Shown here one piece after another: positions 1 to 64,000 of a DNA stretch of 64,000 nt. The position numbers and the translations under genes were made by a program. Source of the stretch: Marixanthomonas spongiae (GTDB taxonomy: Bacteria > Bacteroidota > Bacteroidia > Flavobacteriales > Flavobacteriaceae). The stretch covers positions 310,001 through 374,000 of the forward strand of contig NZ_QEHR01000002.1 of assembly GCF_003095375.1 (NCBI RefSeq), in the 5' to 3' direction. The notes under the pieces are model-generated. The model saw nothing but the letters and a program-made list of their open reading frames with translations, did not search any database and was not told where the DNA came from. Each line of letters opens with the position of its first letter. The first letter of the stretch is position 1.

Positions 1-35
1 GTTCAACATCGATTATGGGTTTAGGATAAACCGAA

Positions 36-72
36 TAAAAAAAGGTCCCGAAGTTACACCCTCGGGACCTTA
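36..72 (-). terminator. Rho-independent terminator of secA
   Basis: A perfect stem, GGTCCCGA paired with TCGGGACC around a 9-nt loop, lies 3' of the minus-strand secA stop. On that strand it is followed by a run of T residues, the usual form of an intrinsic terminator. Confidence 0.85.
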
Positions 73-95
73 TTAAATAGTTATAATAAACATTC

Positions 96-3452
<3,357 letters not shown>

Positions 3453-3591
3453 GGGTTATTGGTGTGTTTTATGCTCAAAAAGGTGCAGGCAAGATGCCTT
3501 GGGTTGGCAAGTACAAAAAAACTGCAAAAAAATAAGGTAACCAAAAGGATGGTTTGTTTTATTTGTGCGCATGGTGTTTTTTGTGTTGAGC

Positions 3592-3625
3592 AAAAAAAAA
3601 GCCTCTATGGGTATAGAGACTTTTT
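3592..3625 (-). terminator. Intrinsic terminator downstream of the DUF2795 gene
   Basis: A CTCTAT/ATAGAG stem with a 4-nt loop is followed, on the minus strand, by GC and a run of nine T. It would end minus-strand transcription from the DUF2795 gene before secA. Confidence 0.75.
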
Positions 3626-3673
3626 AATTAATATTTCAGTTATTGTTGTAAGGTAGCATTGGTCATGCTGTTT

Positions 3674-3895
3674 TTAATATTCGTCTTCGTTCCACAGGTA
3701 ATCTTCGTCTGTGGGGTAGTCCGGCCAAATTTCTTCGATGGAATCGTACGAATCACCTTCATCTTCAATCGCTTGTAGGTTTTCCACTACTTCTAATGGG
3801 GCTCCCGTTCTAATGGCGTAATCGATCAATTCGTCTTTGGTTGCCGGCCAGGGCGCATCGCTTAAATAGGATGCCAATTCTAAAGTCCAGTACAT
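3674..3895 (-). CDS. DUF2795 domain protein
   Basis: A 73-residue acidic protein beginning MYWTLELASYLSDAPWPATK, the typical start of the DUF2795 family common in Bacteroidota. The C-terminus is strongly acidic (PTDEDYLWNEDEY). It has no signal peptide or membrane segment and is presumably cytosolic. No function is established, and I infer none beyond possible protein or nucleic-acid binding. It is a single-gene unit with a near-consensus promoter directly upstream and an intrinsic terminator downstream, so it is independent of secA. The family call is firm; the role is unknown. Confidence 0.85.
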   Translation of the reverse strand: MYWTLELASYLSDAPWPATKDELIDYAIRTGAPLEVVENLQAIEDEGDSYDSIEEIWPDYPTDEDYLWNEDEY

Positions 3896-3920
3896 AGCAC
3901 TTAGGGTTTTATAATTTCTG

Positions 3921-3950
3921 CAAAAATAATTTTTTCGATTAAAAAGTCAA
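3921..3950 (-). promoter_or_regulatory. Bacteroidota-type promoter for the DUF2795 gene
   Basis: Reading the minus strand, TTG (3950-3948) is followed by exactly 19 nt and then TATTTTTG (3928-3921). This matches the Bacteroidota sigma-factor consensus TTG-N19-TAnnTTTG. It lies about 25 nt upstream of the start codon. Confidence 0.75.
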
Positions 3951-4034
3951 GAAAAATCGCAATTATTTATGCTATATTTTAAAGAACGTTTTTAAATCGC
4001 TGATTTATAATATATTAAATTTTATGGAAAAACC

Positions 4035-4607
4035 TCATAATTTCTCGGGAATCCATTTAATCTCCTCAGCTTGCAGGTCATGAGTCAATTTTCGTGCCAG
4101 TACGAACAGGTAGTCAGATAGGCGGTTTAAATATTTCAGTGCCAGCTCGTCAATGGGTTCTTCGTGATGCAAGAGCGTCGCCAAACGTTCGGCACGGCGG
4201 CACACACAGCGGGATATGTGACAATATGACACGGTAGGGTGGCCGCCGGGCAGCACAAAGTGGGTTACGGGCGGGAGGGCTTCGTTCATCATATCCATTT
4301 CGGTTTCTAAGCGGGTTACGTCTTCTTCTTTTATTTTGGGGATGTTGAGGCGATCCTTACCGCTTTTTAATTTGGCCTTTTCGGGGTCGGTGGCCAGCAT
4401 AGCGCCCAAGGTAAACAAGCGGTCCTGTATGTGGACCAGTATTTCTTTGGAACGAGGATCGATGTCTTGGGAGCGTATCAAGCCAATATTGGAGTTGAGT
4501 TCGTCCACGGTGCCGTAACTATCGATACGGATGTGGTATTTGGGTACGCGCGTCCCGCCAAAGAGGGCCGTGGTGCCTTTGTCGCCTGTTTTGGTGTATA
4601 TTTTCAT
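4035..4607 (-). CDS. Corrinoid (cob(I)alamin) adenosyltransferase, PduO type
   Basis: This enzyme transfers the adenosyl group of ATP to cob(I)alamin, making the coenzyme B12 used for example by methylmalonyl-CoA mutase. The 190-residue product opens KIYTKTGDKGTTALFGGTRV, the ATP-binding N-terminus of the PduO/MMAB trimer family. It also carries RSxD-type residues near the middle and the C-terminal CRRAERL...LNRLSDYLFVLAR motif. I chose the ATG at 4607 because an ATG six codons upstream would add an unsupported MHKTFS and would leave no room between the TACCTTTG -7 box and the start. No cobalamin riboswitch is visible upstream. Confidence 0.93.
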   Translation of the reverse strand: MKIYTKTGDKGTTALFGGTRVPKYHIRIDSYGTVDELNSNIGLIRSQDIDPRSKEILVHIQDRLFTLGAMLATDPEKAKLKSGKDRLNIPKIKEEDVTRLETEMDMMNEALPPVTHFVLPGGHPTVSYCHISRCVCRRAERLATLLHHEEPIDELALKYLNRLSDYLFVLARKLTHDLQAEEIKWIPEKL

Positions 4608-4622
4608 GGAAAAGGTTTTGTG

Positions 4623-4630
4623 CAAAGGTA
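4623..4630 (-). promoter_or_regulatory. -7 box for the adenosyltransferase gene
   Basis: The minus strand reads TACCTTTG, a perfect TAnnTTTG element, 16 nt before the ATG at 4607. I see no good TTG at the -33 spacing, so only the -7 element is supported. Confidence 0.5.
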
Positions 4631-4669
4631 GGAAAGTTGTAAAAACCTTTATGAGTATTGAGGTCTAAA

Positions 4670-4897
4670 TTATCCTGTGAAATTCAATAGTTTGTTTACA
4701 GGAATGTTTAGTGCTGTAACAAGTTCCATTATATTTGTTAATGATATATTTACTCGTCCATTTTCAATTCTATTGATATATTCTCTGGACAGACCAGTCT
4801 CGAAAGCCAATTGTTTTTGGGATATGGACTGCTCGACTCTATACTTTCTTAGGTTATCACCAAATTTTATCAAATATTTATTAGCTCCTTTGTCCAC
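4670..4897 (-). CDS. Small XRE-family helix-turn-helix regulator
   Basis: A 75-residue protein that is essentially one Cro/C1-type HTH domain: LRKYRVEQSISQKQLAFETG then LSREYINRIENGRVNISLTN, with the usual QKQLA recognition-helix lead-in and YINRIENG turn. It should bind DNA as a dimer. The start is uncertain: GTG at 4897 gives 75 residues, and a TTG eight codons in would give the tighter form seen in many relatives. It is divergent from the metalloprotease at 4993 across a 95-bp gap, so autoregulation or control of that gene is possible. Nothing in the sequence proves either. Confidence 0.8.
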   Translation of the reverse strand: MDKGANKYLIKFGDNLRKYRVEQSISQKQLAFETGLSREYINRIENGRVNISLTNIMELVTALNIPVNKLLNFTG

Positions 4898-4924
4898 CCA
4901 ATAAAGGTGAAAATGAAAATAATT

Positions 4925-4954
4925 TTGTATGTGACATATAAATCACTATATTTA
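4925..4954 (+). promoter_or_regulatory. Probable promoter of the metalloprotease gene
   Basis: TTG at 4925-4927 is followed by 19 nt and TATATTTA (4947-4954), seven of eight matches to TTG-N19-TAnnTTTG. It is about 40 nt upstream of the ATG at 4993. Confidence 0.6.
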
Positions 4955-4992
4955 TAATGATATTTCAACTAATTAATTAAAATCTTTCACTT

Positions 4993-6513
4993 ATGAGGAA
5001 ATTATTACTTTTTTGTATTTTTACGTTAAATGCAATAGCTATGAACGCACAGGATTATTTTATTTGTGCAACCGAAGAAAATACTACTCCAGACCCCATT
5101 GGGGTTTACACAGCCTCTACTGATGAGAACGTATTGAAAAACTTTCCTCCCGTAGTGTTTAACATCTACTATTGGCAAGTTAACGAAGCTAACGGAAACA
5201 ACAACGATCCCTTGACCGAAGCAAAGGTTTTAGAGTCTGTAGCCCACTTAAACATTAAATTCAATCCACTCAACATATTTTTTAAATATAGAGGATTTGG
5301 TTCTCTTGACAGCCCCCCTTTTGTGCCTTTGGTAATCTATGGTGAAAATGGTTGCGAAGTGCAAACAGATGCAAATGGAAATCCATTGCCAGATCCAAAT
5401 GGGTATGGAATTTTAAGCCGGTGTCAAAGAGGGCAGCTATTAACTTATGCAAAAAGCAATGGATATTATGATCCCAATGCTTTTAATGTTTATGTGCCCT
5501 ATGCTTTAGATGATTTTGGTGGGGCGGCATCTGGTGATACCGTATCTATTATGCCAACGGTTAATTTAAATAATGCTACCATAATTCATGAGTTAGGACA
5601 TAACTTTAATTTACTGCACACTTTTTCTGGATATAATGGAAATTATTGTGAGCACGTAACCCGTAACACAAATGATCCAGATTTCAATGCTGACACCCAT
5701 GGTGATAGGGTTGTTGATACAGCAGCTATGCCTGACTTTTTAAATGAATATTGCTATTTTAACGATTTGGCTCCGTCGCAATGCAGGTATGATAATCAAT
5801 ATGGATATTATTATATAGATAAGGTAAATTGCACTTATACTGGTGATAATACAGATTGCATAGATGAACCCTATCAGATTTCAGAACAAGATGTTCGCAA
5901 CGTGATGGGCTATTCTTGGTGCAAGGAAATCTTTAGTACGGGACAAGGCATACGGATGCAACAACGAATTGCTAATGACCCAAATGGTAATTATACCGCC
6001 GCACAAACCGATATAGCATCCTTATACGAGCCTTATAAAGGAGAATACTATGTTTCAGGCCCATCCTACTCGTTGCCGCGGCCTACCTTTCAACCCGGTT
6101 TTGAATACCGTTTTATGGAATGTGATTGCGATTGTCCAGAACCGACCGATTATGAAGATACTTCTTTTACCTATACCCAAAACGTGGTATTGAGCATAGG
6201 AAAACACGAAACAGATTATAGCAAGATAGTCCACCCTAATCATTCGGCAATCGGTATTAAACATATTGATCCTGCATTCTGGCCACAGCCTAGAAGATGT
6301 TACGACAATGGTAATTTAGCACCTAGCTCGGGTAAAGTGACCCGGTTTAATGATGGAGTGTTTAATACTAATGTTACCGTTATGCAAAAAGACTCTATGG
6401 GCATTAACAATCCTAATTTGATAAATGAATTGCCAACCGGACTTTACGAAATTGAAGAAAACTATTACGATGGTTCCAAAGAGGAAACTGTCATCCAAAA
6501 AGGAAGTAACTAA
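4993..6513 (+). CDS. Secreted M43-like zinc metalloprotease
   Basis: The 506-residue product has a clear signal peptide (MRKLLLFCIFTLNAIAMNAQ) and a zinc-protease core: HELGHNFNLLH (HExxHxxxxxH) followed by a probable Met-turn in NVMGYSW. That arrangement fits the pappalysin (M43) clan of metzincins, which cleave extracellular proteins. The usual Gly of HExxHxxGxxH is Asn here. Many Cys residues in the middle (CDCDCPEP, CEH, CRYD) suggest disulphides. No C-terminal T9SS sorting domain is evident, unlike the next gene. It is followed by a terminator and then a secreted repeat protein. The substrate is unknown. Confidence 0.82.
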   Translation: MRKLLLFCIFTLNAIAMNAQDYFICATEENTTPDPIGVYTASTDENVLKNFPPVVFNIYYWQVNEANGNNNDPLTEAKVLESVAHLNIKFNPLNIFFKYRGFGSLDSPPFVPLVIYGENGCEVQTDANGNPLPDPNGYGILSRCQRGQLLTYAKSNGYYDPNAFNVYVPYALDDFGGAASGDTVSIMPTVNLNNATIIHELGHNFNLLHTFSGYNGNYCEHVTRNTNDPDFNADTHGDRVVDTAAMPDFLNEYCYFNDLAPSQCRYDNQYGYYYIDKVNCTYTGDNTDCIDEPYQISEQDVRNVMGYSWCKEIFSTGQGIRMQQRIANDPNGNYTAAQTDIASLYEPYKGEYYVSGPSYSLPRPTFQPGFEYRFMECDCDCPEPTDYEDTSFTYTQNVVLSIGKHETDYSKIVHPNHSAIGIKHIDPAFWPQPRRCYDNGNLAPSSGKVTRFNDGVFNTNVTVMQKDSMGINNPNLINELPTGLYEIEENYYDGSKEETVIQKGSN

Positions 6514-6530
6514 ATTGATTATTTAAATTT

Positions 6531-6557
6531 AAAGGCTCCCATAATTTTGGGGGCTTT
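6531..6557 (+). terminator. Terminator/attenuator after the metalloprotease
   Basis: AAAGGCTCCC and GGGGGCTTT form a GC-rich stem around ATAATTTT, with A-rich and T-rich flanks. It could act in both directions. It lies between the metalloprotease and the FG-GAP protein, so the two are probably not a tight operon. Confidence 0.6.
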
Positions 6558-6571
6558 ACTTATATCTAAAT

Positions 6572-7942
6572 ATGAAAGCATATATCATTATAGTGGTAGT
6601 ATTCTTAATGAATGTCAAAGGTTTATCGCAATTTAATCCTCAAAAAATAATTACAGAAGAAGCAGATGGAACACAATCCATCTTTATTGCAGATATAGAT
6701 GGAGATGGTTATAAAGATGTGATATCTGCTAATAAATTCGGCAGTTCTATTACTTGGTTCAAAAATCTGGATGGTTTGGGCAATTATGGTCCGCAAAATA
6801 CCATAGCCTTCTTAAGTGAAACCATTCATGTACATGCAGCCGATCTTGATGGGGACAATGATATGGACGTTTTGGCTGCGGCACCATTTATAGATACGGT
6901 GGTTTGGTATGAAAATTTAGATGGATTAGGCGATTTTAGTGCCCCAAAAGTGATATCTAACACGGCCGATGGTGCTTTCTCTGTTAAAGCAGTTGATATT
7001 GATGGCGACGGGGATCAAGATGTGATGTTTGCTTCAGAAAATTCCAATATTATTTATTACCGAAGAAACTTGGATGGTCAAGGTACCTTTGGCGATGCAC
7101 AGACTGTGGCTGATGAGGCTAATAATGGGCGTCATTTTGATATTGGCGATATTGATGGCGATGGTGATATGGACGTAGTAGCTTCTTCATCTGGTACTGA
7201 AATAGTTACGTGGTTTGAAAATACTGATGGACAAGGAGGTTTTGGCCCGCCGAATATTATCAATTCTCAGAGTGGGGCAACATCTTCCGTTTTTTTGGCA
7301 GATCTTGATAATGATAATGACTTAGATCTTGTAACCGCTTCGCCTGCAGATGATGAAGTAGCTTGGTATGAAAATATAGATGGACAAGGAACTTTCGGGT
7401 CTAAAAACACCCTCACATTAGAAACAGATTTTGTTCGGACTGTTTTTGCCGCTGATCTTGACAATGATGGTGACAATGATATTTTGTCCATATCATCAAT
7501 CGACGGCAAGATCGCGTTGTTCGAGAATATAGACGGCCAAGGACAGTTCAGCGATCTTAGTCTTATTTCTACCGATTTCGTTTCTGGTAGAGATATTAAA
7601 GCTGCCGACATAGACAATGACGGTGACATAGATGTGATTGCAGCTTCTCAAAATTTAGATAAAATCGCATGGTACGAAAACCTGACCATATTAAATGTAA
7701 AGGAAAACAAATTACAAAACGTTCGAGTGCATCCTAACCCTTCAAATGGTTTGCTAATAGTAGATGCGCTCAATATTACATTTCAAGAAGCAACAATATA
7801 TGATGCCCTAGGAAAAAAAGTATATTTCAAAAAGAGTCAAAACTTGGAGCAACTAGATATCTCCATCTTGCCTACAGGTGTGTATTTTTTAAACCTTGTA
7901 AGTGGAAAGGAGGCTTACACTGTTAAAGTGATAAAAGAATAA
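6572..7942 (+). CDS. FG-GAP/VCBS repeat protein with T9SS C-terminal sorting domain
   Basis: A 456-residue secreted protein: a signal peptide at residues 1-19 (ends GLSQ), then about seven repeats of roughly 50 residues, each with a Ca-binding-type loop such as DIDGDGYKDV, DLDGDNDMDV or DIDNDGDIDV. These form an integrin-like beta-propeller. The last 75 residues are a type A sorting domain (HPNPSNGLL, IYDALGKKV, LPTGVYFLNL, ending TVKVIKE). The T9SS uses that domain to carry cargo across the outer membrane and anchor it. A role in adhesion or binding is usual for such propellers, but no ligand can be inferred. It converges with the small gene at 7946, with only 3 bp between stops. Confidence 0.92.
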   Translation: MKAYIIIVVVFLMNVKGLSQFNPQKIITEEADGTQSIFIADIDGDGYKDVISANKFGSSITWFKNLDGLGNYGPQNTIAFLSETIHVHAADLDGDNDMDVLAAAPFIDTVVWYENLDGLGDFSAPKVISNTADGAFSVKAVDIDGDGDQDVMFASENSNIIYYRRNLDGQGTFGDAQTVADEANNGRHFDIGDIDGDGDMDVVASSSGTEIVTWFENTDGQGGFGPPNIINSQSGATSSVFLADLDNDNDLDLVTASPADDEVAWYENIDGQGTFGSKNTLTLETDFVRTVFAADLDNDGDNDILSISSIDGKIALFENIDGQGQFSDLSLISTDFVSGRDIKAADIDNDGDIDVIAASQNLDKIAWYENLTILNVKENKLQNVRVHPNPSNGLLIVDALNITFQEATIYDALGKKVYFKKSQNLEQLDISILPTGVYFLNLVSGKEAYTVKVIKE

Positions 7943-7945
7943 TTT

Positions 7946-8122
7946 CTAAAGTTCTTCTTTTTTTCGTTCGCTTTTCTTCTCATAATAATCATCCCTAAAG
8001 CGCCTGCGCCGTCGTTTCCGCAAGGTGTTGGTGTTGCGTTTGTTCCAAAAATAGAGCAGGAGCAGCAACAAAATACCGCCTACCGCCAGTACCACAGGGT
8101 TTGAAAAAAAAGACGTGTCCAT
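7946..8122 (-). CDS. Small single-pass membrane protein
   Basis: Starting at the ATG at 8122, the product is 58 residues: a short polar start, one transmembrane helix (VVLAVGGILLLLLLYFW) and a very basic tail (NTLRKRRRRRFRDDYYEKK). Positive-inside topology puts the tail in the cytosol. The open frame continues upstream to 8203, but that part runs into a 14-bp tandem repeat and is not protein-like, so I use the internal ATG. I recognise no family. Similar tiny membrane proteins are common in Flavobacteriia. Confidence 0.6.
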   Translation of the reverse strand: MDTSFFSNPVVLAVGGILLLLLLYFWNKRNTNTLRKRRRRRFRDDYYEKKSERKKEEL

Positions 8123-8170
8123 AAGGTGTGAAGATACAGAGGCCGGAGGCAAATTCCAAGGAAAATTTAT

Positions 8171-8245
8171 GAAATACGAAATAATACAAAGTACGAAATA
8201 CAAAGTACGAAATACAAAGTACGAAATACGAAATACGGAATACGA
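8171..8245. repeat. 14-bp short tandem repeat
   Basis: About five imperfect copies of TACAAAGTACGAAA, degrading to TACGAAATACGGAA at the right end. It lies directly upstream of the small membrane protein and starts the repeat-rich gap that runs to 9171. A second short array (ATCTATGGAGT period, 8294-8332) follows it. Confidence 0.85.
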
Positions 8246-8364
8246 TTTTCGGGGTATGATTTGCGAATGGGAGACAAGTTATTAAACAATGGCCTATCTA
8301 TGAACTATCTATGGAGTATCTATGGAGTATCTGAGTGTGGTAAGGTGTTTTAAAATCATTGCGA

Positions 8365-9170
8365 CCGGTGGTTTCGGTACAATCCCGAATCGCTTCGCTT
8401 TCGGAATCACTCAACCACCTGGGATAGGGCTTTTTTCTGGTGGCTTTTTTGTTTATTTTGCTGGGACACCCCCCCCGTAGCCCCTACTTCGTCTACGCTC
8501 AGCACAGGCTCTCAAGGGGGGAATCCCGCTGTAATGTCCTACTTTGGCGGGCTCAGCACATTGTCTTGAGAGGACTTTAGGGATGTTCTTATCTTTGCTT
8601 TTAACAGCCGGTTGTTTCGATACAAATTTGCAATCACTCTCGTGCTTACAAATTCACTCAACCACCTGAGATAGGGCTTTTTGTGAAAAGCGAGGTTTTT
8701 TAACAGCATTGTGATTGTTTTTTATTTCATCTTACCTGCCTTGTCCCCCTATATCCCCCAAAGGGGGACTTTGGTTCTTGCTTTTAATTGCCGGTGGTTT
8801 TGGTACAATCCCGAATCGCTTCGCTTTCGGGATCACCTGTCCGAAAATTGGCAGGCGGGCTCAACCACCTGGGATATTGCTTTTTTCTGACGGCTTTTTT
8901 GTTTATTTTGCTGGGACACCTCCCGTAGCCCCTACTTCGTCTACGCTCAGCACAGGCTCTCAAGGGGGGAATCCTAATGTATTGTCCCCTCGAGGGGACC
9001 TTAGGGGTGTAAGGCAAAATGTTTATTATTATGATCATAGGACACCCCCCGTAGCCCCTACTTCGTCTACGCTCAGCACAGGCTCTCAAGGGGGGAATCC
9101 CGCGGCATTGTCCTACTTCCCATCGGCTCCGCTCAGGGTAGGCTAGGCTCAGCACTGGCTCTCGAGGGGA
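8365..9170 (+). repeat. Composite array of S-type and C-type hairpin repeats (gene-free)
   Basis: No credible gene lies between 8123 and 9171. S-type hairpins (GGTGGTTTCGGTACA, inner stem, CACTCAACCACC) are at 8365-8420, 8608-8667 and 8791-8870. C-type elements (ACACCCC...AGGGGTGT outer arms, CCCCTCAAGGGG inner stems) are at 8465-8586, 8915-9010 and 9041-9170, with a short form at 8743-8774. Each S element is joined to the next C element by a conserved T-rich linker ending TTTATTTTGCTGGGACACC. The last C element is cut off 1-2 bases before the stop codon of the ABC ATPase gene. Confidence 0.9.
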
Positions 9171-9171
9171 G

Positions 9172-9873
9172 CTATGTATTGTCCGCCATTTCTTTTCTTG
9201 TGTCGCTTTCCACCATGCCGTCGCGAAGGCGGATGATGCGGTGGGCGTGTTCGGCAATGTCTTCTTCGTGGGTGACCAAGATCACGGTGTTTCCGGCTTT
9301 GTGGATGGCATCGAACAAATTCATGATTTCCACCGAAGTTTTGGAATCTAAGTTCCCGGTGGGCTCATCGGCCAAAATAATGGAAGGTTTGTTTACCAAG
9401 GCACGGCCTACCGCCACCCGTTGGCGTTGCCCCCCAGACAACTGATTGGGCTTGTGGTCCATTCGGTCGGCCAGGCCTACGTCTTTCAGTACTTCGGTGG
9501 CGCGTTCTTCCCGTGCGGTTTTGGAAGCGCCGGCGTAGATCATGGGCAAGGCGACATTGTCCAAAGCCGTGGTGCGCGGCAACAGGTTAAAGGTTTGGAA
9601 CACAAAGCCGATTTCCTTGTTGCGTATTTCGGCCAGTTCGTCATCGGTAAGGTTGCTCACATCGACGCCGTTCAGCTCGTAGCTGCCCGAGGTTGGGGTG
9701 TCTAAACAGCCCAAGAGGTTCATCAAGGTGGATTTTCCAGAGCCGGAAGGCCCCATTAGGGCAACGTATTCGCCTTTTTTGATGTCCAAATCAATTCCTT
9801 TTAAAACTTTTACGATTTCTTGCCCCAAGGGGAAGTCGCGTGTGATGTTTCGTATTTTAATGAGTGAAGCCAT
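9172..9873 (-). CDS. ABC transporter ATPase, LolD/MacB type
   Basis: A 233-residue nucleotide-binding subunit with Walker A (GPSGSGKST, about residues 41-49), the Q-loop [15 protein letters not shown], signature [15 protein letters not shown], Walker [13 protein letters not shown] and the H-loop LVTHEED. The [15 protein letters not shown] region and the overall length fit the LolD/MacB (type VII) group, which powers lipoprotein release or mechanotransmission-type efflux. No permease gene is adjacent, so the partner must be encoded elsewhere. The stop codon abuts a truncated C-type repeat, which suggests repeat insertion right at the gene end. A TACCTTTG -7 box at 10091-10098 (minus) may drive it. 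Confidence 0.9.
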
Positions 9874-10107
9874 GGTTGTTTGTTCTGGTCAAGGTCGGGT
9901 GTTGAAGGTTTTTTATTTTGGTGCCACTGTTTTTTGGACTACTCGGTTATTCAGCTTTGAGCTTTTTGAGTTGTTGAGGTTTGAATTAAACCGCACAATA
10001 ACTTAGTAGTACTGACTGTTCTCAAATTCATTAAAAAAACGGCGGTCACTATCCTGTTGTGCTACTTCTTTTGCTCCATACCATAAGACGCAAAGGTAGC
10101 ACAGATG

Positions 10108-10881
10108 TTACAAACGGATGGAAAAATGTTGTTTTCGCTGTTCTTTTCTGAAAAAAACCAATCCCCACTGAAAGGTGTCTATGCTTACCATTACTTTTTG
10201 GTGCGCTATGATTTGTTGCCAAGCTTCGGTCATTTCTTTGTTCCAATAAATATCGTCAAACAATAAAACCGAATCGTTGTTTACCTGTTTCAGAAGAAAC
10301 TCAAAGTACTTTAACGTGCTTGCTTTATCGTGATTGCCGTCTATATACACCAAATCGAACGGTTCCGAAGGGTGTGCTTCAAAGTACGCGTTAAATGATT
10401 GGTTGTGTGATATGATATTTTGAATTTTGAAATCCGTAAAATAGCCGGTTGCTTTTTGTAAAGTGTTTGGGCAGCCCTCCACCGTTTTAATCGATGCGTT
10501 GGGGTTGCCCAATGCCATAGCGGTGGTGGCCATCCCCAGGGAAGTGCCCAATTCCAATATCTTGGCAGGTTGAAGGTACTGCACCAACCGAAACAACAAT
10601 CGTTGCCTCTTGGGGGTTATCCCTGCATGTTTGGCAATCGCAGCGACAGTTCGGGTATTGGTTTTAAACACCCGTGAACCCGCACCAAAATCGGATACTT
10701 CGATGGTTTCTGAATCGGCGAACACTGCTTTTCGATGGTTGTTCAACGTTTTATAGGCGTTGTGTTTTTTTTTGTCATAAAAACATTGGGTGAGCAAATG
10801 ATACACAAAAGGGGAGTGCACTCCGTGTTGGTTGGTAGAACGGAGTAAGAAGGAAAGATATGATAGTATTTGGTGTTTCAT
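10108..10881 (-). CDS. Class I SAM-dependent methyltransferase (O-methyltransferase-like)
   Basis: The 257-residue protein has motif I as ILELGTSLGMATTAMAL, an acidic post-beta-2 position (VEGCPN), LVYIDGNHDKA and VLLFDDIYW. These are hallmarks of Bacteroidota methyltransferases related to catechol/caffeoyl-CoA O-methyltransferases. The N-terminus (HGVHSPFVYHLLTQCFYD) is also typical of that Bacteroidota-only subgroup. It has no signal peptide. The substrate is unknown. The gene stands alone between repeats and the LolD-like gene, and its 5' side faces short-period inverted tandem repeats. Confidence 0.85.
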   Translation of the reverse strand: MKHQILSYLSFLLRSTNQHGVHSPFVYHLLTQCFYDKKKHNAYKTLNNHRKAVFADSETIEVSDFGAGSRVFKTNTRTVAAIAKHAGITPKRQRLLFRLVQYLQPAKILELGTSLGMATTAMALGNPNASIKTVEGCPNTLQKATGYFTDFKIQNIISHNQSFNAYFEAHPSEPFDLVYIDGNHDKASTLKYFEFLLKQVNNDSVLLFDDIYWNKEMTEAWQQIIAHQKVMVSIDTFQWGLVFFRKEQRKQHFSIRL

Positions 10882-10882
10882 T

Positions 10883-11118
10883 GTTTTAGATGCTAGATGT
10901 TGGATGCTGGACGCTTGATGCTGGATGATAGGTGATTTCGATACAATCCCGAATCGCTTCGCTTTCGGGATTACCTGCCCGAAAATTGGCAGGCGGGCTC
11001 AACCACCTCTATGTTGCTATAAAAGTTGCCAAAATGTCTTTGCGATAGACGGGATGCGTTATGATAAACCGGCCCGAAGCCATCATCCCACATCTGTCAC
11101 CCAACATCAAGCATCATT
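10883..11118. repeat. S-type hairpin inside inverted short tandem repeats
   Basis: The left arm (about 10888-10928) is a degenerate array of GGATGCTGGATGCT-like units. The right arm (about 11082-11118) carries the complement (ACATCAAGCATCATTC). Between them is an S-type element (10931-11007) with inner stem ATCCCGAA/TTCGGGAT and an extra CCTGCC...GGCAGG hairpin spliced into its 3' arm. The whole fills the gap between the methyltransferase and the ABC-F gene. No ORF of interest is present. Confidence 0.8.
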
Positions 11119-12985
11119 CTGTTTTCTCCGACAGCTCAAACCAGCGCATTTCTTTTTCTTCAATGGTGTCGATGAGTTCTTGTAATTTTAAGGATTGTTT
11201 GTCAATTTCTTCTCCGGTCCAATTTTCGGTGGCGAATTTATTTTGTAACGCTTCTTTTTCCTTTTCTAGTTTGGCAATTTCTTTTTCTAGGTTTCTATGT
11301 TCTTTTTGTTCGTGATAACTTAACTTGGCTTTGTTCGTTTCTTTATTTGAATTAGTTTGTGTTGTTTCAGCTGTTTCGGGTTTAGCTTTAGGTTCGTTTT
11401 TGGGTTTGCTGTCTTCATACGTTCTATAATCACTGTAATTTCCAGGAAAATCTTGTATTTCGCCTTTTCCTTTAAAAACAAATAAGTGATCCACAATCTT
11501 GTCCATGAAATACCGGTCGTGCGAGACGACGATCAAACAGCCGGGGAAATCCAATAGAAAACTTTCCAGTACGTTGAGCGTGACGATGTCCAAATCGTTG
11601 GTGGGCTCGTCGAGTATTAGAAAGTTGGGGTTTTTAATGAGCACCGTACACAAATACAACCGTTTGCGCTCGCCACCACTTAGTTTTTCCACATAATCGT
11701 ATTGTTTTTTTCGGTCAAACAGAAAACGTTCCAAGAGTTGTTGTGCCGAAATCTGCCGCCCTTTTTTAAGCGGGATGTAATCCCCAAATTCGCGTACCAC
11801 ATCAATCACTTTTTGTGCGGGTTTAATATGGATCCCTTTTTGGGTGTAGTAGCCAAATTTTACCGTTTCGCCAATCACCACTTTACCCGTATCGGGCGCT
11901 TGTTTGCCGGTGATGACATTTAAAAAGGTAGATTTTCCCGTGCCGTTCTTGCCAATGATGCCCACGCGTTCCCCTCGAAGGAAATTGTACTCAAAGTTAG
12001 TAAACAGCTCCTTGTCGTCATACGCTTTTGAAATGTTGTGCAGCTCCACCACCTTGGTGCCCAGGCGTTCCATGTTGAGTTCCAACTGTATCTCGTGGTC
12101 GTTACGGCGTTTGCTGGCGCGCGCTTTTATTTCGTGGAAATCCTCGATGCGCGATTTGCTTTTGGTGGTGCGGGCTTTGGGCTGGCGGCGCATCCAGTCC
12201 AGTTCTTTTTTGTAGAGCTGTTTGGCTTTTTCGGTTTCGGTGGCCTGATTTTCTATGCGGGCATCGCGCTTCTCCAAATAATAGCTGTAATTGCCTTTGT
12301 AGGTATATAGGTTGCCTTGATCGAGTTCGATGATTTCATTGCACACCCGTTCCAAAAAATAGCGGTCGTGGGTGACCATAAACAAGGTGAAATTCTCTTT
12401 GGCAAAAAGGTCTTCCAGCCATTCGATCATTTCCAGGTCCAAGTGGTTGGTGGGTTCGTCCATCACCAGCAGGTCGGGGTTGGTAAGCAGGGCCATGGCA
12501 AGGGCCAAGCGTTTTTTCTGTCCGCCGCTCAACGAAGCGACTTGCTGGTTGAGGTCGTCCAATTTCAGTTTGGAGAGCGTCTGTTTGTATCGGGTTTCAA
12601 AATCCCAAGCGTTCTGGGCGTCCATAGCATCGAAGGCCGCTTGGTAGGTTTCGGTGTCTTCGGGGTTCTCCAAGGCGCGTTCGTAGGCCGCAATGGTTTT
12701 TAAAATTGGGTTTTCCGATGCCAATATGGCTTCTTCAACAGTGCGTTTTGGGTCCAAGTTGGGTTCTTGCGACAAAAACGATACTTTCAGGTTTTTGCGG
12801 TACACCACTTCGCCTGTATCTGGGGCATCATCTCCAGAAAGGATATTCAACAAGGAGGTTTTTCCGGTCCCGTTTTTAGCGACAAACCCAATTTTTTGCC
12901 CTTGGTTGATTCCGAAGGAAATATCGGTAAAGAGCACCCGCTCTCCATACGATTTTGATATGTTTTCTACTGAAAGGTAATTCAC
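11114..12985 (-). CDS. uup: ABC-F family ATPase, Uup-like
   Basis: A 623-residue soluble protein with two ABC domains and no membrane segments: Walker A at about residues 36-44 (GKTSLL) and again GKNGTGKST, with signatures LSGGQKKRLALAMAL and LSGGERKRLYLCTVL and Walker B motifs LLVMDEPTNHLD and FLILDEPTNDLD. A linker of charged helices sits between the domains (RRQPKARTTKSKSRIEDF). The C-terminus is a coiled coil rich in Lys/Glu, as in Uup. ABC-F proteins act on the ribosome E site or, for Uup, are linked to transposon excision and ribosome assembly. A Uup assignment rather than EttA/YdiF rests on the C-terminal coil. Confidence 0.92.
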   Translation of the reverse strand: MNYLSVENISKSYGERVLFTDISFGINQGQKIGFVAKNGTGKTSLLNILSGDDAPDTGEVVYRKNLKVSFLSQEPNLDPKRTVEEAILASENPILKTIAAYERALENPEDTETYQAAFDAMDAQNAWDFETRYKQTLSKLKLDDLNQQVASLSGGQKKRLALAMALLTNPDLLVMDEPTNHLDLEMIEWLEDLFAKENFTLFMVTHDRYFLERVCNEIIELDQGNLYTYKGNYSYYLEKRDARIENQATETEKAKQLYKKELDWMRRQPKARTTKSKSRIEDFHEIKARASKRRNDHEIQLELNMERLGTKVVELHNISKAYDDKELFTNFEYNFLRGERVGIIGKNGTGKSTFLNVITGKQAPDTGKVVIGETVKFGYYTQKGIHIKPAQKVIDVVREFGDYIPLKKGRQISAQQLLERFLFDRKKQYDYVEKLSGGERKRLYLCTVLIKNPNFLILDEPTNDLDIVTLNVLESFLLDFPGCLIVVSHDRYFMDKIVDHLFVFKGKGEIQDFPGNYSDYRTYEDSKPKNEPKAKPETAETTQTNSNKETNKAKLSYHEQKEHRNLEKEIAKLEKEKEALQNKFATENWTGEEIDKQSLKLQELIDTIEEKEMRWFELSEKTE

Positions 12986-13084
12986 GTGATAGCTTTTTGC
13001 AAAATAAAGGGATTTTAGTAAGATGGTTTACTAATTGAAGGTTTTCTTTTCCTTATGTATGGGATATAATTTTTTTTGTGAAGG

Positions 13085-13871
13085 AACACCCCCCGTAGCC
13101 CCTACTTCGACGAGCTCAGCACAGGCTCTCAAGGGGGGAATCCCGCTGTATTGTCCTACTTCGGTAGGTGGATACACCACCCGTAGCCCCTACTTCCCTT
13201 TGGCTCCGCTCAGGGCAGGCTAAGTTCAGCGCATTGCCTTGAGGGGATTTCCGAGCACAAAAAATTAGCTAAATTGGTTCCTTCCCCTATGAAACATTTT
13301 GATGGATAACCGCAATAGACTTACAGGGGAAGGTGGCCGCCGGCGGGTATTTCTATCTTGGTTATTTCATTTTATTCCGGCGGGCGGAAGGGGTTCGGTC
13401 AATGTCCTTTCGATCTCTGGAAAAATAGTCCCCCTAAATCCCCCAAAGGGGGACTTTGGTTATTGCTTTTAATTGCCGGTTGTTTCGATACAATCCCGAA
13501 TCGCTTCGCTTTCGGGATTACCTGCCCGAAAATTGGCAGGCAGGCTCAACCACCTGGGGTATTGCTTTTTTCTGGCGGCTTTTTTGTTTATTTTGCTGGG
13601 ACACCCCCCGTAGCCCCCCTCAAGGGGGGAATCATGTTGTATTGTCCTACTTCGGCGGGCTCAGCACACCGCCTTGAGGGGACCTTAGGGGTGTTCTTAT
13701 CTTTGCTTTTAACAGGCGGTTGTTTCGATACAAATTTGTAATCCCTCTCGTGCTTACAAATTCACCTACCTTAAAACGGCAGGCAGGCTCAACCACCTTA
13801 AATGTGTAATGTGTTTTTCTACTTCGGTAAGTTGATAACACCCCCCCGTAGCCCCCCTCAAGGGGGGAATC
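13085..13871 (+). repeat. Second gene-free composite of C-type and S-type repeats
   Basis: The gap from 12986 to 14036 holds no credible gene. C-type elements lie at 13085-13250, 13600-13695 and 13838-13871 (truncated), with a short form at 13428-13458. S-type elements lie at 13476-13555 and 13715-13798. A different long hairpin (CCTTCCCCT at 13280-13288 pairing with AGGGGAAGG at 13325-13333) is inserted between them. Order and linkers match the array at 8365-9170, so the two regions are related duplicates. Confidence 0.88.
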
Positions 13872-14006
13872 TTTTATTCTAATTTTGTCGAAGGATTTTT
13901 TAGACGCGCAAAAAAGAATAGGATATTAGGGCGTTATTTTATATAATTTAGAATACCATTTCTCCCAGATACAGTGAAATATATTTTATTATTACAATCG
14001 TTGCGT

Positions 14007-14014
14007 TATATTTG
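14007..14014 (+). promoter_or_regulatory. -7 box of the polysaccharide operon (wza)
   Basis: TATATTTG is a perfect TAnnTTTG element 22 nt before the ATG at 14037, with TTT at the -33 position. It supports the internal start chosen for wza and would be the head promoter of the wza-wzc unit. Confidence 0.6.
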
Positions 14015-14036
14015 TCGAGCAACAAGCCAACAATTT

Positions 14037-14831
14037 ATGAAAGCTACGTACCCGATCCTGTTATTGATCCTTGCCGTATGTATATCATCTTGTGTTTCTA
14101 CCAAACAATTGACCTACCTGCAAGAGGATGGGGTGGTGGAGGACAGTTTAATCCCCATTAAGAAAGAACAAGAACCTTACCGTTTGCACGTGAACGACCT
14201 GTTGAGCATCCGCGTAAAGGCCATTGACCAAGAGACCGTGGGCATCTTTAACCCTATAAGCGATGCCAATCCCAATGCCACGGGCGAAGAGCGGTTGTAT
14301 TACGATGGGTTTGTGGTGGACCGGCACGGCAATATACGGGTTCCCAATTTGGGCGAAGTACAGGTATTGGGCCTTACGGTAGAGGAAGTGCGGGAAAGAA
14401 TAGAAAAACGCCTGTTGGAAGAATTTTTTAAAGCCGAGGCCAATATCTTTGTCACCGTAAAACTGGCAGGGATCCGTTATACCATCAATGGCGAAATTGG
14501 TAGCCCGGGGTCGAACATCATTTACCGGGACGAGGTGAGCATTATGGAAGCCATTGCCAACAGCGGCGACATTACCGTTACGGGCGATAGGGAGAATGTG
14601 GTAATTATAAGGCAATATCCCTTAGGGCAGAAAGTACACCACATAGACCTTACCAGCATCGACGCCATGAACTCGCCGTATTATTATGTGCAGCCCAACG
14701 ACCTTATTTTAATCAATCCTTTGCCGCAAAAATCACTGGGTACCGGGACCACTGGCTTAGAGACCTTTACCACTGTTTTGTCGGTGATCACGGCATTTTC
14801 AACCATCCTATTATTAGCAACCCGTCTCTAA
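14037..14831 (+). CDS. wza: Polysaccharide export lipoprotein Wza
   Basis: Wza forms the outer-membrane channel for capsule or exopolysaccharide. From the ATG at 14037 the 264-residue product begins with a lipoprotein signal, MKATYPILLLILAVCISSC, with Cys19 as the lipid attachment site. An upstream in-frame ATG (13974) would bury this signal and overlap the -7 box. The Poly_export domain follows (YRLHVNDLLSIRVKAIDQ...DRHGNIRVPNLGEVQVLGLTVEE), then an SLBB domain (YTINGEIGSPG...ISGDITVTG-like region), and finally a C-terminal hydrophobic helix. The stop overlaps the wzc start (TAATG), so the two are translationally coupled. Confidence 0.95.
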   Translation: MKATYPILLLILAVCISSCVSTKQLTYLQEDGVVEDSLIPIKKEQEPYRLHVNDLLSIRVKAIDQETVGIFNPISDANPNATGEERLYYDGFVVDRHGNIRVPNLGEVQVLGLTVEEVRERIEKRLLEEFFKAEANIFVTVKLAGIRYTINGEIGSPGSNIIYRDEVSIMEAIANSGDITVTGDRENVVIIRQYPLGQKVHHIDLTSIDAMNSPYYYVQPNDLILINPLPQKSLGTGTTGLETFTTVLSVITAFSTILLLATRL

Positions 14832-17284
14832 TGGCTGAAGAATTTGACATAAAAGAAATCACCGCTACGTTTGATATCAAAAGCCTTTTGATAAAGATCG
14901 TGGCCTATTGGCCGTTGTTTTTAATCTCGTTGGCCATTGCCTTTGGGGTGGCGTATTACATTAACGTAAGGAAACTGCCCGTTTATAAAATGGACACCTT
15001 GGTTTCCATCAAGGACGACCAAAACCCTTTCTTTACCAGCAACACCAGCCTTACCTTTAACTGGGGTGGTACCACCGATAAGGTAAACACCGCCATTATC
15101 AACCTGCGGTCGCGGTCGCACAACGAGAAAGTGGTGGAGCGGCTTCAGTATTACGTTACCTATTTAAAAGACGGGGAGTACCAACAGGTAAACGCTTATA
15201 AAAAGACCCCTTTTTTAGTGGATGTCGATACCAGCGCGGCACAACTGCTGGGCAAGCAATTCACCATTACCTTTAAAGATTCGGTTACCTTTAGCTTAAG
15301 CGCTTCGTTTCAGGCTAAAAACCATACCCTTCAGCATTACCATACCAAAGAAAAGGAAAGCCGCTATATCGAGGCGCAAGAGTTGAACAAGGAATACCGA
15401 TTGGGCGAAAAGATATCCCTACCGTTTCTTAAGGTCACCTTATTGCCCTACGAAAAAGTGGACGTGGTCCCCGGGGTGCCCTATTATATCAGCTTTTCAA
15501 ATTTTGACGGGGTGGTGAACCGGTTTTCTAGAATAAACGTCAATGCCCAAACGCGGGGTTCTTCGGTATTGAACCTCTCGCTCACTGGCGGCAATAAAGC
15601 CGAATTGGTGGATTACCTAAATGCTTCGGTGGAAGTGTTGAGCGAAGATATGCTGGAGCGTAAAAACCTTTTTGCCACCAAGACCATTCGGTTCATCGAT
15701 AGCAGTTTGGCACAAAAATCACAGGAACTGGGCGATGTGGAAGACGAGCTCAATGCCTTCCGAAGTAAAAATGAAATCTTCAACTTGGAGTCTGAAGGGC
15801 AGGAGATCAATACCAAATTAAATTCCCTGGACCTTCGGAAAGAAGAAGTGGAACGAAAGATAAGCTATTACAACACCTTAGAAGACTACTTGGAAAACCG
15901 TACCGATTACCGAAACGTGCCGGCCCCTTCGGTAGCGGGCATTCAGGAAGGGAGCATCGTGAGTGGGGTAGGGCGCATCGTTAGCCTGGCCGAAGAGCGC
16001 AACAGGCTGCAATATTCGTATAAGGAAGGGGCGCCGGTTTTTGCCGACATAGACCGCCGGATCGATGCCGTAAAACGGGTGTTGCTGGAGAACATCCGCT
16101 CTTCCAAAGAACTGATTACCGAAGAGCTCAGCTCCATCAACAGGAACATTGCACGATACGAATCCGAAATACGGGGCTTGCCCAAGGAGCAGCAGGAACT
16201 GTTGAAAATTGAACGCCGCTACAGTTTGAGCCAAGGGTCGTACAATTTGTTTTTGTCCAAGCGCAGCGAAGCCGGATTGGTAAAGGCGGCCAATGTGAGC
16301 GACGTGCTGGTCATCGACAAGGCCAAAGACACGGGCGGTGGGCAAATAGGCCCCAATACGCAAATGAACTATGTGATGGCGCTGTTGCTGGGGCTGTTGG
16401 TGCCTTTGGCGTTTATTTTCATTCGTATGTTTTTCAGCACCAAGGTGACCACCATAAAAGATGTGGAGCAAAACACCAACATCCCTGTTTTGGGGGTTAT
16501 TGGCAAAAGCCGGTTGGAGGGCAACTTAGCAGTGCTTTCCACGCCCAAGTCGGCCGTGGCGGAAAGCTTTAGGGCGTTGCGTTCCAGTTTGCAGTTTATG
16601 TACAAAAAGCAGGGGGTGACCGGCGCCAAGACGGTACTGATAACCTCTTCGGTAAGCGGGGAGGGGAAGACCTTTACCTCCATCAACATCGCCTCGGTAT
16701 TTGCCCTGAGCGAAAAGAAGACCGTGCTACTGGGCTTGGATTTACGGCGGCCCAAGATATTCGACGATTTTGAGATCAACAACAAGGTAGGGGTGGTGAA
16801 TTACCTGATTGAGGATGCTTCTTTGGAAGAGGTCATCCAAAGAACCAAGGTCGCGCACTTAGACGTGATCACTTCGGGCCCCATTCCGCCAAACCCATCG
16901 GAGTTGCTGTTGGGCGAAAACATGGAACGCCTTATAGCCGAGCTGAAAGAAACCTACGATTACATTATTTTGGACACCCCGCCATTGGGCTTGGTGGCCG
17001 ATGCGCTGGAACTGGTGAAATACGCCGATGCCACCATCTATATGGCGCGCCAAAACTACACCAAAAAAGGGATGTTCGATATGGTAAACGAGAAATACCG
17101 CACTGGCGAGATCAGCAACATTAGCATCGTACTGAACTTTTTTCAGCAAAAGGCAAAATACGGCTACGGTTATGGCTACGGCTATGGCGGCTATGGCTAC
17201 GGCAAATACGGAAATGGCTACCACGTAAACGCCCAAAAACCATCGCTTTGGAAACGGGTATTGGGGGTTTTTGGACGGAAATGA
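14831..17284 (+). CDS. wzc: Wzc-type polysaccharide co-polymerase and tyrosine kinase
   Basis: An 817-residue inner-membrane protein. An N-terminal Wzz domain has TM1 at about residues 33-50. It is followed by a large periplasmic helical region with a GNVR motif (GLPKEQQELLKIERRYSLSQ), then TM2 (MALLLGLLVPLAFIF), then a cytoplasmic BY-kinase domain. The kinase shows Walker A (SSVSGEGKTF), Walker A' (LLGLDLRRPK) and Walker B (YIILDTPP). A Tyr/Gly cluster near residues 776-797, before a basic tail, is the autophosphorylation site. Wzc controls chain length and export together with Wza. Adjacency and overlap with wza confirm the pair. Confidence 0.96.
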   Translation: MAEEFDIKEITATFDIKSLLIKIVAYWPLFLISLAIAFGVAYYINVRKLPVYKMDTLVSIKDDQNPFFTSNTSLTFNWGGTTDKVNTAIINLRSRSHNEKVVERLQYYVTYLKDGEYQQVNAYKKTPFLVDVDTSAAQLLGKQFTITFKDSVTFSLSASFQAKNHTLQHYHTKEKESRYIEAQELNKEYRLGEKISLPFLKVTLLPYEKVDVVPGVPYYISFSNFDGVVNRFSRINVNAQTRGSSVLNLSLTGGNKAELVDYLNASVEVLSEDMLERKNLFATKTIRFIDSSLAQKSQELGDVEDELNAFRSKNEIFNLESEGQEINTKLNSLDLRKEEVERKISYYNTLEDYLENRTDYRNVPAPSVAGIQEGSIVSGVGRIVSLAEERNRLQYSYKEGAPVFADIDRRIDAVKRVLLENIRSSKELITEELSSINRNIARYESEIRGLPKEQQELLKIERRYSLSQGSYNLFLSKRSEAGLVKAANVSDVLVIDKAKDTGGGQIGPNTQMNYVMALLLGLLVPLAFIFIRMFFSTKVTTIKDVEQNTNIPVLGVIGKSRLEGNLAVLSTPKSAVAESFRALRSSLQFMYKKQGVTGAKTVLITSSVSGEGKTFTSINIASVFALSEKKTVLLGLDLRRPKIFDDFEINNKVGVVNYLIEDASLEEVIQRTKVAHLDVITSGPIPPNPSELLLGENMERLIAELKETYDYIILDTPPLGLVADALELVKYADATIYMARQNYTKKGMFDMVNEKYRTGEISNISIVLNFFQQKAKYGYGYGYGYGGYGYGKYGNGYHVNAQKPSLWKRVLGVFGRK

Positions 17285-17786
17285 TTTTTTGAATGACGAA
17301 TGACGAATGACGAATGACGAATGACGAATGACGAAGGACGAGGTGCGAGGTGCGAACGTCGAATAGTGTTCTGTATTGTTTTACTTTGGCATGCCTGCTT
17401 ACATCATGTCAGGTCGAGTGGCCGTGAGGGACGAACGGGTGTATCGAGACCTTGATTAAGTGGATCTTAGGGTATTTATATCATCGCTTTTAATTGCCGG
17501 TTGTTTCGATACGATCCCGAATCGCTTCGCTTTCGGGATCACCTGCCCGAAAATTGGCAGGCGGGCTCAACCACCTGAGGTATTGCTTTTTTTTTGAAAT
17601 TGTGCTTTTGCTGATGTTGTATCTTAGAGAGTGTAAGGCAAAATGTTTATTATCATGGTCATAGGACACCCCCCCCGTAGCCCCTACTTCGGCTACGCTC
17701 AGCACAGGCTCTCAAGGGGGGAATCCCGTTGTATTGTCCTACTTCGGCGGGCTCAGCACACCGCCTTGAGGGGACTTTAGGGGTGT
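17285..17786. repeat. Repeat block 5' of the DUF559 cassette
   Basis: Right after wzc is a short tandem of GAATGAC (about 17291-17333). Then come a minus-strand S-type element with GGTC/GACC arms (17411-17453), a plus-strand S-type element with an extra inserted hairpin (17497-17576), and a C-type element (17664-17786) ending AGGGGTGT. A conserved linker, GGCAAAATGTTTATTATCAT, precedes the C element. This is the left flank of the DUF559 gene. Confidence 0.88.
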
Positions 17787-17826
17787 AGGGCAAAATGTTT
17801 ATTGAAAAGAACATTTTATATGTTTG

Positions 17827-18198
17827 TCACAATGTTTTGTTTAGCTCCATTACTTTCTCCCTTATGGCCAACTCCACTGAAAACATATCTTTTTTTACCG
17901 CTAAGTCAGTAAACCGTAGAAAGGTAATTTTGTAGGATTCCAATAGTCCTTGACGGGAAGCGTCGTAGGTGTATTTATAATCGTGGCTATCGCCGTCAAC
18001 TTCAATGGCCAATTTCAATTCGTGGCAATAAAAGTCAACAATGAACTCCAGTAAAGGCACTTGCCTGTGAAATTGTACGCCAAAAGAGCGGTTTTTAATC
18101 AGTTTCCACAGGATGACTTCAGAAAGGGTGCTGTTCTTTCTCAGGTACCGGGCGTATTCTTTTAACTTGGGGTTATATGGTATTATTTTGTTTTTCAC
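17827..18198 (-). CDS. DUF559 endonuclease-like protein (PD-(D/E)xK fold)
   Basis: The 123-residue product starts at GTG 18198 (VKNKIIPYNPKLKEYARYLR), the standard start of this family. The open frame runs further up to 18240, but that part is repeat. The conserved core NSTLSEVILW...FHRQVPLLEFIVDFYC...LAIEVDGDSH contains the Asp and the E-x-D pair expected of the Vsr-like PD-(D/E)xK nuclease fold. The family is called DUF559; no reaction is proven. It is on the minus strand against the whole polysaccharide operon and sits exactly between two C-type repeats (17664-17786 and 18235-18330), separating wzc from wzm. I read it as an inserted cassette, not a glycan gene. Confidence 0.85.
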   Translation of the reverse strand: MKNKIIPYNPKLKEYARYLRKNSTLSEVILWKLIKNRSFGVQFHRQVPLLEFIVDFYCHELKLAIEVDGDSHDYKYTYDASRQGLLESYKITFLRFTDLAVKKDMFSVELAIREKVMELNKTL

Positions 18199-18234
18199 AA
18201 TTGGTAATATAGTGAAAATTTTGCTGGTGTATAA

Positions 18235-19040
18235 GGACACCCCCCGTAGCCCCTACTTCGACGAGCTCAGCACACCGCCTCAAGGGGGGAATTCTACTGT
18301 ATTGTCCCCTCGAGGGGACTTTAGGGGTGTTCGGCAATTTGTTTATTTATTTTGCCTTGACACCCCCCGTAGCTCCCCTCAAGGGGGGAATCCCGTTGTA
18401 TTGTCCTACTTCCCTTCGGCTCCGCTCAGGGCAGGCTAGGCTCAGCACACCGCCTTGAGGGGACTTTAGGGATGTAGGGCAACAGGTTTATTATCATGGT
18501 CATGGGACACCTCTCTTAACCCCCCTCGAGGGGGGAATGCCACTATATTGTCCCCTTGAGGGGACTTTAGGGGTGTTCTTGCTTTTAATTGCCAGTTGTT
18601 TCGATACAATCCCGAATCGCTTCGCTTTCGGAATCACTCAACCACCTGGGGTATTGCTTTTTTTTTAAAATTTGTGTTTTTGCTGATGTTGGATATTAGA
18701 GGGTGTAAGGCAAAATGTTTATTATCATGGTCATAGGACACCCCCGTAACCCCTACTTCGGCTACGCTCAGCACAGGCTCTCAAGGGGGGAATCCCGATG
18801 TATTGTCCTACTTCGGCAGGCTCAGCACACCGCCTTGAGGGGACTTTAGGGGTGTTCGGCAATTTGTTTATTTATTTTGCCTTGACACCCCCCGTAGCCC
18901 CCCTCAAGGGGGGAATCCCGTGGTATTGTCCTACTTCGGCGGGCTCAGCACACCGCCTTGAGGGGACTTTAGGGGTGTAAGGCAATTTGTTTGTTGCTTT
19001 GGCTTCGCTCAGCACAGTATCTCAAGGGAGGATTCACCTA
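18235..19040 (+). repeat. Repeat block 3' of the DUF559 cassette
   Basis: C-type elements lie at 18235-18330, 18359-18476, 18505-18576, 18744-18855 and 18885-18978, with an S-type element at 18592-18647. A decayed fragment (GGCTTCGCTCAGCACAG...TCAAGGGAGG) lies at 19001-19040. The elements share outer arms ACACCCC/GGGGTGT but differ by short palindromic inserts at the tips of their inner stems. No gene is present before wzm at 19115. Confidence 0.9.
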
Positions 19041-19114
19041 AAAACACAATAACCTACCCATCTAAAAAACAGAATTAGTATATTAGCCGCCTGAAATTAA
19101 AACACCATTCCCCA

Positions 19115-19978
19115 TTGAGCGCAAAAACCAACAACGACTGGTTATACGAAATCACGCCGCATAAGAAGCTTATTTCGCTGAACCTAAAGGAAATATGGCG
19201 GTACCGTGATCTGTTGATTCTTTTTGTGAAGCGCGATATTGTTACCGTTTACAAGCAGACGGTTTTAGGGCCGTTGTGGTATTTTATCCAGCCGTTGTTC
19301 ACTTCGGTTATTTTTACCTTGGTGTTCAACAATGTGGCAGGGGTGAGCACGGGGGGCGTGCCTTCGTTTTTGTTCAACTTGGCGGGGATTACGGCTTGGA
19401 ATTATTTTAAAGCCTGTTTTACGGGCACCTCCAATATTTTTAGGGGCAATGCCGGTATTTTTGGCAAAGTGTATTTCCCCAGGGCCATTATGCCGCTGTC
19501 CATTACCATTTCCAATTTATTGAAATTTGGCATTCAATTGCTGATCTTTATTGGGTTTTACCTGTATTTTGTTTTTTTGGGTCATGACGTAAGCCCCAAC
19601 GCTTATTTAATGTTGATGCCCGTGTATGTGGTAATGATGGCATTGATGGGGCTCGGGATGGGGATGACCATTTCGGCCGTGACTACCAAATACCGCGATT
19701 TAACCGTCTTGGTAGGCTTTGCCACTTCGTTGTTGATGTACATTTCGGCCGTGCCTTTTCCATTGAGCAAGGCCGTGGAACAACTGCCCAAATATGCTTG
19801 GGCATTTGAGTATAACCCCATTACCCAAATTATTGAAGGGTTCCGGTTTATGACCTTGGATTACGGTACGTTTACCTGGGGCGGATTTATATATGCGCTG
19901 GTGTTTTCGGTGAGCATTTTTTTAATAGGACTGGTGATTTTCAACCGCACGGAAAAGAATTTTATCGATACCGTTTAG
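19115..19978 (+). CDS. wzm: ABC-2 polysaccharide exporter permease Wzm
   Basis: A 287-residue integral membrane protein with six predicted helices and the ABC-2 membrane-domain motifs RYRDLLILFVKRDIVTVYKQT and LGPLWYFIQPL. With Wzt it moves undecaprenyl-linked O-antigen or capsule glycan across the inner membrane. The start is TTG at 19115 (MSAKTNNDWLYEI); no ATG is available before the first helix. A TATATTAG near-consensus -7 box is at 19079-19086. Unusually, its partner wzt is 788 bp away because a four-helix-bundle cassette lies between them. Confidence 0.95.
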   Translation: MSAKTNNDWLYEITPHKKLISLNLKEIWRYRDLLILFVKRDIVTVYKQTVLGPLWYFIQPLFTSVIFTLVFNNVAGVSTGGVPSFLFNLAGITAWNYFKACFTGTSNIFRGNAGIFGKVYFPRAIMPLSITISNLLKFGIQLLIFIGFYLYFVFLGHDVSPNAYLMLMPVYVVMMALMGLGMGMTISAVTTKYRDLTVLVGFATSLLMYISAVPFPLSKAVEQLPKYAWAFEYNPITQIIEGFRFMTLDYGTFTWGGFIYALVFSVSIFLIGLVIFNRTEKNFIDTV

Positions 19979-19983
19979 TTAAG

Positions 19984-20145
19984 TAGTCAGTAGCCGATAG
20001 TTGGTAGTCGGGAGTTTGGAAGCCAGAAGTGTTGGTGTCTGGGTTTTTAAATGGTTTAAAAAACAAGATGCCGTAAAAGAAAACGTTGTTTCCCGTATGT
20101 TTGATGTTGAATAGCTCCATCTAACGACTAATGACTAAAAAAATA
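19984..20145. repeat. Left copy of GTCAGTAGT-type repeat element
   Basis: It begins with a block of GTAGTCAGTAGCCGATAG-like units (19984-20012) and passes a T-rich segment (GTTTTTAAATGGTTTAAA) and a -7-like TATGTTTG (20096-20103). It ends in the complementary block AACGACTAATGACTAAA (20124-20140), just before the start codon of the four-helix-bundle gene. The two end blocks can pair, so the element is a large hairpin. A second copy follows the gene. Confidence 0.75.
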
Positions 20146-20159
20146 CAAAATATCAAATT

Positions 20160-20519
20160 ATGGCCTTCCACTTTAAATTCGAAGACTTACAGGTATATCA
20201 AAAAGCGTTGGATTTTGTTGATCTCGCTTACGAAACTGCCCAGCTTTTTCCTAAAAGTGAATTGTATATTTTAACGTCCCAATATAAAAGAGCCGCTTTG
20301 TCCATTGCTTTAAATACCGCAGAAGGCCATGGGGATAGCAATGCTCAATTCAACAGATTTCTGCAAATTGCAAAGAACTCTGTAAAAGAATGTGTGGTGT
20401 GTTCCACCATTGCCAGAAGGCAAAATTATATCACACAAGAACAAGATAAATTCAATAGGGCAAAACTGGCTGAACTGTCAAAAATGATTGGAAGCCTCCA
20501 GAAATACTTGAAGAAATAG
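20160..20519 (+). CDS. Four-helix-bundle protein (S23/IVS family)
   Basis: A 119-residue all-helical protein with the family signature FEDLQVYQKALDFV...SQYKRAALSIALNTAEGHG...RFLQIAKNSVKECV. Databases often call it 'ribosomal protein S23', but the family was first seen as ORFs inside intervening sequences of 23S rRNA genes. It is not a ribosomal protein, and no catalytic residues are evident. It sits between wzm and wzt, which are normally adjacent, with copies of a GTCAGTAGT repeat element on both sides; the right copy begins within 6 bp of the stop. This context marks an inserted cassette. Confidence 0.9.
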   Translation: MAFHFKFEDLQVYQKALDFVDLAYETAQLFPKSELYILTSQYKRAALSIALNTAEGHGDSNAQFNRFLQIAKNSVKECVVCSTIARRQNYITQEQDKFNRAKLAELSKMIGSLQKYLKK

Positions 20520-20525
20520 CTCGCA

Positions 20526-20760
20526 GCCAGTGGTCAGTAGTCAGTGGTCAGTTGGTGGCTGGCTTTTTAAAAAGTTTTAAAGACCAAAACCCCTCAAAAA
20601 ACCATGTTTTTTGTAAGTTTGACCCTAATATCCAATAGAAAACAATTGCTTAAATAAAAGCCCACTATCAACTACCATTTAACGACTACCAACTAAAAAA
20701 CTACTACCGACTACCGTCTATCAAACGAACGGCTATCAAGCTACCGACTAAAAAACTACT
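20526..20760. repeat. Right copy of GTCAGTAGT-type repeat element
   Basis: It opens with CCAGTGGTCAGTAGTCAGTG (20527-20546) and has the same T-rich middle (GGCTTTTTAAAAAGTTTTAA) and a -7-like TAAGTTTG (20614-20621). It ends with several ACGACTACCAACTAAAAAAC units up to the wzt start. Its order of parts matches the left copy at 19984-20145, but it is longer through extra end units. It may supply a promoter for wzt. Confidence 0.75.
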
Positions 20761-20765
20761 ACCTA

Positions 20766-22040
20766 ATGACTATCTTAAAAGCCGAAAATATCTCCAAACA
20801 ATACCGCCTTGGGCTGGTGGGCACGGGCACGCTCAAGCACGATGTCAACCGGTTTTGGCACCGCATTCGGGGCAAGGAAGACCCGTACAGCAAGGTAGGC
20901 GCGGTAAACGACCGCAGTACCCAAGCCAAGGAAGAATATGTATGGGCCCTGCGCGACATTAATTTTGAAGTGCAACAAGGCGAGGTCTTGGGCATTATTG
21001 GCAAGAACGGCGCGGGGAAATCCACTTTATTGAAAATACTCTCCCGGGTAACGGGCCCCACCACCGGCAGTATAAAAACCAAAGGCCGTATCGCCTCCTT
21101 GTTGGAAGTGGGCACGGGTTTCCATCCAGAACTTACCGGCCGTGAAAACATTTATTTGAATGGCGCCATTCTGGGGATGACCAAAGCCGAAATCGCCGCC
21201 AAGGAAGACGAGATCATCGACTTCTCGGGTTGTGCTATGTATATTGATACCCCCGTAAAGCGGTACAGCAGCGGGATGCGCGTACGCCTAGGCTTTGCCG
21301 TGGCCGCCTTTCTCGAGCCCGATATTTTGGTGGTCGATGAGGTGCTGGCCGTGGGCGATGCCGAGTTTCAGAAAAAAGCCATAGACAAAATGAAAGCTAT
21401 TTCCACAGGTGAAGGAAGAACCGTTTTATTTGTTAGCCATAATATGGCGTCTATTCAAAATCTCTGTACTAGAGTAATGCTTTTGAATAACGGAATGGTA
21501 GATATAATTGGTAATACAGAAGATGTGATTAATCATTACCTGCATAAATATAGAAATGAAGAAGTAAGTCAAGATTTGGCTTCCCGAAAAGATAGAAAAG
21601 GAAATGGAAAATTAAAATTTTTGGATTATTGGATTGAAACCGTAGACGGAAAAAAAGTAAACGCCATGCAAACTGGGGGACATTTTAATATGATTATAAA
21701 AGTTAATAATGTATCTGACTTTAGCTTAAATAATGTTAGGATATCAGTAGGTATTGATGATGATCAAGCAAGAAGAATAACTGTTTTAGGGAATGACCTA
21801 ACAAATGAACTAATTGAATTGAGTAATAGACAAATAGATTTAATTAAAATATTAATTCCCAAAGTTCCGTTTCAAGCAGGAAACTATCATTTTACACTTT
21901 TTGCTAGCGAAGGGGAGGATGTCTTAGATTGGGTAATGAATGCAGGTTCGTTTGAGGTAGAACATGGAGATTTTTTTAATACAGGTAGAACAATCCAGCA
22001 GAATCAAGGAAATATATTAGTACATCATGAATTTCATTAA
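20766..22040 (+). CDS. wzt: ABC polysaccharide exporter ATPase Wzt with C-terminal glycan-binding domain
   Basis: A 424-residue protein. The N-terminal ABC ATPase (residues about 1-240) has Walker A GKNGAGKSTLLKIL, signature YSSGMRVRLGFAVA and Walker B ILVVDEVLAVGD. The C-terminal domain (about 260-424) is of the Wzt_C type, which recognises the finished glycan end before export. Base composition changes sharply near 21390: the ATPase half is GC-rich and the C-terminal half AT-rich, as expected if the glycan-specific domain was exchanged. The 3' end overlaps the next gene by 14 bp. Confidence 0.95.
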   Translation: MTILKAENISKQYRLGLVGTGTLKHDVNRFWHRIRGKEDPYSKVGAVNDRSTQAKEEYVWALRDINFEVQQGEVLGIIGKNGAGKSTLLKILSRVTGPTTGSIKTKGRIASLLEVGTGFHPELTGRENIYLNGAILGMTKAEIAAKEDEIIDFSGCAMYIDTPVKRYSSGMRVRLGFAVAAFLEPDILVVDEVLAVGDAEFQKKAIDKMKAISTGEGRTVLFVSHNMASIQNLCTRVMLLNNGMVDIIGNTEDVINHYLHKYRNEEVSQDLASRKDRKGNGKLKFLDYWIETVDGKKVNAMQTGGHFNMIIKVNNVSDFSLNNVRISVGIDDDQARRITVLGNDLTNELIELSNRQIDLIKILIPKVPFQAGNYHFTLFASEGEDVLDWVMNAGSFEVEHGDFFNTGRTIQQNQGNILVHHEFH

Positions 22041-22722
22041 GAAAGTAATAAAGGAAATATTTGATTCAGTTGGTTTTAAAATTGAAAAAAAATCTTCAAA
22101 AAATAATTTGAACTTAACTAAAGCTAGTAAAGTCCTTGAATATGAATATGGTCATCTTGAGAGCAAAAAAACTAAGACTTCAATTGGTGTGAATAAAGAA
22201 CCCGTGCCTTGGTTTACCTACCCAGCTATCGAGTATTTATCCCAATTAGATTTATCAGATTTGATTATGTTAGAGTGGGGAGCAGGAAACTCTTCCATTT
22301 TCTTTTCAAAAAAAGTGAAAAAACTATTTTCTATTGAGCATAATAAGGAATGGTATGATTTAGTGAAAACAAATAAACCTATAAATAATGAATTGATATA
22401 TGCAGATGAAGATTATGTAAAGAAAGCCGAAGAGTTTCAGAAAAGATTTGATGTTATTCTAATAGATGGTATTAAGAGGGAAGATTGTGCCAAAGCTGCA
22501 CTTAGATTGCTCAGTAAAAATGGTTTCATTATTTTAGATAACTGCGACCGCCATCCGGAAATTGCGGACATGTTTCGTGAAACTGGATTTATTGAAGTTG
22601 ATTTTCATGGTTTTGGGCCAATTAATGAATATACGTGGACTACTAGTTTATTCTTACGAAGAAGTGTTGAATTAAAACCACTATCGTTTCAACCTAAAAT
22701 ACCAATAGGAGGCGGTTATTAA
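22027..22722 (+). CDS. SAM-dependent methyltransferase-like protein
   Basis: The 231-residue product has a Rossmann motif I variant (LIMLEWGAGNSSIFF), a second acidic strand (LFSIEHNKEWYDLV) and FDVILIDGIKREDCAKAALRLL...GFIILDNCDRH. That is the plan of class I methyltransferases in glycan clusters. It has no signal peptide. It overlaps wzt, and in related systems methyltransferases in this position cap the glycan so that Wzt_C can recognise its end. That role is an inference from context. The gene is AT-rich like the Wzt_C-coding part. Confidence 0.7.
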   Translation: MNFIKKVIKEIFDSVGFKIEKKSSKNNLNLTKASKVLEYEYGHLESKKTKTSIGVNKEPVPWFTYPAIEYLSQLDLSDLIMLEWGAGNSSIFFSKKVKKLFSIEHNKEWYDLVKTNKPINNELIYADEDYVKKAEEFQKRFDVILIDGIKREDCAKAALRLLSKNGFIILDNCDRHPEIADMFRETGFIEVDFHGFGPINEYTWTTSLFLRRSVELKPLSFQPKIPIGGGY

Positions 22723-22733
22723 TTTAAGGAATA

Positions 22734-23468
22734 TTGAAAAAGATAAAACAACTCATAATTAAGGCTATACCCTCAAAGGTTAGAAAAAAAATTGAAAGAG
22801 ACGCTATCTCTAAATTCAAAAAAACCTCTAATTTTTCAAATATATCCTACTCCCAAGAAGGCGAGGATTTAATATTAAAGCGGTTTTTTGAAGGAAAAGA
22901 CAATGGGTTTTATGTGGATGTGGGCGCACATCATCCCAAACGATTTTCAAACACCTATGTTTTTTACCTAAAAGGATGGCGTGGTATTAATATAGACGCA
23001 ATGCCGGGAAGCATGAAGGGATTCAATGAACAACGCCCGCGCGATATAAATGTAGAAACAGGCGTATCTATGGAAAAAGATGAATTAACCTATTATATGT
23101 TCAATGAGCCAGCCCTTAATACTTTTTCTGAAAAAGAAGCAAAGAAAAAAGATGGCTTAAGGAACTTTAAAATAATTGCTGAAAAAAAAATACAAACCTT
23201 ACCTTTAAATGCAATCTTAGATACACATCTTCCAACAGATGTAGGAATAGACTTTATGACCATTGATGTAGAAGGATTGGACCTCCAGGTATTGCAATCA
23301 AATAACTGGGAAGTATATCGCCCTAATATGGTCTTGGTGGAAGATTTAAAAAAACGTGGTTTGGCAGATTTAATAACCAATAGTGCTGTTTATGATTTCT
23401 TGACCACAAAAAATTATCAATTGGTGGCCAAAACATGGAACACTCTTTTTTTTAGTGATAGAACTTAA
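22734..23468 (+). CDS. FkbM-family methyltransferase
   Basis: A 244-residue protein with FkbM hallmarks: [13 protein letters not shown] at the N-terminus, [17 protein letters not shown] (motif I), [10 protein letters not shown] and [17 protein letters not shown]. These enzymes O-methylate sugars or other hydroxyls with SAM. The start is TTG at 22734 ([19 protein letters not shown]). It ends one base into the next gene's ATG (TTAATG overlap). Together with the preceding gene it gives two methyltransferases directly after the exporter, suggesting a methylated terminal sugar. Confidence 0.9.
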
Positions 23469-25009
23469 TGAAATTAGCCCCAATCATATTATTTACCTAT
23501 AACCGTCCTTGGCATACCCAACAGGTCTTGGAAGCCCTTTCACAAAATGAGCTGGCTGACCAGAGTACGCTGTATATCTACTGCGATGGGCCAAAAGAAA
23601 ATGCAACACCCGAGAACTTGGCCAAAATAGATGAGGTACGCACGATTATTAGAAAAAAACAATGGTGCAAAGAAGTTATAATTAAGGAAAGAGACAATAA
23701 CCTGGGGCTTGCAAATTCTGTAATTAAAGGCGTAACTGAGGTCGTTGAAGCACATGGCCGCATTATCGTTTTGGAAGATGATATTGTAACTTCTACAGGA
23801 TTTTTAAATTATATGAATAATGCACTTCATTTTTACGATAATAATGAAAAAATAATGCATATTTCAGGATTTATGTATCCTCATAAAAACATATTACCTG
23901 AGACGTTCTTTTTTAATGTTCCTTTATGTTGGGGTTGGGCAACTTGGAAAGAATCATGGCAAGAATTTAATAATGATCCTCTATACTTATGGCAAACTCT
24001 TCAAGAAGGAGATTTATTAAATCAATTAGATAAATTTGGTGGAGATTATTTGAGTAGTCAACTTGCGCATAATATTTCAGGTAAATTAGATACTTGGTTT
24101 ATAAAATGGCATGCTTCTGTTTTATTGAAAAAAGGTTTTACATTGTTTCCATCTGTATCGTTGGTAGACAACATCGGATTTGATAATAGTGGAGTGCATA
24201 ATGGTAAACTTATACAATTCAAAAATGAAGAATTAGCTAGTAAAATTATTATTGAAGAGATTGATATAATTGAAAATAATGAAGCAAAAAAGATAGTAAC
24301 TACTTTTTATAAAAACCTCAGAAATGTTAGTTTAAAACGAAAATCTACTAGATTTAGTGTTAAAAAAAGTGTCATTTATAATTTAAGAAAAGTATTATTA
24401 AAGTTAATTCCTGAATTAAAAAAACAAAAAAATACCAGTAATATTGTTTCAAAAAAAAACAGTTATTTAGGTTTTAATTGTAAGGTTTATGCTAAATCAA
24501 GATTAAATAATACTATAATTGGAAACTATTCATACATAGCTGAGAATTCAACAATAAACAATACAATAATTGGAAAATTTTGTTCAATAGGCCCAAATTT
24601 AATTTGTGGCTGGGGTATTCATCCTACAAAAGGAATTTCAACCAGCCCTATGTTTTATTCTAATTTAAAACAAAACGGAATGTCATTAAGTCCTGAAAAT
24701 AAAATAAAAGAACATCTTCCTATCATAATTGGGAATGATGTTTTTATAGGAGCAAATGTTACAATATTAGACGGTGTTACAATTGGTGATGGAGCAGTTA
24801 TTGGAGCTGGAGCTGTAGTTTCAAAAAATATACCGCCTTATGCAATAGCAGTTGGTTGTCCTATTAATATTATCAACTACAGATTTGAAAAAGAAATAAT
24901 TGATAAATTAATTAAAATACAATGGTGGGATTTTAATATTGATAAATTAAAAATAGTTGAAGAATACCTTTTTAATATTGATGATTTTATTGAATTATAT
25001 CGAAATTAA
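23468..25009 (+). CDS. Glycosyltransferase-acetyltransferase fusion
   Basis: The 513-residue protein joins two activities. Residues 1-280 are a GT2-like glycosyltransferase ([20 protein letters not shown]; acidic [21 protein letters not shown]). Residues about 330-490 are a left-handed beta-helix acyltransferase with hexapeptide repeats ([54 protein letters not shown]) of the CatB/XAT type. A basic linker joins them. It probably adds a sugar and O-acetylates the product or an acceptor. The first 280 bp are GC-richer than the rest. The fusion is uninterrupted in frame. Confidence 0.88.
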
Positions 25010-25090
25010 AACTTTAATAAATATGTTTTTGAAATAAGAATATATTTATAATCGGTCTATTTAAAATAATAGCTTTTTAAAATTAAACGT

Positions 25091-26203
25091 ATGAAAAAAG
25101 CCCTAATAACAGGAATAACAGGACAGGATGGTGCTTATCTTGCCGAGCTGCTTTTGGAAAAAGGATATACCGTGCATGGCATCAAGCGCAGAAGTTCGCT
25201 GTTTAATACCGATAGGGTAGACCACCTTTACCAAGATCCGCATGAAAAAAACATCCGATTTAAATTGCACTATGGCGATTTGAGCGATGCCATAAACCTT
25301 ACCCGCATTATCCAGGAAGTACAGCCTGACGAAATATACAACCTCGGTGCCATGTCGCACGTAAAGGTAAGTTTCGATACGCCCGAATACACCGCCAATG
25401 TCGATGGCTTGGGGACGCTCCGTATTCTGGAAGCGGTTCGTTTGTTGGGTTTAACCGAAAAAACAAAAATCTATCAAGCTTCCACCTCAGAGTTATATGG
25501 TTTGGTTCAGGAAGTGCCACAGACCGAAAAAACGCCTTTTTACCCCCGCAGTCCATATGGGGTGGCCAAGCTCTATGCCTATTGGATTACCGTTAATTAT
25601 CGCGAGGCCTACAATATGTTTGCCTGTAACGGCATCCTGTTTAACCACGAATCCCCACTGCGGGGCGAAACCTTTGTTACCCGAAAAATTACCCGTGCCA
25701 CTGCTAGAATTGCTTTGGGCATGCAAGAAACGTTATACTTAGGAAACTTAGATGCCCAACGCGATTGGGGGCACGCAAAAGATTACGTGGAAGCCATGTG
25801 GCTCATGTTGCAGCAGGACAAACCGGACGATTACGTAATAGCCACCGGCACCACCACCACTGTCCGTGATTTTGTAATAAAGGCTTTTGGTCATGTGGGG
25901 GTTGAGCTTTCATTTACGGGAAAGGGAACGGAAGAAACAGCAACGGTCGTAGCCTGTAAAAATCCGGATTACAATATCCCAGAGGGAACCACGGTGGTAC
26001 AGATAGACCCAACCTACCACCGACCCACCGAAGTGGATTTGTTGATAGGTGATGCTACCAAATGCAAGGAAAAACTCAACTGGGCTCCACAACACAGTCT
26101 GGACGAATTGATAACCGATATGATGGAAGCCGATCTACGGTTGTTCAAAAAAGAAAAATACCTACGGGACGGGGGGCACGATACTTTAAATTACCATGAA
26201 TAA
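25091..26203 (+). CDS. gmd: GDP-mannose 4,6-dehydratase
   Basis: It converts GDP-D-mannose to GDP-4-keto-6-deoxy-mannose, the first step to GDP-L-fucose (and to perosamine or rhamnose). The 370-residue extended SDR has an NADP-binding [12 protein letters not shown] motif at residues 8-19, RRSS at 33-36, the catalytic Ser/Thr plus YxxxK ([10 protein letters not shown]), and [17 protein letters not shown], which is diagnostic for Gmd. An 81-bp gap precedes it, so it may begin a new transcript. It overlaps fcl by 8 bp. Confidence 0.97.
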
Positions 26204-27113
26204 AAACGCCAAAATATACGTAGCGGGACATCGGGGCATGGTAGGTTCGGCCTTGATGCGGCTTTTGAAAATGCAAGGCTACGACAATTTAATAACCCGC
26301 ACTTCCGTAGAGCTCGATTTGCGCGACCAGGCACAGGTAGAAGATTTTTTTAAAGAAACACAGCCCGAGTATGTCTTTATGGCAGCGGCCAAGGTGGGCG
26401 GTATTGAAGCCAACAACACCTACCGTGCCGATTTTCTGTACGATAACCTACAGCTGCAAAACAACGTGATACACCAAAGCTATAAACAGGGAGTGAAAAA
26501 ACTGCTGTTTTTGGCATCCTCCTGCATTTATCCCAAGTTGGCCCCACAGCCCATAAAAGAAGAATATTTGCTAACGGGGCCTTTGGAGCCCACCAACGAG
26601 CCTTATGCCATTGCCAAGATAGCCGGGGTGAAGCTCTGTGAAAATTACAATAGGCAGTATGGGTGCAATTTTATATCGGTTATGCCTACCAATCTGTACG
26701 GCCCCAATGACAATTACGATTTGCAGACGGCGCACGTTTTGCCCGCCCTGTTGCGAAAATTCCATGAAGCCAAGATAAACAAACAAGATACTGTGGAGGT
26801 ATGGGGTACTGGCACGCCCAAAAGGGAATTCCTGCACGTGGACGATCTGGCAACGGCCTGTATGCACTTGATGAATACATACCAGGGCAACGTATCGGTC
26901 AATATCGGGACGGGAGCGGACCTTACCATAAAGGAGTTGGCCAATACGATAAAAGAAATCGTAGGCTACAAAGGCGACATACGTTGGAACACCAACAAAC
27001 CCGACGGCACGCCCCGGAAACTGCTGGATGTATCCTTGATACATAGTTTGGGGTGGCGGCATAGTATAGCCTTGGAGGAAGGGATACAAAGCGTTTACAA
27101 GGATAAATTTTAA
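26196..27113 (+). CDS. fcl: GDP-L-fucose synthase
   Basis: An epimerase-reductase that turns GDP-4-keto-6-deoxy-mannose into GDP-L-fucose with NADPH. The 305-residue SDR has [12 protein letters not shown] (residues 11-22), the SSCIYP and YAIAKIAG (YxxxK) active site, and [12 protein letters not shown] and the [11 protein letters not shown] substrate loop. It is coupled to gmd by an 8-bp overlap, so fucose is certainly supplied to this glycan. The length is normal. Confidence 0.97.
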
Positions 27114-27115
27114 AA

Positions 27116-27943
27116 TTGATAGCCGTGCTGATTTCCATTATAACAATCAACTATAACGATGTAGCTGGCTTGAAAAAAACCATGACCAGTGTTTTGGGTC
27201 AGACCTATCCCTATATTGAATATATTGTGATAGACGGTGGATCCACCGATGGCAGCAAGGAATATATTGAGCAACATAAAGAACAACTGGCCTATTGGAT
27301 AAGCGAGCCCGATAGTGGTATCTACAATGCCATGAACAAAGGTATTGATAAGGCTAGGGGGGAGTATTTGTTGTTTTTGAATGGGGGGGACTACTTATAT
27401 AAAACCGAAATAATTGAAAAAGTTTCAAAACTGTTACTTGGAGGAAAGGACTTATATTATGGAAATCTATTACTAGATCGCAATGGTAATTTTGTTGAAG
27501 CCAAATATCCAGAAAGTCTCTCATTCAGCTATTTTTATTATCGGGGCCATCTTCCACATCCTGCAACCTTTATAAAACGGAATCTGTTTTCACGAGTTTA
27601 CAAGTTTAAGGAAGAGTTTAAGATTGTCGGAGATTACGATTTTTTGGTATGTGCGGTTTGTAAACACAATGCCAGTTATGAACATTTCGATGAATTTGTA
27701 ACGGTATATGATACCACGGGAATATCAGGTAATCCTGAATATAGAGCACTCTTGCTCAGTGAAAGAAAGCGGAGCTTACAGTCTAACTTCCCATTGTTTA
27801 CAGCCGATGCAGAACGTTTGCTGAGAAATGAAACAATGTTAAAAACCAAAAGGTTTAAGCTATTGTCAAATTTGGAGGGAAAGCCCAGAGCCGAAAAAAT
27901 GAATAATTACTGGTTAAAACTTCTCACTAAAATATTTCAATAA
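27116..27943 (+). CDS. Family 2 glycosyltransferase, WcaE-like
   Basis: A 275-residue GT-A enzyme with VLISIITINYNDVAGLKKT, the nucleotide-binding VIDGGSTDGS and the WcaE-type signature EPDSGIYNAMNKGIDKARGEYLLFLNGGD. It follows fcl by 2 bp, so transfer of fucose (or another GDP-sugar) is a fair guess; WcaE is such an enzyme in colanic acid. The start is TTG at 27116, or the GTG three codons on. The 5' third is GC-richer than the remainder, with the change near 27400. Confidence 0.88.
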   Translation: MIAVLISIITINYNDVAGLKKTMTSVLGQTYPYIEYIVIDGGSTDGSKEYIEQHKEQLAYWISEPDSGIYNAMNKGIDKARGEYLLFLNGGDYLYKTEIIEKVSKLLLGGKDLYYGNLLLDRNGNFVEAKYPESLSFSYFYYRGHLPHPATFIKRNLFSRVYKFKEEFKIVGDYDFLVCAVCKHNASYEHFDEFVTVYDTTGISGNPEYRALLLSERKRSLQSNFPLFTADAERLLRNETMLKTKRFKLLSNLEGKPRAEKMNNYWLKLLTKIFQ

Positions 27944-28089
27944 ATCTGTAGAAGTTATAATATAAAGAATGAAAAGAATTAGGCATCTTATCGTTTCGAA
28001 TAAACCAAAAAAGAAGATAATCCTTTACTGTTCAAGCCTCTATTGTACCGATTTTTATATCTATCCTTTACAATTCTAAAAAAAACTAT

Positions 28090-29313
28090 TTGAGACCATT
28101 TGTTGCATATAAATTAAAATCTTTCCCCAACGTATCGGAAACTTTTATTGTCTCGAATGTTGTCTATGCGCTAAAAAACAAGTGTAAGGTACGTTTATAT
28201 GTAAATAAATATATGGGGGTGAGCAATTCGTCCCAAGCGGACATCCTGCGCCAGTATAACATTGGGGAAAAAATAGAAAAACCTTTTTCGCTTTCCAAAA
28301 AGAAGGTGATTAGGTGGTGCCAATTGGCTTATATGGCAATCCACCCACGGATATTGTCCTATTTGTTTACATATTATAAAAACAAGTCAAAACGCAATAC
28401 CAAACCTCTTTTAGAACTCTACCAATACCGACATTTTAAACAAAACGGGGTCTGTCATGTACATTTCAACAACGCCTTACATCCTTTGCCCAAACTGGCA
28501 AAAGTGGGGTATATACGTCCAAAGATAATTGTCACTTTCCACGGTTTTGACGCTTTCTTGGAAAACAGGGAAAGCTTTCAAAAAAAATATGGTCTTTTTT
28601 ATAGGAAGCATGTAAAAGCGGTTACCGTAAACTCCCAATACTTAAAGCGGCAATTGCTTACTTTGGGAATTGCCGAAAACAAAATCCATATTGTTCCCAT
28701 AGGCATAGACATCACCGATTTTAAAGGGACTGAAAAACAACTAAACCCCAATCAGCCCACAAAGCTAATAACCGTTGGCAGGTTGGTACCGTTAAAAGGA
28801 CATCGCTTTGCCCTCGAAACCGTAAAGAAATTAAAGGAGGGGGGCTATCCCGTGGAATATACTATTTGGGGTGCGGGAGAATCCTTGGATACATTGCAAA
28901 AACAAGTGGCTGAACTCGGCTTAACCGATGTGATCCTTTTTAAGGGCAAGGCCAGTCAAGAAGAAGTAAAACAGGCCTTACAAGAGAGCCATATCTTTTT
29001 AATGCCCTCTACCTACGACGAAGTTACGGGCAGGCGGGAAGCCTTTGGTTTGGTTTCCTTAGAGGCACAGGCCACGGGCCTTCCGGTAATAGGGTTTAAC
29101 TCCGGTGGCTTCCCCAATACCTTGAAAGATGGGGAAACGGGTTTTGCTGTAGCCGATAGGGATAGTACTGAAATGGCGGAGAAAGTAAAGTATTTAATAG
29201 ATAATCCTATTGTTTACGAAAGCATGTCCAAAAATGCTATGAAACATGCGGCTAATTTTGACCATCAATATACTACCCAGCGGTATATTGATCTTTATGA
29301 AAAATTAGCTTAA
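28090..29313 (+). CDS. Family 4 glycosyltransferase
   Basis: A 407-residue GT-B enzyme. The C-terminal half has KLITVGRLVPLKGHRFALE, the IPIGID motif and the EX7E region REAFGLVSLEAQATGLPVIGFNSGGFPN. The N-terminus (FPNVSETFIVSNV) is typical of exopolysaccharide GT4 enzymes. The start is TTG at 28090. A 146-bp gap upstream holds only a 36-codon mini-ORF. It is the last gene before the gap with the HU-like gene, so it may close the first transcription block. Confidence 0.9.
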   Translation: MRPFVAYKLKSFPNVSETFIVSNVVYALKNKCKVRLYVNKYMGVSNSSQADILRQYNIGEKIEKPFSLSKKKVIRWCQLAYMAIHPRILSYLFTYYKNKSKRNTKPLLELYQYRHFKQNGVCHVHFNNALHPLPKLAKVGYIRPKIIVTFHGFDAFLENRESFQKKYGLFYRKHVKAVTVNSQYLKRQLLTLGIAENKIHIVPIGIDITDFKGTEKQLNPNQPTKLITVGRLVPLKGHRFALETVKKLKEGGYPVEYTIWGAGESLDTLQKQVAELGLTDVILFKGKASQEEVKQALQESHIFLMPSTYDEVTGRREAFGLVSLEAQATGLPVIGFNSGGFPNTLKDGETGFAVADRDSTEMAEKVKYLIDNPIVYESMSKNAMKHAANFDHQYTTQRYIDLYEKLA

Positions 29314-29906
29314 ATATACATGCCGATTGAACTGCATAAATCCATTTTAAGATTTATCAAAAACTCAAAACCACTTTGCTAGATAAGCAAAACAGCAATT
29401 TCTTCATTAGGTACAAACGTTAAATTTTTCTTGTCTTGACGAAAAAAAGAGATCTTAATTTTGTAGCTTACCTCATTCCTTGTAACTTTAACCATATATT
29501 TTCGATTAGCTGGAACTAATTGGGAATTTAAATACTTCAAACTAGCTCAAAAATAAGCACGTGGTACTATCCGTCGCATTTTTTTTGAGCTTTTTTTCTT
29601 GGTTATCAACCAATTGTTAATAAATCATGATGTACCGCACCTCGTATAGCTTAAACAAATAGCAACTATTTTTTTCTTTATTGAAGGATTGTAAGAAAAA
29701 TTTGAAAGTATGGTGCTTTTTTAGGCGATAAAAAATATTCGAACAGCGGTAGGGTTGGATTTTTGGATTTGCTAAGCACTTTTTTAAAACTTCTTAGCAG
29801 TTTGTACAATTTGCTTAGCAGTTAGTACAATTGAATCGGTTAGTTTTCATAAAAAAACCCGGACAGCTGGAACTATCCGGGAATTTAAATACTACAAACC
29901 GTGGTA
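29314..29906. other. AT-rich gap with a duplicated terminator-like segment
   Basis: No gene is visible. A stretch at 29508-29579 is an imperfect copy of the region at 29864-29920 (shared AGCTGGAACTA, GGGAATTTAAATACT and CGTGGTACTATCCGTC). The second copy spans the terminator and stop codon of the HU-like gene. Two 20-21-bp direct repeats starting CTTAGCAGTT occur at 29793-29813 and 29814-29833. This may be the remnant of a second HU-like gene end. Confidence 0.6.
29850..29881 (-). terminator. Terminator of the HU-like gene
   Basis: CCCGGA and TCCGGG form a stem around an AGCTGGAACTA-containing loop. On the minus strand it is followed by seven T residues. It is 25 bp past the stop of the HU-like gene. 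Confidence 0.8.
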
Positions 29907-30290
29907 CTATCCGTCTATCAGTTTGTACTTAAGCGTGGCCAACATATCCCGTAGCCGCTTAGCGGGCCTAAAATTTAGGTGGGCGCTTTTTACGGTGTGG
30001 GTGTTCACATCTTCTTGAAGGTCTTTACCTTCAGATCGAACTCCTACTTGAAAGCGGCCTAAAGCCCCTAGATCTACAACACGACCTTGGCTAAGCTCAT
30101 CGGCTACATTGTGCATAAGGGCGAGCAGCACTGCATAGCAGTCACTTTCGCGTACGGTACACTGGTTGGACACTAAATACGCCAACCGTTCCAGATTGAC
30201 TTCCCCATCTGCAATAGCGTGGGCGTAAAATTTGGCAGGCGCTGTTACGTCCTGCGGGTTCCCTCTCGGGATGGCCTTGATACTTATCAT
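29907..30290 (-). CDS. HU-like DNA-binding protein (HU-HIG type)
   Basis: A 127-residue protein resembling the HU/IHF-fold 'DNA-binding domain, HU-HIG' family of Bacteroidota: KAIPRGNPQDVTAPAKFYAHA, then LERLAYLVSNQCTVRESDCYAVLLALMHNVADELSQGRVVDLGALGRFQVGV, and the basic C-terminus NFRPAKRLRDML. Members are often found inside capsule loci. It probably bends DNA or regulates; the target is unknown. It is one of only two minus-strand genes inside the polysaccharide locus, alone between long gaps, and has its own terminator. Confidence 0.85.
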   Translation of the reverse strand: MISIKAIPRGNPQDVTAPAKFYAHAIADGEVNLERLAYLVSNQCTVRESDCYAVLLALMHNVADELSQGRVVDLGALGRFQVGVRSEGKDLQEDVNTHTVKSAHLNFRPAKRLRDMLATLKYKLIDG

Positions 30291-30587
30291 GGCATTATGG
30301 TATTAATGACACCCTTTTTATTCAGGTGGTCCTCGGGACTATTCCTTTGGACAATGCTAATTTACTAAGAATTTTGGCTGTTTGTTAGGAATTTATTTTC
30401 CTAAATGTGAACAGTGAATTGTTAATTTGCTGATTGTCAGATACCTTAAAAAGTTATCAACAAATAAAAGTTGACAAATATTTTTTTTATTCTTACTTTA
30501 CTCTAATTAAAATTGGAAGCCCAATTCTACATGGTCGGAATGGGATTTTGCAGTCGAAATTCGGGTTTAATAATTTGGTATTTAAAA

Positions 30588-30622
30588 TTTGTAATACACT
30601 CCATTGTTTTTCCCTATTTTTG
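30588..30622 (+). promoter_or_regulatory. Promoter for the second glycosyltransferase block
   Basis: TTTG (30588-30591) is followed by 23 nt and TATTTTTG (30615-30622), a perfect -7 element. The GTG start of the GT2 gene is 20 nt downstream. The remaining sequence from 30291 to 30588 is AT-rich and holds nothing else I can name. Confidence 0.6.
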
Positions 30623-30641
30623 ACCCAAAACAAACAGTCCT

Positions 30642-31592
30642 GTGTCCACAGAAAATCCTTTAGTATCCATCATAATTCCCACCTACAACCGCGCCCACCT
30701 GATAGGCGAGACGCTGGATTCGGTCTTGGCGCAGACCTACCAAAACTGGGAGTGTATTGTGGTTGACGATGGCAGTACGGATGATACGGATACACTTATG
30801 GCAGAATATATGGCCAAGGATTCCCGGTTTCGCTATTACCACCGACCAAAAGATCGGTTGCCCGGGGGCAATGCGGCACGCAATTATGGGTTTGAGCAGA
30901 GCAGGGGGGAGTATATACAGTGGTTTGATAGTGATGATTTGATGTACTCTTACTTTTTGAAATTTAAAATAGATAACTTAAACAATAATGATATTATATT
31001 AACTTCCGGAGAAGTAATGAATCAAACACTTGAAACAAGAGAGCTAAGGTTTCAATTTAAAGAACCTTTTTCACTGTTTAACGAGATGGTTACTTATAAT
31101 TCAGAGATATTGACACCGTGCGTTTTGTTTAAAAAAACATTTTTAGAAAATAAAGTTTTATTTAATGAAACTATAGCACGGGGTCAAGAGAGTGAGTTTT
31201 TTGCAAGATTATTTTTTCATAATCCCAACATTAACTTTATTATTTTAAAGAAAGTATTATTTCAATATCGAATTAATTCAACTTCTAAGTCAAATAAAGA
31301 TGAGAATGCATATTTGACATCTAGATTAATTTTTTTTATAGATAACTTTGAACGTAGTTTTATTTTGAAAGACGAGAAATTAATAATACGATTTTATAAA
31401 AAGATCATTTCTACTTTATTTGATTTTATAAAAAACTCAATGAAAAGTGAGTTTAATATATTTTATATTAAGTTTAGAGATTTGATTGCGGAATATAATT
31501 TTAGAGTTAAAAACCTGTATTTACTTCCTGTTTTGAGTAAATTAAATTTTCATTCTGAAAAAATACGTAAGTATTTTCTTAATCAATATTAA
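30642..31592 (+). CDS. Family 2 glycosyltransferase
   Basis: A 316-residue GT-A enzyme: VSIIIPTYNRAHLIGETLDSV, VVDDGSTDDTD, ARNYGFEQSRGEYIQWFDSDD (the DxD-type metal site). The start is GTG at 30642 (VSTENPLVSII). The first 100 codons are GC-rich and closely resemble the start of the next gene. From about 30945 the DNA becomes strongly AT-rich and the protein differs, as if the acceptor half had been replaced. Donor and acceptor are unknown. Confidence 0.92.
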   Translation: MSTENPLVSIIIPTYNRAHLIGETLDSVLAQTYQNWECIVVDDGSTDDTDTLMAEYMAKDSRFRYYHRPKDRLPGGNAARNYGFEQSRGEYIQWFDSDDLMYSYFLKFKIDNLNNNDIILTSGEVMNQTLETRELRFQFKEPFSLFNEMVTYNSEILTPCVLFKKTFLENKVLFNETIARGQESEFFARLFFHNPNINFIILKKVLFQYRINSTSKSNKDENAYLTSRLIFFIDNFERSFILKDEKLIIRFYKKIISTLFDFIKNSMKSEFNIFYIKFRDLIAEYNFRVKNLYLLPVLSKLNFHSEKIRKYFLNQY

Positions 31593-31596
31593 ATGG

Positions 31597-32520
31597 ATGA
31601 TTTCCATTATTATACCCACACATAATAGAGCCCATTTAATTGGTGAAACCATAGAATCCATCCAAAATCAAACCTACAAAAACTGGGAATGTATAATTAT
31701 TGACGATGGCTCAACAGACCACACAGAAAGCCTTATTGCAGAATACTGCGCAGCCGATAGTCGAATTCAGTATTATAAAAAACCCAATAATTTTCCAAAA
31801 GGTCCTTCGGCGGCCAGAAACTATGGTTTTAAAAAAAGCAAAGGCGGTTATATCAATTGGTTTGATTCCGATGACATTATGCACCCTGAAAAACTGGAGA
31901 CCGATTTGAAACACATCCAATCTGGTGAGTACGACTTTACCATCAGTCAATCTCAGTTTTTTTCTGAATCAGGAACCCCCCAAAAAAAATATTGGAACAA
32001 ACAACTTTGGAGCGACGATCCGATTAACGATTTTATTAAAATGAAGATAGGTTGGGGGGTCAACGCTTCACTTTGGAAAAGATCATCGCTTAATGCTATC
32101 GGTTTGAGGTTTAATGAAAATCTAATGACTGCGGATGATTTTCTATATCATATACAGGCATTGGAGAAAGACCTTAAGCCTATAATTATAAAAAAAACCT
32201 TGTCTTTTTTAAGAGTGCACCCTAAAAGGTTAAATGATTATAGGGTAAAGTCGCCCTTTAAACTAACTGTAAATCTTTATTTAATAAAGAAAAAAAAACA
32301 ATTGAAATTAAAAGAACAAACAATTGATTATCTAAATAACCAATTTAGAAATCAATATTTAAATCTTTTGAAAAACAAAAAATTAAATTTGGCTATTTCT
32401 TTTTTATTTAAAGCTTTGTCAAATCACTACAAAGGACGGTTGAAGGTTTCGTTGATAAACTTTTTTCTTATTGGATGTATCTATAAATTAACAGGGTACG
32501 GTTATAAATTTTTAGAATAA
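31597..32520 (+). CDS. Family 2 glycosyltransferase, partial paralogue of the preceding gene
   Basis: A 307-residue GT-A enzyme with ISIIIPTHNRAHLIGETIESI, IIDDGSTDHTE and ARNYGFKKSKGGYINWFDSDD. The N-terminal 110 residues align closely with the enzyme at 30642, including NRAHLIGET and NWECI, while the C-terminal halves are unrelated by eye. It starts 4 bp after the preceding stop. This suggests tandem duplication followed by divergence or exchange of the acceptor domain. Confidence 0.92.
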   Translation: MISIIIPTHNRAHLIGETIESIQNQTYKNWECIIIDDGSTDHTESLIAEYCAADSRIQYYKKPNNFPKGPSAARNYGFKKSKGGYINWFDSDDIMHPEKLETDLKHIQSGEYDFTISQSQFFSESGTPQKKYWNKQLWSDDPINDFIKMKIGWGVNASLWKRSSLNAIGLRFNENLMTADDFLYHIQALEKDLKPIIIKKTLSFLRVHPKRLNDYRVKSPFKLTVNLYLIKKKKQLKLKEQTIDYLNNQFRNQYLNLLKNKKLNLAISFLFKALSNHYKGRLKVSLINFFLIGCIYKLTGYGYKFLE

Positions 32521-32524
32521 GACT

Positions 32525-34354
32525 ATGTGTGGCTTTCTGGGAGAATATACTTTTAAAAACATTCTGTCTAATACTAATGAGTTTTCAGACTTATTAGCAC
32601 TTTCAAAACACCGAGGGCCCGATGCTACAAAAATTGAAGAATGTGAAGAGAATTATCGTTTAGGGTTTAATAGGTTGGCATTATTAGATTTAAGCCCAGC
32701 TGGCGAACAACCTAAAAAAAGTCCTTCAAAAAGATTCCATCTTGTTTTTAATGGGGAAATATACAACTATAAAGAATTAATCAAAGAATACGGGCTGGAA
32801 GGATTGCGCTCAACAGCCGATACCGAAGTATTATTGCATTTATTTGATGCTATTGGCATCATTGATACCTTAAAGGCACTTAACGGCATGTTTGCCATTG
32901 CCGTAATTGATACTATTTCAAATACGTTGTATTTAAGTAGGGATTTTGCCGGGATTAAACCCTTGTTTTATGGCAAAAATGAAAATGGAATTGTGTTCGC
33001 TTCACAATTCGATCAAATTTTCAAGCACGAATGGTTTTGCCATAACCTTATCTTAAGACCCGAGATTGTTCGGGAATATTTCGCCTTTGGTTATATGCAA
33101 GCTCCAAATACAGTATTCCAGTCCATTTTTCAAGTCAACCCTGGGGAGTGTTTGCAAATTGACTCAAATGGTAATTTTGAGACATCCATTATCGCTCACT
33201 TTAAAAAAGAAGTGGCAGTACAAGCTAATTTCAGATTAGAAACTTTACAAAAGAAAATTGAAAAGGCCGTTACCATACAATTAAACAGCGACCGTTCTTT
33301 GGCTGCTTTTTTAAGTGGGGGTATAGACAGTACCTTAGTTACCAGTTATGCAAAAAAAAACAAAGAAAACTTAGAAGGGTTCACCCTAGAGGTTACTGAT
33401 AAAAAGCTCAATGAGAGTGACTATGCCAAAGCTTATGCCAACCATTTAAATTTAAAGCATAAAATAGTAGCTGTCGATAAAGATGCGTTAATCGATATAG
33501 TTGACGAACATTTTAAATCCTTTTCAGAGCCTTTTGGAGACTACTCAAGCATTCCCACCTATATGGTTACAAAAAAAGCAGTGAAATTTCATACCGCTAT
33601 GTTGTCGGGCGATGGGGGCGATGAGCTATTTTGGGGCTATCCGCGCATGTTCGATGTATTGAAAAAGGCTTGGTGGTTTAAAATGCCGTTTTTTTTAAGA
33701 AAAAATATCGTGCGCATTACCAATAAATTGGGCCTATCAAATACGTATGCTCCTTTTCATAAAAGTTTGGAGTCATTTTGGCTTCATAAACATATCAAAT
33801 TACCTGAAGCATTATTGAATGAAGTGTTTTCTACCCCCTTTTCAAACGAAATGCTTAATTTGTATCAAATGGGCAAAGGTTCCAATAAAAAACGACTACA
33901 ACATTTTTTAAGGTGGAATGAATTTTATGGGCACATGCAACGGGTGCTTGTGAAAGTAGATAGGACCAGTATGAAAAACAGTTTGGAGGTTAGGGTTCCT
34001 TTTTTAGACAAACACGTAATTGATTATGCTTGGACGCTACACCAGTCCATCGATACATTAACACAATTAAAACAACCGCTAAAAAAATTAGTGCAACAAG
34101 AAATTCCCGAGCAGCTTTTGATGCAAGAAAAAAAAGGATTTTCAATACCGATTGAATCTTGGTTTAAAAATGAGTTAAAAGAAGACTTATTAAATGTGGT
34201 TATAAACAAAAGAATTTTTGGTATCGATACAGAAAAAGAGCATCTGCTTAAAAAATATGTACACAACTTTATTAATGCTGAACATAATAACGGTTGGGGT
34301 GTATGGCATATCTATGCGTGGCAAAAATGGGCAATTCAATCAGATTTAATTTGA
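32525..34354 (+). CDS. asnB: Glutamine-hydrolysing asparagine synthase-like amidotransferase
   Basis: A 609-residue class II amidotransferase. Cys2 is the glutaminase nucleophile (MCGFLGEYTF), with SKHRGPD, LVFNGEIYNYKE and ADTEVLLHLFD in the N-terminal domain. The synthase domain has the PP-loop AFLSGGIDSTLV and LSGDGGDELFWGYPR. In O-antigen clusters such enzymes usually amidate a uronic acid rather than make free Asn, which is the likely role here. It starts 4 bp after the GT2 gene and overlaps the next start (TTGA). Confidence 0.93.
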   Translation: MCGFLGEYTFKNILSNTNEFSDLLALSKHRGPDATKIEECEENYRLGFNRLALLDLSPAGEQPKKSPSKRFHLVFNGEIYNYKELIKEYGLEGLRSTADTEVLLHLFDAIGIIDTLKALNGMFAIAVIDTISNTLYLSRDFAGIKPLFYGKNENGIVFASQFDQIFKHEWFCHNLILRPEIVREYFAFGYMQAPNTVFQSIFQVNPGECLQIDSNGNFETSIIAHFKKEVAVQANFRLETLQKKIEKAVTIQLNSDRSLAAFLSGGIDSTLVTSYAKKNKENLEGFTLEVTDKKLNESDYAKAYANHLNLKHKIVAVDKDALIDIVDEHFKSFSEPFGDYSSIPTYMVTKKAVKFHTAMLSGDGGDELFWGYPRMFDVLKKAWWFKMPFFLRKNIVRITNKLGLSNTYAPFHKSLESFWLHKHIKLPEALLNEVFSTPFSNEMLNLYQMGKGSNKKRLQHFLRWNEFYGHMQRVLVKVDRTSMKNSLEVRVPFLDKHVIDYAWTLHQSIDTLTQLKQPLKKLVQQEIPEQLLMQEKKGFSIPIESWFKNELKEDLLNVVINKRIFGIDTEKEHLLKKYVHNFINAEHNNGWGVWHIYAWQKWAIQSDLI

Positions 34355-35535
34355 ATACAAAAAAATTACATATCACGCTCTTCGATGGCTCTTTTAAAAC
34401 CACACCTTTTATAAACAGGCTGGTAAAAGGGTTAATTGCCCATGGCCATAGGATTAGCATCATCGGCTTTAACGAGCACAACCCAAACCCCGTCCCTAAT
34501 GTAACCTACCAAGCGCTGGGCAGCAATGCCTCTAAATTAAAGTTGGTATTAACCAGCATACAACTCGCATTGCGTTCAAAAAATATAGGTACCATAGCGA
34601 CCACTTTTAAATTAATAATAAACGGCAACCGGGAACATCTACAGCAGCAAAACCTACGCTTGGCCCTAAAAAAACTAAACCCCGATGTGGTTCACCTCCA
34701 ATGGCCTTCCTTGCTCTCGTGGATGGAGCCCTATATGCCCAATGACCAGTTTAAAGTGGTATTGAGCCAGCGCGGCTACCATACCAACGTCCGCCCGTTT
34801 GTGGACGAGGGCAACTTTATGTATTTACAACAATGGTATCCTAAATTGGACGGGCTGCATTCGGTTAGCAAGGCCATTTCGGTAGTTGGAAAAAAAATAG
34901 GGCAACCCCATACCCAAATCGATCACGTGGTCTATACCGGTTTGCCGCTGGATGCACTTGCCTACAAGCGAAAACAGTCCAAAGGGGAGCCCCTGCAATT
35001 GTTGTCCGTTGGCCGTCCGCATTGGAAAAAAGATTATCCCACGGCATTAAAAGCCTGTGCTGAGTTAAAAAATAAAAATATTGATTTTATGTACACAGTA
35101 GTAGGTGGCAAAGATAATGAAGAGGTGTTGTTTTTAATAAACGAATTGGGATTACAGAATAACGTAACCTTAATAGGTAAAATAACACAAGATCAAGTGT
35201 ATAGAAAAATGCAAGCCGCCGATGTATTGTTGCTCCCGAGTATTGAAGAAGGTATTGCTAATGTGGCCGTAGAGGCCATGGCTTTGGGCTTGCCCGTTAT
35301 AAGCACCGATTGCGGTGGGATGCCTGAGTTGATAGATCACCAAAAAGACGGATGGCTCGTCCCCACTGGAAATCCCCACGCCCTTGCCGATGCCGCAATC
35401 CATTTCAAAAACCTATCTTTGGAGCGGGTAAATAACCTTACGCTTGCTGCAAGGCGAAAAGTGGAGAGGCAGCATACCGTAGAAAAGATGGTCAGTGATA
35501 TGGAAGTATTATATGCTTCAACAATTAATCCCTAA
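34351..35535 (+). CDS. Family 4 glycosyltransferase
   Basis: A 394-residue GT-B enzyme from the TTG at 34351, which overlaps the asnB stop as TTGA. An ATG at 34327 or 34294 would need a long overlap and adds a non-typical N-terminus. Motifs are HITLFDGSFKTTPFINRLVKGL (N-domain), LLSVGRPHWKKDYPTALKA, and the EX7E region SIEEGIANVAVEAMALGLPVISTDCGGMPEL. The sugar is unknown. It is GC-richer than the upstream asnB gene. Confidence 0.9.
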   Translation: MNTKKLHITLFDGSFKTTPFINRLVKGLIAHGHRISIIGFNEHNPNPVPNVTYQALGSNASKLKLVLTSIQLALRSKNIGTIATTFKLIINGNREHLQQQNLRLALKKLNPDVVHLQWPSLLSWMEPYMPNDQFKVVLSQRGYHTNVRPFVDEGNFMYLQQWYPKLDGLHSVSKAISVVGKKIGQPHTQIDHVVYTGLPLDALAYKRKQSKGEPLQLLSVGRPHWKKDYPTALKACAELKNKNIDFMYTVVGGKDNEEVLFLINELGLQNNVTLIGKITQDQVYRKMQAADVLLLPSIEEGIANVAVEAMALGLPVISTDCGGMPELIDHQKDGWLVPTGNPHALADAAIHFKNLSLERVNNLTLAARRKVERQHTVEKMVSDMEVLYASTINP

Positions 35536-35551
35536 TTGTAAAATTATAAAT

Positions 35552-36631
35552 ATGTCTGTGAACGTAACCAAAACATTTTTACCATCGCAAGATGAATACA
35601 CTATTATTCTGGAAAAAGCCTGGGAAAAAGAATGGATTACGAACAGAGGAAGTCTAGTACATGAATTAGAGTCGAAGCTAAAAAAATTTTTGGGGGTTTC
35701 TAATATATTGGCTACAACAAATGGTACTTTACCGCTTCAAATGGCTATCAAAGCATTAGGGTTAAAGGGAGAAATTATAACCACTCCGTTTAGTTATGTT
35801 GCCACAACTAGTAGCATTGTATGGGAAGGATGTACCCCTGTTTTTGTGGACATACATCCTGAATACTTAACTATAGATGAAACTAAAATAGAGGCCGCAA
35901 TTACCTCTAAAACATCAGCAATATTGGCAACCCATGTATTTGGTAATCCCTGTGCGGTAAAAGAAATTGAAAGCATTGCTACAAAGCACAACGTAAAGAT
36001 CATTTATGATGCCGCTCATTGTTTTGGAGTCTCTTATAAAGGGAAAAGTATTTTTGAATACGGTGATGTCAGCACCTGTAGTTTTCATGCCACAAAGTTA
36101 TTCCATACCGGAGAAGGGGGAGCTATATTTGCAAATAATAAAGCACTGCAAAACAAGTTGTTTTACCATCACAATTTTGGGCATAAAGGTAAAGAGGCCT
36201 TTCAAGGCTTAGGTATCAATGCTAAAATGAGCGAATTACAAGCTGCAATGGGCCTAGCTGTATTCCCGCACTTGGAAAAAATAATTGTAGGAAGGAAAAG
36301 AGCAGTACAGTTCTATAAAAACGAGCTTCAAGGCTTTAAACAATTAAAAGTAAGAAACGAGACTCATTGGAATTATTCTTATTTTCCTATAATTTTTGAA
36401 ACAGAAGAAGGGTTGCTCAAAGTGCAGAAAGCTTTGAACACCATAGATGTTTTTCCTAGAAGATATTTTTATCCAAGTCTTGAAAAATTACCATACATAT
36501 TATCTGTTCCTAGCATACCAGTAGCAGAGAATATTTCCGAAACCATATTATGTTTACCGCTGTACCATGATATTTCTGAGATAGAGTTAAGCACAATAGT
36601 AAATTGTATTAAAAAAACAATGGCATTATGA
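35552..36631 (+). CDS. DegT/DnrJ/EryC1 sugar aminotransferase
   Basis: A PLP enzyme of 359 residues that converts a nucleotide-linked 4-keto sugar to the 4-amino sugar using glutamate. It shows [12 protein letters not shown] (phosphate binding), [20 protein letters not shown], and the PLP lysine in [14 protein letters not shown], closest to the FdtB/VioA-type group. I use the ATG at 35552 ([12 protein letters not shown]); the frame extends upstream but into the preceding gene. It overlaps the acetyltransferase by 4 bp (ATGA), giving a 4-acetamido-sugar module. Gmd product is a possible substrate but is not proven. Confidence 0.93.
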
Positions 36632-37254
36632 TTATAATTGGAACAAAAGGAATGGCAAAAGAAGTGTTGGAAATAGTCTCCTGTGAAATGAAATTGAAAG
36701 ATAATGAAACAGTGTTTTTCGATAATATTAATAGTTACCGTTCAGATCTATATAGCCGCTTTCAAGTTTTAAAGAACCTTGAAGAGGTAAGTGCCTATTT
36801 TAAAAATCATAATGCCCATTTTACTTTGGGATTGGGAGGGGTTATAAATAGAAGAAAAATGGCAGATACTTTTTTAAGTTTGGGAGGTACACTTACCTCC
36901 ATTATTTCCAACTTTGCCAAAATAGGTTCTTTTAACACTCATATAGGTGATGGTTGCCAATTGATGCAAGGCGTTATTATAACTAATGAGGTATCATTGG
37001 GGAAAGGGGTTTTGGTAAATATTAACTCTACAATTAGCCACGACACTAAAATAGGGGATTTTTCTGAAATAGCACCCAACGTGTCAATAACAGGGAGATG
37101 CAGTATTGGGAAAAATGTCTTTATAGGTAGTAATGCAACCATTTTACCCGATGTTACCATAGGCGATAATGCAATAATAGGTGCAGGGGCAGTAGTACTG
37201 TCTAATGTTCCTTCAAACAAAACAGTGGTAGGTAACCCCGCTCGAATTATTTAA
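36628..37254 (+). CDS. Sugar O/N-acetyltransferase, NeuD/PglD family
   Basis: A 208-residue protein: an N-terminal Rossmann-like part ([17 protein letters not shown]) and a left-handed beta-helix of hexapeptide repeats ([62 protein letters not shown]; ends VVGNPARII). The His in [10 protein letters not shown] matches the catalytic base of PglD-type enzymes. It is coupled to the DegT aminotransferase, so N-acetylation of the new 4-amino group is the simplest reading. Confidence 0.92.
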
Positions 37255-37256
37255 AT

Positions 37257-38213
37257 ATGGATAACCCTCTAGTTTCTGTCTGCATGATTACATACAATCA
37301 TGAAAAGTATATAACGCAGGCCATTGAAAGTGTTTTAAGTCAATGTATTGATTTCGATTTTGAATTTATAATCGCAAATGACGCCTCTACCGATAATACA
37401 GATTTACTTATCACTAAATTAATCAAGGATAACCCTGAAATAACTTTTAAATATTTTAATCATTCTGAAAACAAGGGGATGATTGACAATTTTATCTTTG
37501 CCCTGTCAGTGTGTAAAGGAAAATATATTTCTTTATGTGAAGGTGATGACTACTGGACAGATACATCAAAATTAAAAAAACAAGTAAAGTTCTTGGAGTT
37601 AAATCCAGAATATGAGATGTGTTTTACTAATATTAAAGTAGTTAATTTTTTAGGTAAACAAATTAAAAAAAAATTAATTGTCAATGCAAAAAAGTCCTCT
37701 TATACCCATAAAGATATGACTATATGGGCTCCTACCTTGACAAGAGTATTCAAAAATCGAGATTTCAGTGTAATACATAAACCATCGCCTGGTATGGATA
37801 CCTTAATGTTGGTATATCAATCTACTTTAGGAAAGATTAAATTTTTGGATGAGATAACTGGCGCTTATAGAATTCACGATACCGGTGTGTTTAGTATGAT
37901 AAAAATTAGCCGTAAATATGAGCATAAAATAAAAACAAGTATTGCCTGTTTGTCTTTTGTGCATAGAATATATAAAAAAAAATATGTCGGAGAAATTTTA
38001 AAAAACTTGCTTGAGCTTAAAGCCATTGATAAAAAACTATATAAGAGAACATGTCATTATTTTATGAGTGAAGTTGAATTATTGAAAGATATGCCAAAAA
38101 TTAAACTTTATAAATTCTGGTTAGGTTATTATATAATAAAACTACCGTTACATAAGTCTTCATCAACCATAATCTTTACTAAAAAGGTAATTAATCATTT
38201 ATTAATCTATTGA
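37257..38213 (+). CDS. Family 2 glycosyltransferase
   Basis: A 318-residue GT-A enzyme: VSVCMITYNHEKYITQAIESVLSQ, FIIANDASTDNTDLLI, and the metal site ISLCEGDDYWTD. The gene is AT-rich throughout, in line with recently acquired glycan genes. It starts 2 bp after the acetyltransferase, which suggests (without proof) that it transfers the acetamido sugar made by the two preceding enzymes. Confidence 0.92.
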   Translation: MDNPLVSVCMITYNHEKYITQAIESVLSQCIDFDFEFIIANDASTDNTDLLITKLIKDNPEITFKYFNHSENKGMIDNFIFALSVCKGKYISLCEGDDYWTDTSKLKKQVKFLELNPEYEMCFTNIKVVNFLGKQIKKKLIVNAKKSSYTHKDMTIWAPTLTRVFKNRDFSVIHKPSPGMDTLMLVYQSTLGKIKFLDEITGAYRIHDTGVFSMIKISRKYEHKIKTSIACLSFVHRIYKKKYVGEILKNLLELKAIDKKLYKRTCHYFMSEVELLKDMPKIKLYKFWLGYYIIKLPLHKSSSTIIFTKKVINHLLIY

Positions 38214-38217
38214 ACTA

Positions 38218-39210
38218 TTGAAAACTGCCGTCGTCCTTACCGTCAAAAACGAAGCCCGCCTGCTGCGGCCAAACCTGCTGTACCACCTGGGGCTGGGCAT
38301 AGACCGGGTTTTTGTCTATTTTGACCATACCACCGATAACGGCCCAGAGACCATTGCCGATCTAAAAAACGTACAAGCTCAGAATTCCGTATCGGCAGAA
38401 CAATACAGCGATTTACCTTTTCTAAAAAAGTTTTGGAGCAATGCTGAGGAACACCACACCGCAAGACAGTGCCTAAACACCTACGATGCGTTGCAACAGT
38501 GTAAGCAAGAAGGGATAGATTGGTTGGTTTCCTTAGATGCCGACGAACTGTTTATAACACGGAACAAAGGTCAGCAAACCCTAACTGATTTTTTCAATGC
38601 CGAAATAACCGAAAATTACGATGTCATCCGTTTGCCAACGCTAGAAATGGTCAACCGAAAAATGGCCTACCAAAATGTTATGGCCGAGGAAACCCTGTTT
38701 AAAAAACAGAAAAATTTCAAGTCGCGGTTCGACAGGATTTATAGAAAGCTGTATAACCCTTATACCAAAAAACATATCACAACCTCCTATTGGCTGGGGC
38801 ATACCATGGGCAAGGCGGCCATCAACGTGCACAGCGATTTGATTCCCTTTAATGTGCATCGGTACCAAAAGCACAATGGCGACAAACCCCGGGAAAAAAA
38901 AGCAGGCAACATCCTGCATTACCACCTCTACGATTTTGAGGATTTTTTAAAGAAGTATCGAAATTTCAAAAATAGGTCGATCACTTATTTGAGCGGTAAT
39001 CAAATAAATTCATTAAAAAGCCTGTGGATAAAACTGGTCAATGATCCGCAGCATGATAAAGCGTCTTTAAAAAACTACTATAAAAAGAACATACATTACA
39101 ATAAAAAAGAACTGGCGCGATTGCACAAAACCCGTGTGTTCAACATTTTAAAACGAAAGGAAGAAGCGGTGGTGCAAATAACCAAGCCAAAGGAAGTGCT
39201 GAGGGATTAA
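38218..39210 (+). CDS. Glycosyltransferase, GT92/GT2-like
   Basis: A 330-residue protein with KTAVVLTVKNEARLLRPNLLYHLGLGIDRVFVYFDHTTDNG and the metal motif WLVSLDADELFI, typical of the Glyco_tranf_2_4 (GT92-like) group. The C-terminus is very basic. The start is TTG at 38218, 4 bp after the preceding stop. It is GC-richer than its neighbour and is followed at once by CACGCAGAG-type repeats that break the operon. Confidence 0.88.
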   Translation: MKTAVVLTVKNEARLLRPNLLYHLGLGIDRVFVYFDHTTDNGPETIADLKNVQAQNSVSAEQYSDLPFLKKFWSNAEEHHTARQCLNTYDALQQCKQEGIDWLVSLDADELFITRNKGQQTLTDFFNAEITENYDVIRLPTLEMVNRKMAYQNVMAEETLFKKQKNFKSRFDRIYRKLYNPYTKKHITTSYWLGHTMGKAAINVHSDLIPFNVHRYQKHNGDKPREKKAGNILHYHLYDFEDFLKKYRNFKNRSITYLSGNQINSLKSLWIKLVNDPQHDKASLKNYYKKNIHYNKKELARLHKTRVFNILKRKEEAVVQITKPKEVLRD

Positions 39211-39220
39211 CCACGAAGTG

Positions 39221-39400
39221 TTTTTCACGCAGAGATCCGCTGAGAAAAACACGCTGGGGCTCGCAGAGAAGAAAAATCCCGCCATCTTTAGCGAAAAAAC
39301 AACACTAAAACCTCCGAGAGACCCCCACTTTAGCGAGAAGCCCTCCTCAGCGAGAAATCGCTACGCTTCTAAGAGAAACTTTTCCGCATCCCCATCTTGA
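39221..39400. repeat. Left flank of CACGCAGAG-type repeats
   Basis: Degenerate units such as TTTTTCACGCAGAGATCCGC, CTCGCAGAGAAG, AGCGAGAAG and TCAGCGAGAAAT run from 39221 to about 39400. They are a decayed array of the same family that follows the GxxExxY gene. A TATTTTTA -7-like box lies at 39406-39413. Confidence 0.75.
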
Positions 39401-39456
39401 AACACTATTTTTATTAAATTAAATTCATAGTTTTATGGCTTCAATAACCTTTCATT

Positions 39457-39840
39457 ATGGAAATCAATATTATTACGGGTCAAATAATTGACACCTCTAT
39501 CCAATTACATCGCACCCTCGGTCCAGGGTTATTGGAAAGTGTATATGAAAAATGCCTTGAGGTTGATTTAAGAGAAAAGGGGTTTGAAGTGGTAAGCCAA
39601 TTAGGCGTACCTCTGAAATACAAAAATCTGGAATTCAACACCGGATATCGGTTGGATCTTTTAGTTGAAAACCAGGTTATTGTCGAAGTGAAATCCGTTG
39701 AAACGCTTGCGCCAGTTCACTTTTCACAACTATTGACCTACCTAAAGCTTTATGATAAACGTGTTGGACTATTGATTAATTTTAATTCAAAATACTTAAA
39801 ACAAGGATTGCATAGAATAGTAAACAAATATGAAGATTAA
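39457..39840 (+). CDS. GxxExxY-family protein (PD-(D/E)xK fold)
   Basis: A 127-residue protein with the naming motif GPGLLESVYEKCL (GxxExxY) and a nuclease-like core: YRLDLLVENQVIVEVKSVE, which supplies the Asp and E-x-K of a PD-(D/E)xK fold, then HFSQLLTYLKLYDKRVGLLINFNSKYLKQGLHRI. No function has been shown for the family as far as I know. It interrupts two polysaccharide genes and is bracketed by CACGCAGAG-type repeats, beginning only about 8 bp after its stop. I read it as part of an inserted cassette. Confidence 0.9.
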   Translation: MEINIITGQIIDTSIQLHRTLGPGLLESVYEKCLEVDLREKGFEVVSQLGVPLKYKNLEFNTGYRLDLLVENQVIVEVKSVETLAPVHFSQLLTYLKLYDKRVGLLINFNSKYLKQGLHRIVNKYED

Positions 39841-39847
39841 AAGTTTG

Positions 39848-40116
39848 TTTCACGCTGAAGATGCTGATAAGGTTTCACGCTGAGAACGCTGGGGTTTTTT
39901 CACGCTGAGGACGCAGAGATTTTTTCATGCTGAGGATGCGTAGGTTTAACAGAATATCATATCTTAAGCTCCAAAACCCCTCAGCGACCCCTGCGTGTTT
40001 TTCCCACAGCGGTCTCTGCGTGAACCCAACACTATGAGCATACAGCAACTCAAAACCCAAAAAATCCTCAGCGACCCCTGCGTGTTTTCCCCACAGCGGT
40101 CTCTGCGTGAACCCCA
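39848..40116. repeat. Right flank of CACGCAGAG-type repeats
   Basis: Forward units CACGCTGAGGACGCAGAG occur at 39850-39945. The inverted form CAGCGACCCCTGCGTG...GGTCTCTGCGTGAAC then occurs twice as a nearly exact 55-bp direct repeat (39972-40026 and 40060-40115). Forward and inverted units can pair into a long hairpin. The repeats run to within 20 bp of the next gene. Confidence 0.88.
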
Positions 40117-40133
40117 ACCCAACCCAGCACTAA

Positions 40134-41519
40134 ATGAACATCATCAAAACGCCCATAATCCCACCCCGCCAACAATTCGCAAAAGTCGAAGCCCCGCACG
40201 AACTGGACAAAAAAGCCATTTGCATTTTTGCAGCCACGGGTTTTTTTCTCGATACAGATACCTATTTCCAAAACCAAAAAGTACTCCCCCCGGCTTCTGA
40301 AAACAGTATGGACGAAAACGGCATGTTGCTCAAAAGCACACCTTGGTTTAAATGGCATTACAGTCCACGAAATATCAGTTTTGAAACCGCTTTGGACGAA
40401 TTTACCCAATTGTTTGAAACCATTGTAGCAGAACAGGCCAACAACCGGCCGGTTATCCTGCCGCTCTCCGGTGGGTTGGACAGCCGCACCCAAGCCGTGG
40501 CCTTGCACGAACAGAAGGCTGAGGTGCATTCCTATTCCTATTCCTTTGCCGGTGGGTTTAAAGAGCACCACATCAGTGCGCAAATTGCCAAGACGTGTAA
40601 CTTTCGGTTTCAACCGTTTATCATCCCCCCCAATTATTTATGGCAGGTAATCGATGAACTGGCCAACATCAATGGGTGTTATTCCGAGTTTACCCATCCC
40701 AGGCAAATGGCGGTCTTGGACGACTTTAAAAAAATGCAAGGCAGTTTTTCCTTGGGCCATTGGGGTGATGTACTGTTTGATCGGGGCGTGGGCAAAAAAG
40801 AAGCACACCTTCCTGAATTGGAAATCCTGTATAAAAAAATAATCAAAAAAGGAGGCTTGGCCTTGGCCAATAAGCTTTGGATTCAATGGGGATTGGAAGG
40901 CAGTTTTGAAGCCTATTTAAAAGAAAGGCTGGAGGCACTATTGAACCAAATCGATATCGACCATAAAGGGGCAAAGGTACGGGCGTTCAAGTCGTTGTAT
41001 TGGGCCCCGCGGTGGACCAGCGTCAACCTGTCTGTTTTTGAAGAAGCCCACCCCATACACCTCCCGTATTACGATAACCGCATGTGCGCGTTTATTTGCA
41101 CCCTACCCGAAGAATATTTGGCGGACAGGAAACTGCAAATTGCGTACATCAAGCAACGCAGCCCCAAACTGGCCAAAATTATGTGGCAGGCACAAAAACC
41201 TTACAACCTCAATAATTACCATAAAAACAAGGCCCCCGGAAACCTGCCGTATCGCATAAGCAACAAACTCCAACGGGAAGGCAACGCACTTCTGGGCAAA
41301 AAATACATCCAGCGTAATTGGGAGCTGCAGTTTTTGGGCATGGAAAACGACGAACAATTGCAAAGCTATATTTTTAACCCACAGTTTCATTCGTTTGTCC
41401 CAAAATCCGTGGTAACCGAATTTTACAACGCATTTAAAACCCAAGATCCCGTCACCTATTCCCACCCCGTAAGTATGTTGTTAACGTTGAGTGTTTGGTA
41501 TGCTAATAACAGACCCTGA
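40134..41519 (+). CDS. Asparagine synthase-related protein lacking the glutaminase domain
   Basis: A 461-residue protein. The synthase PP-loop is present as LPLSGGLDSRTQAVAL (about residues 105-120), followed by FSLGHWGDVLFDRG, so it should adenylate a carboxylate. There is no N-terminal Cys2 glutaminase; residues 1-90 are unlike one. It may use ammonia or an amine from another protein, or act as an amide ligase in glycan decoration. It is isolated by cassettes on both sides (GxxExxY upstream, GIY-YIG downstream). The full-length paralogue is at 32525. Confidence 0.83.
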   Translation: MNIIKTPIIPPRQQFAKVEAPHELDKKAICIFAATGFFLDTDTYFQNQKVLPPASENSMDENGMLLKSTPWFKWHYSPRNISFETALDEFTQLFETIVAEQANNRPVILPLSGGLDSRTQAVALHEQKAEVHSYSYSFAGGFKEHHISAQIAKTCNFRFQPFIIPPNYLWQVIDELANINGCYSEFTHPRQMAVLDDFKKMQGSFSLGHWGDVLFDRGVGKKEAHLPELEILYKKIIKKGGLALANKLWIQWGLEGSFEAYLKERLEALLNQIDIDHKGAKVRAFKSLYWAPRWTSVNLSVFEEAHPIHLPYYDNRMCAFICTLPEEYLADRKLQIAYIKQRSPKLAKIMWQAQKPYNLNNYHKNKAPGNLPYRISNKLQREGNALLGKKYIQRNWELQFLGMENDEQLQSYIFNPQFHSFVPKSVVTEFYNAFKTQDPVTYSHPVSMLLTLSVWYANNRP

Positions 41520-41678
41520 AACAAGTTAGACCCTGAAACAAGTTCAGGGTGACAAACCTTATTTCTATGTCATGCTGAACCTTTGTCATGCTGAACTCGT
41601 TTCAGCATCTGATCTTCCATTTGTCATGCTGAACTCGTTTCAGTATTGTTTCAGCATCGTTTCAGCATCTTCAGCATC
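41518..41678. repeat. Left flank of TGAACTCGTTTCAG-type repeats
   Basis: Units GACCCTGAAACAAGTTCAGG (palindromic, CCTGAAAC/GTTCAGG) are followed by several copies of TGTCATGCTGAACTCGTTTC and CAGCATCGTTTCAGCATC. They start at the stop codon of the asparagine-synthase-like gene and run to the GIY-YIG gene. A TATCTTTA -7-like box at 41687-41694 lies between the repeat and the GIY-YIG start. Confidence 0.88.
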
Positions 41679-41719
41679 TTTTTCCTTATCTTTATCTATA
41701 ACAACCACATTACAATTAT

Positions 41720-42040
41720 ATGCCACACCGAACCTATCACAACTATTGGGTATATATCATTACCAACAAACCTCATGGTGTGTTGTATATAGGAGTTACC
41801 GGTGGGCTTGATGATAGAATGGAGCGACACGTCAAGGGTGAAGGAGGTTACTTTTCCGCGAAGTATAGGCTAAAACAATTAGTTTATTTTGAACAATTCC
41901 AATATATTCATGATGCTATTGCCAGAGAGAAACAACTAAAAAACTGGCATCGGCAATGGAAAATTAATCTTATTGAGCAGCAGAATCCTGATTGGAATAA
42001 TTTATGGAAACCATTAGACCCTGAACTAAATTCAGGGTGA
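41720..42040 (+). CDS. GIY-YIG nuclease domain protein
   Basis: A 106-residue single-domain GIY-YIG protein: YWVYIITNKPHGVLYIGVTGGLDDRMERH carries the two Tyr-containing strands and the Arg, and AIAREKQLKNWHRQWK the Glu-bearing helix. The fold cuts DNA in homing endonucleases and UvrC, but single-domain members like this have no settled role. The last eight codons (LDPELNSG) and the TGA stop are made of the flanking palindromic repeat (CCCTGAACTAAATTCAGGG), so gene and repeat are physically fused. It lies between two polysaccharide genes as a cassette. Confidence 0.92.
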   Translation: MPHRTYHNYWVYIITNKPHGVLYIGVTGGLDDRMERHVKGEGGYFSAKYRLKQLVYFEQFQYIHDAIAREKQLKNWHRQWKINLIEQQNPDWNNLWKPLDPELNSG

Positions 42041-42263
42041 CAAATTATGGATGGTGGGCATTAGACCCTGAACTAAATTCAGGGTGACACCCCCCCCCCC
42101 CCCCCCCCCCCTGTCATGCTGAACTCGTTTCAGCATCGTTTCAGCATCGTTTCAGCCCCCCCTTTGTCATGCTGAACTCGTTTCAGCATCGTTTCAGCAT
42201 CGTTTCAGCCCCCCCCCTTTGTCATGCTGAACTCGTTTCAGTATCGTTTCAGTATTGTTTTAG
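42009..42263. repeat. Right flank of TGAACTCGTTTCAG-type repeats with a C22 tract
   Basis: Two copies of GACCCTGAACTAAATTCAGG (the first overlaps the GIY-YIG stop) are followed by an uninterrupted run of 22 C at 42090-42111. Then come three blocks of TGTCATGCTGAACTCGTTTC plus CAGCATCG units, with shorter C runs between them. The C tracts are probably length-variable. Confidence 0.9.
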
Positions 42264-42301
42264 CCTCTTAAAAACACTACTTTTGAAATTCACATTTCAA
42301 T

Positions 42302-43360
42302 ATGCCAAGCAAAACACGCATTCTATATACCATCCCAAACTTTAAAACAGCTGGAAGCCAATACGTAGTAATGGCATTGGTGGAACGCATAGATAAAACA
42401 CGGTTTGAACCCTTGATAGGGGTAGAGCGGTTTCCAGAAACCATCCCCCAGATAATTCCTCAAAAAAACCAGGTCGTGTTGGCAAAAAACGGCAACCTAA
42501 GGAAAGATGCCCTTGCCTTTTCCAAGCTGTTGAAAAAACAGCGCATAGACCTTGTCCATTCCTGGGACTACAAATCGGAATTTGTGGAAGCGATCGGCTG
42601 CAAACTGGCCCGCGTACCCTATCTGTTCACTAAAAAAAACGACGCCTGGTCCAAACGTTGGTTTTTAAAAAGCCTTTTGGCCACACACATCGCCTATGAC
42701 AACCCAGAAATGAAATCGCGTTTCTTTTCAAACCGAATATTTCAGAAAAAAATCACTTTTATTCCCCATGGTGTGGATACCGCACTATTTAAACCGTCAC
42801 CCGTAAAACTGAAGGCCTCCGAAAAGTTCACCATTTGTTCCGTAGGGAATATTGGAGACAATAAAAACCAAATGTTCCTCATAAAAGCCTTAAAAGCGCT
42901 TCCAGAGCGTGTGCACTTAAATATCTATGGCAAGGCCGATACGGCTTATCTAAAAAAAATGCAACAGCTGATACAACAGGAAAATTTGGAGGGCAGGGTC
43001 CATATAGAGGGATTTGTCCCCAATAATCAACTGCCGGGGATTTTGCAACAACAAGATGTTTTTGTTTTGGCCTCTAAGAAAGAAGGCCTTCCGGTGTCAA
43101 TATTGGAAGCCTTGGCCTGTGGCGTGCCGGTGCTCTGTTCCGATTCCGGTGGGGGGTCCCGGTATATTTTCAAGGAAACCATTTCAGAAAACATTTTCGA
43201 TCTAAAAAAACCACAGGACTTTGTTGACAAGTGTAAGCCGTTATTGGAAAATGAAAAATATTATTTCAGAAAACGAAAAGAAGCGGTACAGATAGCGGCA
43301 CGGTTTGATGTGGAAAAAGAAGTAGCTTCCTACTCAAAACTATATGATAAATTGGTATAA
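42302..43360 (+). CDS. Family 4 glycosyltransferase
   Basis: A 352-residue GT-B enzyme: ILYTIPNFKTAGSQYVVMALVERI, FIPHGVDTALFKPS, ICSVGNIGDNKNQMFLIKALKAL, and the EX7E region SKKEGLPVSILEALACGVPVLCSDSGGG. It starts after the GIY-YIG repeat block and begins a new tight gene series (0-bp gap to the sulfotransferase). Sugar donor and acceptor are unknown. Confidence 0.93.
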   Translation: MPSKTRILYTIPNFKTAGSQYVVMALVERIDKTRFEPLIGVERFPETIPQIIPQKNQVVLAKNGNLRKDALAFSKLLKKQRIDLVHSWDYKSEFVEAIGCKLARVPYLFTKKNDAWSKRWFLKSLLATHIAYDNPEMKSRFFSNRIFQKKITFIPHGVDTALFKPSPVKLKASEKFTICSVGNIGDNKNQMFLIKALKALPERVHLNIYGKADTAYLKKMQQLIQQENLEGRVHIEGFVPNNQLPGILQQQDVFVLASKKEGLPVSILEALACGVPVLCSDSGGGSRYIFKETISENIFDLKKPQDFVDKCKPLLENEKYYFRKRKEAVQIAARFDVEKEVASYSKLYDKLV

Positions 43361-44203
43361 ATGAAACGGTACAACAAACATTTGGTGGTCTTGGGTTCCG
43401 CCCGTAGCGGTACCAGTTGGTTTTCTGAGCTCATCGCCCAACAGCACCGCTACCGCATGCTTTTTGAGCCCGAACATGAGTTCAATACCAAAAACGGGAA
43501 ATTGATCTGCGACCGGTATATTACCGAAAAAAACACGTCAAAACCTATCAAGCACTACTTAAAAAGGGTTTTTGCCAACCGGGTGGACAGCGATTGGATT
43601 GCACAGCTAAGCAACCGCAAATGGAAACGCCACCTGTGGCCTTTTATTCCGAAGAAATTCATCATCAAGTTTGTACGGTGTAATTTGGCGGCTGGGTACT
43701 TGGCCAACCATTTCAACATCCCCGTGGTTTTTATAGTTCGCAACCCGTATGATGTATTGGCCTCGCAACAACGGGTGAAATTCCCATGGTTATACAATTT
43801 AAGTTGGTTTACCGGCCAAGAAGACCTGTGCAAACTAATCAACGAAACATACGGGATCGATATAACGGCACTAACGCTTAAATCTAATCTGGAAAAATTA
43901 TGCTTTCGCTGGTGCATTGAAAACTCGGTTCCCTTTTTGGACAGCAAAAAGCGCTTCAAGGTTTATAAATATGAAAACATAAAGGCCGATATCAATTTGT
44001 TTTTGAATATTTGCAAGGAACATCGTTTAGAGCCATTAAAAAATATTGACAGTGTGTACCGCAAACCCTCCAGCAAAACCCATCCCAAAAGCACCATCAT
44101 CACCGGTAAGAACAAGCCGCGGCCTTTCACAGCGGAAGAATATGCGCTCATCAATCACTATCTAGACCGTTTTAGCATCAACCTATACGCCCGTGAACAC
44201 TAA
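43361..44203 (+). CDS. Sulfotransferase family protein
   Basis: A 280-residue protein with the PAPS 5'-phosphosulfate loop VVLGSARSGTSWFSEL (residues 9-24) and the 3'-phosphate motif VVFIVRNPYDVLASQQR. It should transfer sulfate from PAPS to a glycan hydroxyl; sulfated polysaccharides are common in marine bacteria. It is cytosolic, with no signal peptide. It directly abuts the GT4 gene before it and lies 3 bp before the GT4 gene after it. No PAPS synthesis genes are in the window. Confidence 0.9.
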   Translation: MKRYNKHLVVLGSARSGTSWFSELIAQQHRYRMLFEPEHEFNTKNGKLICDRYITEKNTSKPIKHYLKRVFANRVDSDWIAQLSNRKWKRHLWPFIPKKFIIKFVRCNLAAGYLANHFNIPVVFIVRNPYDVLASQQRVKFPWLYNLSWFTGQEDLCKLINETYGIDITALTLKSNLEKLCFRWCIENSVPFLDSKKRFKVYKYENIKADINLFLNICKEHRLEPLKNIDSVYRKPSSKTHPKSTIITGKNKPRPFTAEEYALINHYLDRFSINLYAREH

Positions 44204-44206
44204 GTC

Positions 44207-45382
44207 ATGAAAATAGCACTCGTACTTTCTTCTCCGCCCGGATACTCCGAAACCTTTTTTAAGTCCAAAATAAAGGGCCTTCAAGCCCAGGGGCATAAAG
44301 TAGTGTTGATAACGGCCGCCACTCCCGAACGGTTTAGCGGATGTGAACACCGTGCCCACCCCACGGTTTCAAAATCGGTTTGGGTACAGTTAGTTCGGTT
44401 GTTGTGGGTAGGGATGTCGTTGCTTCCCTACCTCGGTCGCGTGCTGCGCTACATTCGATTGGAACGGAAATCGGGCACCTCCTTAAAACGCACCATTGAA
44501 AAAACCTATTTAAACGCCACGCTACTAAAACTGAAGGCCGATTGGTTGCACTTTGGGTTTGCCACCATGGCCATAGACCGGGAGTTGGTCGCCAAAGCGA
44601 TTGGTGCCAAGATGGCCGTGAGTTTTCGAGGGTATGATATTAATATTTACCCGCTTAAACATCCTGATGCTTATCAACTTTTATGGCATCAAGTAGATAA
44701 AGTGCATAGCATCTCAAAATATCTTCTAAACAAAGCATATACCTTAGGATTACCTAAAGAAACCCCGTATCAAATTATAACACCAGCCGTAACCATTGAA
44801 AAGGTACCCAAGAGGGACGCATTAAAAAACAATATTCCAATAAAAATCACAACGGTTGCAAGACTGCATTATATTAAAGGAATCGATCTTTTATTGGAAA
44901 CAGCTTCCCTTTTACGCAACCAGCACATTGATTTTGTATGGGAAGTAATAGGAGCGGGCACTAAAAAAGATACAGAGCGCTATTTGTATCATAGATATGA
45001 ATTAGGATTAGAAGAAAAGGTAGTGTTTACAGGGAAAAAAACACATCGAGAAACACTTCGCGCAATGGCTGGTTCTGATATATATGTACAAACTAGCCTA
45101 ACTGAAGGGTTTTGCAATGCGGTTTTAGAGGCACAAGCTATTGGTGTACCGGTTATTGCCTCCAATACGGGTGGCATGTCTGAAAATATCATTCATGATA
45201 AAACCGGCTGGACAGTACCCGAATTAGTCCCCGAGCTATTCGCAGCACAAATTGAATCGGTTTTAGCGCTTCCAGCAACAGCACAAAAACGCATTACAGC
45301 ACAAGCCGCCGCAAGGGTAGAAAGAGAATTTTCCATAGAAAAGCAGCAACGGGAGTTTGTTGGGTTTTATTCGTCGAAGTAA
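44207..45382 (+). CDS. Family 4 glycosyltransferase
   Basis: A 391-residue GT-B enzyme: IALVLSSPPGYSETFFKSKIKGLQAQGHKV at the start, ITTVARLHYIKGIDLLLETASLL, and the EX7E region SLTEGFCNAVLEAQAIGVPVIASNTGGMSEN. The first 430 bp are GC-rich and the rest clearly AT-richer, with a break near 44640, another likely recombination joint. A repeat-filled gap of 750 bp follows. Confidence 0.93.
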   Translation: MKIALVLSSPPGYSETFFKSKIKGLQAQGHKVVLITAATPERFSGCEHRAHPTVSKSVWVQLVRLLWVGMSLLPYLGRVLRYIRLERKSGTSLKRTIEKTYLNATLLKLKADWLHFGFATMAIDRELVAKAIGAKMAVSFRGYDINIYPLKHPDAYQLLWHQVDKVHSISKYLLNKAYTLGLPKETPYQIITPAVTIEKVPKRDALKNNIPIKITTVARLHYIKGIDLLLETASLLRNQHIDFVWEVIGAGTKKDTERYLYHRYELGLEEKVVFTGKKTHRETLRAMAGSDIYVQTSLTEGFCNAVLEAQAIGVPVIASNTGGMSENIIHDKTGWTVPELVPELFAAQIESVLALPATAQKRITAQAAARVEREFSIEKQQREFVGFYSSK

Positions 45383-46034
45383 GATAATGGAATCCCTCCT
45401 TGAGGGCCTGTGCTAAGCATAGCCGAAGTCAAGAGGACAATGCCGCGGGATTCCCCCCTTGAGAGCCTGTGCTGAGCGAAGCCGAAGTAGGGGTAGGGGG
45501 GTGTCCAGCCGAAGTAACAAATAAATCGCGAACATCCAAAAAGTCCTCCTTTGCCAAAACCACGCTTTTCATAAAAAGCCCTATCTCAGGTGATTGAGCC
45601 CGCCTACCAATTTTCGGGCAGGTAATCCCGAAAGCGAAGCGCATCGGGATTGTATCGAAACAACCGGCTGTTGAAAGCAATAACTTTAAATACCATATCA
45701 CACTCAAAACAAATAACCTGACATTCCGGCCAACCGAAAGAGGTGTATTTTTCCTGTTTTCGACTAAACCGCTATGGTCTTATTAAACAAGGTCTCGATA
45801 CACCCGTTCGTGCCTCACGGGCACTCGACCTGACATGTGTAGGCAGGCTTGTCGATATAGAACAATACAACGGGATTCCCCCTTTAGAGCCTGTGCTGAG
45901 CGAAGCCGAAGTCAAGAGGACAATGCCGCGGGATTCCCCCCTTGAAGGGGGTAGGGGTGTGTCCAGCTAAAACAACAAACATTTCGCGTTATACACCCCT
46001 AAAGTCCCCTCAAGGGGACAATGCAGTGGATTTC
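45383..46034 (-). repeat. Repeat-only gap with C-type and S-type elements, mostly inverted
   Basis: C-type elements on the minus strand lie at 45391-45506, 45873-45963 and 45991-46034. A minus-strand S-type element (with inserted hairpin) is at 45588-45667, and a plus-strand S-type element with GGTC/GACC arms is at 45791-45830. Orientation is opposite to the 8-19 kb arrays. No associated small gene is present; it looks like a non-autonomous or decayed copy of the DUF559-type array. The rest of the gap to 46132 is unremarkable. Confidence 0.88.
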
Positions 46035-46132
46035 CCAAAAAACCCTACTACGGCAAACACTTCAACACGGATGCATGGCACCTACTTTTTTATCCTAAAA
46101 TAATACTGCAAGAAACCCTATCTTTACCCCCA

Positions 46133-47188
46133 GTGAAACTGTACTATCCCACATCGCATTACGACCCCCGGTTCCGCCGGGAGGTGTTTCCATTGTTGAA
46201 GCCTTTTATCAAAGGCAAAGGGTTTACCGATGAAGCCCGCATAAAACTGTACGGCGTATCGGAAACCGATTTCCAGTTGGTGGAAACCATAACCGAGGCC
46301 GATGTGGTGGTCTTGCCCATGGCTTGGAATTATTATGTAAAAAACAGGCAGTTGCCAAAAGCCCTGGAGTGTATTGAAGCGGCCAAGGCATCACAAAAAC
46401 AGGTGTGGTCGTACAACGCAGGCGATTTTGGCGTGAAAATCCCTGAGTTTGACCATGTAAAAGTGTTCCGCTTCAGCGGTTACCGGGCCAACGGACAAAA
46501 AGGGCATTGCGGAATGCCGGTGTTCATTACCGATTACCTAACGCAACACTATGAAGAAGAGGCTTTTCTAAAGAAACACTACAGCCCAAAACCGGTGGTG
46601 GGGTTTTGTGGGCAAGCCGATGATCGTGTTTTGACCACTGGGAAAGAACTGTTCAGGACCTTGTTCTACCTCATGCAATCCAAATTGGGCTTACGGGCAG
46701 AAGAACCCCAGACCGTGGGGTCCACCTCCCGGTTGCGGGCGGCTTTGCTGAAAACACTGGAACGGAGCGATGTGATAGCCGATAATTTCATTAAACGAAA
46801 ACAATACCGGGCCGGGGTGACCAAAAACAAGGCGCAACACCGCACTACCAAGGAGTTTTACGATAACATCCTGCAATCAGATTACGTGTTGTGTGTGCGT
46901 GGTGCCGGTAATTTCTCGGTGCGTTTTTACGAAACCTTGATGATGGGGCGTATCCCGGTATATATCGATACTGATGGGTATTTGCCGTTGCAGGATACAA
47001 TCGATTGGCGCAACCATGTGGTTTGGGTGGACTATAACGAACGCCACCAGGTCGCTCAAAAAGTCAAGGCATTTCACGATGCCTTATCTGCTCCAGATTT
47101 TATAGCTTTACAGCAAAGCAATAGAACGTTGTGGAAAGAAAAACTGACTTTAGGTGGATTTTTTAAAGAATTAGTAAAACAGAAATGA
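46133..47188 (+). CDS. Exostosin-family (GT47-like) glycosyltransferase
   Basis: A 351-residue protein with KLYYPTSHYDPRFRREVFPLL at the start and the exostosin C-terminal block ILQSDYVLCVRGAGNFSVRFYETLMMGRIPVYIDTDG. Such bacterial exostosin-like enzymes transfer sugars with retention or inversion in surface glycans; donor unknown. The start is GTG at 46133. It follows the repeat gap and has a 58-bp gap to the next GT4 gene. Confidence 0.85.
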   Translation: MKLYYPTSHYDPRFRREVFPLLKPFIKGKGFTDEARIKLYGVSETDFQLVETITEADVVVLPMAWNYYVKNRQLPKALECIEAAKASQKQVWSYNAGDFGVKIPEFDHVKVFRFSGYRANGQKGHCGMPVFITDYLTQHYEEEAFLKKHYSPKPVVGFCGQADDRVLTTGKELFRTLFYLMQSKLGLRAEEPQTVGSTSRLRAALLKTLERSDVIADNFIKRKQYRAGVTKNKAQHRTTKEFYDNILQSDYVLCVRGAGNFSVRFYETLMMGRIPVYIDTDGYLPLQDTIDWRNHVVWVDYNERHQVAQKVKAFHDALSAPDFIALQQSNRTLWKEKLTLGGFFKELVKQK

Positions 47189-47246
47189 TAGTTGAGCACA
47201 GTAGGGATAAAAGGGTGCCATTAATTATAGAAATCAGCCTAATTAA

Positions 47247-48305
47247 ATGAAAATCTTATTTTGTTTTACATACAGCAAAAGTTTTTTATCTGGGTTTTTT
47301 TTCGATCTATGTAAAAAATTAACTGCATCGGGCAAACACGTGGTCGTCTTTTCACTTAAAAAAAGAGCTGAAAAGAAAAATGTTGATGGAATACCTATTA
47401 TAATAGAAAGAAAAGGAGGTCATTTACACAATTATCTTACTACCTACAAAATTATTAAAAGCACAAAACCCGATATTATAATTTCAAATTTCAATTATGT
47501 ATATCCTGCACTTTTGTGCGGTACAGTTGCAGGAACATCTAAAAACATAGCTTGGTTCCACACAGAAAGCAGTCATACTAAACCAGGACGTTTAAATGTC
47601 TTTATAAAAAAATGGTTGTCAAAATTAGCAGATAAAGTCATTGTAAATTCTCCGCGGTTACAAGAAGACCTTATTAGTACTTTTTCGATGGCTAAGAATA
47701 AAATACACATTGTTCCTTTTTGGACGGCAATTTCAAATGATAGCCTAACGGATTTTAATTTTGACAATTCAAAGGTTTTTAAAATTGGATGTCCAGGCCG
47801 TTTGGTCGAGGGTAAAAACCATGAAGTTCTGATTGATGCTCTGGTTAAAATCAAAAGCAGTTCTAATTTACCTTTTAAACTTTACATACCTGGAAGAGGG
47901 GATAAAGAGAATAAGATAAAAAAATACATTGTAGATAAGGGTTTGGGTCAAGATGTAGTATTTTTGGGCGACCTTTCTATAGATAAAATGCCTGGGTTTT
48001 ATACAGCTATGGACTTAGTGGTTTTACCTAGCTTATATGAGGCTTTCGGATTTGTTTTTATAGAAACAATTAGTTTAGGAGTGCCAGTATTGGTTTCCAA
48101 TAGATTTGGAGCATTAGAATTTATAAAACCTTCGGTAGCGGTAAATAATTTTCAGTTTGATCCTCTAAATGATAGAGAATTAGCCTATAAAATCACTCAA
48201 TATATGAATGGTCAGGGCTTTAAATCAACCTATTTTAAAAAATTATACCATGATAATTTCAGCAGGGAGCGCACCTTTAATTCATTTGAACACGTTTTAA
48301 AATAA
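47247..48305 (+). CDS. Family 4 glycosyltransferase
   Basis: A 352-residue GT-B enzyme: ILFCFTYSKSFLSGFFFDLCKKL, KIGCPGRLVEGKNHEVLIDAL, FLGDLSIDKMPGFYTAMDLVVLPS, and the EX7E region LYEAFGFVFIETISLGVPVLVSN. It is markedly AT-richer than the genes on either side, so it probably arrived separately. It is 3 bp from the following GT2 gene. Confidence 0.92.
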   Translation: MKILFCFTYSKSFLSGFFFDLCKKLTASGKHVVVFSLKKRAEKKNVDGIPIIIERKGGHLHNYLTTYKIIKSTKPDIIISNFNYVYPALLCGTVAGTSKNIAWFHTESSHTKPGRLNVFIKKWLSKLADKVIVNSPRLQEDLISTFSMAKNKIHIVPFWTAISNDSLTDFNFDNSKVFKIGCPGRLVEGKNHEVLIDALVKIKSSSNLPFKLYIPGRGDKENKIKKYIVDKGLGQDVVFLGDLSIDKMPGFYTAMDLVVLPSLYEAFGFVFIETISLGVPVLVSNRFGALEFIKPSVAVNNFQFDPLNDRELAYKITQYMNGQGFKSTYFKKLYHDNFSRERTFNSFEHVLK

Positions 48306-48308
48306 AAC

Positions 48309-49634
48309 ATGCTTTTCTCCTTTTTAAAATACCTACAGCCTACCCATTACTTTCAACTGTACCGAAACGATGGAAGTTCGGTGTTTCCCATCCCAGAGCA
48401 CTTGCCTGAAGCACTACTTGACCAAGTAGCGCCCAACCCCGTGTTTAAAAGCGAAAAAGCACGGGTATACGACTGCTCGTGGCAGGCGCTACAAAAGGGC
48501 TATATTGGTCCTGCAGCAACATATAAAAGGTTTGAAAAACTGCCTGTTATCGATGAATATACCTTTATCCGCCTGTATTTCCATCCGGCTTGGGTGTTGT
48601 ATGTGTTGTTGTTGCGGCTGTGCAGTTTTAAAAACCCGGTAGCCGAAATCAAGAGTTGGTTGCAAACCCGAAACATTAGACGTGTTCCCTACCTTGAAAG
48701 GCCCATACACCATCCTAATTGGGATAACCTTCCACACCCAGTTTCAAAAAAAGTGACGGTCATTATCCCCACGCTCAACCGTTACACGTACCTAAAAGAC
48801 GGCTTAAAGGACCTAGAATTGCAAACCCACACCAACTTTGAAGTGATCGTCGTGGACCAATCCGAGCCTTTTCAACCAGATTTTTACAAACAGTTTTCGT
48901 TGCATTTACGGGTGATCCATCAAAAAGAAAGAGCCCTGTGGTTGGCACGGAACACCGCCATTGAAAAAGCAAACAGCGATTTGCTGTTGTTGTACGACGA
49001 TGACAGCCGGGTGAAAAAAGATTGGATAGAAAATCATTTACGGTGCCTTGATTTTTTTAATGCCGATATTTCCTCTGGCGTTTCCATCTCCCAATCGGGA
49101 GCCGAAGTCCCGGCCAATTATGCGTTCTTCCGGGTGTCGGATCAACTGGACACAGGAAATGTATTGATAAAGCGAGCAGTATTTGAAGCAATAGGCCTTT
49201 TTGATCGGCAGTTTGAAAAGCAGCGCATGGGGGATGGCGAGTTTGGCTTGCGCGCCCATTTGGAGGGGTTTTTGAACATTTCAAATCCGCATGCCGGTCG
49301 GTTGCACTTAAAGGTGGGCTCTGGCGGCTTGCGCGAAATGGGAAGTTGGGACGGCTTTCGGCCCAAAAAATGGTTGGCGCCCCGGCCCATCCCAAGTGTC
49401 TTGTATCTCTTCAGAAACTATTATGGTAAAAAAAGAGCAATTTTTTCTTTATTAAAAACGGTGCCACCATCTATTATGCCGTATAAATTCAAAAAAAACA
49501 AATTGATGATGGTTCTTGGCAGCTTGCTCTCTTTACTATTGTTTCCTCTTGTGCTTTTTCAAGTATTAAAATCGTGGTCTTTGGCTTCAAAAAAAATCAA
49601 ACAAGGCGCACGTATTAAAAAACTGAGCGCATGA
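48309..49634 (+). CDS. Family 2 glycosyltransferase with C-terminal membrane helix
   Basis: A 441-residue protein. Residues 1-155 are a leader domain without an obvious family. The GT-A core follows (VTVIIPTLNRYTYLKDGLKDL, VVDQSEPFQPD, LLLLYDDDSRVKKDW). Near the C-terminus is a hydrophobic helix (LGSLLSLLLFPLVLFQVL) and a basic end, so it is membrane-anchored. The 3' end overlaps the next gene by 4 bp (ATGA). Confidence 0.9.
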   Translation: MLFSFLKYLQPTHYFQLYRNDGSSVFPIPEHLPEALLDQVAPNPVFKSEKARVYDCSWQALQKGYIGPAATYKRFEKLPVIDEYTFIRLYFHPAWVLYVLLLRLCSFKNPVAEIKSWLQTRNIRRVPYLERPIHHPNWDNLPHPVSKKVTVIIPTLNRYTYLKDGLKDLELQTHTNFEVIVVDQSEPFQPDFYKQFSLHLRVIHQKERALWLARNTAIEKANSDLLLLYDDDSRVKKDWIENHLRCLDFFNADISSGVSISQSGAEVPANYAFFRVSDQLDTGNVLIKRAVFEAIGLFDRQFEKQRMGDGEFGLRAHLEGFLNISNPHAGRLHLKVGSGGLREMGSWDGFRPKKWLAPRPIPSVLYLFRNYYGKKRAIFSLLKTVPPSIMPYKFKKNKLMMVLGSLLSLLLFPLVLFQVLKSWSLASKKIKQGARIKKLSA

Positions 49635-50695
49635 AGGTATTACAGCTTATAGATCGATTGGAAGTAGGAGGAGCCGAGCGGGTGGCAGTAGATTTATCCA
49701 TATTGCTGAAAAGAGAAGGCGTTGCCGTCGATTTTTTAAATTTACTGTACCCTTCAAAGCTTGATGGAGAGCTTCGGGAAAACAACATACAGGTAGCTTA
49801 CCTTAACAGAAAAAATAAGTACAACCCTTTTACATTGCTTCGACTTTTCTTAATCCTGAACTCCTATTCGATAGTGCATGTGCACTCTCGGCACGTTTTA
49901 AGGTATGTAGGTTTAACATTGTTGGTTCCTTATTTTTTGAGGAATTATAAGGTAGTATTTCATGACCATTACGGTTCAATAGATACGGATGAATCCATTT
50001 CCCTTTATTTGAAAAAATGTATAAAAAATTGCCATGCGTATATTGGAGTGAGCGATAAACTGGTTGCTTGGGCCAACGAGCATAGATTAAATGCTTCTAT
50101 TTATTTATTGAAGAATATCGTTAGAAAGAAGAAGCCAGTAAAAAAAGCCAACATCCAGAGTGAGATCATGGTGATTGGCAATTTCAGGGAGCAAAAGAAC
50201 TATGAATTTCTATTATCATTGGCAGAAAAGCTTCCCGATACCATTTGCTTAGACCTATATGGGGCAGTCGTAGAGCGGGAATACTATGAAAGCATATTGA
50301 CACAGCTAGACGAAAGAGGGCTTACCAAACGGATCAATATCATTGTTGATGAAACAGCGAGTGCCTCTTTGATTACAAACTATAAAATGGCGGTACATTG
50401 TGCCACCTCTGAAACCGGTCCTTTAGTCGCTATCGAATACATGGCGCAGCACCTGCCGTTCATCATGTACAATACAGGAGCTGTTGCAAATACCTTAAAA
50501 GCTTATGAATATGATTTGATTATGGATACCTTTGATGCGACGACTTGGTCGAAAAAAATCATGGGCGTTTTAAAAAACCCAACCTATTTTAAAAGCATAG
50601 AGAAGCAGTTAAGTTTGTATTATACCAAGTTTTTTTCAGAACAAAACTATGTGGCCACATGCCTAAACATCTATCAACACATACTTCGCTCTTAG
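49631..50695 (+). CDS. Family 4 glycosyltransferase
   Basis: A 354-residue GT-B enzyme: KVLQLIDRLEVGGAERVAVDLSILLKREG, HVHSRHVLRYVG, MVIGNFREQKNYEFLLSLAEKL. The usual EX7E segment appears as CATSETGPLVAIEYMAQHLPF. It is coupled at both ends: ATGA overlap with the GT2 gene before and a 37-bp overlap with the GT4 gene after. Donor unknown. Confidence 0.9.
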   Translation: MKVLQLIDRLEVGGAERVAVDLSILLKREGVAVDFLNLLYPSKLDGELRENNIQVAYLNRKNKYNPFTLLRLFLILNSYSIVHVHSRHVLRYVGLTLLVPYFLRNYKVVFHDHYGSIDTDESISLYLKKCIKNCHAYIGVSDKLVAWANEHRLNASIYLLKNIVRKKKPVKKANIQSEIMVIGNFREQKNYEFLLSLAEKLPDTICLDLYGAVVEREYYESILTQLDERGLTKRINIIVDETASASLITNYKMAVHCATSETGPLVAIEYMAQHLPFIMYNTGAVANTLKAYEYDLIMDTFDATTWSKKIMGVLKNPTYFKSIEKQLSLYYTKFFSEQNYVATCLNIYQHILRS

Positions 50696-51828
50696 TGGTT
50701 TCAGATACTGCTATGTGCCAAAAAGACAGTGAAATACTTGCTTTTGAACCTGTGGTACGGGAGCTGGAAGCTATGTTGGCCTTGTTCGCTCATATTACTT
50801 GGATTGGGTTTAACCAGCCGGATAAGCTGGGCCGGGTACCTTTTAAAGCATTACCCTCAAAAAGAATACGCCCTATTTTGTTGGATACTGTGGGAGGCCC
50901 GCGTTCCAAGGATAAGATGGCTATCCTGAAAAACTACCCCAAGATGTACGCTGTGATCCACAATGAAATAAAAAAACATCCCGTGGTCCATAGCAGGGCG
51001 CCATCCAATCCGGCCTATATTGCCATGTGGCTTTCCAAAAACTACCCTAACAAACGATTTTGGTTTAAATATGCCGGAAACTGGACCGAACCTGCTCCGT
51101 TTTTTTACCGTTTGCAACGCCATAAACTGAAAACATTAGGGGATAACAGCGTGGTTACCGTAAACGGCCAGTGGGAGCAACAACCCAACAACGTGATCGC
51201 TTTTGACAATCCGTGCCTGGACGAAAACGACCGGGAAGCGGGTAAAAAATGTGTTGATGACAAAACATTGGGGCAAGAAATCAATTATTGTTTTGTGGGC
51301 GGACTGAACGAGAATAAAGGAATATTTCTATTGCTTGAAGCCTTTAGCACATTGAAAACGGCTGGTTTCAAGGGCTTGTTGCATATCATTGGTGACGGCC
51401 CCTTATGGGAACAGGTACAGGAAAAAGTGGAGGCTTTGTCTACGAACATCATCTTGCACGGCAGCTTGCCACGGGAAGAGGTGTATGCCTTGTATAAAAA
51501 ATGCCATTTTTTGATATTGCCCTCCAAGAGCGAAGGTTTCCCAAAAGTAATCAGCGAGGCGATGAACTTTGGGTGTATGCCTATTGTTTCAAATGTTTCT
51601 TGCGTCGATCAATACATTGCAGATGGGGAAAATGGTTTTTTGATCGATCCGCTTTCGGTTGCCCAACTGCAACAGTGCCTTGTAAAAACCCAGACGATGA
51701 CTGAAACCGCCTTTAAAAAAGCAATAGTATATAATTATAGGATGGCGGCACGTTTTACCTACAGTCATTATAATGAGCAAATACAACGGAAAATTTTAAC
51801 CAATAAAGAACTACCACCATCACGTTAA
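50659..51828 (+). CDS. Family 4 glycosyltransferase
   Basis: A 389-residue GT-B enzyme: LLVVSDTAMCQKD at the start, NYCFVGGLNENKGIFLLLEAF in the middle, and the EX7E region SKSEGFPKVISEAMNFGCMPIVSNVSCVDQ. I keep the ATG at 50659 because it preserves the first beta strand. A GTG at 50695, overlapping the preceding stop, is a plausible alternative. It is 5 bp before the ligase/polymerase gene. Confidence 0.9.
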   Translation: MPKHLSTHTSLLVVSDTAMCQKDSEILAFEPVVRELEAMLALFAHITWIGFNQPDKLGRVPFKALPSKRIRPILLDTVGGPRSKDKMAILKNYPKMYAVIHNEIKKHPVVHSRAPSNPAYIAMWLSKNYPNKRFWFKYAGNWTEPAPFFYRLQRHKLKTLGDNSVVTVNGQWEQQPNNVIAFDNPCLDENDREAGKKCVDDKTLGQEINYCFVGGLNENKGIFLLLEAFSTLKTAGFKGLLHIIGDGPLWEQVQEKVEALSTNIILHGSLPREEVYALYKKCHFLILPSKSEGFPKVISEAMNFGCMPIVSNVSCVDQYIADGENGFLIDPLSVAQLQQCLVKTQTMTETAFKKAIVYNYRMAARFTYSHYNEQIQRKILTNKELPPSR

Positions 51829-51833
51829 AAGGA

Positions 51834-53186
51834 TTGCAACATATTAAACCGTTACGGAATGTTTTGCTGCACGTAGCTTTGGGCATAATTGCCTATGCGT
51901 TTGAATCGCTGATGTTGGGTTATATGTTATTGGTGTTGGGATATTGGGTTTTCCGTATTTTAACCAAGACCAATAAGCACAAAGAGATCTTAATGGCGGC
52001 CGCTTATATTACCGGAGCTGAGGTCTTCTTTAGAATGACTGGGGCCTATATTTTATATGAAACCGCCAAATATGCGGTCATCCTGTTCTCGCTGTTCGGG
52101 ATTTTTTTCTACGGATTCCGGTATAATGCTGTTTCATACTTGATTTATATTCTGGTATTGTTTCCTGGGGTGCTGGTTTCTTTAGAGAATATCGGGTACG
52201 ACGTCAATTTTAGGATAGCGGTGCTCTTTAACTTAAGTGGCCCGTTGACCTTGGGAGCCATTAGCCTATATTGTTATGGACGTAGTATAAAATTCAAGGA
52301 TTTCCTGGAGGTACTGGATATGTTGGTCATGCCCTTGATCGCCACTACGGTCTATATCTTTATCTATGCCCCTAATTTAAGGGAACTTGTTACTGGTACG
52401 GCCAGTAATGCAGCTTTGTCTGGCGGCTATGGCCCCAATCAAGTGGCTACGGTATTGGGCTTGGGGGCTTTTATATTGTACAGTCGGTTTTTTATTCCGT
52501 ATAAAAACAAATTGGTGCATCTGGTCATGCTGTTTTTTATGGTCTTAATGGCCTATCGGGCCTTGGTCACGTTTTCCAGGGGCGGGGTTCTCGTGGCAGG
52601 GGTGATGATGGTGGTTTTTTCTGTTGTGTTGTACTTTAGTACCGGGATAAGAACCAAGGTTAAAATGAGCTTTAAGTTGTTTACCCTTGTATTTATAGGC
52701 GTTGCAGTGTGGTCCTTGGCTTTATTGCAAACCGGGGGAATGATAGGCAACAGGTATGAAAACAAAGATGCCTTGGGGAGGGAAAAGGAAGATGTAACCA
52801 CGGGCAGGGCAGAGTTGTTTAAAACCGAGTTTGAAACATTTGAAGAGAATGCGTTTTTTGGCATTGGGGTGGGCAACGTTAAGTTTGAATTTGAAGATGA
52901 ACTGGGCCAAGCAGTTGCCTCCCATAATGAGATTTCCCGAATGCTGTCTGAACACGGTTTCTTTGGTATCATTGCGCTACTGATATTGATTTTTGTGCCG
53001 TTGCTTTCAAAGCTGTCAGGGAGGAACAATATCTATTTTTATCCATTTATGGTGTTTTGGTTTTTGACCATTGCCCATAGCTCCATGCGCATTGCAGCCC
53101 CTGCCTTTATTTATGGACTGGCCTTATTGAACATTGAATATAAGGAAAAGAAACAACCCACTGTGCACAAAAAAATCAGTAAATAA
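51834..53186 (+). CDS. O-antigen ligase/polymerase (WaaL/Wzy-like)
   Basis: A 450-residue inner-membrane protein with about 11 helices. The Wzy_C signature is seen as LVTFSRGGVLVAGVM and, in the large periplasmic loop, NAFFGIGVGNVKFEFE...ASHNEISRMLSEHGFFGIIALLIL. The family joins undecaprenyl-linked glycan to another glycan or lipid acceptor. With an ABC exporter in the same locus, ligase is as likely as polymerase. The start is TTG at 51834. A 186-bp gap follows, with no gene. Confidence 0.9.
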   Translation: MQHIKPLRNVLLHVALGIIAYAFESLMLGYMLLVLGYWVFRILTKTNKHKEILMAAAYITGAEVFFRMTGAYILYETAKYAVILFSLFGIFFYGFRYNAVSYLIYILVLFPGVLVSLENIGYDVNFRIAVLFNLSGPLTLGAISLYCYGRSIKFKDFLEVLDMLVMPLIATTVYIFIYAPNLRELVTGTASNAALSGGYGPNQVATVLGLGAFILYSRFFIPYKNKLVHLVMLFFMVLMAYRALVTFSRGGVLVAGVMMVVFSVVLYFSTGIRTKVKMSFKLFTLVFIGVAVWSLALLQTGGMIGNRYENKDALGREKEDVTTGRAELFKTEFETFEENAFFGIGVGNVKFEFEDELGQAVASHNEISRMLSEHGFFGIIALLILIFVPLLSKLSGRNNIYFYPFMVFWFLTIAHSSMRIAAPAFIYGLALLNIEYKEKKQPTVHKKISK

Positions 53187-53372
53187 GGTGTTGTTTTTTT
53201 TATCGTAGGATGGTGTGGAGTGAGGCAATTTAAGAAGAATACCGTTTGACCCCTAAAAAGCAACCCTTCATGGTGCAAAGTGATTGTTGATTGACAAAGG
53301 GCACGATTAAAGGACAAAAGGTTTATTATTGTAGCTCCTATCGATTATAATAGTTTTAAATTTGTTGGAAAG

Positions 53373-54317
53373 ATGAATGGCAACAAACAACATATAGGTA
53401 TCGTCATCCCGTATTATAACGCCAGCGTACAGATTGAGGCCGTAGTGCAGAAAGCGTTGCAGTACAGCGACCATATTGTTATTGTGGACGATGCCAGCCC
53501 AGAACCGCTACCGCATAGTTTGGACAGCCATAATGATACGGTCACCATCTTAAAGTTGCCGGAAAACCTGGGCGTTGGTGGGGCGACCAAAAAAGGATTT
53601 GCCCATTTTGAAACCGTGCCCGCCATGGAAGTGGTGGTAAAGCTGGACGCCGACGACCAAATGGACACCGAGTATATTCCCCACTTGGTCGCTCCCGTTC
53701 TTGCGGGTACCCACGATTTTGTAAAAGGGAACCGCTTTCGGGATTTCGAGGCCTTGAAAAGCATGCCGTGGCCCCGCCGTTTTGGGAACCTTTTCCTTTC
53801 TTTTTTAAGCAAGGTGGCGACAGGCTACTGGAACTGTTTCGATTTTAACAATGGCTTTTTTGCCATCTCCACAAAGAGTTTACAGTTGATGGACAAAAAC
53901 CCAATAGCCAACAACTATTTTTTTGAAACCTCCCTGATTGCAGAACTGTACCATCAAAAAGCCAAAATCAAGGAACTGGCGATGCCGGCCATTTATGGAA
54001 ATGAAAAATCGAATATGAAACTGTTCAAGATGCCGTGGCTGTTCGGTGTCAACCTGCTAAAAAAATTGGTATCGCGTATTTGGAAGGCCTATTTTGTATA
54101 TGATTTCAACATTGGGACCTTGTACATTATCTTTGGGCACTTGTTGTTTCTTGGTGGGGCGGTGTATGGCGGCATCAATTGGTACCACTATGCCAACCAA
54201 GGCATACCGACCCCGGTGGGAACTATTATGATTAGTGCCCTATTGGTGATTTTAGGATTTCAGTTACTGCTGCAGGCCGTACAATTTGATGTGTTTAAAA
54301 CCCCCGACCGTGATTGA
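53373..54317 (+). CDS. DPM1-like family 2 glycosyltransferase with two membrane helices
   Basis: A 314-residue protein: GIVIPYYNASVQIEAVVQKAL, IVIVDDASPEPLP, VVKLDADDQMDTEYI (metal site), then MPWPRRFGNLFLSFLSKVATGYWNCFDFNNGFFAI as in dolichol-phosphate mannosyltransferase relatives. Two C-terminal transmembrane helices (YIIFGHLLFLGGAVYGG, IMISALLVILGFQLLL) suggest it uses a polyprenyl phosphate. This starts the last block before the initiating transferase. Confidence 0.9.
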   Translation: MNGNKQHIGIVIPYYNASVQIEAVVQKALQYSDHIVIVDDASPEPLPHSLDSHNDTVTILKLPENLGVGGATKKGFAHFETVPAMEVVVKLDADDQMDTEYIPHLVAPVLAGTHDFVKGNRFRDFEALKSMPWPRRFGNLFLSFLSKVATGYWNCFDFNNGFFAISTKSLQLMDKNPIANNYFFETSLIAELYHQKAKIKELAMPAIYGNEKSNMKLFKMPWLFGVNLLKKLVSRIWKAYFVYDFNIGTLYIIFGHLLFLGGAVYGGINWYHYANQGIPTPVGTIMISALLVILGFQLLLQAVQFDVFKTPDRD

Positions 54318-54407
54318 GGTAGCAGAGTGCTGTGTGCAGCCGAAGTATCCGGTTGTTTTTCCAATTAAAAGATGAACCATAAACTATAACTCGTTCAATT
54401 TCAAACT

Positions 54408-55259
54408 ATGGCCCACAAAACAAACGGAAAGCCGAAGCCCTTTTTCCTGTTCAGTATCGACCTGGAGGATATCCGGTTTAGGATGAAGAAGGGAACCGCC
54501 TACAAAGAACGGGTTCCCGAGAACACCTACCGGTACTTGGCTTGGCTTAAAAAACACGGTTTTACCTGTACCTTTTTTACCGTGGGTGACATCGCACGGG
54601 CCTATCCCTCTTTAATAAAGGATATCGTTGCCGAAGGTCATGAATTAGCCTGCCATACCAATACCCATAAGGCGTTGGACACCATGATAAAAACAAGTTT
54701 TAAAAAAGACCTGCACCACAACATCGAGAGCTTGCTTAAAGCGGGTGCCAAAACCATACGCGGGTTTAGGGCCCCTTATTTTTCCCTGACACAAAAAACA
54801 GCTTGGGCTTACGATGTGATGGACGAACTGGGCTTGACGTATTCCAGCTCTGTCTATCCCGCAGACAACCCGTTTTTCGGCTGGAAAGCCCATGGCCATG
54901 ATTTTAACAAAACACCCCATGGCATCATAGAATTGCCTATGACCGTTAACAGGTTTACGGTCAAGGAGGTTGCTTTTGCGGGAGGGGTTTACTTTAGGAA
55001 CCTGCCATTTTATGTGATTAAAAAAAGGTTTAAAACATATTTTAAAGCAGAGCAACCGGTACTGAGTTATTTCCACCCTTACGATATAGATGTGGACCAA
55101 GAACAGTTTATGCACCCGGAGATCAACAACAGCCACTTTTATAATTTCTTGATGCGCAACAACCGAAAAAATGTCTTTAAAAGGCTGGACGCGCTGAAAG
55201 CGGAAACCGATTATACCATCATTCCATACCAACGGTATGTGGAAAATCACCTATTATGA
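54408..55259 (+). CDS. Polysaccharide deacetylase (NodB/CE4 family)
   Basis: A 283-residue enzyme with the CE4 metal triad: Asp in FSIDLED, then the H-x3-H motif in ACHTNTH. It also has FRAPYFSLTQKT (motif 3) and LSYFHPYDID (motif 5). It removes N-acetyl groups from a glycan or precursor. No signal peptide is present, so it probably acts on a cytosolic intermediate. The layout deacetylase, GNAT, GT4, sugar transferase recurs in exopolysaccharide loci. It overlaps the GNAT gene by 4 bp. Confidence 0.92.
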   Translation: MAHKTNGKPKPFFLFSIDLEDIRFRMKKGTAYKERVPENTYRYLAWLKKHGFTCTFFTVGDIARAYPSLIKDIVAEGHELACHTNTHKALDTMIKTSFKKDLHHNIESLLKAGAKTIRGFRAPYFSLTQKTAWAYDVMDELGLTYSSSVYPADNPFFGWKAHGHDFNKTPHGIIELPMTVNRFTVKEVAFAGGVYFRNLPFYVIKKRFKTYFKAEQPVLSYFHPYDIDVDQEQFMHPEINNSHFYNFLMRNNRKNVFKRLDALKAETDYTIIPYQRYVENHLL

Positions 55260-56080
55260 GCTATACCTTCAAAAAAACAAGTACGACCCCCGATGCCTTG
55301 GCACGGTACTCTAGGTTATTGAGCGGTGTTTTTACCACCACCGATAAATTTACCCCGGCCTACCTGCGATGGCAATACGAGGAGAACCCTATGGGAAATG
55401 TAGTAGGGTACGATGCTTTTTACGAGGGAAATCTGGCGGGGCATTACGTGACCATCCCGGTGCGCTATACTATAAACGGAACCCCGTTAAAAGGGCTGTT
55501 GTCCTTAAATACGGCAACCCACAAAGACCACAGGGGGAAAGGGCTGTTCACAAAATTGGCCACCAAAACCTACGAAGAAGCCACGGCATTGGGGTACGAT
55601 TTTGTGATAGGTGTGGCCAACCAGAACAGTACCCCCGGCTTTATTAAAAAATTGGGCTTTTATTTGGTGGCCCCCTTGGACGTAAAGTTTGGGGTGGGAC
55701 ACATTCGCTATGACAAAGAAACAACCTATACCGTACAACCGCTTTGGACCCAAGCAGCATTGCAATGGCGGCTCGCCAACCCCCATGCGGCCTATGCATT
55801 CAACGGGAAAAACATGTATTGCAAGACTGACAAACCATTTGTTAACGTCTTGCTGTACCACGACTATAAGGCGGCGGACAGGCCCATACAAAAATCCCTG
55901 TCCATCAAGCTTTGGATTGGTCTGGCAAACAACCTGAAAACCACTGGGGCGTTTATCGCTATGCCCAAAAGGCTGAAACCCTCCCCATTGAACCTGATAT
56001 TCAAAAACCTGAACGCCAACATTCCAAAAATCGAGAAACAAGACATGCTATTTGAATCGGTTGATTTTGATGCATACTGA
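55256..56080 (+). CDS. GNAT-family acyltransferase
   Basis: A 274-residue protein with a GNAT core: LKGLLSLNTATHKDHRGKGLFTKLATKTYEEA, containing the RGKG acetyl-CoA loop, then DFVIGVANQNSTPGFIKKLGF. It should acylate an amine, perhaps one exposed by the deacetylase it overlaps with, but that is only context. The C-terminal 130 residues match no family I can name. It is GC-rich like its neighbours. Confidence 0.85.
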   Translation: MSYTFKKTSTTPDALARYSRLLSGVFTTTDKFTPAYLRWQYEENPMGNVVGYDAFYEGNLAGHYVTIPVRYTINGTPLKGLLSLNTATHKDHRGKGLFTKLATKTYEEATALGYDFVIGVANQNSTPGFIKKLGFYLVAPLDVKFGVGHIRYDKETTYTVQPLWTQAALQWRLANPHAAYAFNGKNMYCKTDKPFVNVLLYHDYKAADRPIQKSLSIKLWIGLANNLKTTGAFIAMPKRLKPSPLNLIFKNLNANIPKIEKQDMLFESVDFDAY

Positions 56081-56086
56081 AAACAC

Positions 56087-57103
56087 GTGAAACGCATACT
56101 CTACATAGGAAACAAACTCTCCAAGAAAGGCAACACCCTCAGCACGGTTGAAAGCTTAGGCCGCAAACTGAACGAGGAGGGGTTTACCGTTAAAACCGCT
56201 TCTTCCCAGAAAAACAAGGCATTGCGGATGATCGATATGCTAAGGGCCGTGCTCAAAAACCGAACCTGGGCCGATGTGGTCTTAATCGACACCTACAGTA
56301 CCTTGAACTTTCAGTATGCCGTTGCCGTTGCGGGGTTGTGCCGCTTTTACCATATTCCGTACATCCCCATGCTGCACGGCGGCAACCTCCCTTCCCGCTT
56401 GCAACAAAGCAAAAAGCAAAGCCAAAAACTGTTTGGCAAGGCCAAGACCAATGTGGCGCCCTCCGGCTATTTATTGGATGCCTTTAAAAAAGAGGGCTAC
56501 ACCAATTTAACCTACATCCCCAATACCATAGAAGTGGAGCAGTACCCTTTTCTTCTTCGGAAAGAGCTAACGCCAAAGCTGCTCTGGGTGCGTTCTTTTT
56601 CAAAAATATACAATCCCATGCTGGCCCTGCAACTGTTGGAAGCACTGCTGGAAAAAGGCTATACCCATGCCGAACTCTGTATGATAGGCCCCGAAAAAGA
56701 TGGTAGCCTCAAGGAATGCAAAGCGTATGCCGCACAAAGAAAACTGCCCGTAACCTTTACCGGCGGACTGCCGAAAACGGAATGGATTGAACGGGCCAAG
56801 CACTTCGACCTCTTTATAAACACCACTAATGTGGACAATACGCCCGTGAGCGTAATCGAGGCGATGGCCTTGGGGCTGCCGGTGGTTTCCACAAAGGTGG
56901 GGGGCGTTCCTTTTTTAATCGAAGACGGGATAGATGGGCTTTTGGTGCCCCCCAAAACCGTAACGGGATTTGCAACTGCCATCCAACAGCTGCTCGAAAA
57001 CAAGGTGGACCATCAGGCCATTTCGCTGCAAGCAAGGAAAAAAGCCGAACATTTTGACTGGCACACCGTTAAAGAAAAATGGAAAACCCTGTTAAACGGC
57101 TAA
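56087..57103 (+). CDS. Family 4 glycosyltransferase
   Basis: A 338-residue GT-B enzyme: RILYIGNKLSKKGNTLSTVESLGRKL, YIPMLHGGNLPSRLQQS, LLWVRSFSKIYNPMLALQLLEAL, and an EX7E-like region VDNTPVSVIEAMALGLPVVSTKVGGVPFL. The start is GTG at 56087, 6 bp past the GNAT stop. As the last GT before the initiating transferase, it may add the second sugar; this is inference only. Confidence 0.92.
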   Translation: MKRILYIGNKLSKKGNTLSTVESLGRKLNEEGFTVKTASSQKNKALRMIDMLRAVLKNRTWADVVLIDTYSTLNFQYAVAVAGLCRFYHIPYIPMLHGGNLPSRLQQSKKQSQKLFGKAKTNVAPSGYLLDAFKKEGYTNLTYIPNTIEVEQYPFLLRKELTPKLLWVRSFSKIYNPMLALQLLEALLEKGYTHAELCMIGPEKDGSLKECKAYAAQRKLPVTFTGGLPKTEWIERAKHFDLFINTTNVDNTPVSVIEAMALGLPVVSTKVGGVPFLIEDGIDGLLVPPKTVTGFATAIQQLLENKVDHQAISLQARKKAEHFDWHTVKEKWKTLLNG

Positions 57104-57137
57104 TTTTTTCTACTTTTACGGCACTAATCCCCAACAA

Positions 57138-58523
57138 ATGACCCAAAAAGGAGGCATTCATTTTGAAATTTCCGAACGGAAAATCCTATTGCGCATTTTC
57201 GATATTGCCAGTGTGCTGCTCTTGCTCTACGGAATAGGGGAGGTGTTCAGTTTCGATTATTTTTTAATCACTTCCCAACATTGGGTGTGGTCCATTGTAC
57301 TGGCGCTCTACCTTACCGTGTTCGCCACTATTTTTGAACTCTACAACCTCCAAAAGGCCGCAAAACTGGAAGTGGTGGTGCAAAACATCGTGTTGACGGC
57401 TTCGGTAACGGTGCTGTTTTATTTGTTGACCCCTTTTTATACGCCCCAGTTGCCGGCCAACAGGTTGCAGATCGTCTATTTTTTCTTGGCCGTGACCACC
57501 GCCCTTTTTGTTTGGCGCTATATTTACATCACCTTTATTTCGGCCCCCCGGTTTTTTAAACGGGTGCTGCTGGTAGGCAATTCCGAAACGATTGCAGAAG
57601 TGGTACGGTCTTTGGAAAAATCGGACCCCAATTACCGGGTGTTCGGCTACATAAACACGGGGGAGGAACGCTATGAAAAAGATGGGCTGGTCGCTTTTAA
57701 AAGCACCGCTATGTCGCGCACCATAGAAAAGTATGCCATTTCGGAAGTGGTGGTGGCCCTTTCCAAAGCCGAAGACATGACCCTCCCGTTGAACAACCAG
57801 CTTATCCGCTTACTGGAAAGAGGGATCCCCATTAAAGAATACACCCACGTTTATGAAGAACTGAACCGCAAAGTGCCGGTGCACTACATCGCCGACGATT
57901 TTTACCGCTACTTTCCCTTTAGCCGAAGCAACCAAAACAAACTCTACCTGTTTTTTCACCGGTTGATGGACCTGCTGCTTTCGGTCATTGGGCTGTTGTT
58001 CGGTATTTTGATTTCCCCCATCATTATCCTTGGGAACCTCTTGGGAAACCGGGGCCCTTTTTTTTACAAGCAACTACGGGTGGGCAAAAACGGCGAACAT
58101 TTCAAGATATACAAACTGCGCAGCATGGTGGTCGATGCCGAAAAGGATGGGGCGCAATATGCTAAAAAGAAAGATGCCCGCGTTACCTACTTCGGAAAAT
58201 TTCTACGCCGTACCCGTATCGACGAAATACCCCAGTTTATCAATGTCATTAAAGGCGAGATGAGCATTATTGGCCCCAGGCCAGAACGGCCAGTTTTTGT
58301 GGAAACCTTGTCGCAACAAATCCCTTTCTACGAAATTCGCCATCTGGTAAAGCCCGGCGTGACTGGGTGGGCGCAGGTAAATGCCAAATACGGCATGACG
58401 CAGGAAGACGCCACCGAAAAACTGGAGTACGATCTCTACTACATTAAACGACGCAGTTTTTTCTTGGACAGCAAGATTATCCTGAAAACCTTGAGCACGA
58501 TTATCTTTTTTAGGGGGCAGTAG
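57138..58523 (+). CDS. Undecaprenyl-phosphate sugar-1-phosphate transferase (WcaJ-like)
   Basis: The 461-residue initiating enzyme of the pathway. Four N-terminal helices (residues about 12-135) precede a CoA-binding-like Rossmann domain (RVLLVGNSETIAEVVRSLE), then a re-entrant/TM helix and the catalytic Bac_transf domain: PFFYKQLRVGKNGEHFKIYKLRSM, LRRTRIDEIPQFINVIKGEMSIIGPRPERP, and VKPGVTGWAQVN. It places hexose- or N-acetyl-hexosamine-1-phosphate on undecaprenyl phosphate. It is the last gene of the polysaccharide locus, followed 28 bp later by the 14-copy hairpin array. Confidence 0.95.
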   Translation: MTQKGGIHFEISERKILLRIFDIASVLLLLYGIGEVFSFDYFLITSQHWVWSIVLALYLTVFATIFELYNLQKAAKLEVVVQNIVLTASVTVLFYLLTPFYTPQLPANRLQIVYFFLAVTTALFVWRYIYITFISAPRFFKRVLLVGNSETIAEVVRSLEKSDPNYRVFGYINTGEERYEKDGLVAFKSTAMSRTIEKYAISEVVVALSKAEDMTLPLNNQLIRLLERGIPIKEYTHVYEELNRKVPVHYIADDFYRYFPFSRSNQNKLYLFFHRLMDLLLSVIGLLFGILISPIIILGNLLGNRGPFFYKQLRVGKNGEHFKIYKLRSMVVDAEKDGAQYAKKKDARVTYFGKFLRRTRIDEIPQFINVIKGEMSIIGPRPERPVFVETLSQQIPFYEIRHLVKPGVTGWAQVNAKYGMTQEDATEKLEYDLYYIKRRSFFLDSKIILKTLSTIIFFRGQ

Positions 58524-58551
58524 TTCTCTTCGACTCCGTTCAGGGCAGGTA

Positions 58552-59697
58552 GGTGGTTTCGATACAAATTCAGTATCCTTCCAGGCTCCTGAATTCACGC
58601 AACCCCGTGAGTGGACTTTTCAAAAATCATGCAGTTTGGTTTCGGTACAAATTCAGCATCCTTACAGGCTCCTGAATTCACTCAACCACCTTGAGTGGAC
58701 TTTTCAGAAATTGTGCAGTGTGGTTTCGGTACAAATTCAGTATCCTTGCAGGCTTCTGAATTTACTCAACCACCGTGAGAGGGTTTTTCAAAAACCATGC
58801 GGCGTGGTTTCGGTACAAATTCAGCATCCTTGCAGGCTCCTGAATTCACTCAACCACCTTGAGAGGGCTTTTCAGAAATTGCGCAGTGTGGTTTCGGTAC
58901 AAATTCAGCATCCTTGTAGTCTTCTGAACTCACTCAACCACCGTGAGAGGGCTTTTTAAAAAATCATGCAGTGTGGTTTCGGTACAAATTCAGTATCCTT
59001 GCAGGCTTCTGAATTCACGCAACCACCTTGAGTGGACTTTTCAGAAATTGTGCAGTGTGGTTTCGGTACAAATTCAGTATCCTTGCAGGCTTCTGCATTC
59101 ACTCAACCACCGTGAGAGGGTTTTTCAAAAACCATGCGGCGTGGTTTCGGTACAAATTCAGCATCCTTGCAGGCTCCTGAATTCACGCAACCCCGTGAGT
59201 GGACTTTTCAAAAACCATGCAGCGTGGTTTCGGTACAAATTCAGCATCCTTGCAGGCTCCTGAATTCACGCAACCCCGTGAGTGGACTTTTCAAAAACCA
59301 TGCAGCGTGGTTTCGGTACAAATTCAGTATCCTTGCAGGCTCCTGAATTCACGCAACCCCGTGAGAGGGCTTTTCAAAAACCATGCAGTGTGGTTTCGGT
59401 ACAAATTCAGCATCCTTGCAGGCTACTGAATTCACGCAACCACCCTGAGCGGACATTTCAAAAACCATGCAGTGTGGTTTCGGTACAAATTCAGTATCCT
59501 TGCAGGCTACTGAATTTACTCAACCACCGTGAGAGCACTTTTCAGAAATTGTGCAGTGTGGTTTCGGTACAAATTCAGCATCCTTGCAGGCTCCTGAATT
59601 CACGCAACCACCGTGAGTGGACTTTTTAGAAATTGTGCTGTGTGGTTTCGGTACAAATTCAGTATCCTTGCAGGCTTCTGAATTCACTCAACCACCT
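58552..59697 (+). repeat. Tandem array of 14 S-type hairpin units (83-85 bp)
   Basis: The core GTGGTTTCGGTACAAATTCAG recurs with starts at 58555, 58638, 58722, 58806, 58890, 58975, 59059, 59143, 59226, 59309, 59392, 59476, 59560 and 59644. Each unit has outer arms GTGGTT/AACCAC, inner stem AATTCAG/CTGAATT and a linker of two kinds (ending AAACCATGC or GAAATTGTGC), which alternate in units 2-7. No spacers or cas genes are present, so it is not a CRISPR. It follows the end of the polysaccharide operon. Confidence 0.97.
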
Positions 59698-59728
59698 TGA
59701 AGCTGTTCAACTTAATAGACCCATCTAA

Positions 59729-59770
59729 GGTTGCTGAGTGTTTTGCGTAGCAAAATGTATCGAAGCATCC
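59729..59770 (-). repeat. Single S-type element with TTTTGC/GCAAAA inner stem
   Basis: On the minus strand it reads GGATGC, TTCGATACA, inner stem TTTTGC-TAC-GCAAAA, CACTCAGCAACC. The core is the same as in the array, but both inner stem and arms differ. It lies at the 3' end of the DUF4105 gene, where it could serve as a terminator. Confidence 0.75.
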
Positions 59771-59774
59771 GGTT

Positions 59775-60929
59775 TTACTGCCGCTTCAAAAACCCAGCTA
59801 AAAAACTATACCGAATGGCCAATGCCACCAATAACGGGATAAGTGCTTTGGCAAAAACCTGAACGCCTGTAAACCAATGCATCGTCAATAACCCTAAGAG
59901 TACGATTAAAAAGAAGACGTATTTATTGAGCCACGATTTTGGGAACCGTTTTGCGATCATCCCCGAAAGAAACAAACTCAACGGAAACGCCCACAGCAAG
60001 TTGTAGTTGTTGGCCGTCGCGGTATGATCGGTGGCCAGCCACAGCAATAGTAAAAACACCCCAATCAAGCCCGTAGTAAAGAAAATGATGGCATCCATCA
60101 ACCGGCTTCGGGTGTTGTTTTGATGGTCTTTGTAGGTGATGAAGACAATTAAAATCCCGAGCAGCCCAAAAACAAACACCGGGCTCGTGAAAAAGAATGG
60201 ACTGTCTATTGTTGGGTTGTTTTTAAAGAGGGTTTCGGTGTTTTGCACTAAGGACTCTTTGTTTCCGTTTCGGGTAATGGTTGCTGTTTTGGCAGCTTTG
60301 AAGATGTAGTCGGGTAAAAACTGATATTCCCAAGCGGTGGCCTGTTGGTCGATCACGGCTCCCAAGGCCACATCGATGCCCAAGCTCCCCCAAGTGTTCC
60401 AATGCAGGTTTTTCTGTATCAGTTCGCGGAAGGTATGGTTTTCTTCCACAAAATCATCATTATACTGTAAGTCACCGTCTAAAACATCCTTGAGGACATC
60501 ACGGATTTTAGTGGCACAATTGTCGTAAAAAAAGTCGTATTTGTATTCTCGGTTTCCCGGCTTGGCATTGTTCTGAAGAAAACTAAAAACCGCCTGCTTT
60601 TCCGAATACGTTAAATTAAGGGTTTGCTGTTTTATCCACCGGTTTTGGGCTACGTAGCTGTTGTAAAAAGGCTGGTAGCTGCTTACCCCCAATTGGTACA
60701 ACAGCTTGCCCCGTGCAAACTTAGTGTAGAAATTAGGAGTGTTGAAATCGTACACGCCGTAATTGTAAACCCTGTCGATCCCTTTGGATTTATCCTGTAT
60801 GCGAAATGCACTGTGCCCAAACTTATCGTACAATTGGTCACCAGGGCCAATGGTCAAGATGCTTACTTCAGCCGCTTCGGAAAGGGAAGTGTATTGTGCT
60901 TTCGCCGAAGTGTTCAGAAAAAAGAACAC
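59775..60929 (-). CDS. DUF4105 (Lnb-like) membrane protein
   Basis: The 384-residue product has a DUF4105/Lnb N-terminal domain (LTIGPGDQLYDKFGHSAFRI; GVYDFNTPNFYTKFARGKL; FYDNCATKIRDVL) with conserved His and Cys. After it come about five C-terminal membrane helices from residue 220. The GTG at 60929 begins in the middle of a signal-like segment ending SAKAQ. The same frame extends upstream (hydrophobic, VYLFTLIVFFFL) to a stop at 60995 without an ATG, so a non-standard start such as CTG near 60980 may be used. Function is unknown; Cys-dependent chemistry at the envelope is possible. Confidence 0.85.
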   Translation of the reverse strand: MFFFLNTSAKAQYTSLSEAAEVSILTIGPGDQLYDKFGHSAFRIQDKSKGIDRVYNYGVYDFNTPNFYTKFARGKLLYQLGVSSYQPFYNSYVAQNRWIKQQTLNLTYSEKQAVFSFLQNNAKPGNREYKYDFFYDNCATKIRDVLKDVLDGDLQYNDDFVEENHTFRELIQKNLHWNTWGSLGIDVALGAVIDQQATAWEYQFLPDYIFKAAKTATITRNGNKESLVQNTETLFKNNPTIDSPFFFTSPVFVFGLLGILIVFITYKDHQNNTRSRLMDAIIFFTTGLIGVFLLLLWLATDHTATANNYNLLWAFPLSLFLSGMIAKRFPKSWLNKYVFFLIVLLGLLTMHWFTGVQVFAKALIPLLVALAIRYSFLAGFLKRQ

Positions 60930-61082
60930 TATGAGTGTAAAAAGATAAACTGGTTTGGAAAAGAAAAGTGTCGCGTTCAGAACAGTAGGTTTTTAGATTA
61001 TTACTTCAAAAATAAGCTTTCTCGGCATATTTCAGAAAACAATAAGAAGTTGAATTTTTTGTAAAGTGTTACTTATTTTTTC

Positions 61083-61129
61083 AGGTGCCTGAGTGTCGCG
61101 ACGATAGGAGTGATGTATCGAAGGCACCT
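61083..61129 (-). repeat. Single S-type element with changed arms
   Basis: The minus strand reads GGTGCC, TTCGATACA, a variable middle, CACTCAGGCACC. Relative to the GGTGGTT/AACCACC elements, the two arms have changed together (GGTGCCT/AGGCACCT), so pairing is kept. It lies between the DUF4105 and PorV/PorQ-like genes, 6 bp past the stop of the latter. Confidence 0.75.
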
Positions 61130-61135
61130 CGAGAC

Positions 61136-62203
61136 CTACCTAAAAACGCTCCAATCCAGCTTTAGCGAAAACACATTGGAATACAGCGCGGCGCTTTGGT
61201 CGCCAATATCGGTCAAGGCATAATCCACTTGTATGCCTTTGTATTTAAAGCCCACACCAATGTTGGGCTGAAAGCCTACCGAGTCGCTTCCGTCCAGTTG
61301 TTGGATGTTCTGGAAGTTGCCTACGCCAGCACGTACAAACACCAGATCGATATAGCCAAACTGCAGTCCGGCGGCAGGGGTCATACTGGTGAAAGAAGTA
61401 GAAAAAATATCGTTGGTCTGGGCAAAGCGAAAGTTGAAATCCACTTCGGCCAGGAGCGAAAAATCGTAATGGAACACAAACTTTCGGGACACCCCCAATT
61501 GCAGTTTTGGGATGGTAATTTCGGTGGTTTCGGGCAGTTCTTGGTTTTGGCCTTCTACCGCGCCTTGAATGGTGGAGAACTCCTCTTCGTCAATGCTCCA
61601 AGCATTAAAGGTCGTTGTTATGTCTCGTGCCATCAACCCGAACTTCCAGTCGCCGGTGTTGAATTGCAAGCCGGCATCAAAACCAAAGCCCCACGAAGAC
61701 GCAAAATCACCAATGATCCTTCTAATTACCTTTGCGTTTACCCCAACATTCAAGCCATCTAAAGGCAACGCCCGGGCATAGGAGAAGGTTACGCCATAAT
61801 CGGCTGTAGAGAATAAGCTAATTCGGTTATAATCAATATTGCCTTGATCGTCAATAAGCTGTGTGGTGTTCAAGATATCGTCCACGCCAAAGCGGATCAA
61901 CGATAGGGCCACCACGCTTCTATCATCGAGCGGCATGGCAAAGGCCCCGTAATCGTAATTGGCGATATTGGCAAAGTAAGAGGCGTGCATGAGGGAAAGT
62001 TGGTTGTCCTCTAGGGCCACTAAGCCAGCCGGGTTCCAATAGCCGGAGTTTACATCGGCTGTCGAGGCGGTAACGGCATTGGCCATACCAAAAGCGGCGG
62101 CATCGACCCCAATGTTCATAAACTCGTTCGAGTATTTTCTCGTAGTTTGGGAATAGACCGTTAGGCCGATCAATAAAAAAAGTAAAAATAAATTCTTCTT
62201 CAA
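61136..62203 (-). CDS. PorV/PorQ-family outer-membrane beta-barrel protein
   Basis: From the TTG at 62203 the product is 355 residues with a normal signal peptide (KKNLFLLFLLIGLTVYSQ); an ATG 13 codons upstream gives a poor, longer leader. The mature start (FMNIGVDAAAFGMANAVTASTADVNSGYWNPAGL) is the FadL/PorV-PorQ signature, followed by amphipathic strands to a C-terminal aromatic (LDWSVFR). Relatives PorV and PorQ serve the type IX secretion system. This member could be one or a paralogue; the T9SS cargo at 6572 shows the system is in use. Confidence 0.85.
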   Translation of the reverse strand: MKKNLFLLFLLIGLTVYSQTTRKYSNEFMNIGVDAAAFGMANAVTASTADVNSGYWNPAGLVALEDNQLSLMHASYFANIANYDYGAFAMPLDDRSVVALSLIRFGVDDILNTTQLIDDQGNIDYNRISLFSTADYGVTFSYARALPLDGLNVGVNAKVIRRIIGDFASSWGFGFDAGLQFNTGDWKFGLMARDITTTFNAWSIDEEEFSTIQGAVEGQNQELPETTEITIPKLQLGVSRKFVFHYDFSLLAEVDFNFRFAQTNDIFSTSFTSMTPAAGLQFGYIDLVFVRAGVGNFQNIQQLDGSDSVGFQPNIGVGFKYKGIQVDYALTDIGDQSAALYSNVFSLKLDWSVFR

Positions 62204-62329
62204 GTTGTTGATTTTGCGCAAATATCCTACAATTTTACACAATAGTAAACTTTAAAATTGGCTACATATTGTATTTATATCTCCTTAGACGAAAATACTT
62301 TGCTATTTTTACAAATAGACACCTATACT

Positions 62330-63070
62330 ATGAAAAAACACATACCCAACATCATTACCTCCCTCAATTTTCTCTGCGGAAGTGTGGCCGTACTCTTTGC
62401 CGTTTCGGGCGATTTGATCACCGCTTCGTTTTTTGTGTTCGCAGGTATTTTCTTCGACTTTTTTGATGGCCTCGCCGCTCGGGTTTTCAACGCCCAGAGC
62501 GAGGTTGGTTTGCAGTTTGACTCCTTGGCCGATGTGGTAACCAGTGGCTTGGCACCGGCCGTTGTGATGGTTCAACTGTTATCGGAAGCCACTTTAGGTC
62601 ATTCCTTGATCATCACCGATATGTTTGCTGAAAACAATTGGAACAGTGGCCTGAGCAGCTATGTGCCTTTTATTGGTTTATTGATAGCGGTTGCCTCTGC
62701 TTACAGATTGGCAAAGTTTAATGTAGATACCCGGCAAACGAGCAGTTTTATTGGATTGCCAACTCCTGCCAATGCATTGTTGGTCTTGAGTTTACCGCTT
62801 ATTTTGCATTTTCAATATGTGGAAGGGATGGAAGCGGTCATTTTAAATCCGTGGGTCTTAATTGGGATGACCTTGTTGAGCTGTGTGCTTCTAAATGCAG
62901 AAATCCGGCTCTTTGCACTGAAATTTAAAACGTGGAACGTAAAGGGCAATCTAACACGCTATATCTTCATTTTAACTTGCCTGCTGGCCGTCTTCCTCTT
63001 AAAATTTATTGCGATCCCTGTAATTATTGCAGTATATATTTTGTTGTCGCTTTTACCGAACAAACAGTAA
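62330..63070 (+). CDS. pssA: CDP-diacylglycerol-serine O-phosphatidyltransferase
   Basis: It makes phosphatidylserine, the precursor of phosphatidylethanolamine, from CDP-diacylglycerol and serine. The 246-residue membrane protein carries the CDP-alcohol phosphotransferase motif as DFFDGLAARVF...GLQFDSLADVVTSG (D-x2-DG-x2-AR-x8-G-x3-D-x3-D) and about seven helices. I chose the ATG at 62330 (KKHIPNIITSLNFLCG); the upstream 24 codons of open frame overlap the likely promoter (TATTTTTA at 62304-62311). Confidence 0.95.
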   Translation: MKKHIPNIITSLNFLCGSVAVLFAVSGDLITASFFVFAGIFFDFFDGLAARVFNAQSEVGLQFDSLADVVTSGLAPAVVMVQLLSEATLGHSLIITDMFAENNWNSGLSSYVPFIGLLIAVASAYRLAKFNVDTRQTSSFIGLPTPANALLVLSLPLILHFQYVEGMEAVILNPWVLIGMTLLSCVLLNAEIRLFALKFKTWNVKGNLTRYIFILTCLLAVFLLKFIAIPVIIAVYILLSLLPNKQ

Positions 63071-63155
63071 GGTGTTGTGGGTGTGAGTTCGCGTGATTTG
63101 GGTTGCCAGTAGGGCAAGCTAAATTGTATGGAGAATGTATTTGCAGGTATAAAGG

Positions 63156-63218
63156 GGTCTCGATACACCCGTTTCGTTCCTCATGGACATCCGCCTACCG
63201 GTCGGACAGGCTCGACCT
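63156..63218 (+). repeat. S-type element with GGTC/GACC arms and an inserted hairpin
   Basis: GGTC, TCGATACA, CCCGT inner stem, CA, then a spliced TCCG-CGGTCGGA-like hairpin, then CTCGACC. The extra hairpin is placed between CA and CTC, the same site where CCTGCC...GGCAGG is inserted in the 8-18 kb copies. It lies between pssA and the end of lptB. Confidence 0.7.
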
Positions 63219-63232
63219 GACAATAGTTTTTT

Positions 63233-63976
63233 TTAATCCTGAAACAATTTTTTCTTCCGAAGTTCAAAATTCTGTCCCAAATAGACTTTGCGCACCATCT
63301 CGTCATTGGCGAGGTCTTCGGGTTCGCCGTGTTTTAAGATACTGCCCTCGAACATTAAGTAGGTGCGGTCTGTAATGGCCAGGGTTTCCTGTACGTTGTG
63401 GTCGGTAATAAGAATACCGATATTTTTCTTTTTTAACTGGGCCACAATACGTTGAATGTCTTCCACCGCCACGGGATCCACCCCTGCAAAGGGTTCGTCC
63501 AGCAATATAAAATGCGGATCGGTCGCCAAGGCACGGGCAATCTCGGTGCGGCGACGTTCACCACCACTCAATAGATCGCCCCGGTTTTTGCGGATGTGGC
63601 CCAGACCAAACTCTTCGATAAGCGACTCCATTTTCAGGTGCTGTTCTTTTTTGGACAGGTCGGTCAGTTGCAACACGCTTAAAATATTGTCTTCAATGCT
63701 CAACTTCCTGAAAACCGAAGCCTCCTGCGCCAAATACCCGATCCCGTTTTGCGCCCGTTTGTACATGGGGAATTTGGTAATGTTGGTGCCTTCCAAGAAT
63801 ATTTGGCCGCCATTGGGCTTTATCAGTCCTACAATCATGTAAAAGGAAGTAGTTTTTCCTGCACCATTAGGGCCCAATAAACCAACGATTTCCCCTTGGT
63901 TTACCTCTACGGTGATTCCTTTTACTACTTTTCGGCCTTTGTACGATTTAACAAGGTTGTCGGCTCTAAGCTTCAT
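63233..63976 (-). CDS. lptB: LPS export ABC ATPase LptB
   Basis: The 247-residue ATPase of the LptB2FGC complex, which extracts LPS from the inner membrane. It has Walker A (GPNGAGKTT), the LptB-type EASVFRKLSIEDN Q-loop region, signature LSGGERRRTEIARAL, Walker B FILLDEPFAGVDP and the switch His in LITDHNV. The C-terminus (LANDEMVRKVYLGQNF) is typical of LptB. No lptC or lptA is nearby in the window. The start at 63976 is near the window edge but complete. Confidence 0.95.
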   Translation of the reverse strand: MKLRADNLVKSYKGRKVVKGITVEVNQGEIVGLLGPNGAGKTTSFYMIVGLIKPNGGQIFLEGTNITKFPMYKRAQNGIGYLAQEASVFRKLSIEDNILSVLQLTDLSKKEQHLKMESLIEEFGLGHIRKNRGDLLSGGERRRTEIARALATDPHFILLDEPFAGVDPVAVEDIQRIVAQLKKKNIGILITDHNVQETLAITDRTYLMFEGSILKHGEPEDLANDEMVRKVYLGQNFELRKKKLFQD

Positions 63977-64000
63977 ACGCTGCTATGGTTTCAAAATTTT

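Follow-up and report, generated by a model that had tools for sequence, protein, structure and literature searches.

Unrelated small proteins with family-specific repeats fill gaps between genes of a Marixanthomonas polysaccharide operon

Free-standing homing endonuclease genes encode GIY-YIG and PD-(D/E)XK nucleases, are inserted between genes and coexist with empty alleles. In Coxiella, according to PMC4990558, RNase III excises the intervening sequence (IVS) of 23S rRNA, whose terminal inverted repeats form a 28-bp stem. In REP/RAYT systems (TnpA-REP, REPtron), PMC8266576 describes a low-copy HUH protein that is tied to, and co-evolves with, its cognate repeats. Two further contexts come from other papers: Avd of diversity-generating retroelements is related to PF05635 (PMC10053308), and a GxxExxY gene is mentioned beside a CRISPR-associated reverse transcriptase (PMC8934634).

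We analyzed a window of 64,000 nucleotides from Marixanthomonas spongiae, in which a polysaccharide operon contains four gaps, every one of them filled by repeats and each with one small ORF, located as an earlier note on this DNA had placed them. The DUF559 gap is a mosaic, its ORF (17827-18240, minus strand, antisense to the operon; PF04480, 137 aa) lying between C-rich hairpin repeats with a TTTCGATAC..CTCAACCACC hairpin at 17486-17580 on the left (17285-17826) and C-rich hairpin repeats with a second CGATAC hairpin at 18581-18647 on the right (18241-19114), neither side being assigned a strand. The other three cassettes are on the plus strand. The four-helix-bundle (4HB) ORF (20160-20519; PF05635, TIGR02436, 119 aa) is preceded by an upstream end of GTAGTC and GTTGGTAGTC words (19979-20159) and followed by inverted words that extend up to the wzt start codon (20520-20765). 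The GxxExxY ORF (39457-39840; TIGR04256, PF13366 PD-(D/E)XK, 127 aa) has CACGCAGAG words at its upstream end (39211-39456) and CACGCTGAG and CTCTGCGTG words at its downstream end (39841-40133). The GIY-YIG ORF (41720-42040; PF01541, 106 aa) is bracketed by upstream hairpins, CCTGAAACAAGTTCAGG and TGAACTCGTTTCAG (41520-41719), and by downstream hairpins (42041-42301), and its stop codon does lie within a repeat, as the note had reported. The statement that repeats start 0-40 bp from the ORF needs an exception upstream of GxxExxY: there the closest clear words lie at a distance of about 80 bp or more. A further large gap (29314-30641) has an antisense HU-HIG ORF and is free of the repeat words that were looked for in the window.

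NCBIfam and Pfam models return the family calls made from the letters alone, PF04480/DUF559, PF05635/TIGR02436, TIGR04256/PF13366 and PF01541, three of the four being nuclease-type families as had been said. The DUF559 ORF matches in sequence PDB 3hrl, an "Endonuclease-Like Protein", and residues D67, E77 and K79 of GxxExxY are invariant in 30 aligned sequences, the window protein included. The predicted structure of GxxExxY is a confident model that gave no fold match at E <= 0.001; its best, weak matches are nucleases (a tRNA-splicing endonuclease, SSO0001, which we take to be Cas4-like, and alkaline and lambda exonucleases), and they are too weak for a substrate to be chosen from them. With a nuclease fold and a conserved active site, GxxExxY resembles the homing endonuclease genes, whereas 4HB does not; the cassettes also differ from such genes in being flanked by family-specific repeats. 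As 4HB is no nuclease, the four families cannot all act by cutting. The 4HB ORF of the window gave a weak match to the Avd model as well, but unlike Avd in diversity-generating retroelements, the cassette has a single ORF. Genes for 4HB (TIGR02436) are present in 223 of the 296 Bacteroidota genomes examined, and GxxExxY genes in 25 of 120 genomes of the same bacterial family.

The earlier note had proposed asking whether flanking DNA predicts the ORF family better than chance. Loci for this comparison were the best-scoring and hand-picked among the matches listed and were thus not drawn at random. They held 216 HMM hits (200 loci), of which size and edge filters left 193 and removal of duplicates 190; the final 152, from 64 same-family genomes, were those with both trimmed flanks free of N and 25 bp or longer. 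Flanks were trimmed, and pairs with homologous neighbors excluded, since shared neighbor genes confound a flank comparison. The nearest flank in another genome belonged to the same ORF family in 129/152 loci before this exclusion and in 118/152 after it (119 on a re-run, probably through tie-breaking), leaving 34 misassigned, the permutation mean being 25% and the highest of 5000 permutations 40%. Base composition alone assigned 58/152 flanks to the right family. The window's own 4HB flank was nearest to a DUF559 flank in the reference set, not to a 4HB flank. The link also extends to other taxa for GxxExxY, where 80 loci yielded 74, of which 65 were nearest to GxxExxY flanks, with a reach that includes Cyanobacteria and Chlamydiae; outside Bacteroidota, as told from the titles of the records, this was so for 18 of the 19 usable loci. 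Flank and ORF family are thus associated, the outcome that the note had named as refuting, a link no stronger than chance, did not occur, and these two comparisons (118/152 against 25%, and 65/74) support the idea, put forward in the note, of independent repeat-plus-protein cassettes.

Protein similarity tracks flank similarity, with none of 500 Mantel permutations as high for GxxExxY, DUF559 or GIY and 18 of 500 as high for 4HB, values that rest on non-independent pairs. Word types of GxxExxY (of the CGC-x-R-AG type) recur across several bacterial phyla, a pattern picked after the data had been seen. The window's own words, with one mismatch allowed, have few matches in other genomes, because words differ between genomes.

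The two ends of a cassette tend to be inverted relative to each other. When the upstream flank was compared with its own reverse-complemented downstream flank, the median match was 24-28.5, versus 14-18 for other loci of the same ORF family (p <= 2.4e-14 in each of the four families). In the window the own-end match was outdone by only 3 (DUF559), 0 (4HB), 0 (GxxExxY) and 2 (GIY) of the 145 flanks compared, all of them downstream flanks from other genomes. Locus by locus, strong inverted ends (top 5% of controls) are found in only about half of the loci: 17/35 for GxxExxY, 23/40 for 4HB, 16/30 for DUF559 and 23/47 for GIY in the same-family set, and 28/74 for GxxExxY in other taxa. A phylum-wide search for 4HB gave 30 loci, of which the motif used missed 11; the 19 readable loci had inverted ends at p=1.6e-7, a value that is too good because same-family genomes and near-copies are among them, and the ends were strong in 8/19.

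The cassettes are of two designs. The units of DUF559 and GIY-YIG cassettes are local palindromic hairpins, as the note had described for all four classes, whereas 4HB and GxxExxY depart from this description: local hairpins were rejected for them, the flanks of relatives having a median fold z of about 0, and the two flanks instead form long-range inverted arrays that pair over the intervening ORF. The array units are short and phased (7 bp in 4HB, about 9-10 bp in GxxExxY), and the two ends are oppositely oriented. Both neighbors run in the sense of the ORF in 53/54 4HB and 36/42 GxxExxY loci, a near-strict orientation unlike free insertion of a symmetric element without selection for expression; 7 DUF559 and 6 GIY cassettes are antisense to both neighbors.

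In its PF05635 ORF between terminal inverted repeats, as well as in its patchy distribution, recurrent sites and tolerated insertion, the 4HB cassette is like the 23S rRNA IVS of PMC4990558, and in GxxExxY cassettes too an ORF that is mostly on the sense strand is enclosed by terminal inverted repeats. This likeness raises an explanation at the level of RNA, in which pairing of the ends in the operon mRNA would form a stem that RNase III or the encoded protein cuts, the ORF would be a passenger or an autoregulator, and selection would act on the stem. Such a model fits the facts that 23S intervening sequences encode the 4HB protein, that the 4HB and GxxExxY ends pair across the ORF and that the neighbors nearly always share its orientation. 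We nevertheless consider it unlikely, because stem mismatches, pooled over the 4HB and GxxExxY loci, have no G-U bias (189 vs 214), which gives no support to selection on an RNA stem and argues for selection at the DNA level, because GxxExxY word types recur across phyla, which pairing alone would not require, and because of the antisense DUF559 and GIY cassettes. The cassettes differ from the 23S IVS in this lack of a sign of RNA-pairing selection, in lying between protein-coding genes (wzm-wzt, fadB-fadA, groES-groEL) and not in rRNA, and in that the ends of the 4HB type are arrays of 7-bp period whose words change in step between species.

Some of the repeats also occur without any ORF. The C-rich repeats give 34 matches, counting the self-match, spread over 7 contigs, and ORF-less copies of one GIY-type hairpin are scattered through the window. 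Within the window, clusters of C-rich and CGATAC hairpins without an ORF, assigned to no strand, lie at 8204-9171, 12986-13973 and 45383-46132, so that the C-rich repeats here are not tied to one ORF. Moreover, sequence similar to the TTTCGATAC...CTCAACCACC hairpins flanks a GIY-YIG ORF elsewhere in the same genome (locus L146). Among the C-rich, GxxExxY and GIY words searched, only the C-rich repeats and one GIY-type repeat showed REP-like dispersal. By BLAST, a weak tool for short words, the window's GxxExxY words were located in the genome only in their own cassette, the upstream end being the only other place of the downstream words, and one further short stretch matched the window's GIY words. 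Genome-wide dispersal of all repeat classes thus gained no support from the GxxExxY and GIY searches, which miss short words.

The parallel with REP/RAYT drawn in the note is supported only in part, by the ORF-less copies of the C-rich and one GIY-type repeat; 4HB and GxxExxY look IVS-like. If the systems were REP/RAYT proper, it would be the dispersed hairpins that move, mobilized by the fixed, low-copy protein of the ORF. The 34 C-rich matches against only two small ORFs with full-length DUF559 matches, the scattered GIY-type hairpin and the covariation of protein and flank similarity are in line with this, the last recalling the low-copy, co-evolving protein outlined in PMC8266576. Such an explanation is nonetheless improbable: neither a HUH/Y1 nor a DDE transposase model is among the NCBIfam and Pfam matches of the four ORFs, which are PD-(D/E)XK, DUF559, GIY-YIG and 4HB proteins and not HUH proteins as in PMC8266576; BLAST placed the GxxExxY words nowhere else in the genome; and the ends of two cassette types, 4HB and GxxExxY, are not hairpins but long-range inverted arrays placed at the two ends of the ORF.

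The note had also proposed a look for empty sites, and short junctions without a cassette do exist beside filled ones, including at the window's own wzm-wzt site. Of 26 loci with both wzm and wzt, 13 have gaps of 5-23 bp and 3 have a 4HB. Elsewhere, 4HB sites include fadB-fadA and groES-groEL. With 4HB presence judged per gap, the 30 fadB-fadA loci comprise 14 gaps of 3-42 bp, 7 with 4HB in the gap and 8 of 69-116 bp, L222 (716 bp) not being counted as 4HB. Most 4HB at fadB-fadA fall into site-specific clades, so that much of the distribution is accounted for by long vertical residence; the short gaps, instead of never having been filled, may reflect old losses. Support for matched ends at fadB-fadA is weak (p=0.016, n=16). 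ORF-less remnants suspected by eye at groES-groEL failed a shuffle test, which found inverted halves in 0/23 short gaps there and in 0/5 at wzm-wzt. By eye, no target-site duplication was discernible at the junctions, whose flanks are too divergent, and no instance of recent transposition was seen.

ORF-less relatives are present at two junctions. At one junction in one genus, where 61 loci gave 55 measured gaps, 23 gaps have a 4HB match, 30 measure 36-230 bp and 2 are under 36 bp, and 16 of the 30 show inverted halves. This junction hosts two 4HB types, 27-38% identical, with different words. In 15 orthologous 4HB cassettes (18, less 3 in which no ORF was found), a set under purifying selection (dN/dS 0.15), own ends beat crossed ends (30 vs 20, p=1e-5), such that words differ among orthologs yet match at both ends.

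The site-specific 4HB clades, and the many homologous-neighbor sites common to several genomes (76 such pairs for 4HB), could also reflect a passive association, in which vertically inherited genes sit in old intergenic expansions, repeats drift by slippage and the family link is shared ancestry of sites. This is very unlikely, given that the link persists without homologous-neighbor pairs (118/152) and extends to other phyla, that two 4HB types with different words occupy the same junction in one genus, and that both cassette ends change together.

Taken together, the comparisons make it probable that the gaps hold self-contained intergenic cassettes, each a small ORF with terminal repeats of its own family whose ends the protein would recognize. 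Most likely they are an ORF with cognate terminal repeats, the 4HB type being an out-of-rRNA cousin of the 23S rRNA intervening sequences. For 4HB and GxxExxY, the cassette lies between the stop codon of one gene and the start codon of the next; the hairpin units of DUF559 and GIY-YIG can spread also as ORF-less copies. We infer that recognition takes place on DNA, each protein acting on its own units, by cutting in the nuclease families and by binding in 4HB; this recognition would keep both ends alike and, through host repair, may drive cassette gain at intergenic sites. Placement between co-transcribed genes would provide expression without a promoter and cause little damage, so that the elements could persist as low-harm selfish DNA. 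More tentatively, and somewhat against the odds, they may represent a kind of selfish element in which unrelated proteins each read their own word as DNA, rewrite both arrays and drift together with the word.

Among the open-licence PubMed Central papers listed, none is, by its title and abstract start, about such cassettes, which is weak evidence of novelty, and in the same literature we found no described function outside the rRNA context for 4HB or GxxExxY. The cognate repeat gives each family a concrete candidate substrate that can be synthesized, and unit arrays changing in step with the protein would offer small sequence-specific DNA binders or cutters (106-137 residues in the window). 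A mechanism is required for the evolutionary process by which two ends, separated by about 400 bp, would be rewritten in concert and in place. The findings point to self-contained genetic cassettes, of a little-known kind, that insert between operon genes; if this is confirmed, partnership between a repeat and a protein would have arisen with at least four unrelated proteins and would be no peculiarity of HUH transposases.

The window corresponds to positions 310001-374000 of contig C2 in the 3.4-Mb genome G000, and its polysaccharide operon encodes, among other proteins, one that combines Wzz, GNVR and AAA domains, an ABC-2 permease (19115-19978), an ATPase whose C-terminal domain is that of Wzt (20766-22040), and glycosyltransferases. 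We take the permease and the ATPase to be wzm and wzt, and the names fadB, fadA, groES and groEL, used for neighbour genes elsewhere, are likewise our own assignments. The window sequence and family searches bore out the positions and families of the four gaps and four small ORFs (DUF559, four-helix bundle or 4HB, GxxExxY and GIY-YIG) described in an earlier note. That note had placed each ORF in its own class of hairpin repeat; the repeats are present, but two of the four classes (4HB and GxxExxY) are not hairpins, and the C-rich repeats, claimed to belong to one ORF type, also fill three ORF-less window gaps. Another large operon gap carries an antisense ORF for an HU-HIG DNA-binding protein (29907-30290, minus strand).

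We searched 120 genomes of the same bacterial family (119 genera) and found GxxExxY in 25, 4HB in 89, DUF559 in 60 and a GIY-YIG domain in all 120. Among the matches listed, 200 loci yielded 190 small ORFs, 152 of which, from 64 genomes, had both trimmed noncoding flanks. Upstream flanks matched their own reverse-complemented downstream flank (medians: GxxExxY 28, 4HB 25.5, DUF559 28.5, GIY 24) better than those of other loci of the family (16, 14, 18 and 15; p <= 2.4e-14 each), and, taken locus by locus, 17/35, 23/40, 16/30 and 23/47, respectively, fell within the top 5% of their controls. The nearest flank from another genome adjoined the same ORF family in 129/152 cases and, once pairs with homologous neighbour genes were excluded, in 118/152 (DUF559 28/30, GxxExxY 23/35, 4HB 33/40, GIY 34/47), compared with a mean of 25% and a maximum of 40% over 5000 rounds of label shuffling; base composition alone recovered the family in 58/152. 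Flank class thus predicts ORF family above chance, as the note had proposed to test; the cassette structure and a link between family and repeat word are demonstrated. In the window, the closest flank came from the same family for DUF559, GIY and GxxExxY (the last in a tie with one GIY flank), and not for 4HB.

The association extends beyond this bacterial family. Scanning named GTDB genomes with the GxxExxY alignment, we kept the best 80 loci, many from metagenome bins and including Nostoc, Calothrix, Prosthecobacter, Chlamydiae and Ignavibacteriales. Of these, 74 were usable; their two ends are inverted copies of each other (28.5 vs 17, p=2.6e-14; 28 singly in the top 5%), and the nearest flank in the first set was GxxExxY for 65 (base rate 35/152); outside Bacteroidota this held for 18/19, the exception being one alphaproteobacterial bin. 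A pattern picked after data inspection, CGC-[ACT]-[AG]-AG, CGCGGAG or GCCAAG paired in inverted orientation on the two sides of the ORF, occurred in 37/74 of these loci and 13/35 first-set GxxExxY loci, and in 0/117 loci of the other three families and 0/74 shuffled ones. As for 4HB, present in 223/296 Bacteroidota genomes, 19 of 30 loci were readable and had inverted ends (22 vs 16), 8 exceeding the 95th percentile of crossed pairs.

Two designs emerge. Single 4HB and GxxExxY flanks showed no fold (median z about 0), and joined flanks fold (z -2.9 and -1.9), with unit periods of 7 bp and about 9-10 bp; single flanks of DUF559 (z about -2) and GIY (about -0.9) fold locally. Both neighbours lie in the ORF sense in 53/54 4HB, 36/42 GxxExxY, 23/35 DUF559 and 32/53 GIY cases, and both against it in 0, 1, 7 and 6, the remainder being mixed. 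C-rich words and one GIY-type hairpin are dispersed in G000, where BLAST placed GxxExxY words nowhere beyond their own cassette and window GIY words at one further short place. Dispersed TTTCGATAC...CTCAACCACC hairpins (8204-9171, 10931-11008, 12986-13973, 17486-17580, 18581-18647 and 45585-45678; window copies up to 97% identical) interleave with C-rich repeats. At 58524-59774, where no gene was recognised, a unit spaced at 84 bp, GGTTTCGGTACAAATTCAG...CTGAATTCACTCAACCACC, is repeated in tandem about 14 times; the end of this array matches a portion of the sequence flanking a GIY-YIG ORF elsewhere in G000. A GIY-YIG subset of 80-90 aa (loci L101, L123, L171, L177, L180) is located close to tRNA genes (Asp, Ser, Asp, Val x2, Arg), and the ORF is adjoined by tRNA-like fragments and by hairpins. 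Close GIY-YIG pairs, about 300-1000 bp apart (genome:contig:position G108:C1:200622/201134, G013:C15:34612/35648, G069:C13:365450/365764, G073:C3:111158/111515), suggest tandem amplification.

The note had asked to look for empty sites in close relatives. Across genera, cassette-free short junctions exist at all three gene pairs compared, and both filled and short states are demonstrated. At wzm-wzt (30 loci, 26 after setting aside 4 whose partner gene was not found), 13 gaps measure 5-23 bp, 3 hold 4HB (the window and two other genera) and 10 are others, five of which, at 402-1113 bp, lack all four families. The closest protein relative of the window 4HB in the tree is the copy in genome G038, which lies at this same junction and shares the word GTTGGTAGT with it. 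Among 30 fadB-fadA gaps, 14 are 3-42 bp, 7 hold 4HB (416-514 bp), 8 are 69-116 bp (in five of these the halves are inverted) and a single 716-bp gap contains none of the four families. Long residence there is common, since most copies form one 4HB clade (some rows so labelled adjoin the junction, outside the gap); L045, L068 and L144 are not members of this clade and have different words at the same site. Here the better match of own ends over crossed ends is weak (p=0.016). At groES-groEL, two of 30 loci carry 4HB and 28 gaps are 18-131 bp, none with inverted halves. Cassettes of different families less than 4 kb apart in other genera (G098:C10 179465/181407, G040:C1 1276667/1277536, G027:C1 87262/90950, G061:C1 2825767/2827401), noted by eye without statistics, hint at shared hotspots. 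Some GxxExxY matches have internal stops or split frames (G073:C2:222056, G036:C11:49052, G088:C60:29505), as turnover would give.

One junction in a single genus, g120, gave 55 measurable gaps from 61 loci: 23 of 339-539 bp, all of which match 4HB, 30 of 36-230 bp (inverted halves in 16), and two of 18 and 31 bp. ORF-less relatives are thus shown as well. Two ORF-less elements (L429, L435) are C-rich, like the DUF559 repeats. Words vary by species among 15 orthologous 4HB cassettes (CTAAG, CAAAGGTT, CAGAGTTT), own ends match better than crossed ones (30 vs 20, p=1e-5), word similarity tracks protein identity (Spearman 0.70, over non-independent pairs), and dN/dS is 0.15 among 13 orthologs (39/78 pairs, dS < 1.5). 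In this set, matched ends change together and the protein is under purifying selection. Three further species have a second 4HB type at this junction, 27-38% identical and partly broken, with GGTTTAAA-like words.

A test for G-U bias in stem mismatches pooled over 4HB and GxxExxY loci speaks against selection for RNA pairing (189 wobble-compatible vs 214 not). The cassette protein would instead read its word as DNA. PD-(D/E)XK nucleases carry a D, E, K triad, which GxxExxY keeps; its confident model (pLDDT 93) gave weak fold matches only, the best being nucleases. Joint rewriting of ends 400 bp apart could proceed by hairpin or cruciform copying, or by repair after cutting. The 4HB cassettes share their design with the 23S rRNA intervening sequence (PMC4990558), but lie outside rRNA; TnpA-REP/REP (PMC8266576) has the same protein-repeat partnership, but the cassettes lack an HUH protein. 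Because 4HB follows the intervening-sequence design and the partnership is of TnpA-REP type, the cassettes are probably best seen as a variant of these two designs rather than as an established new class.
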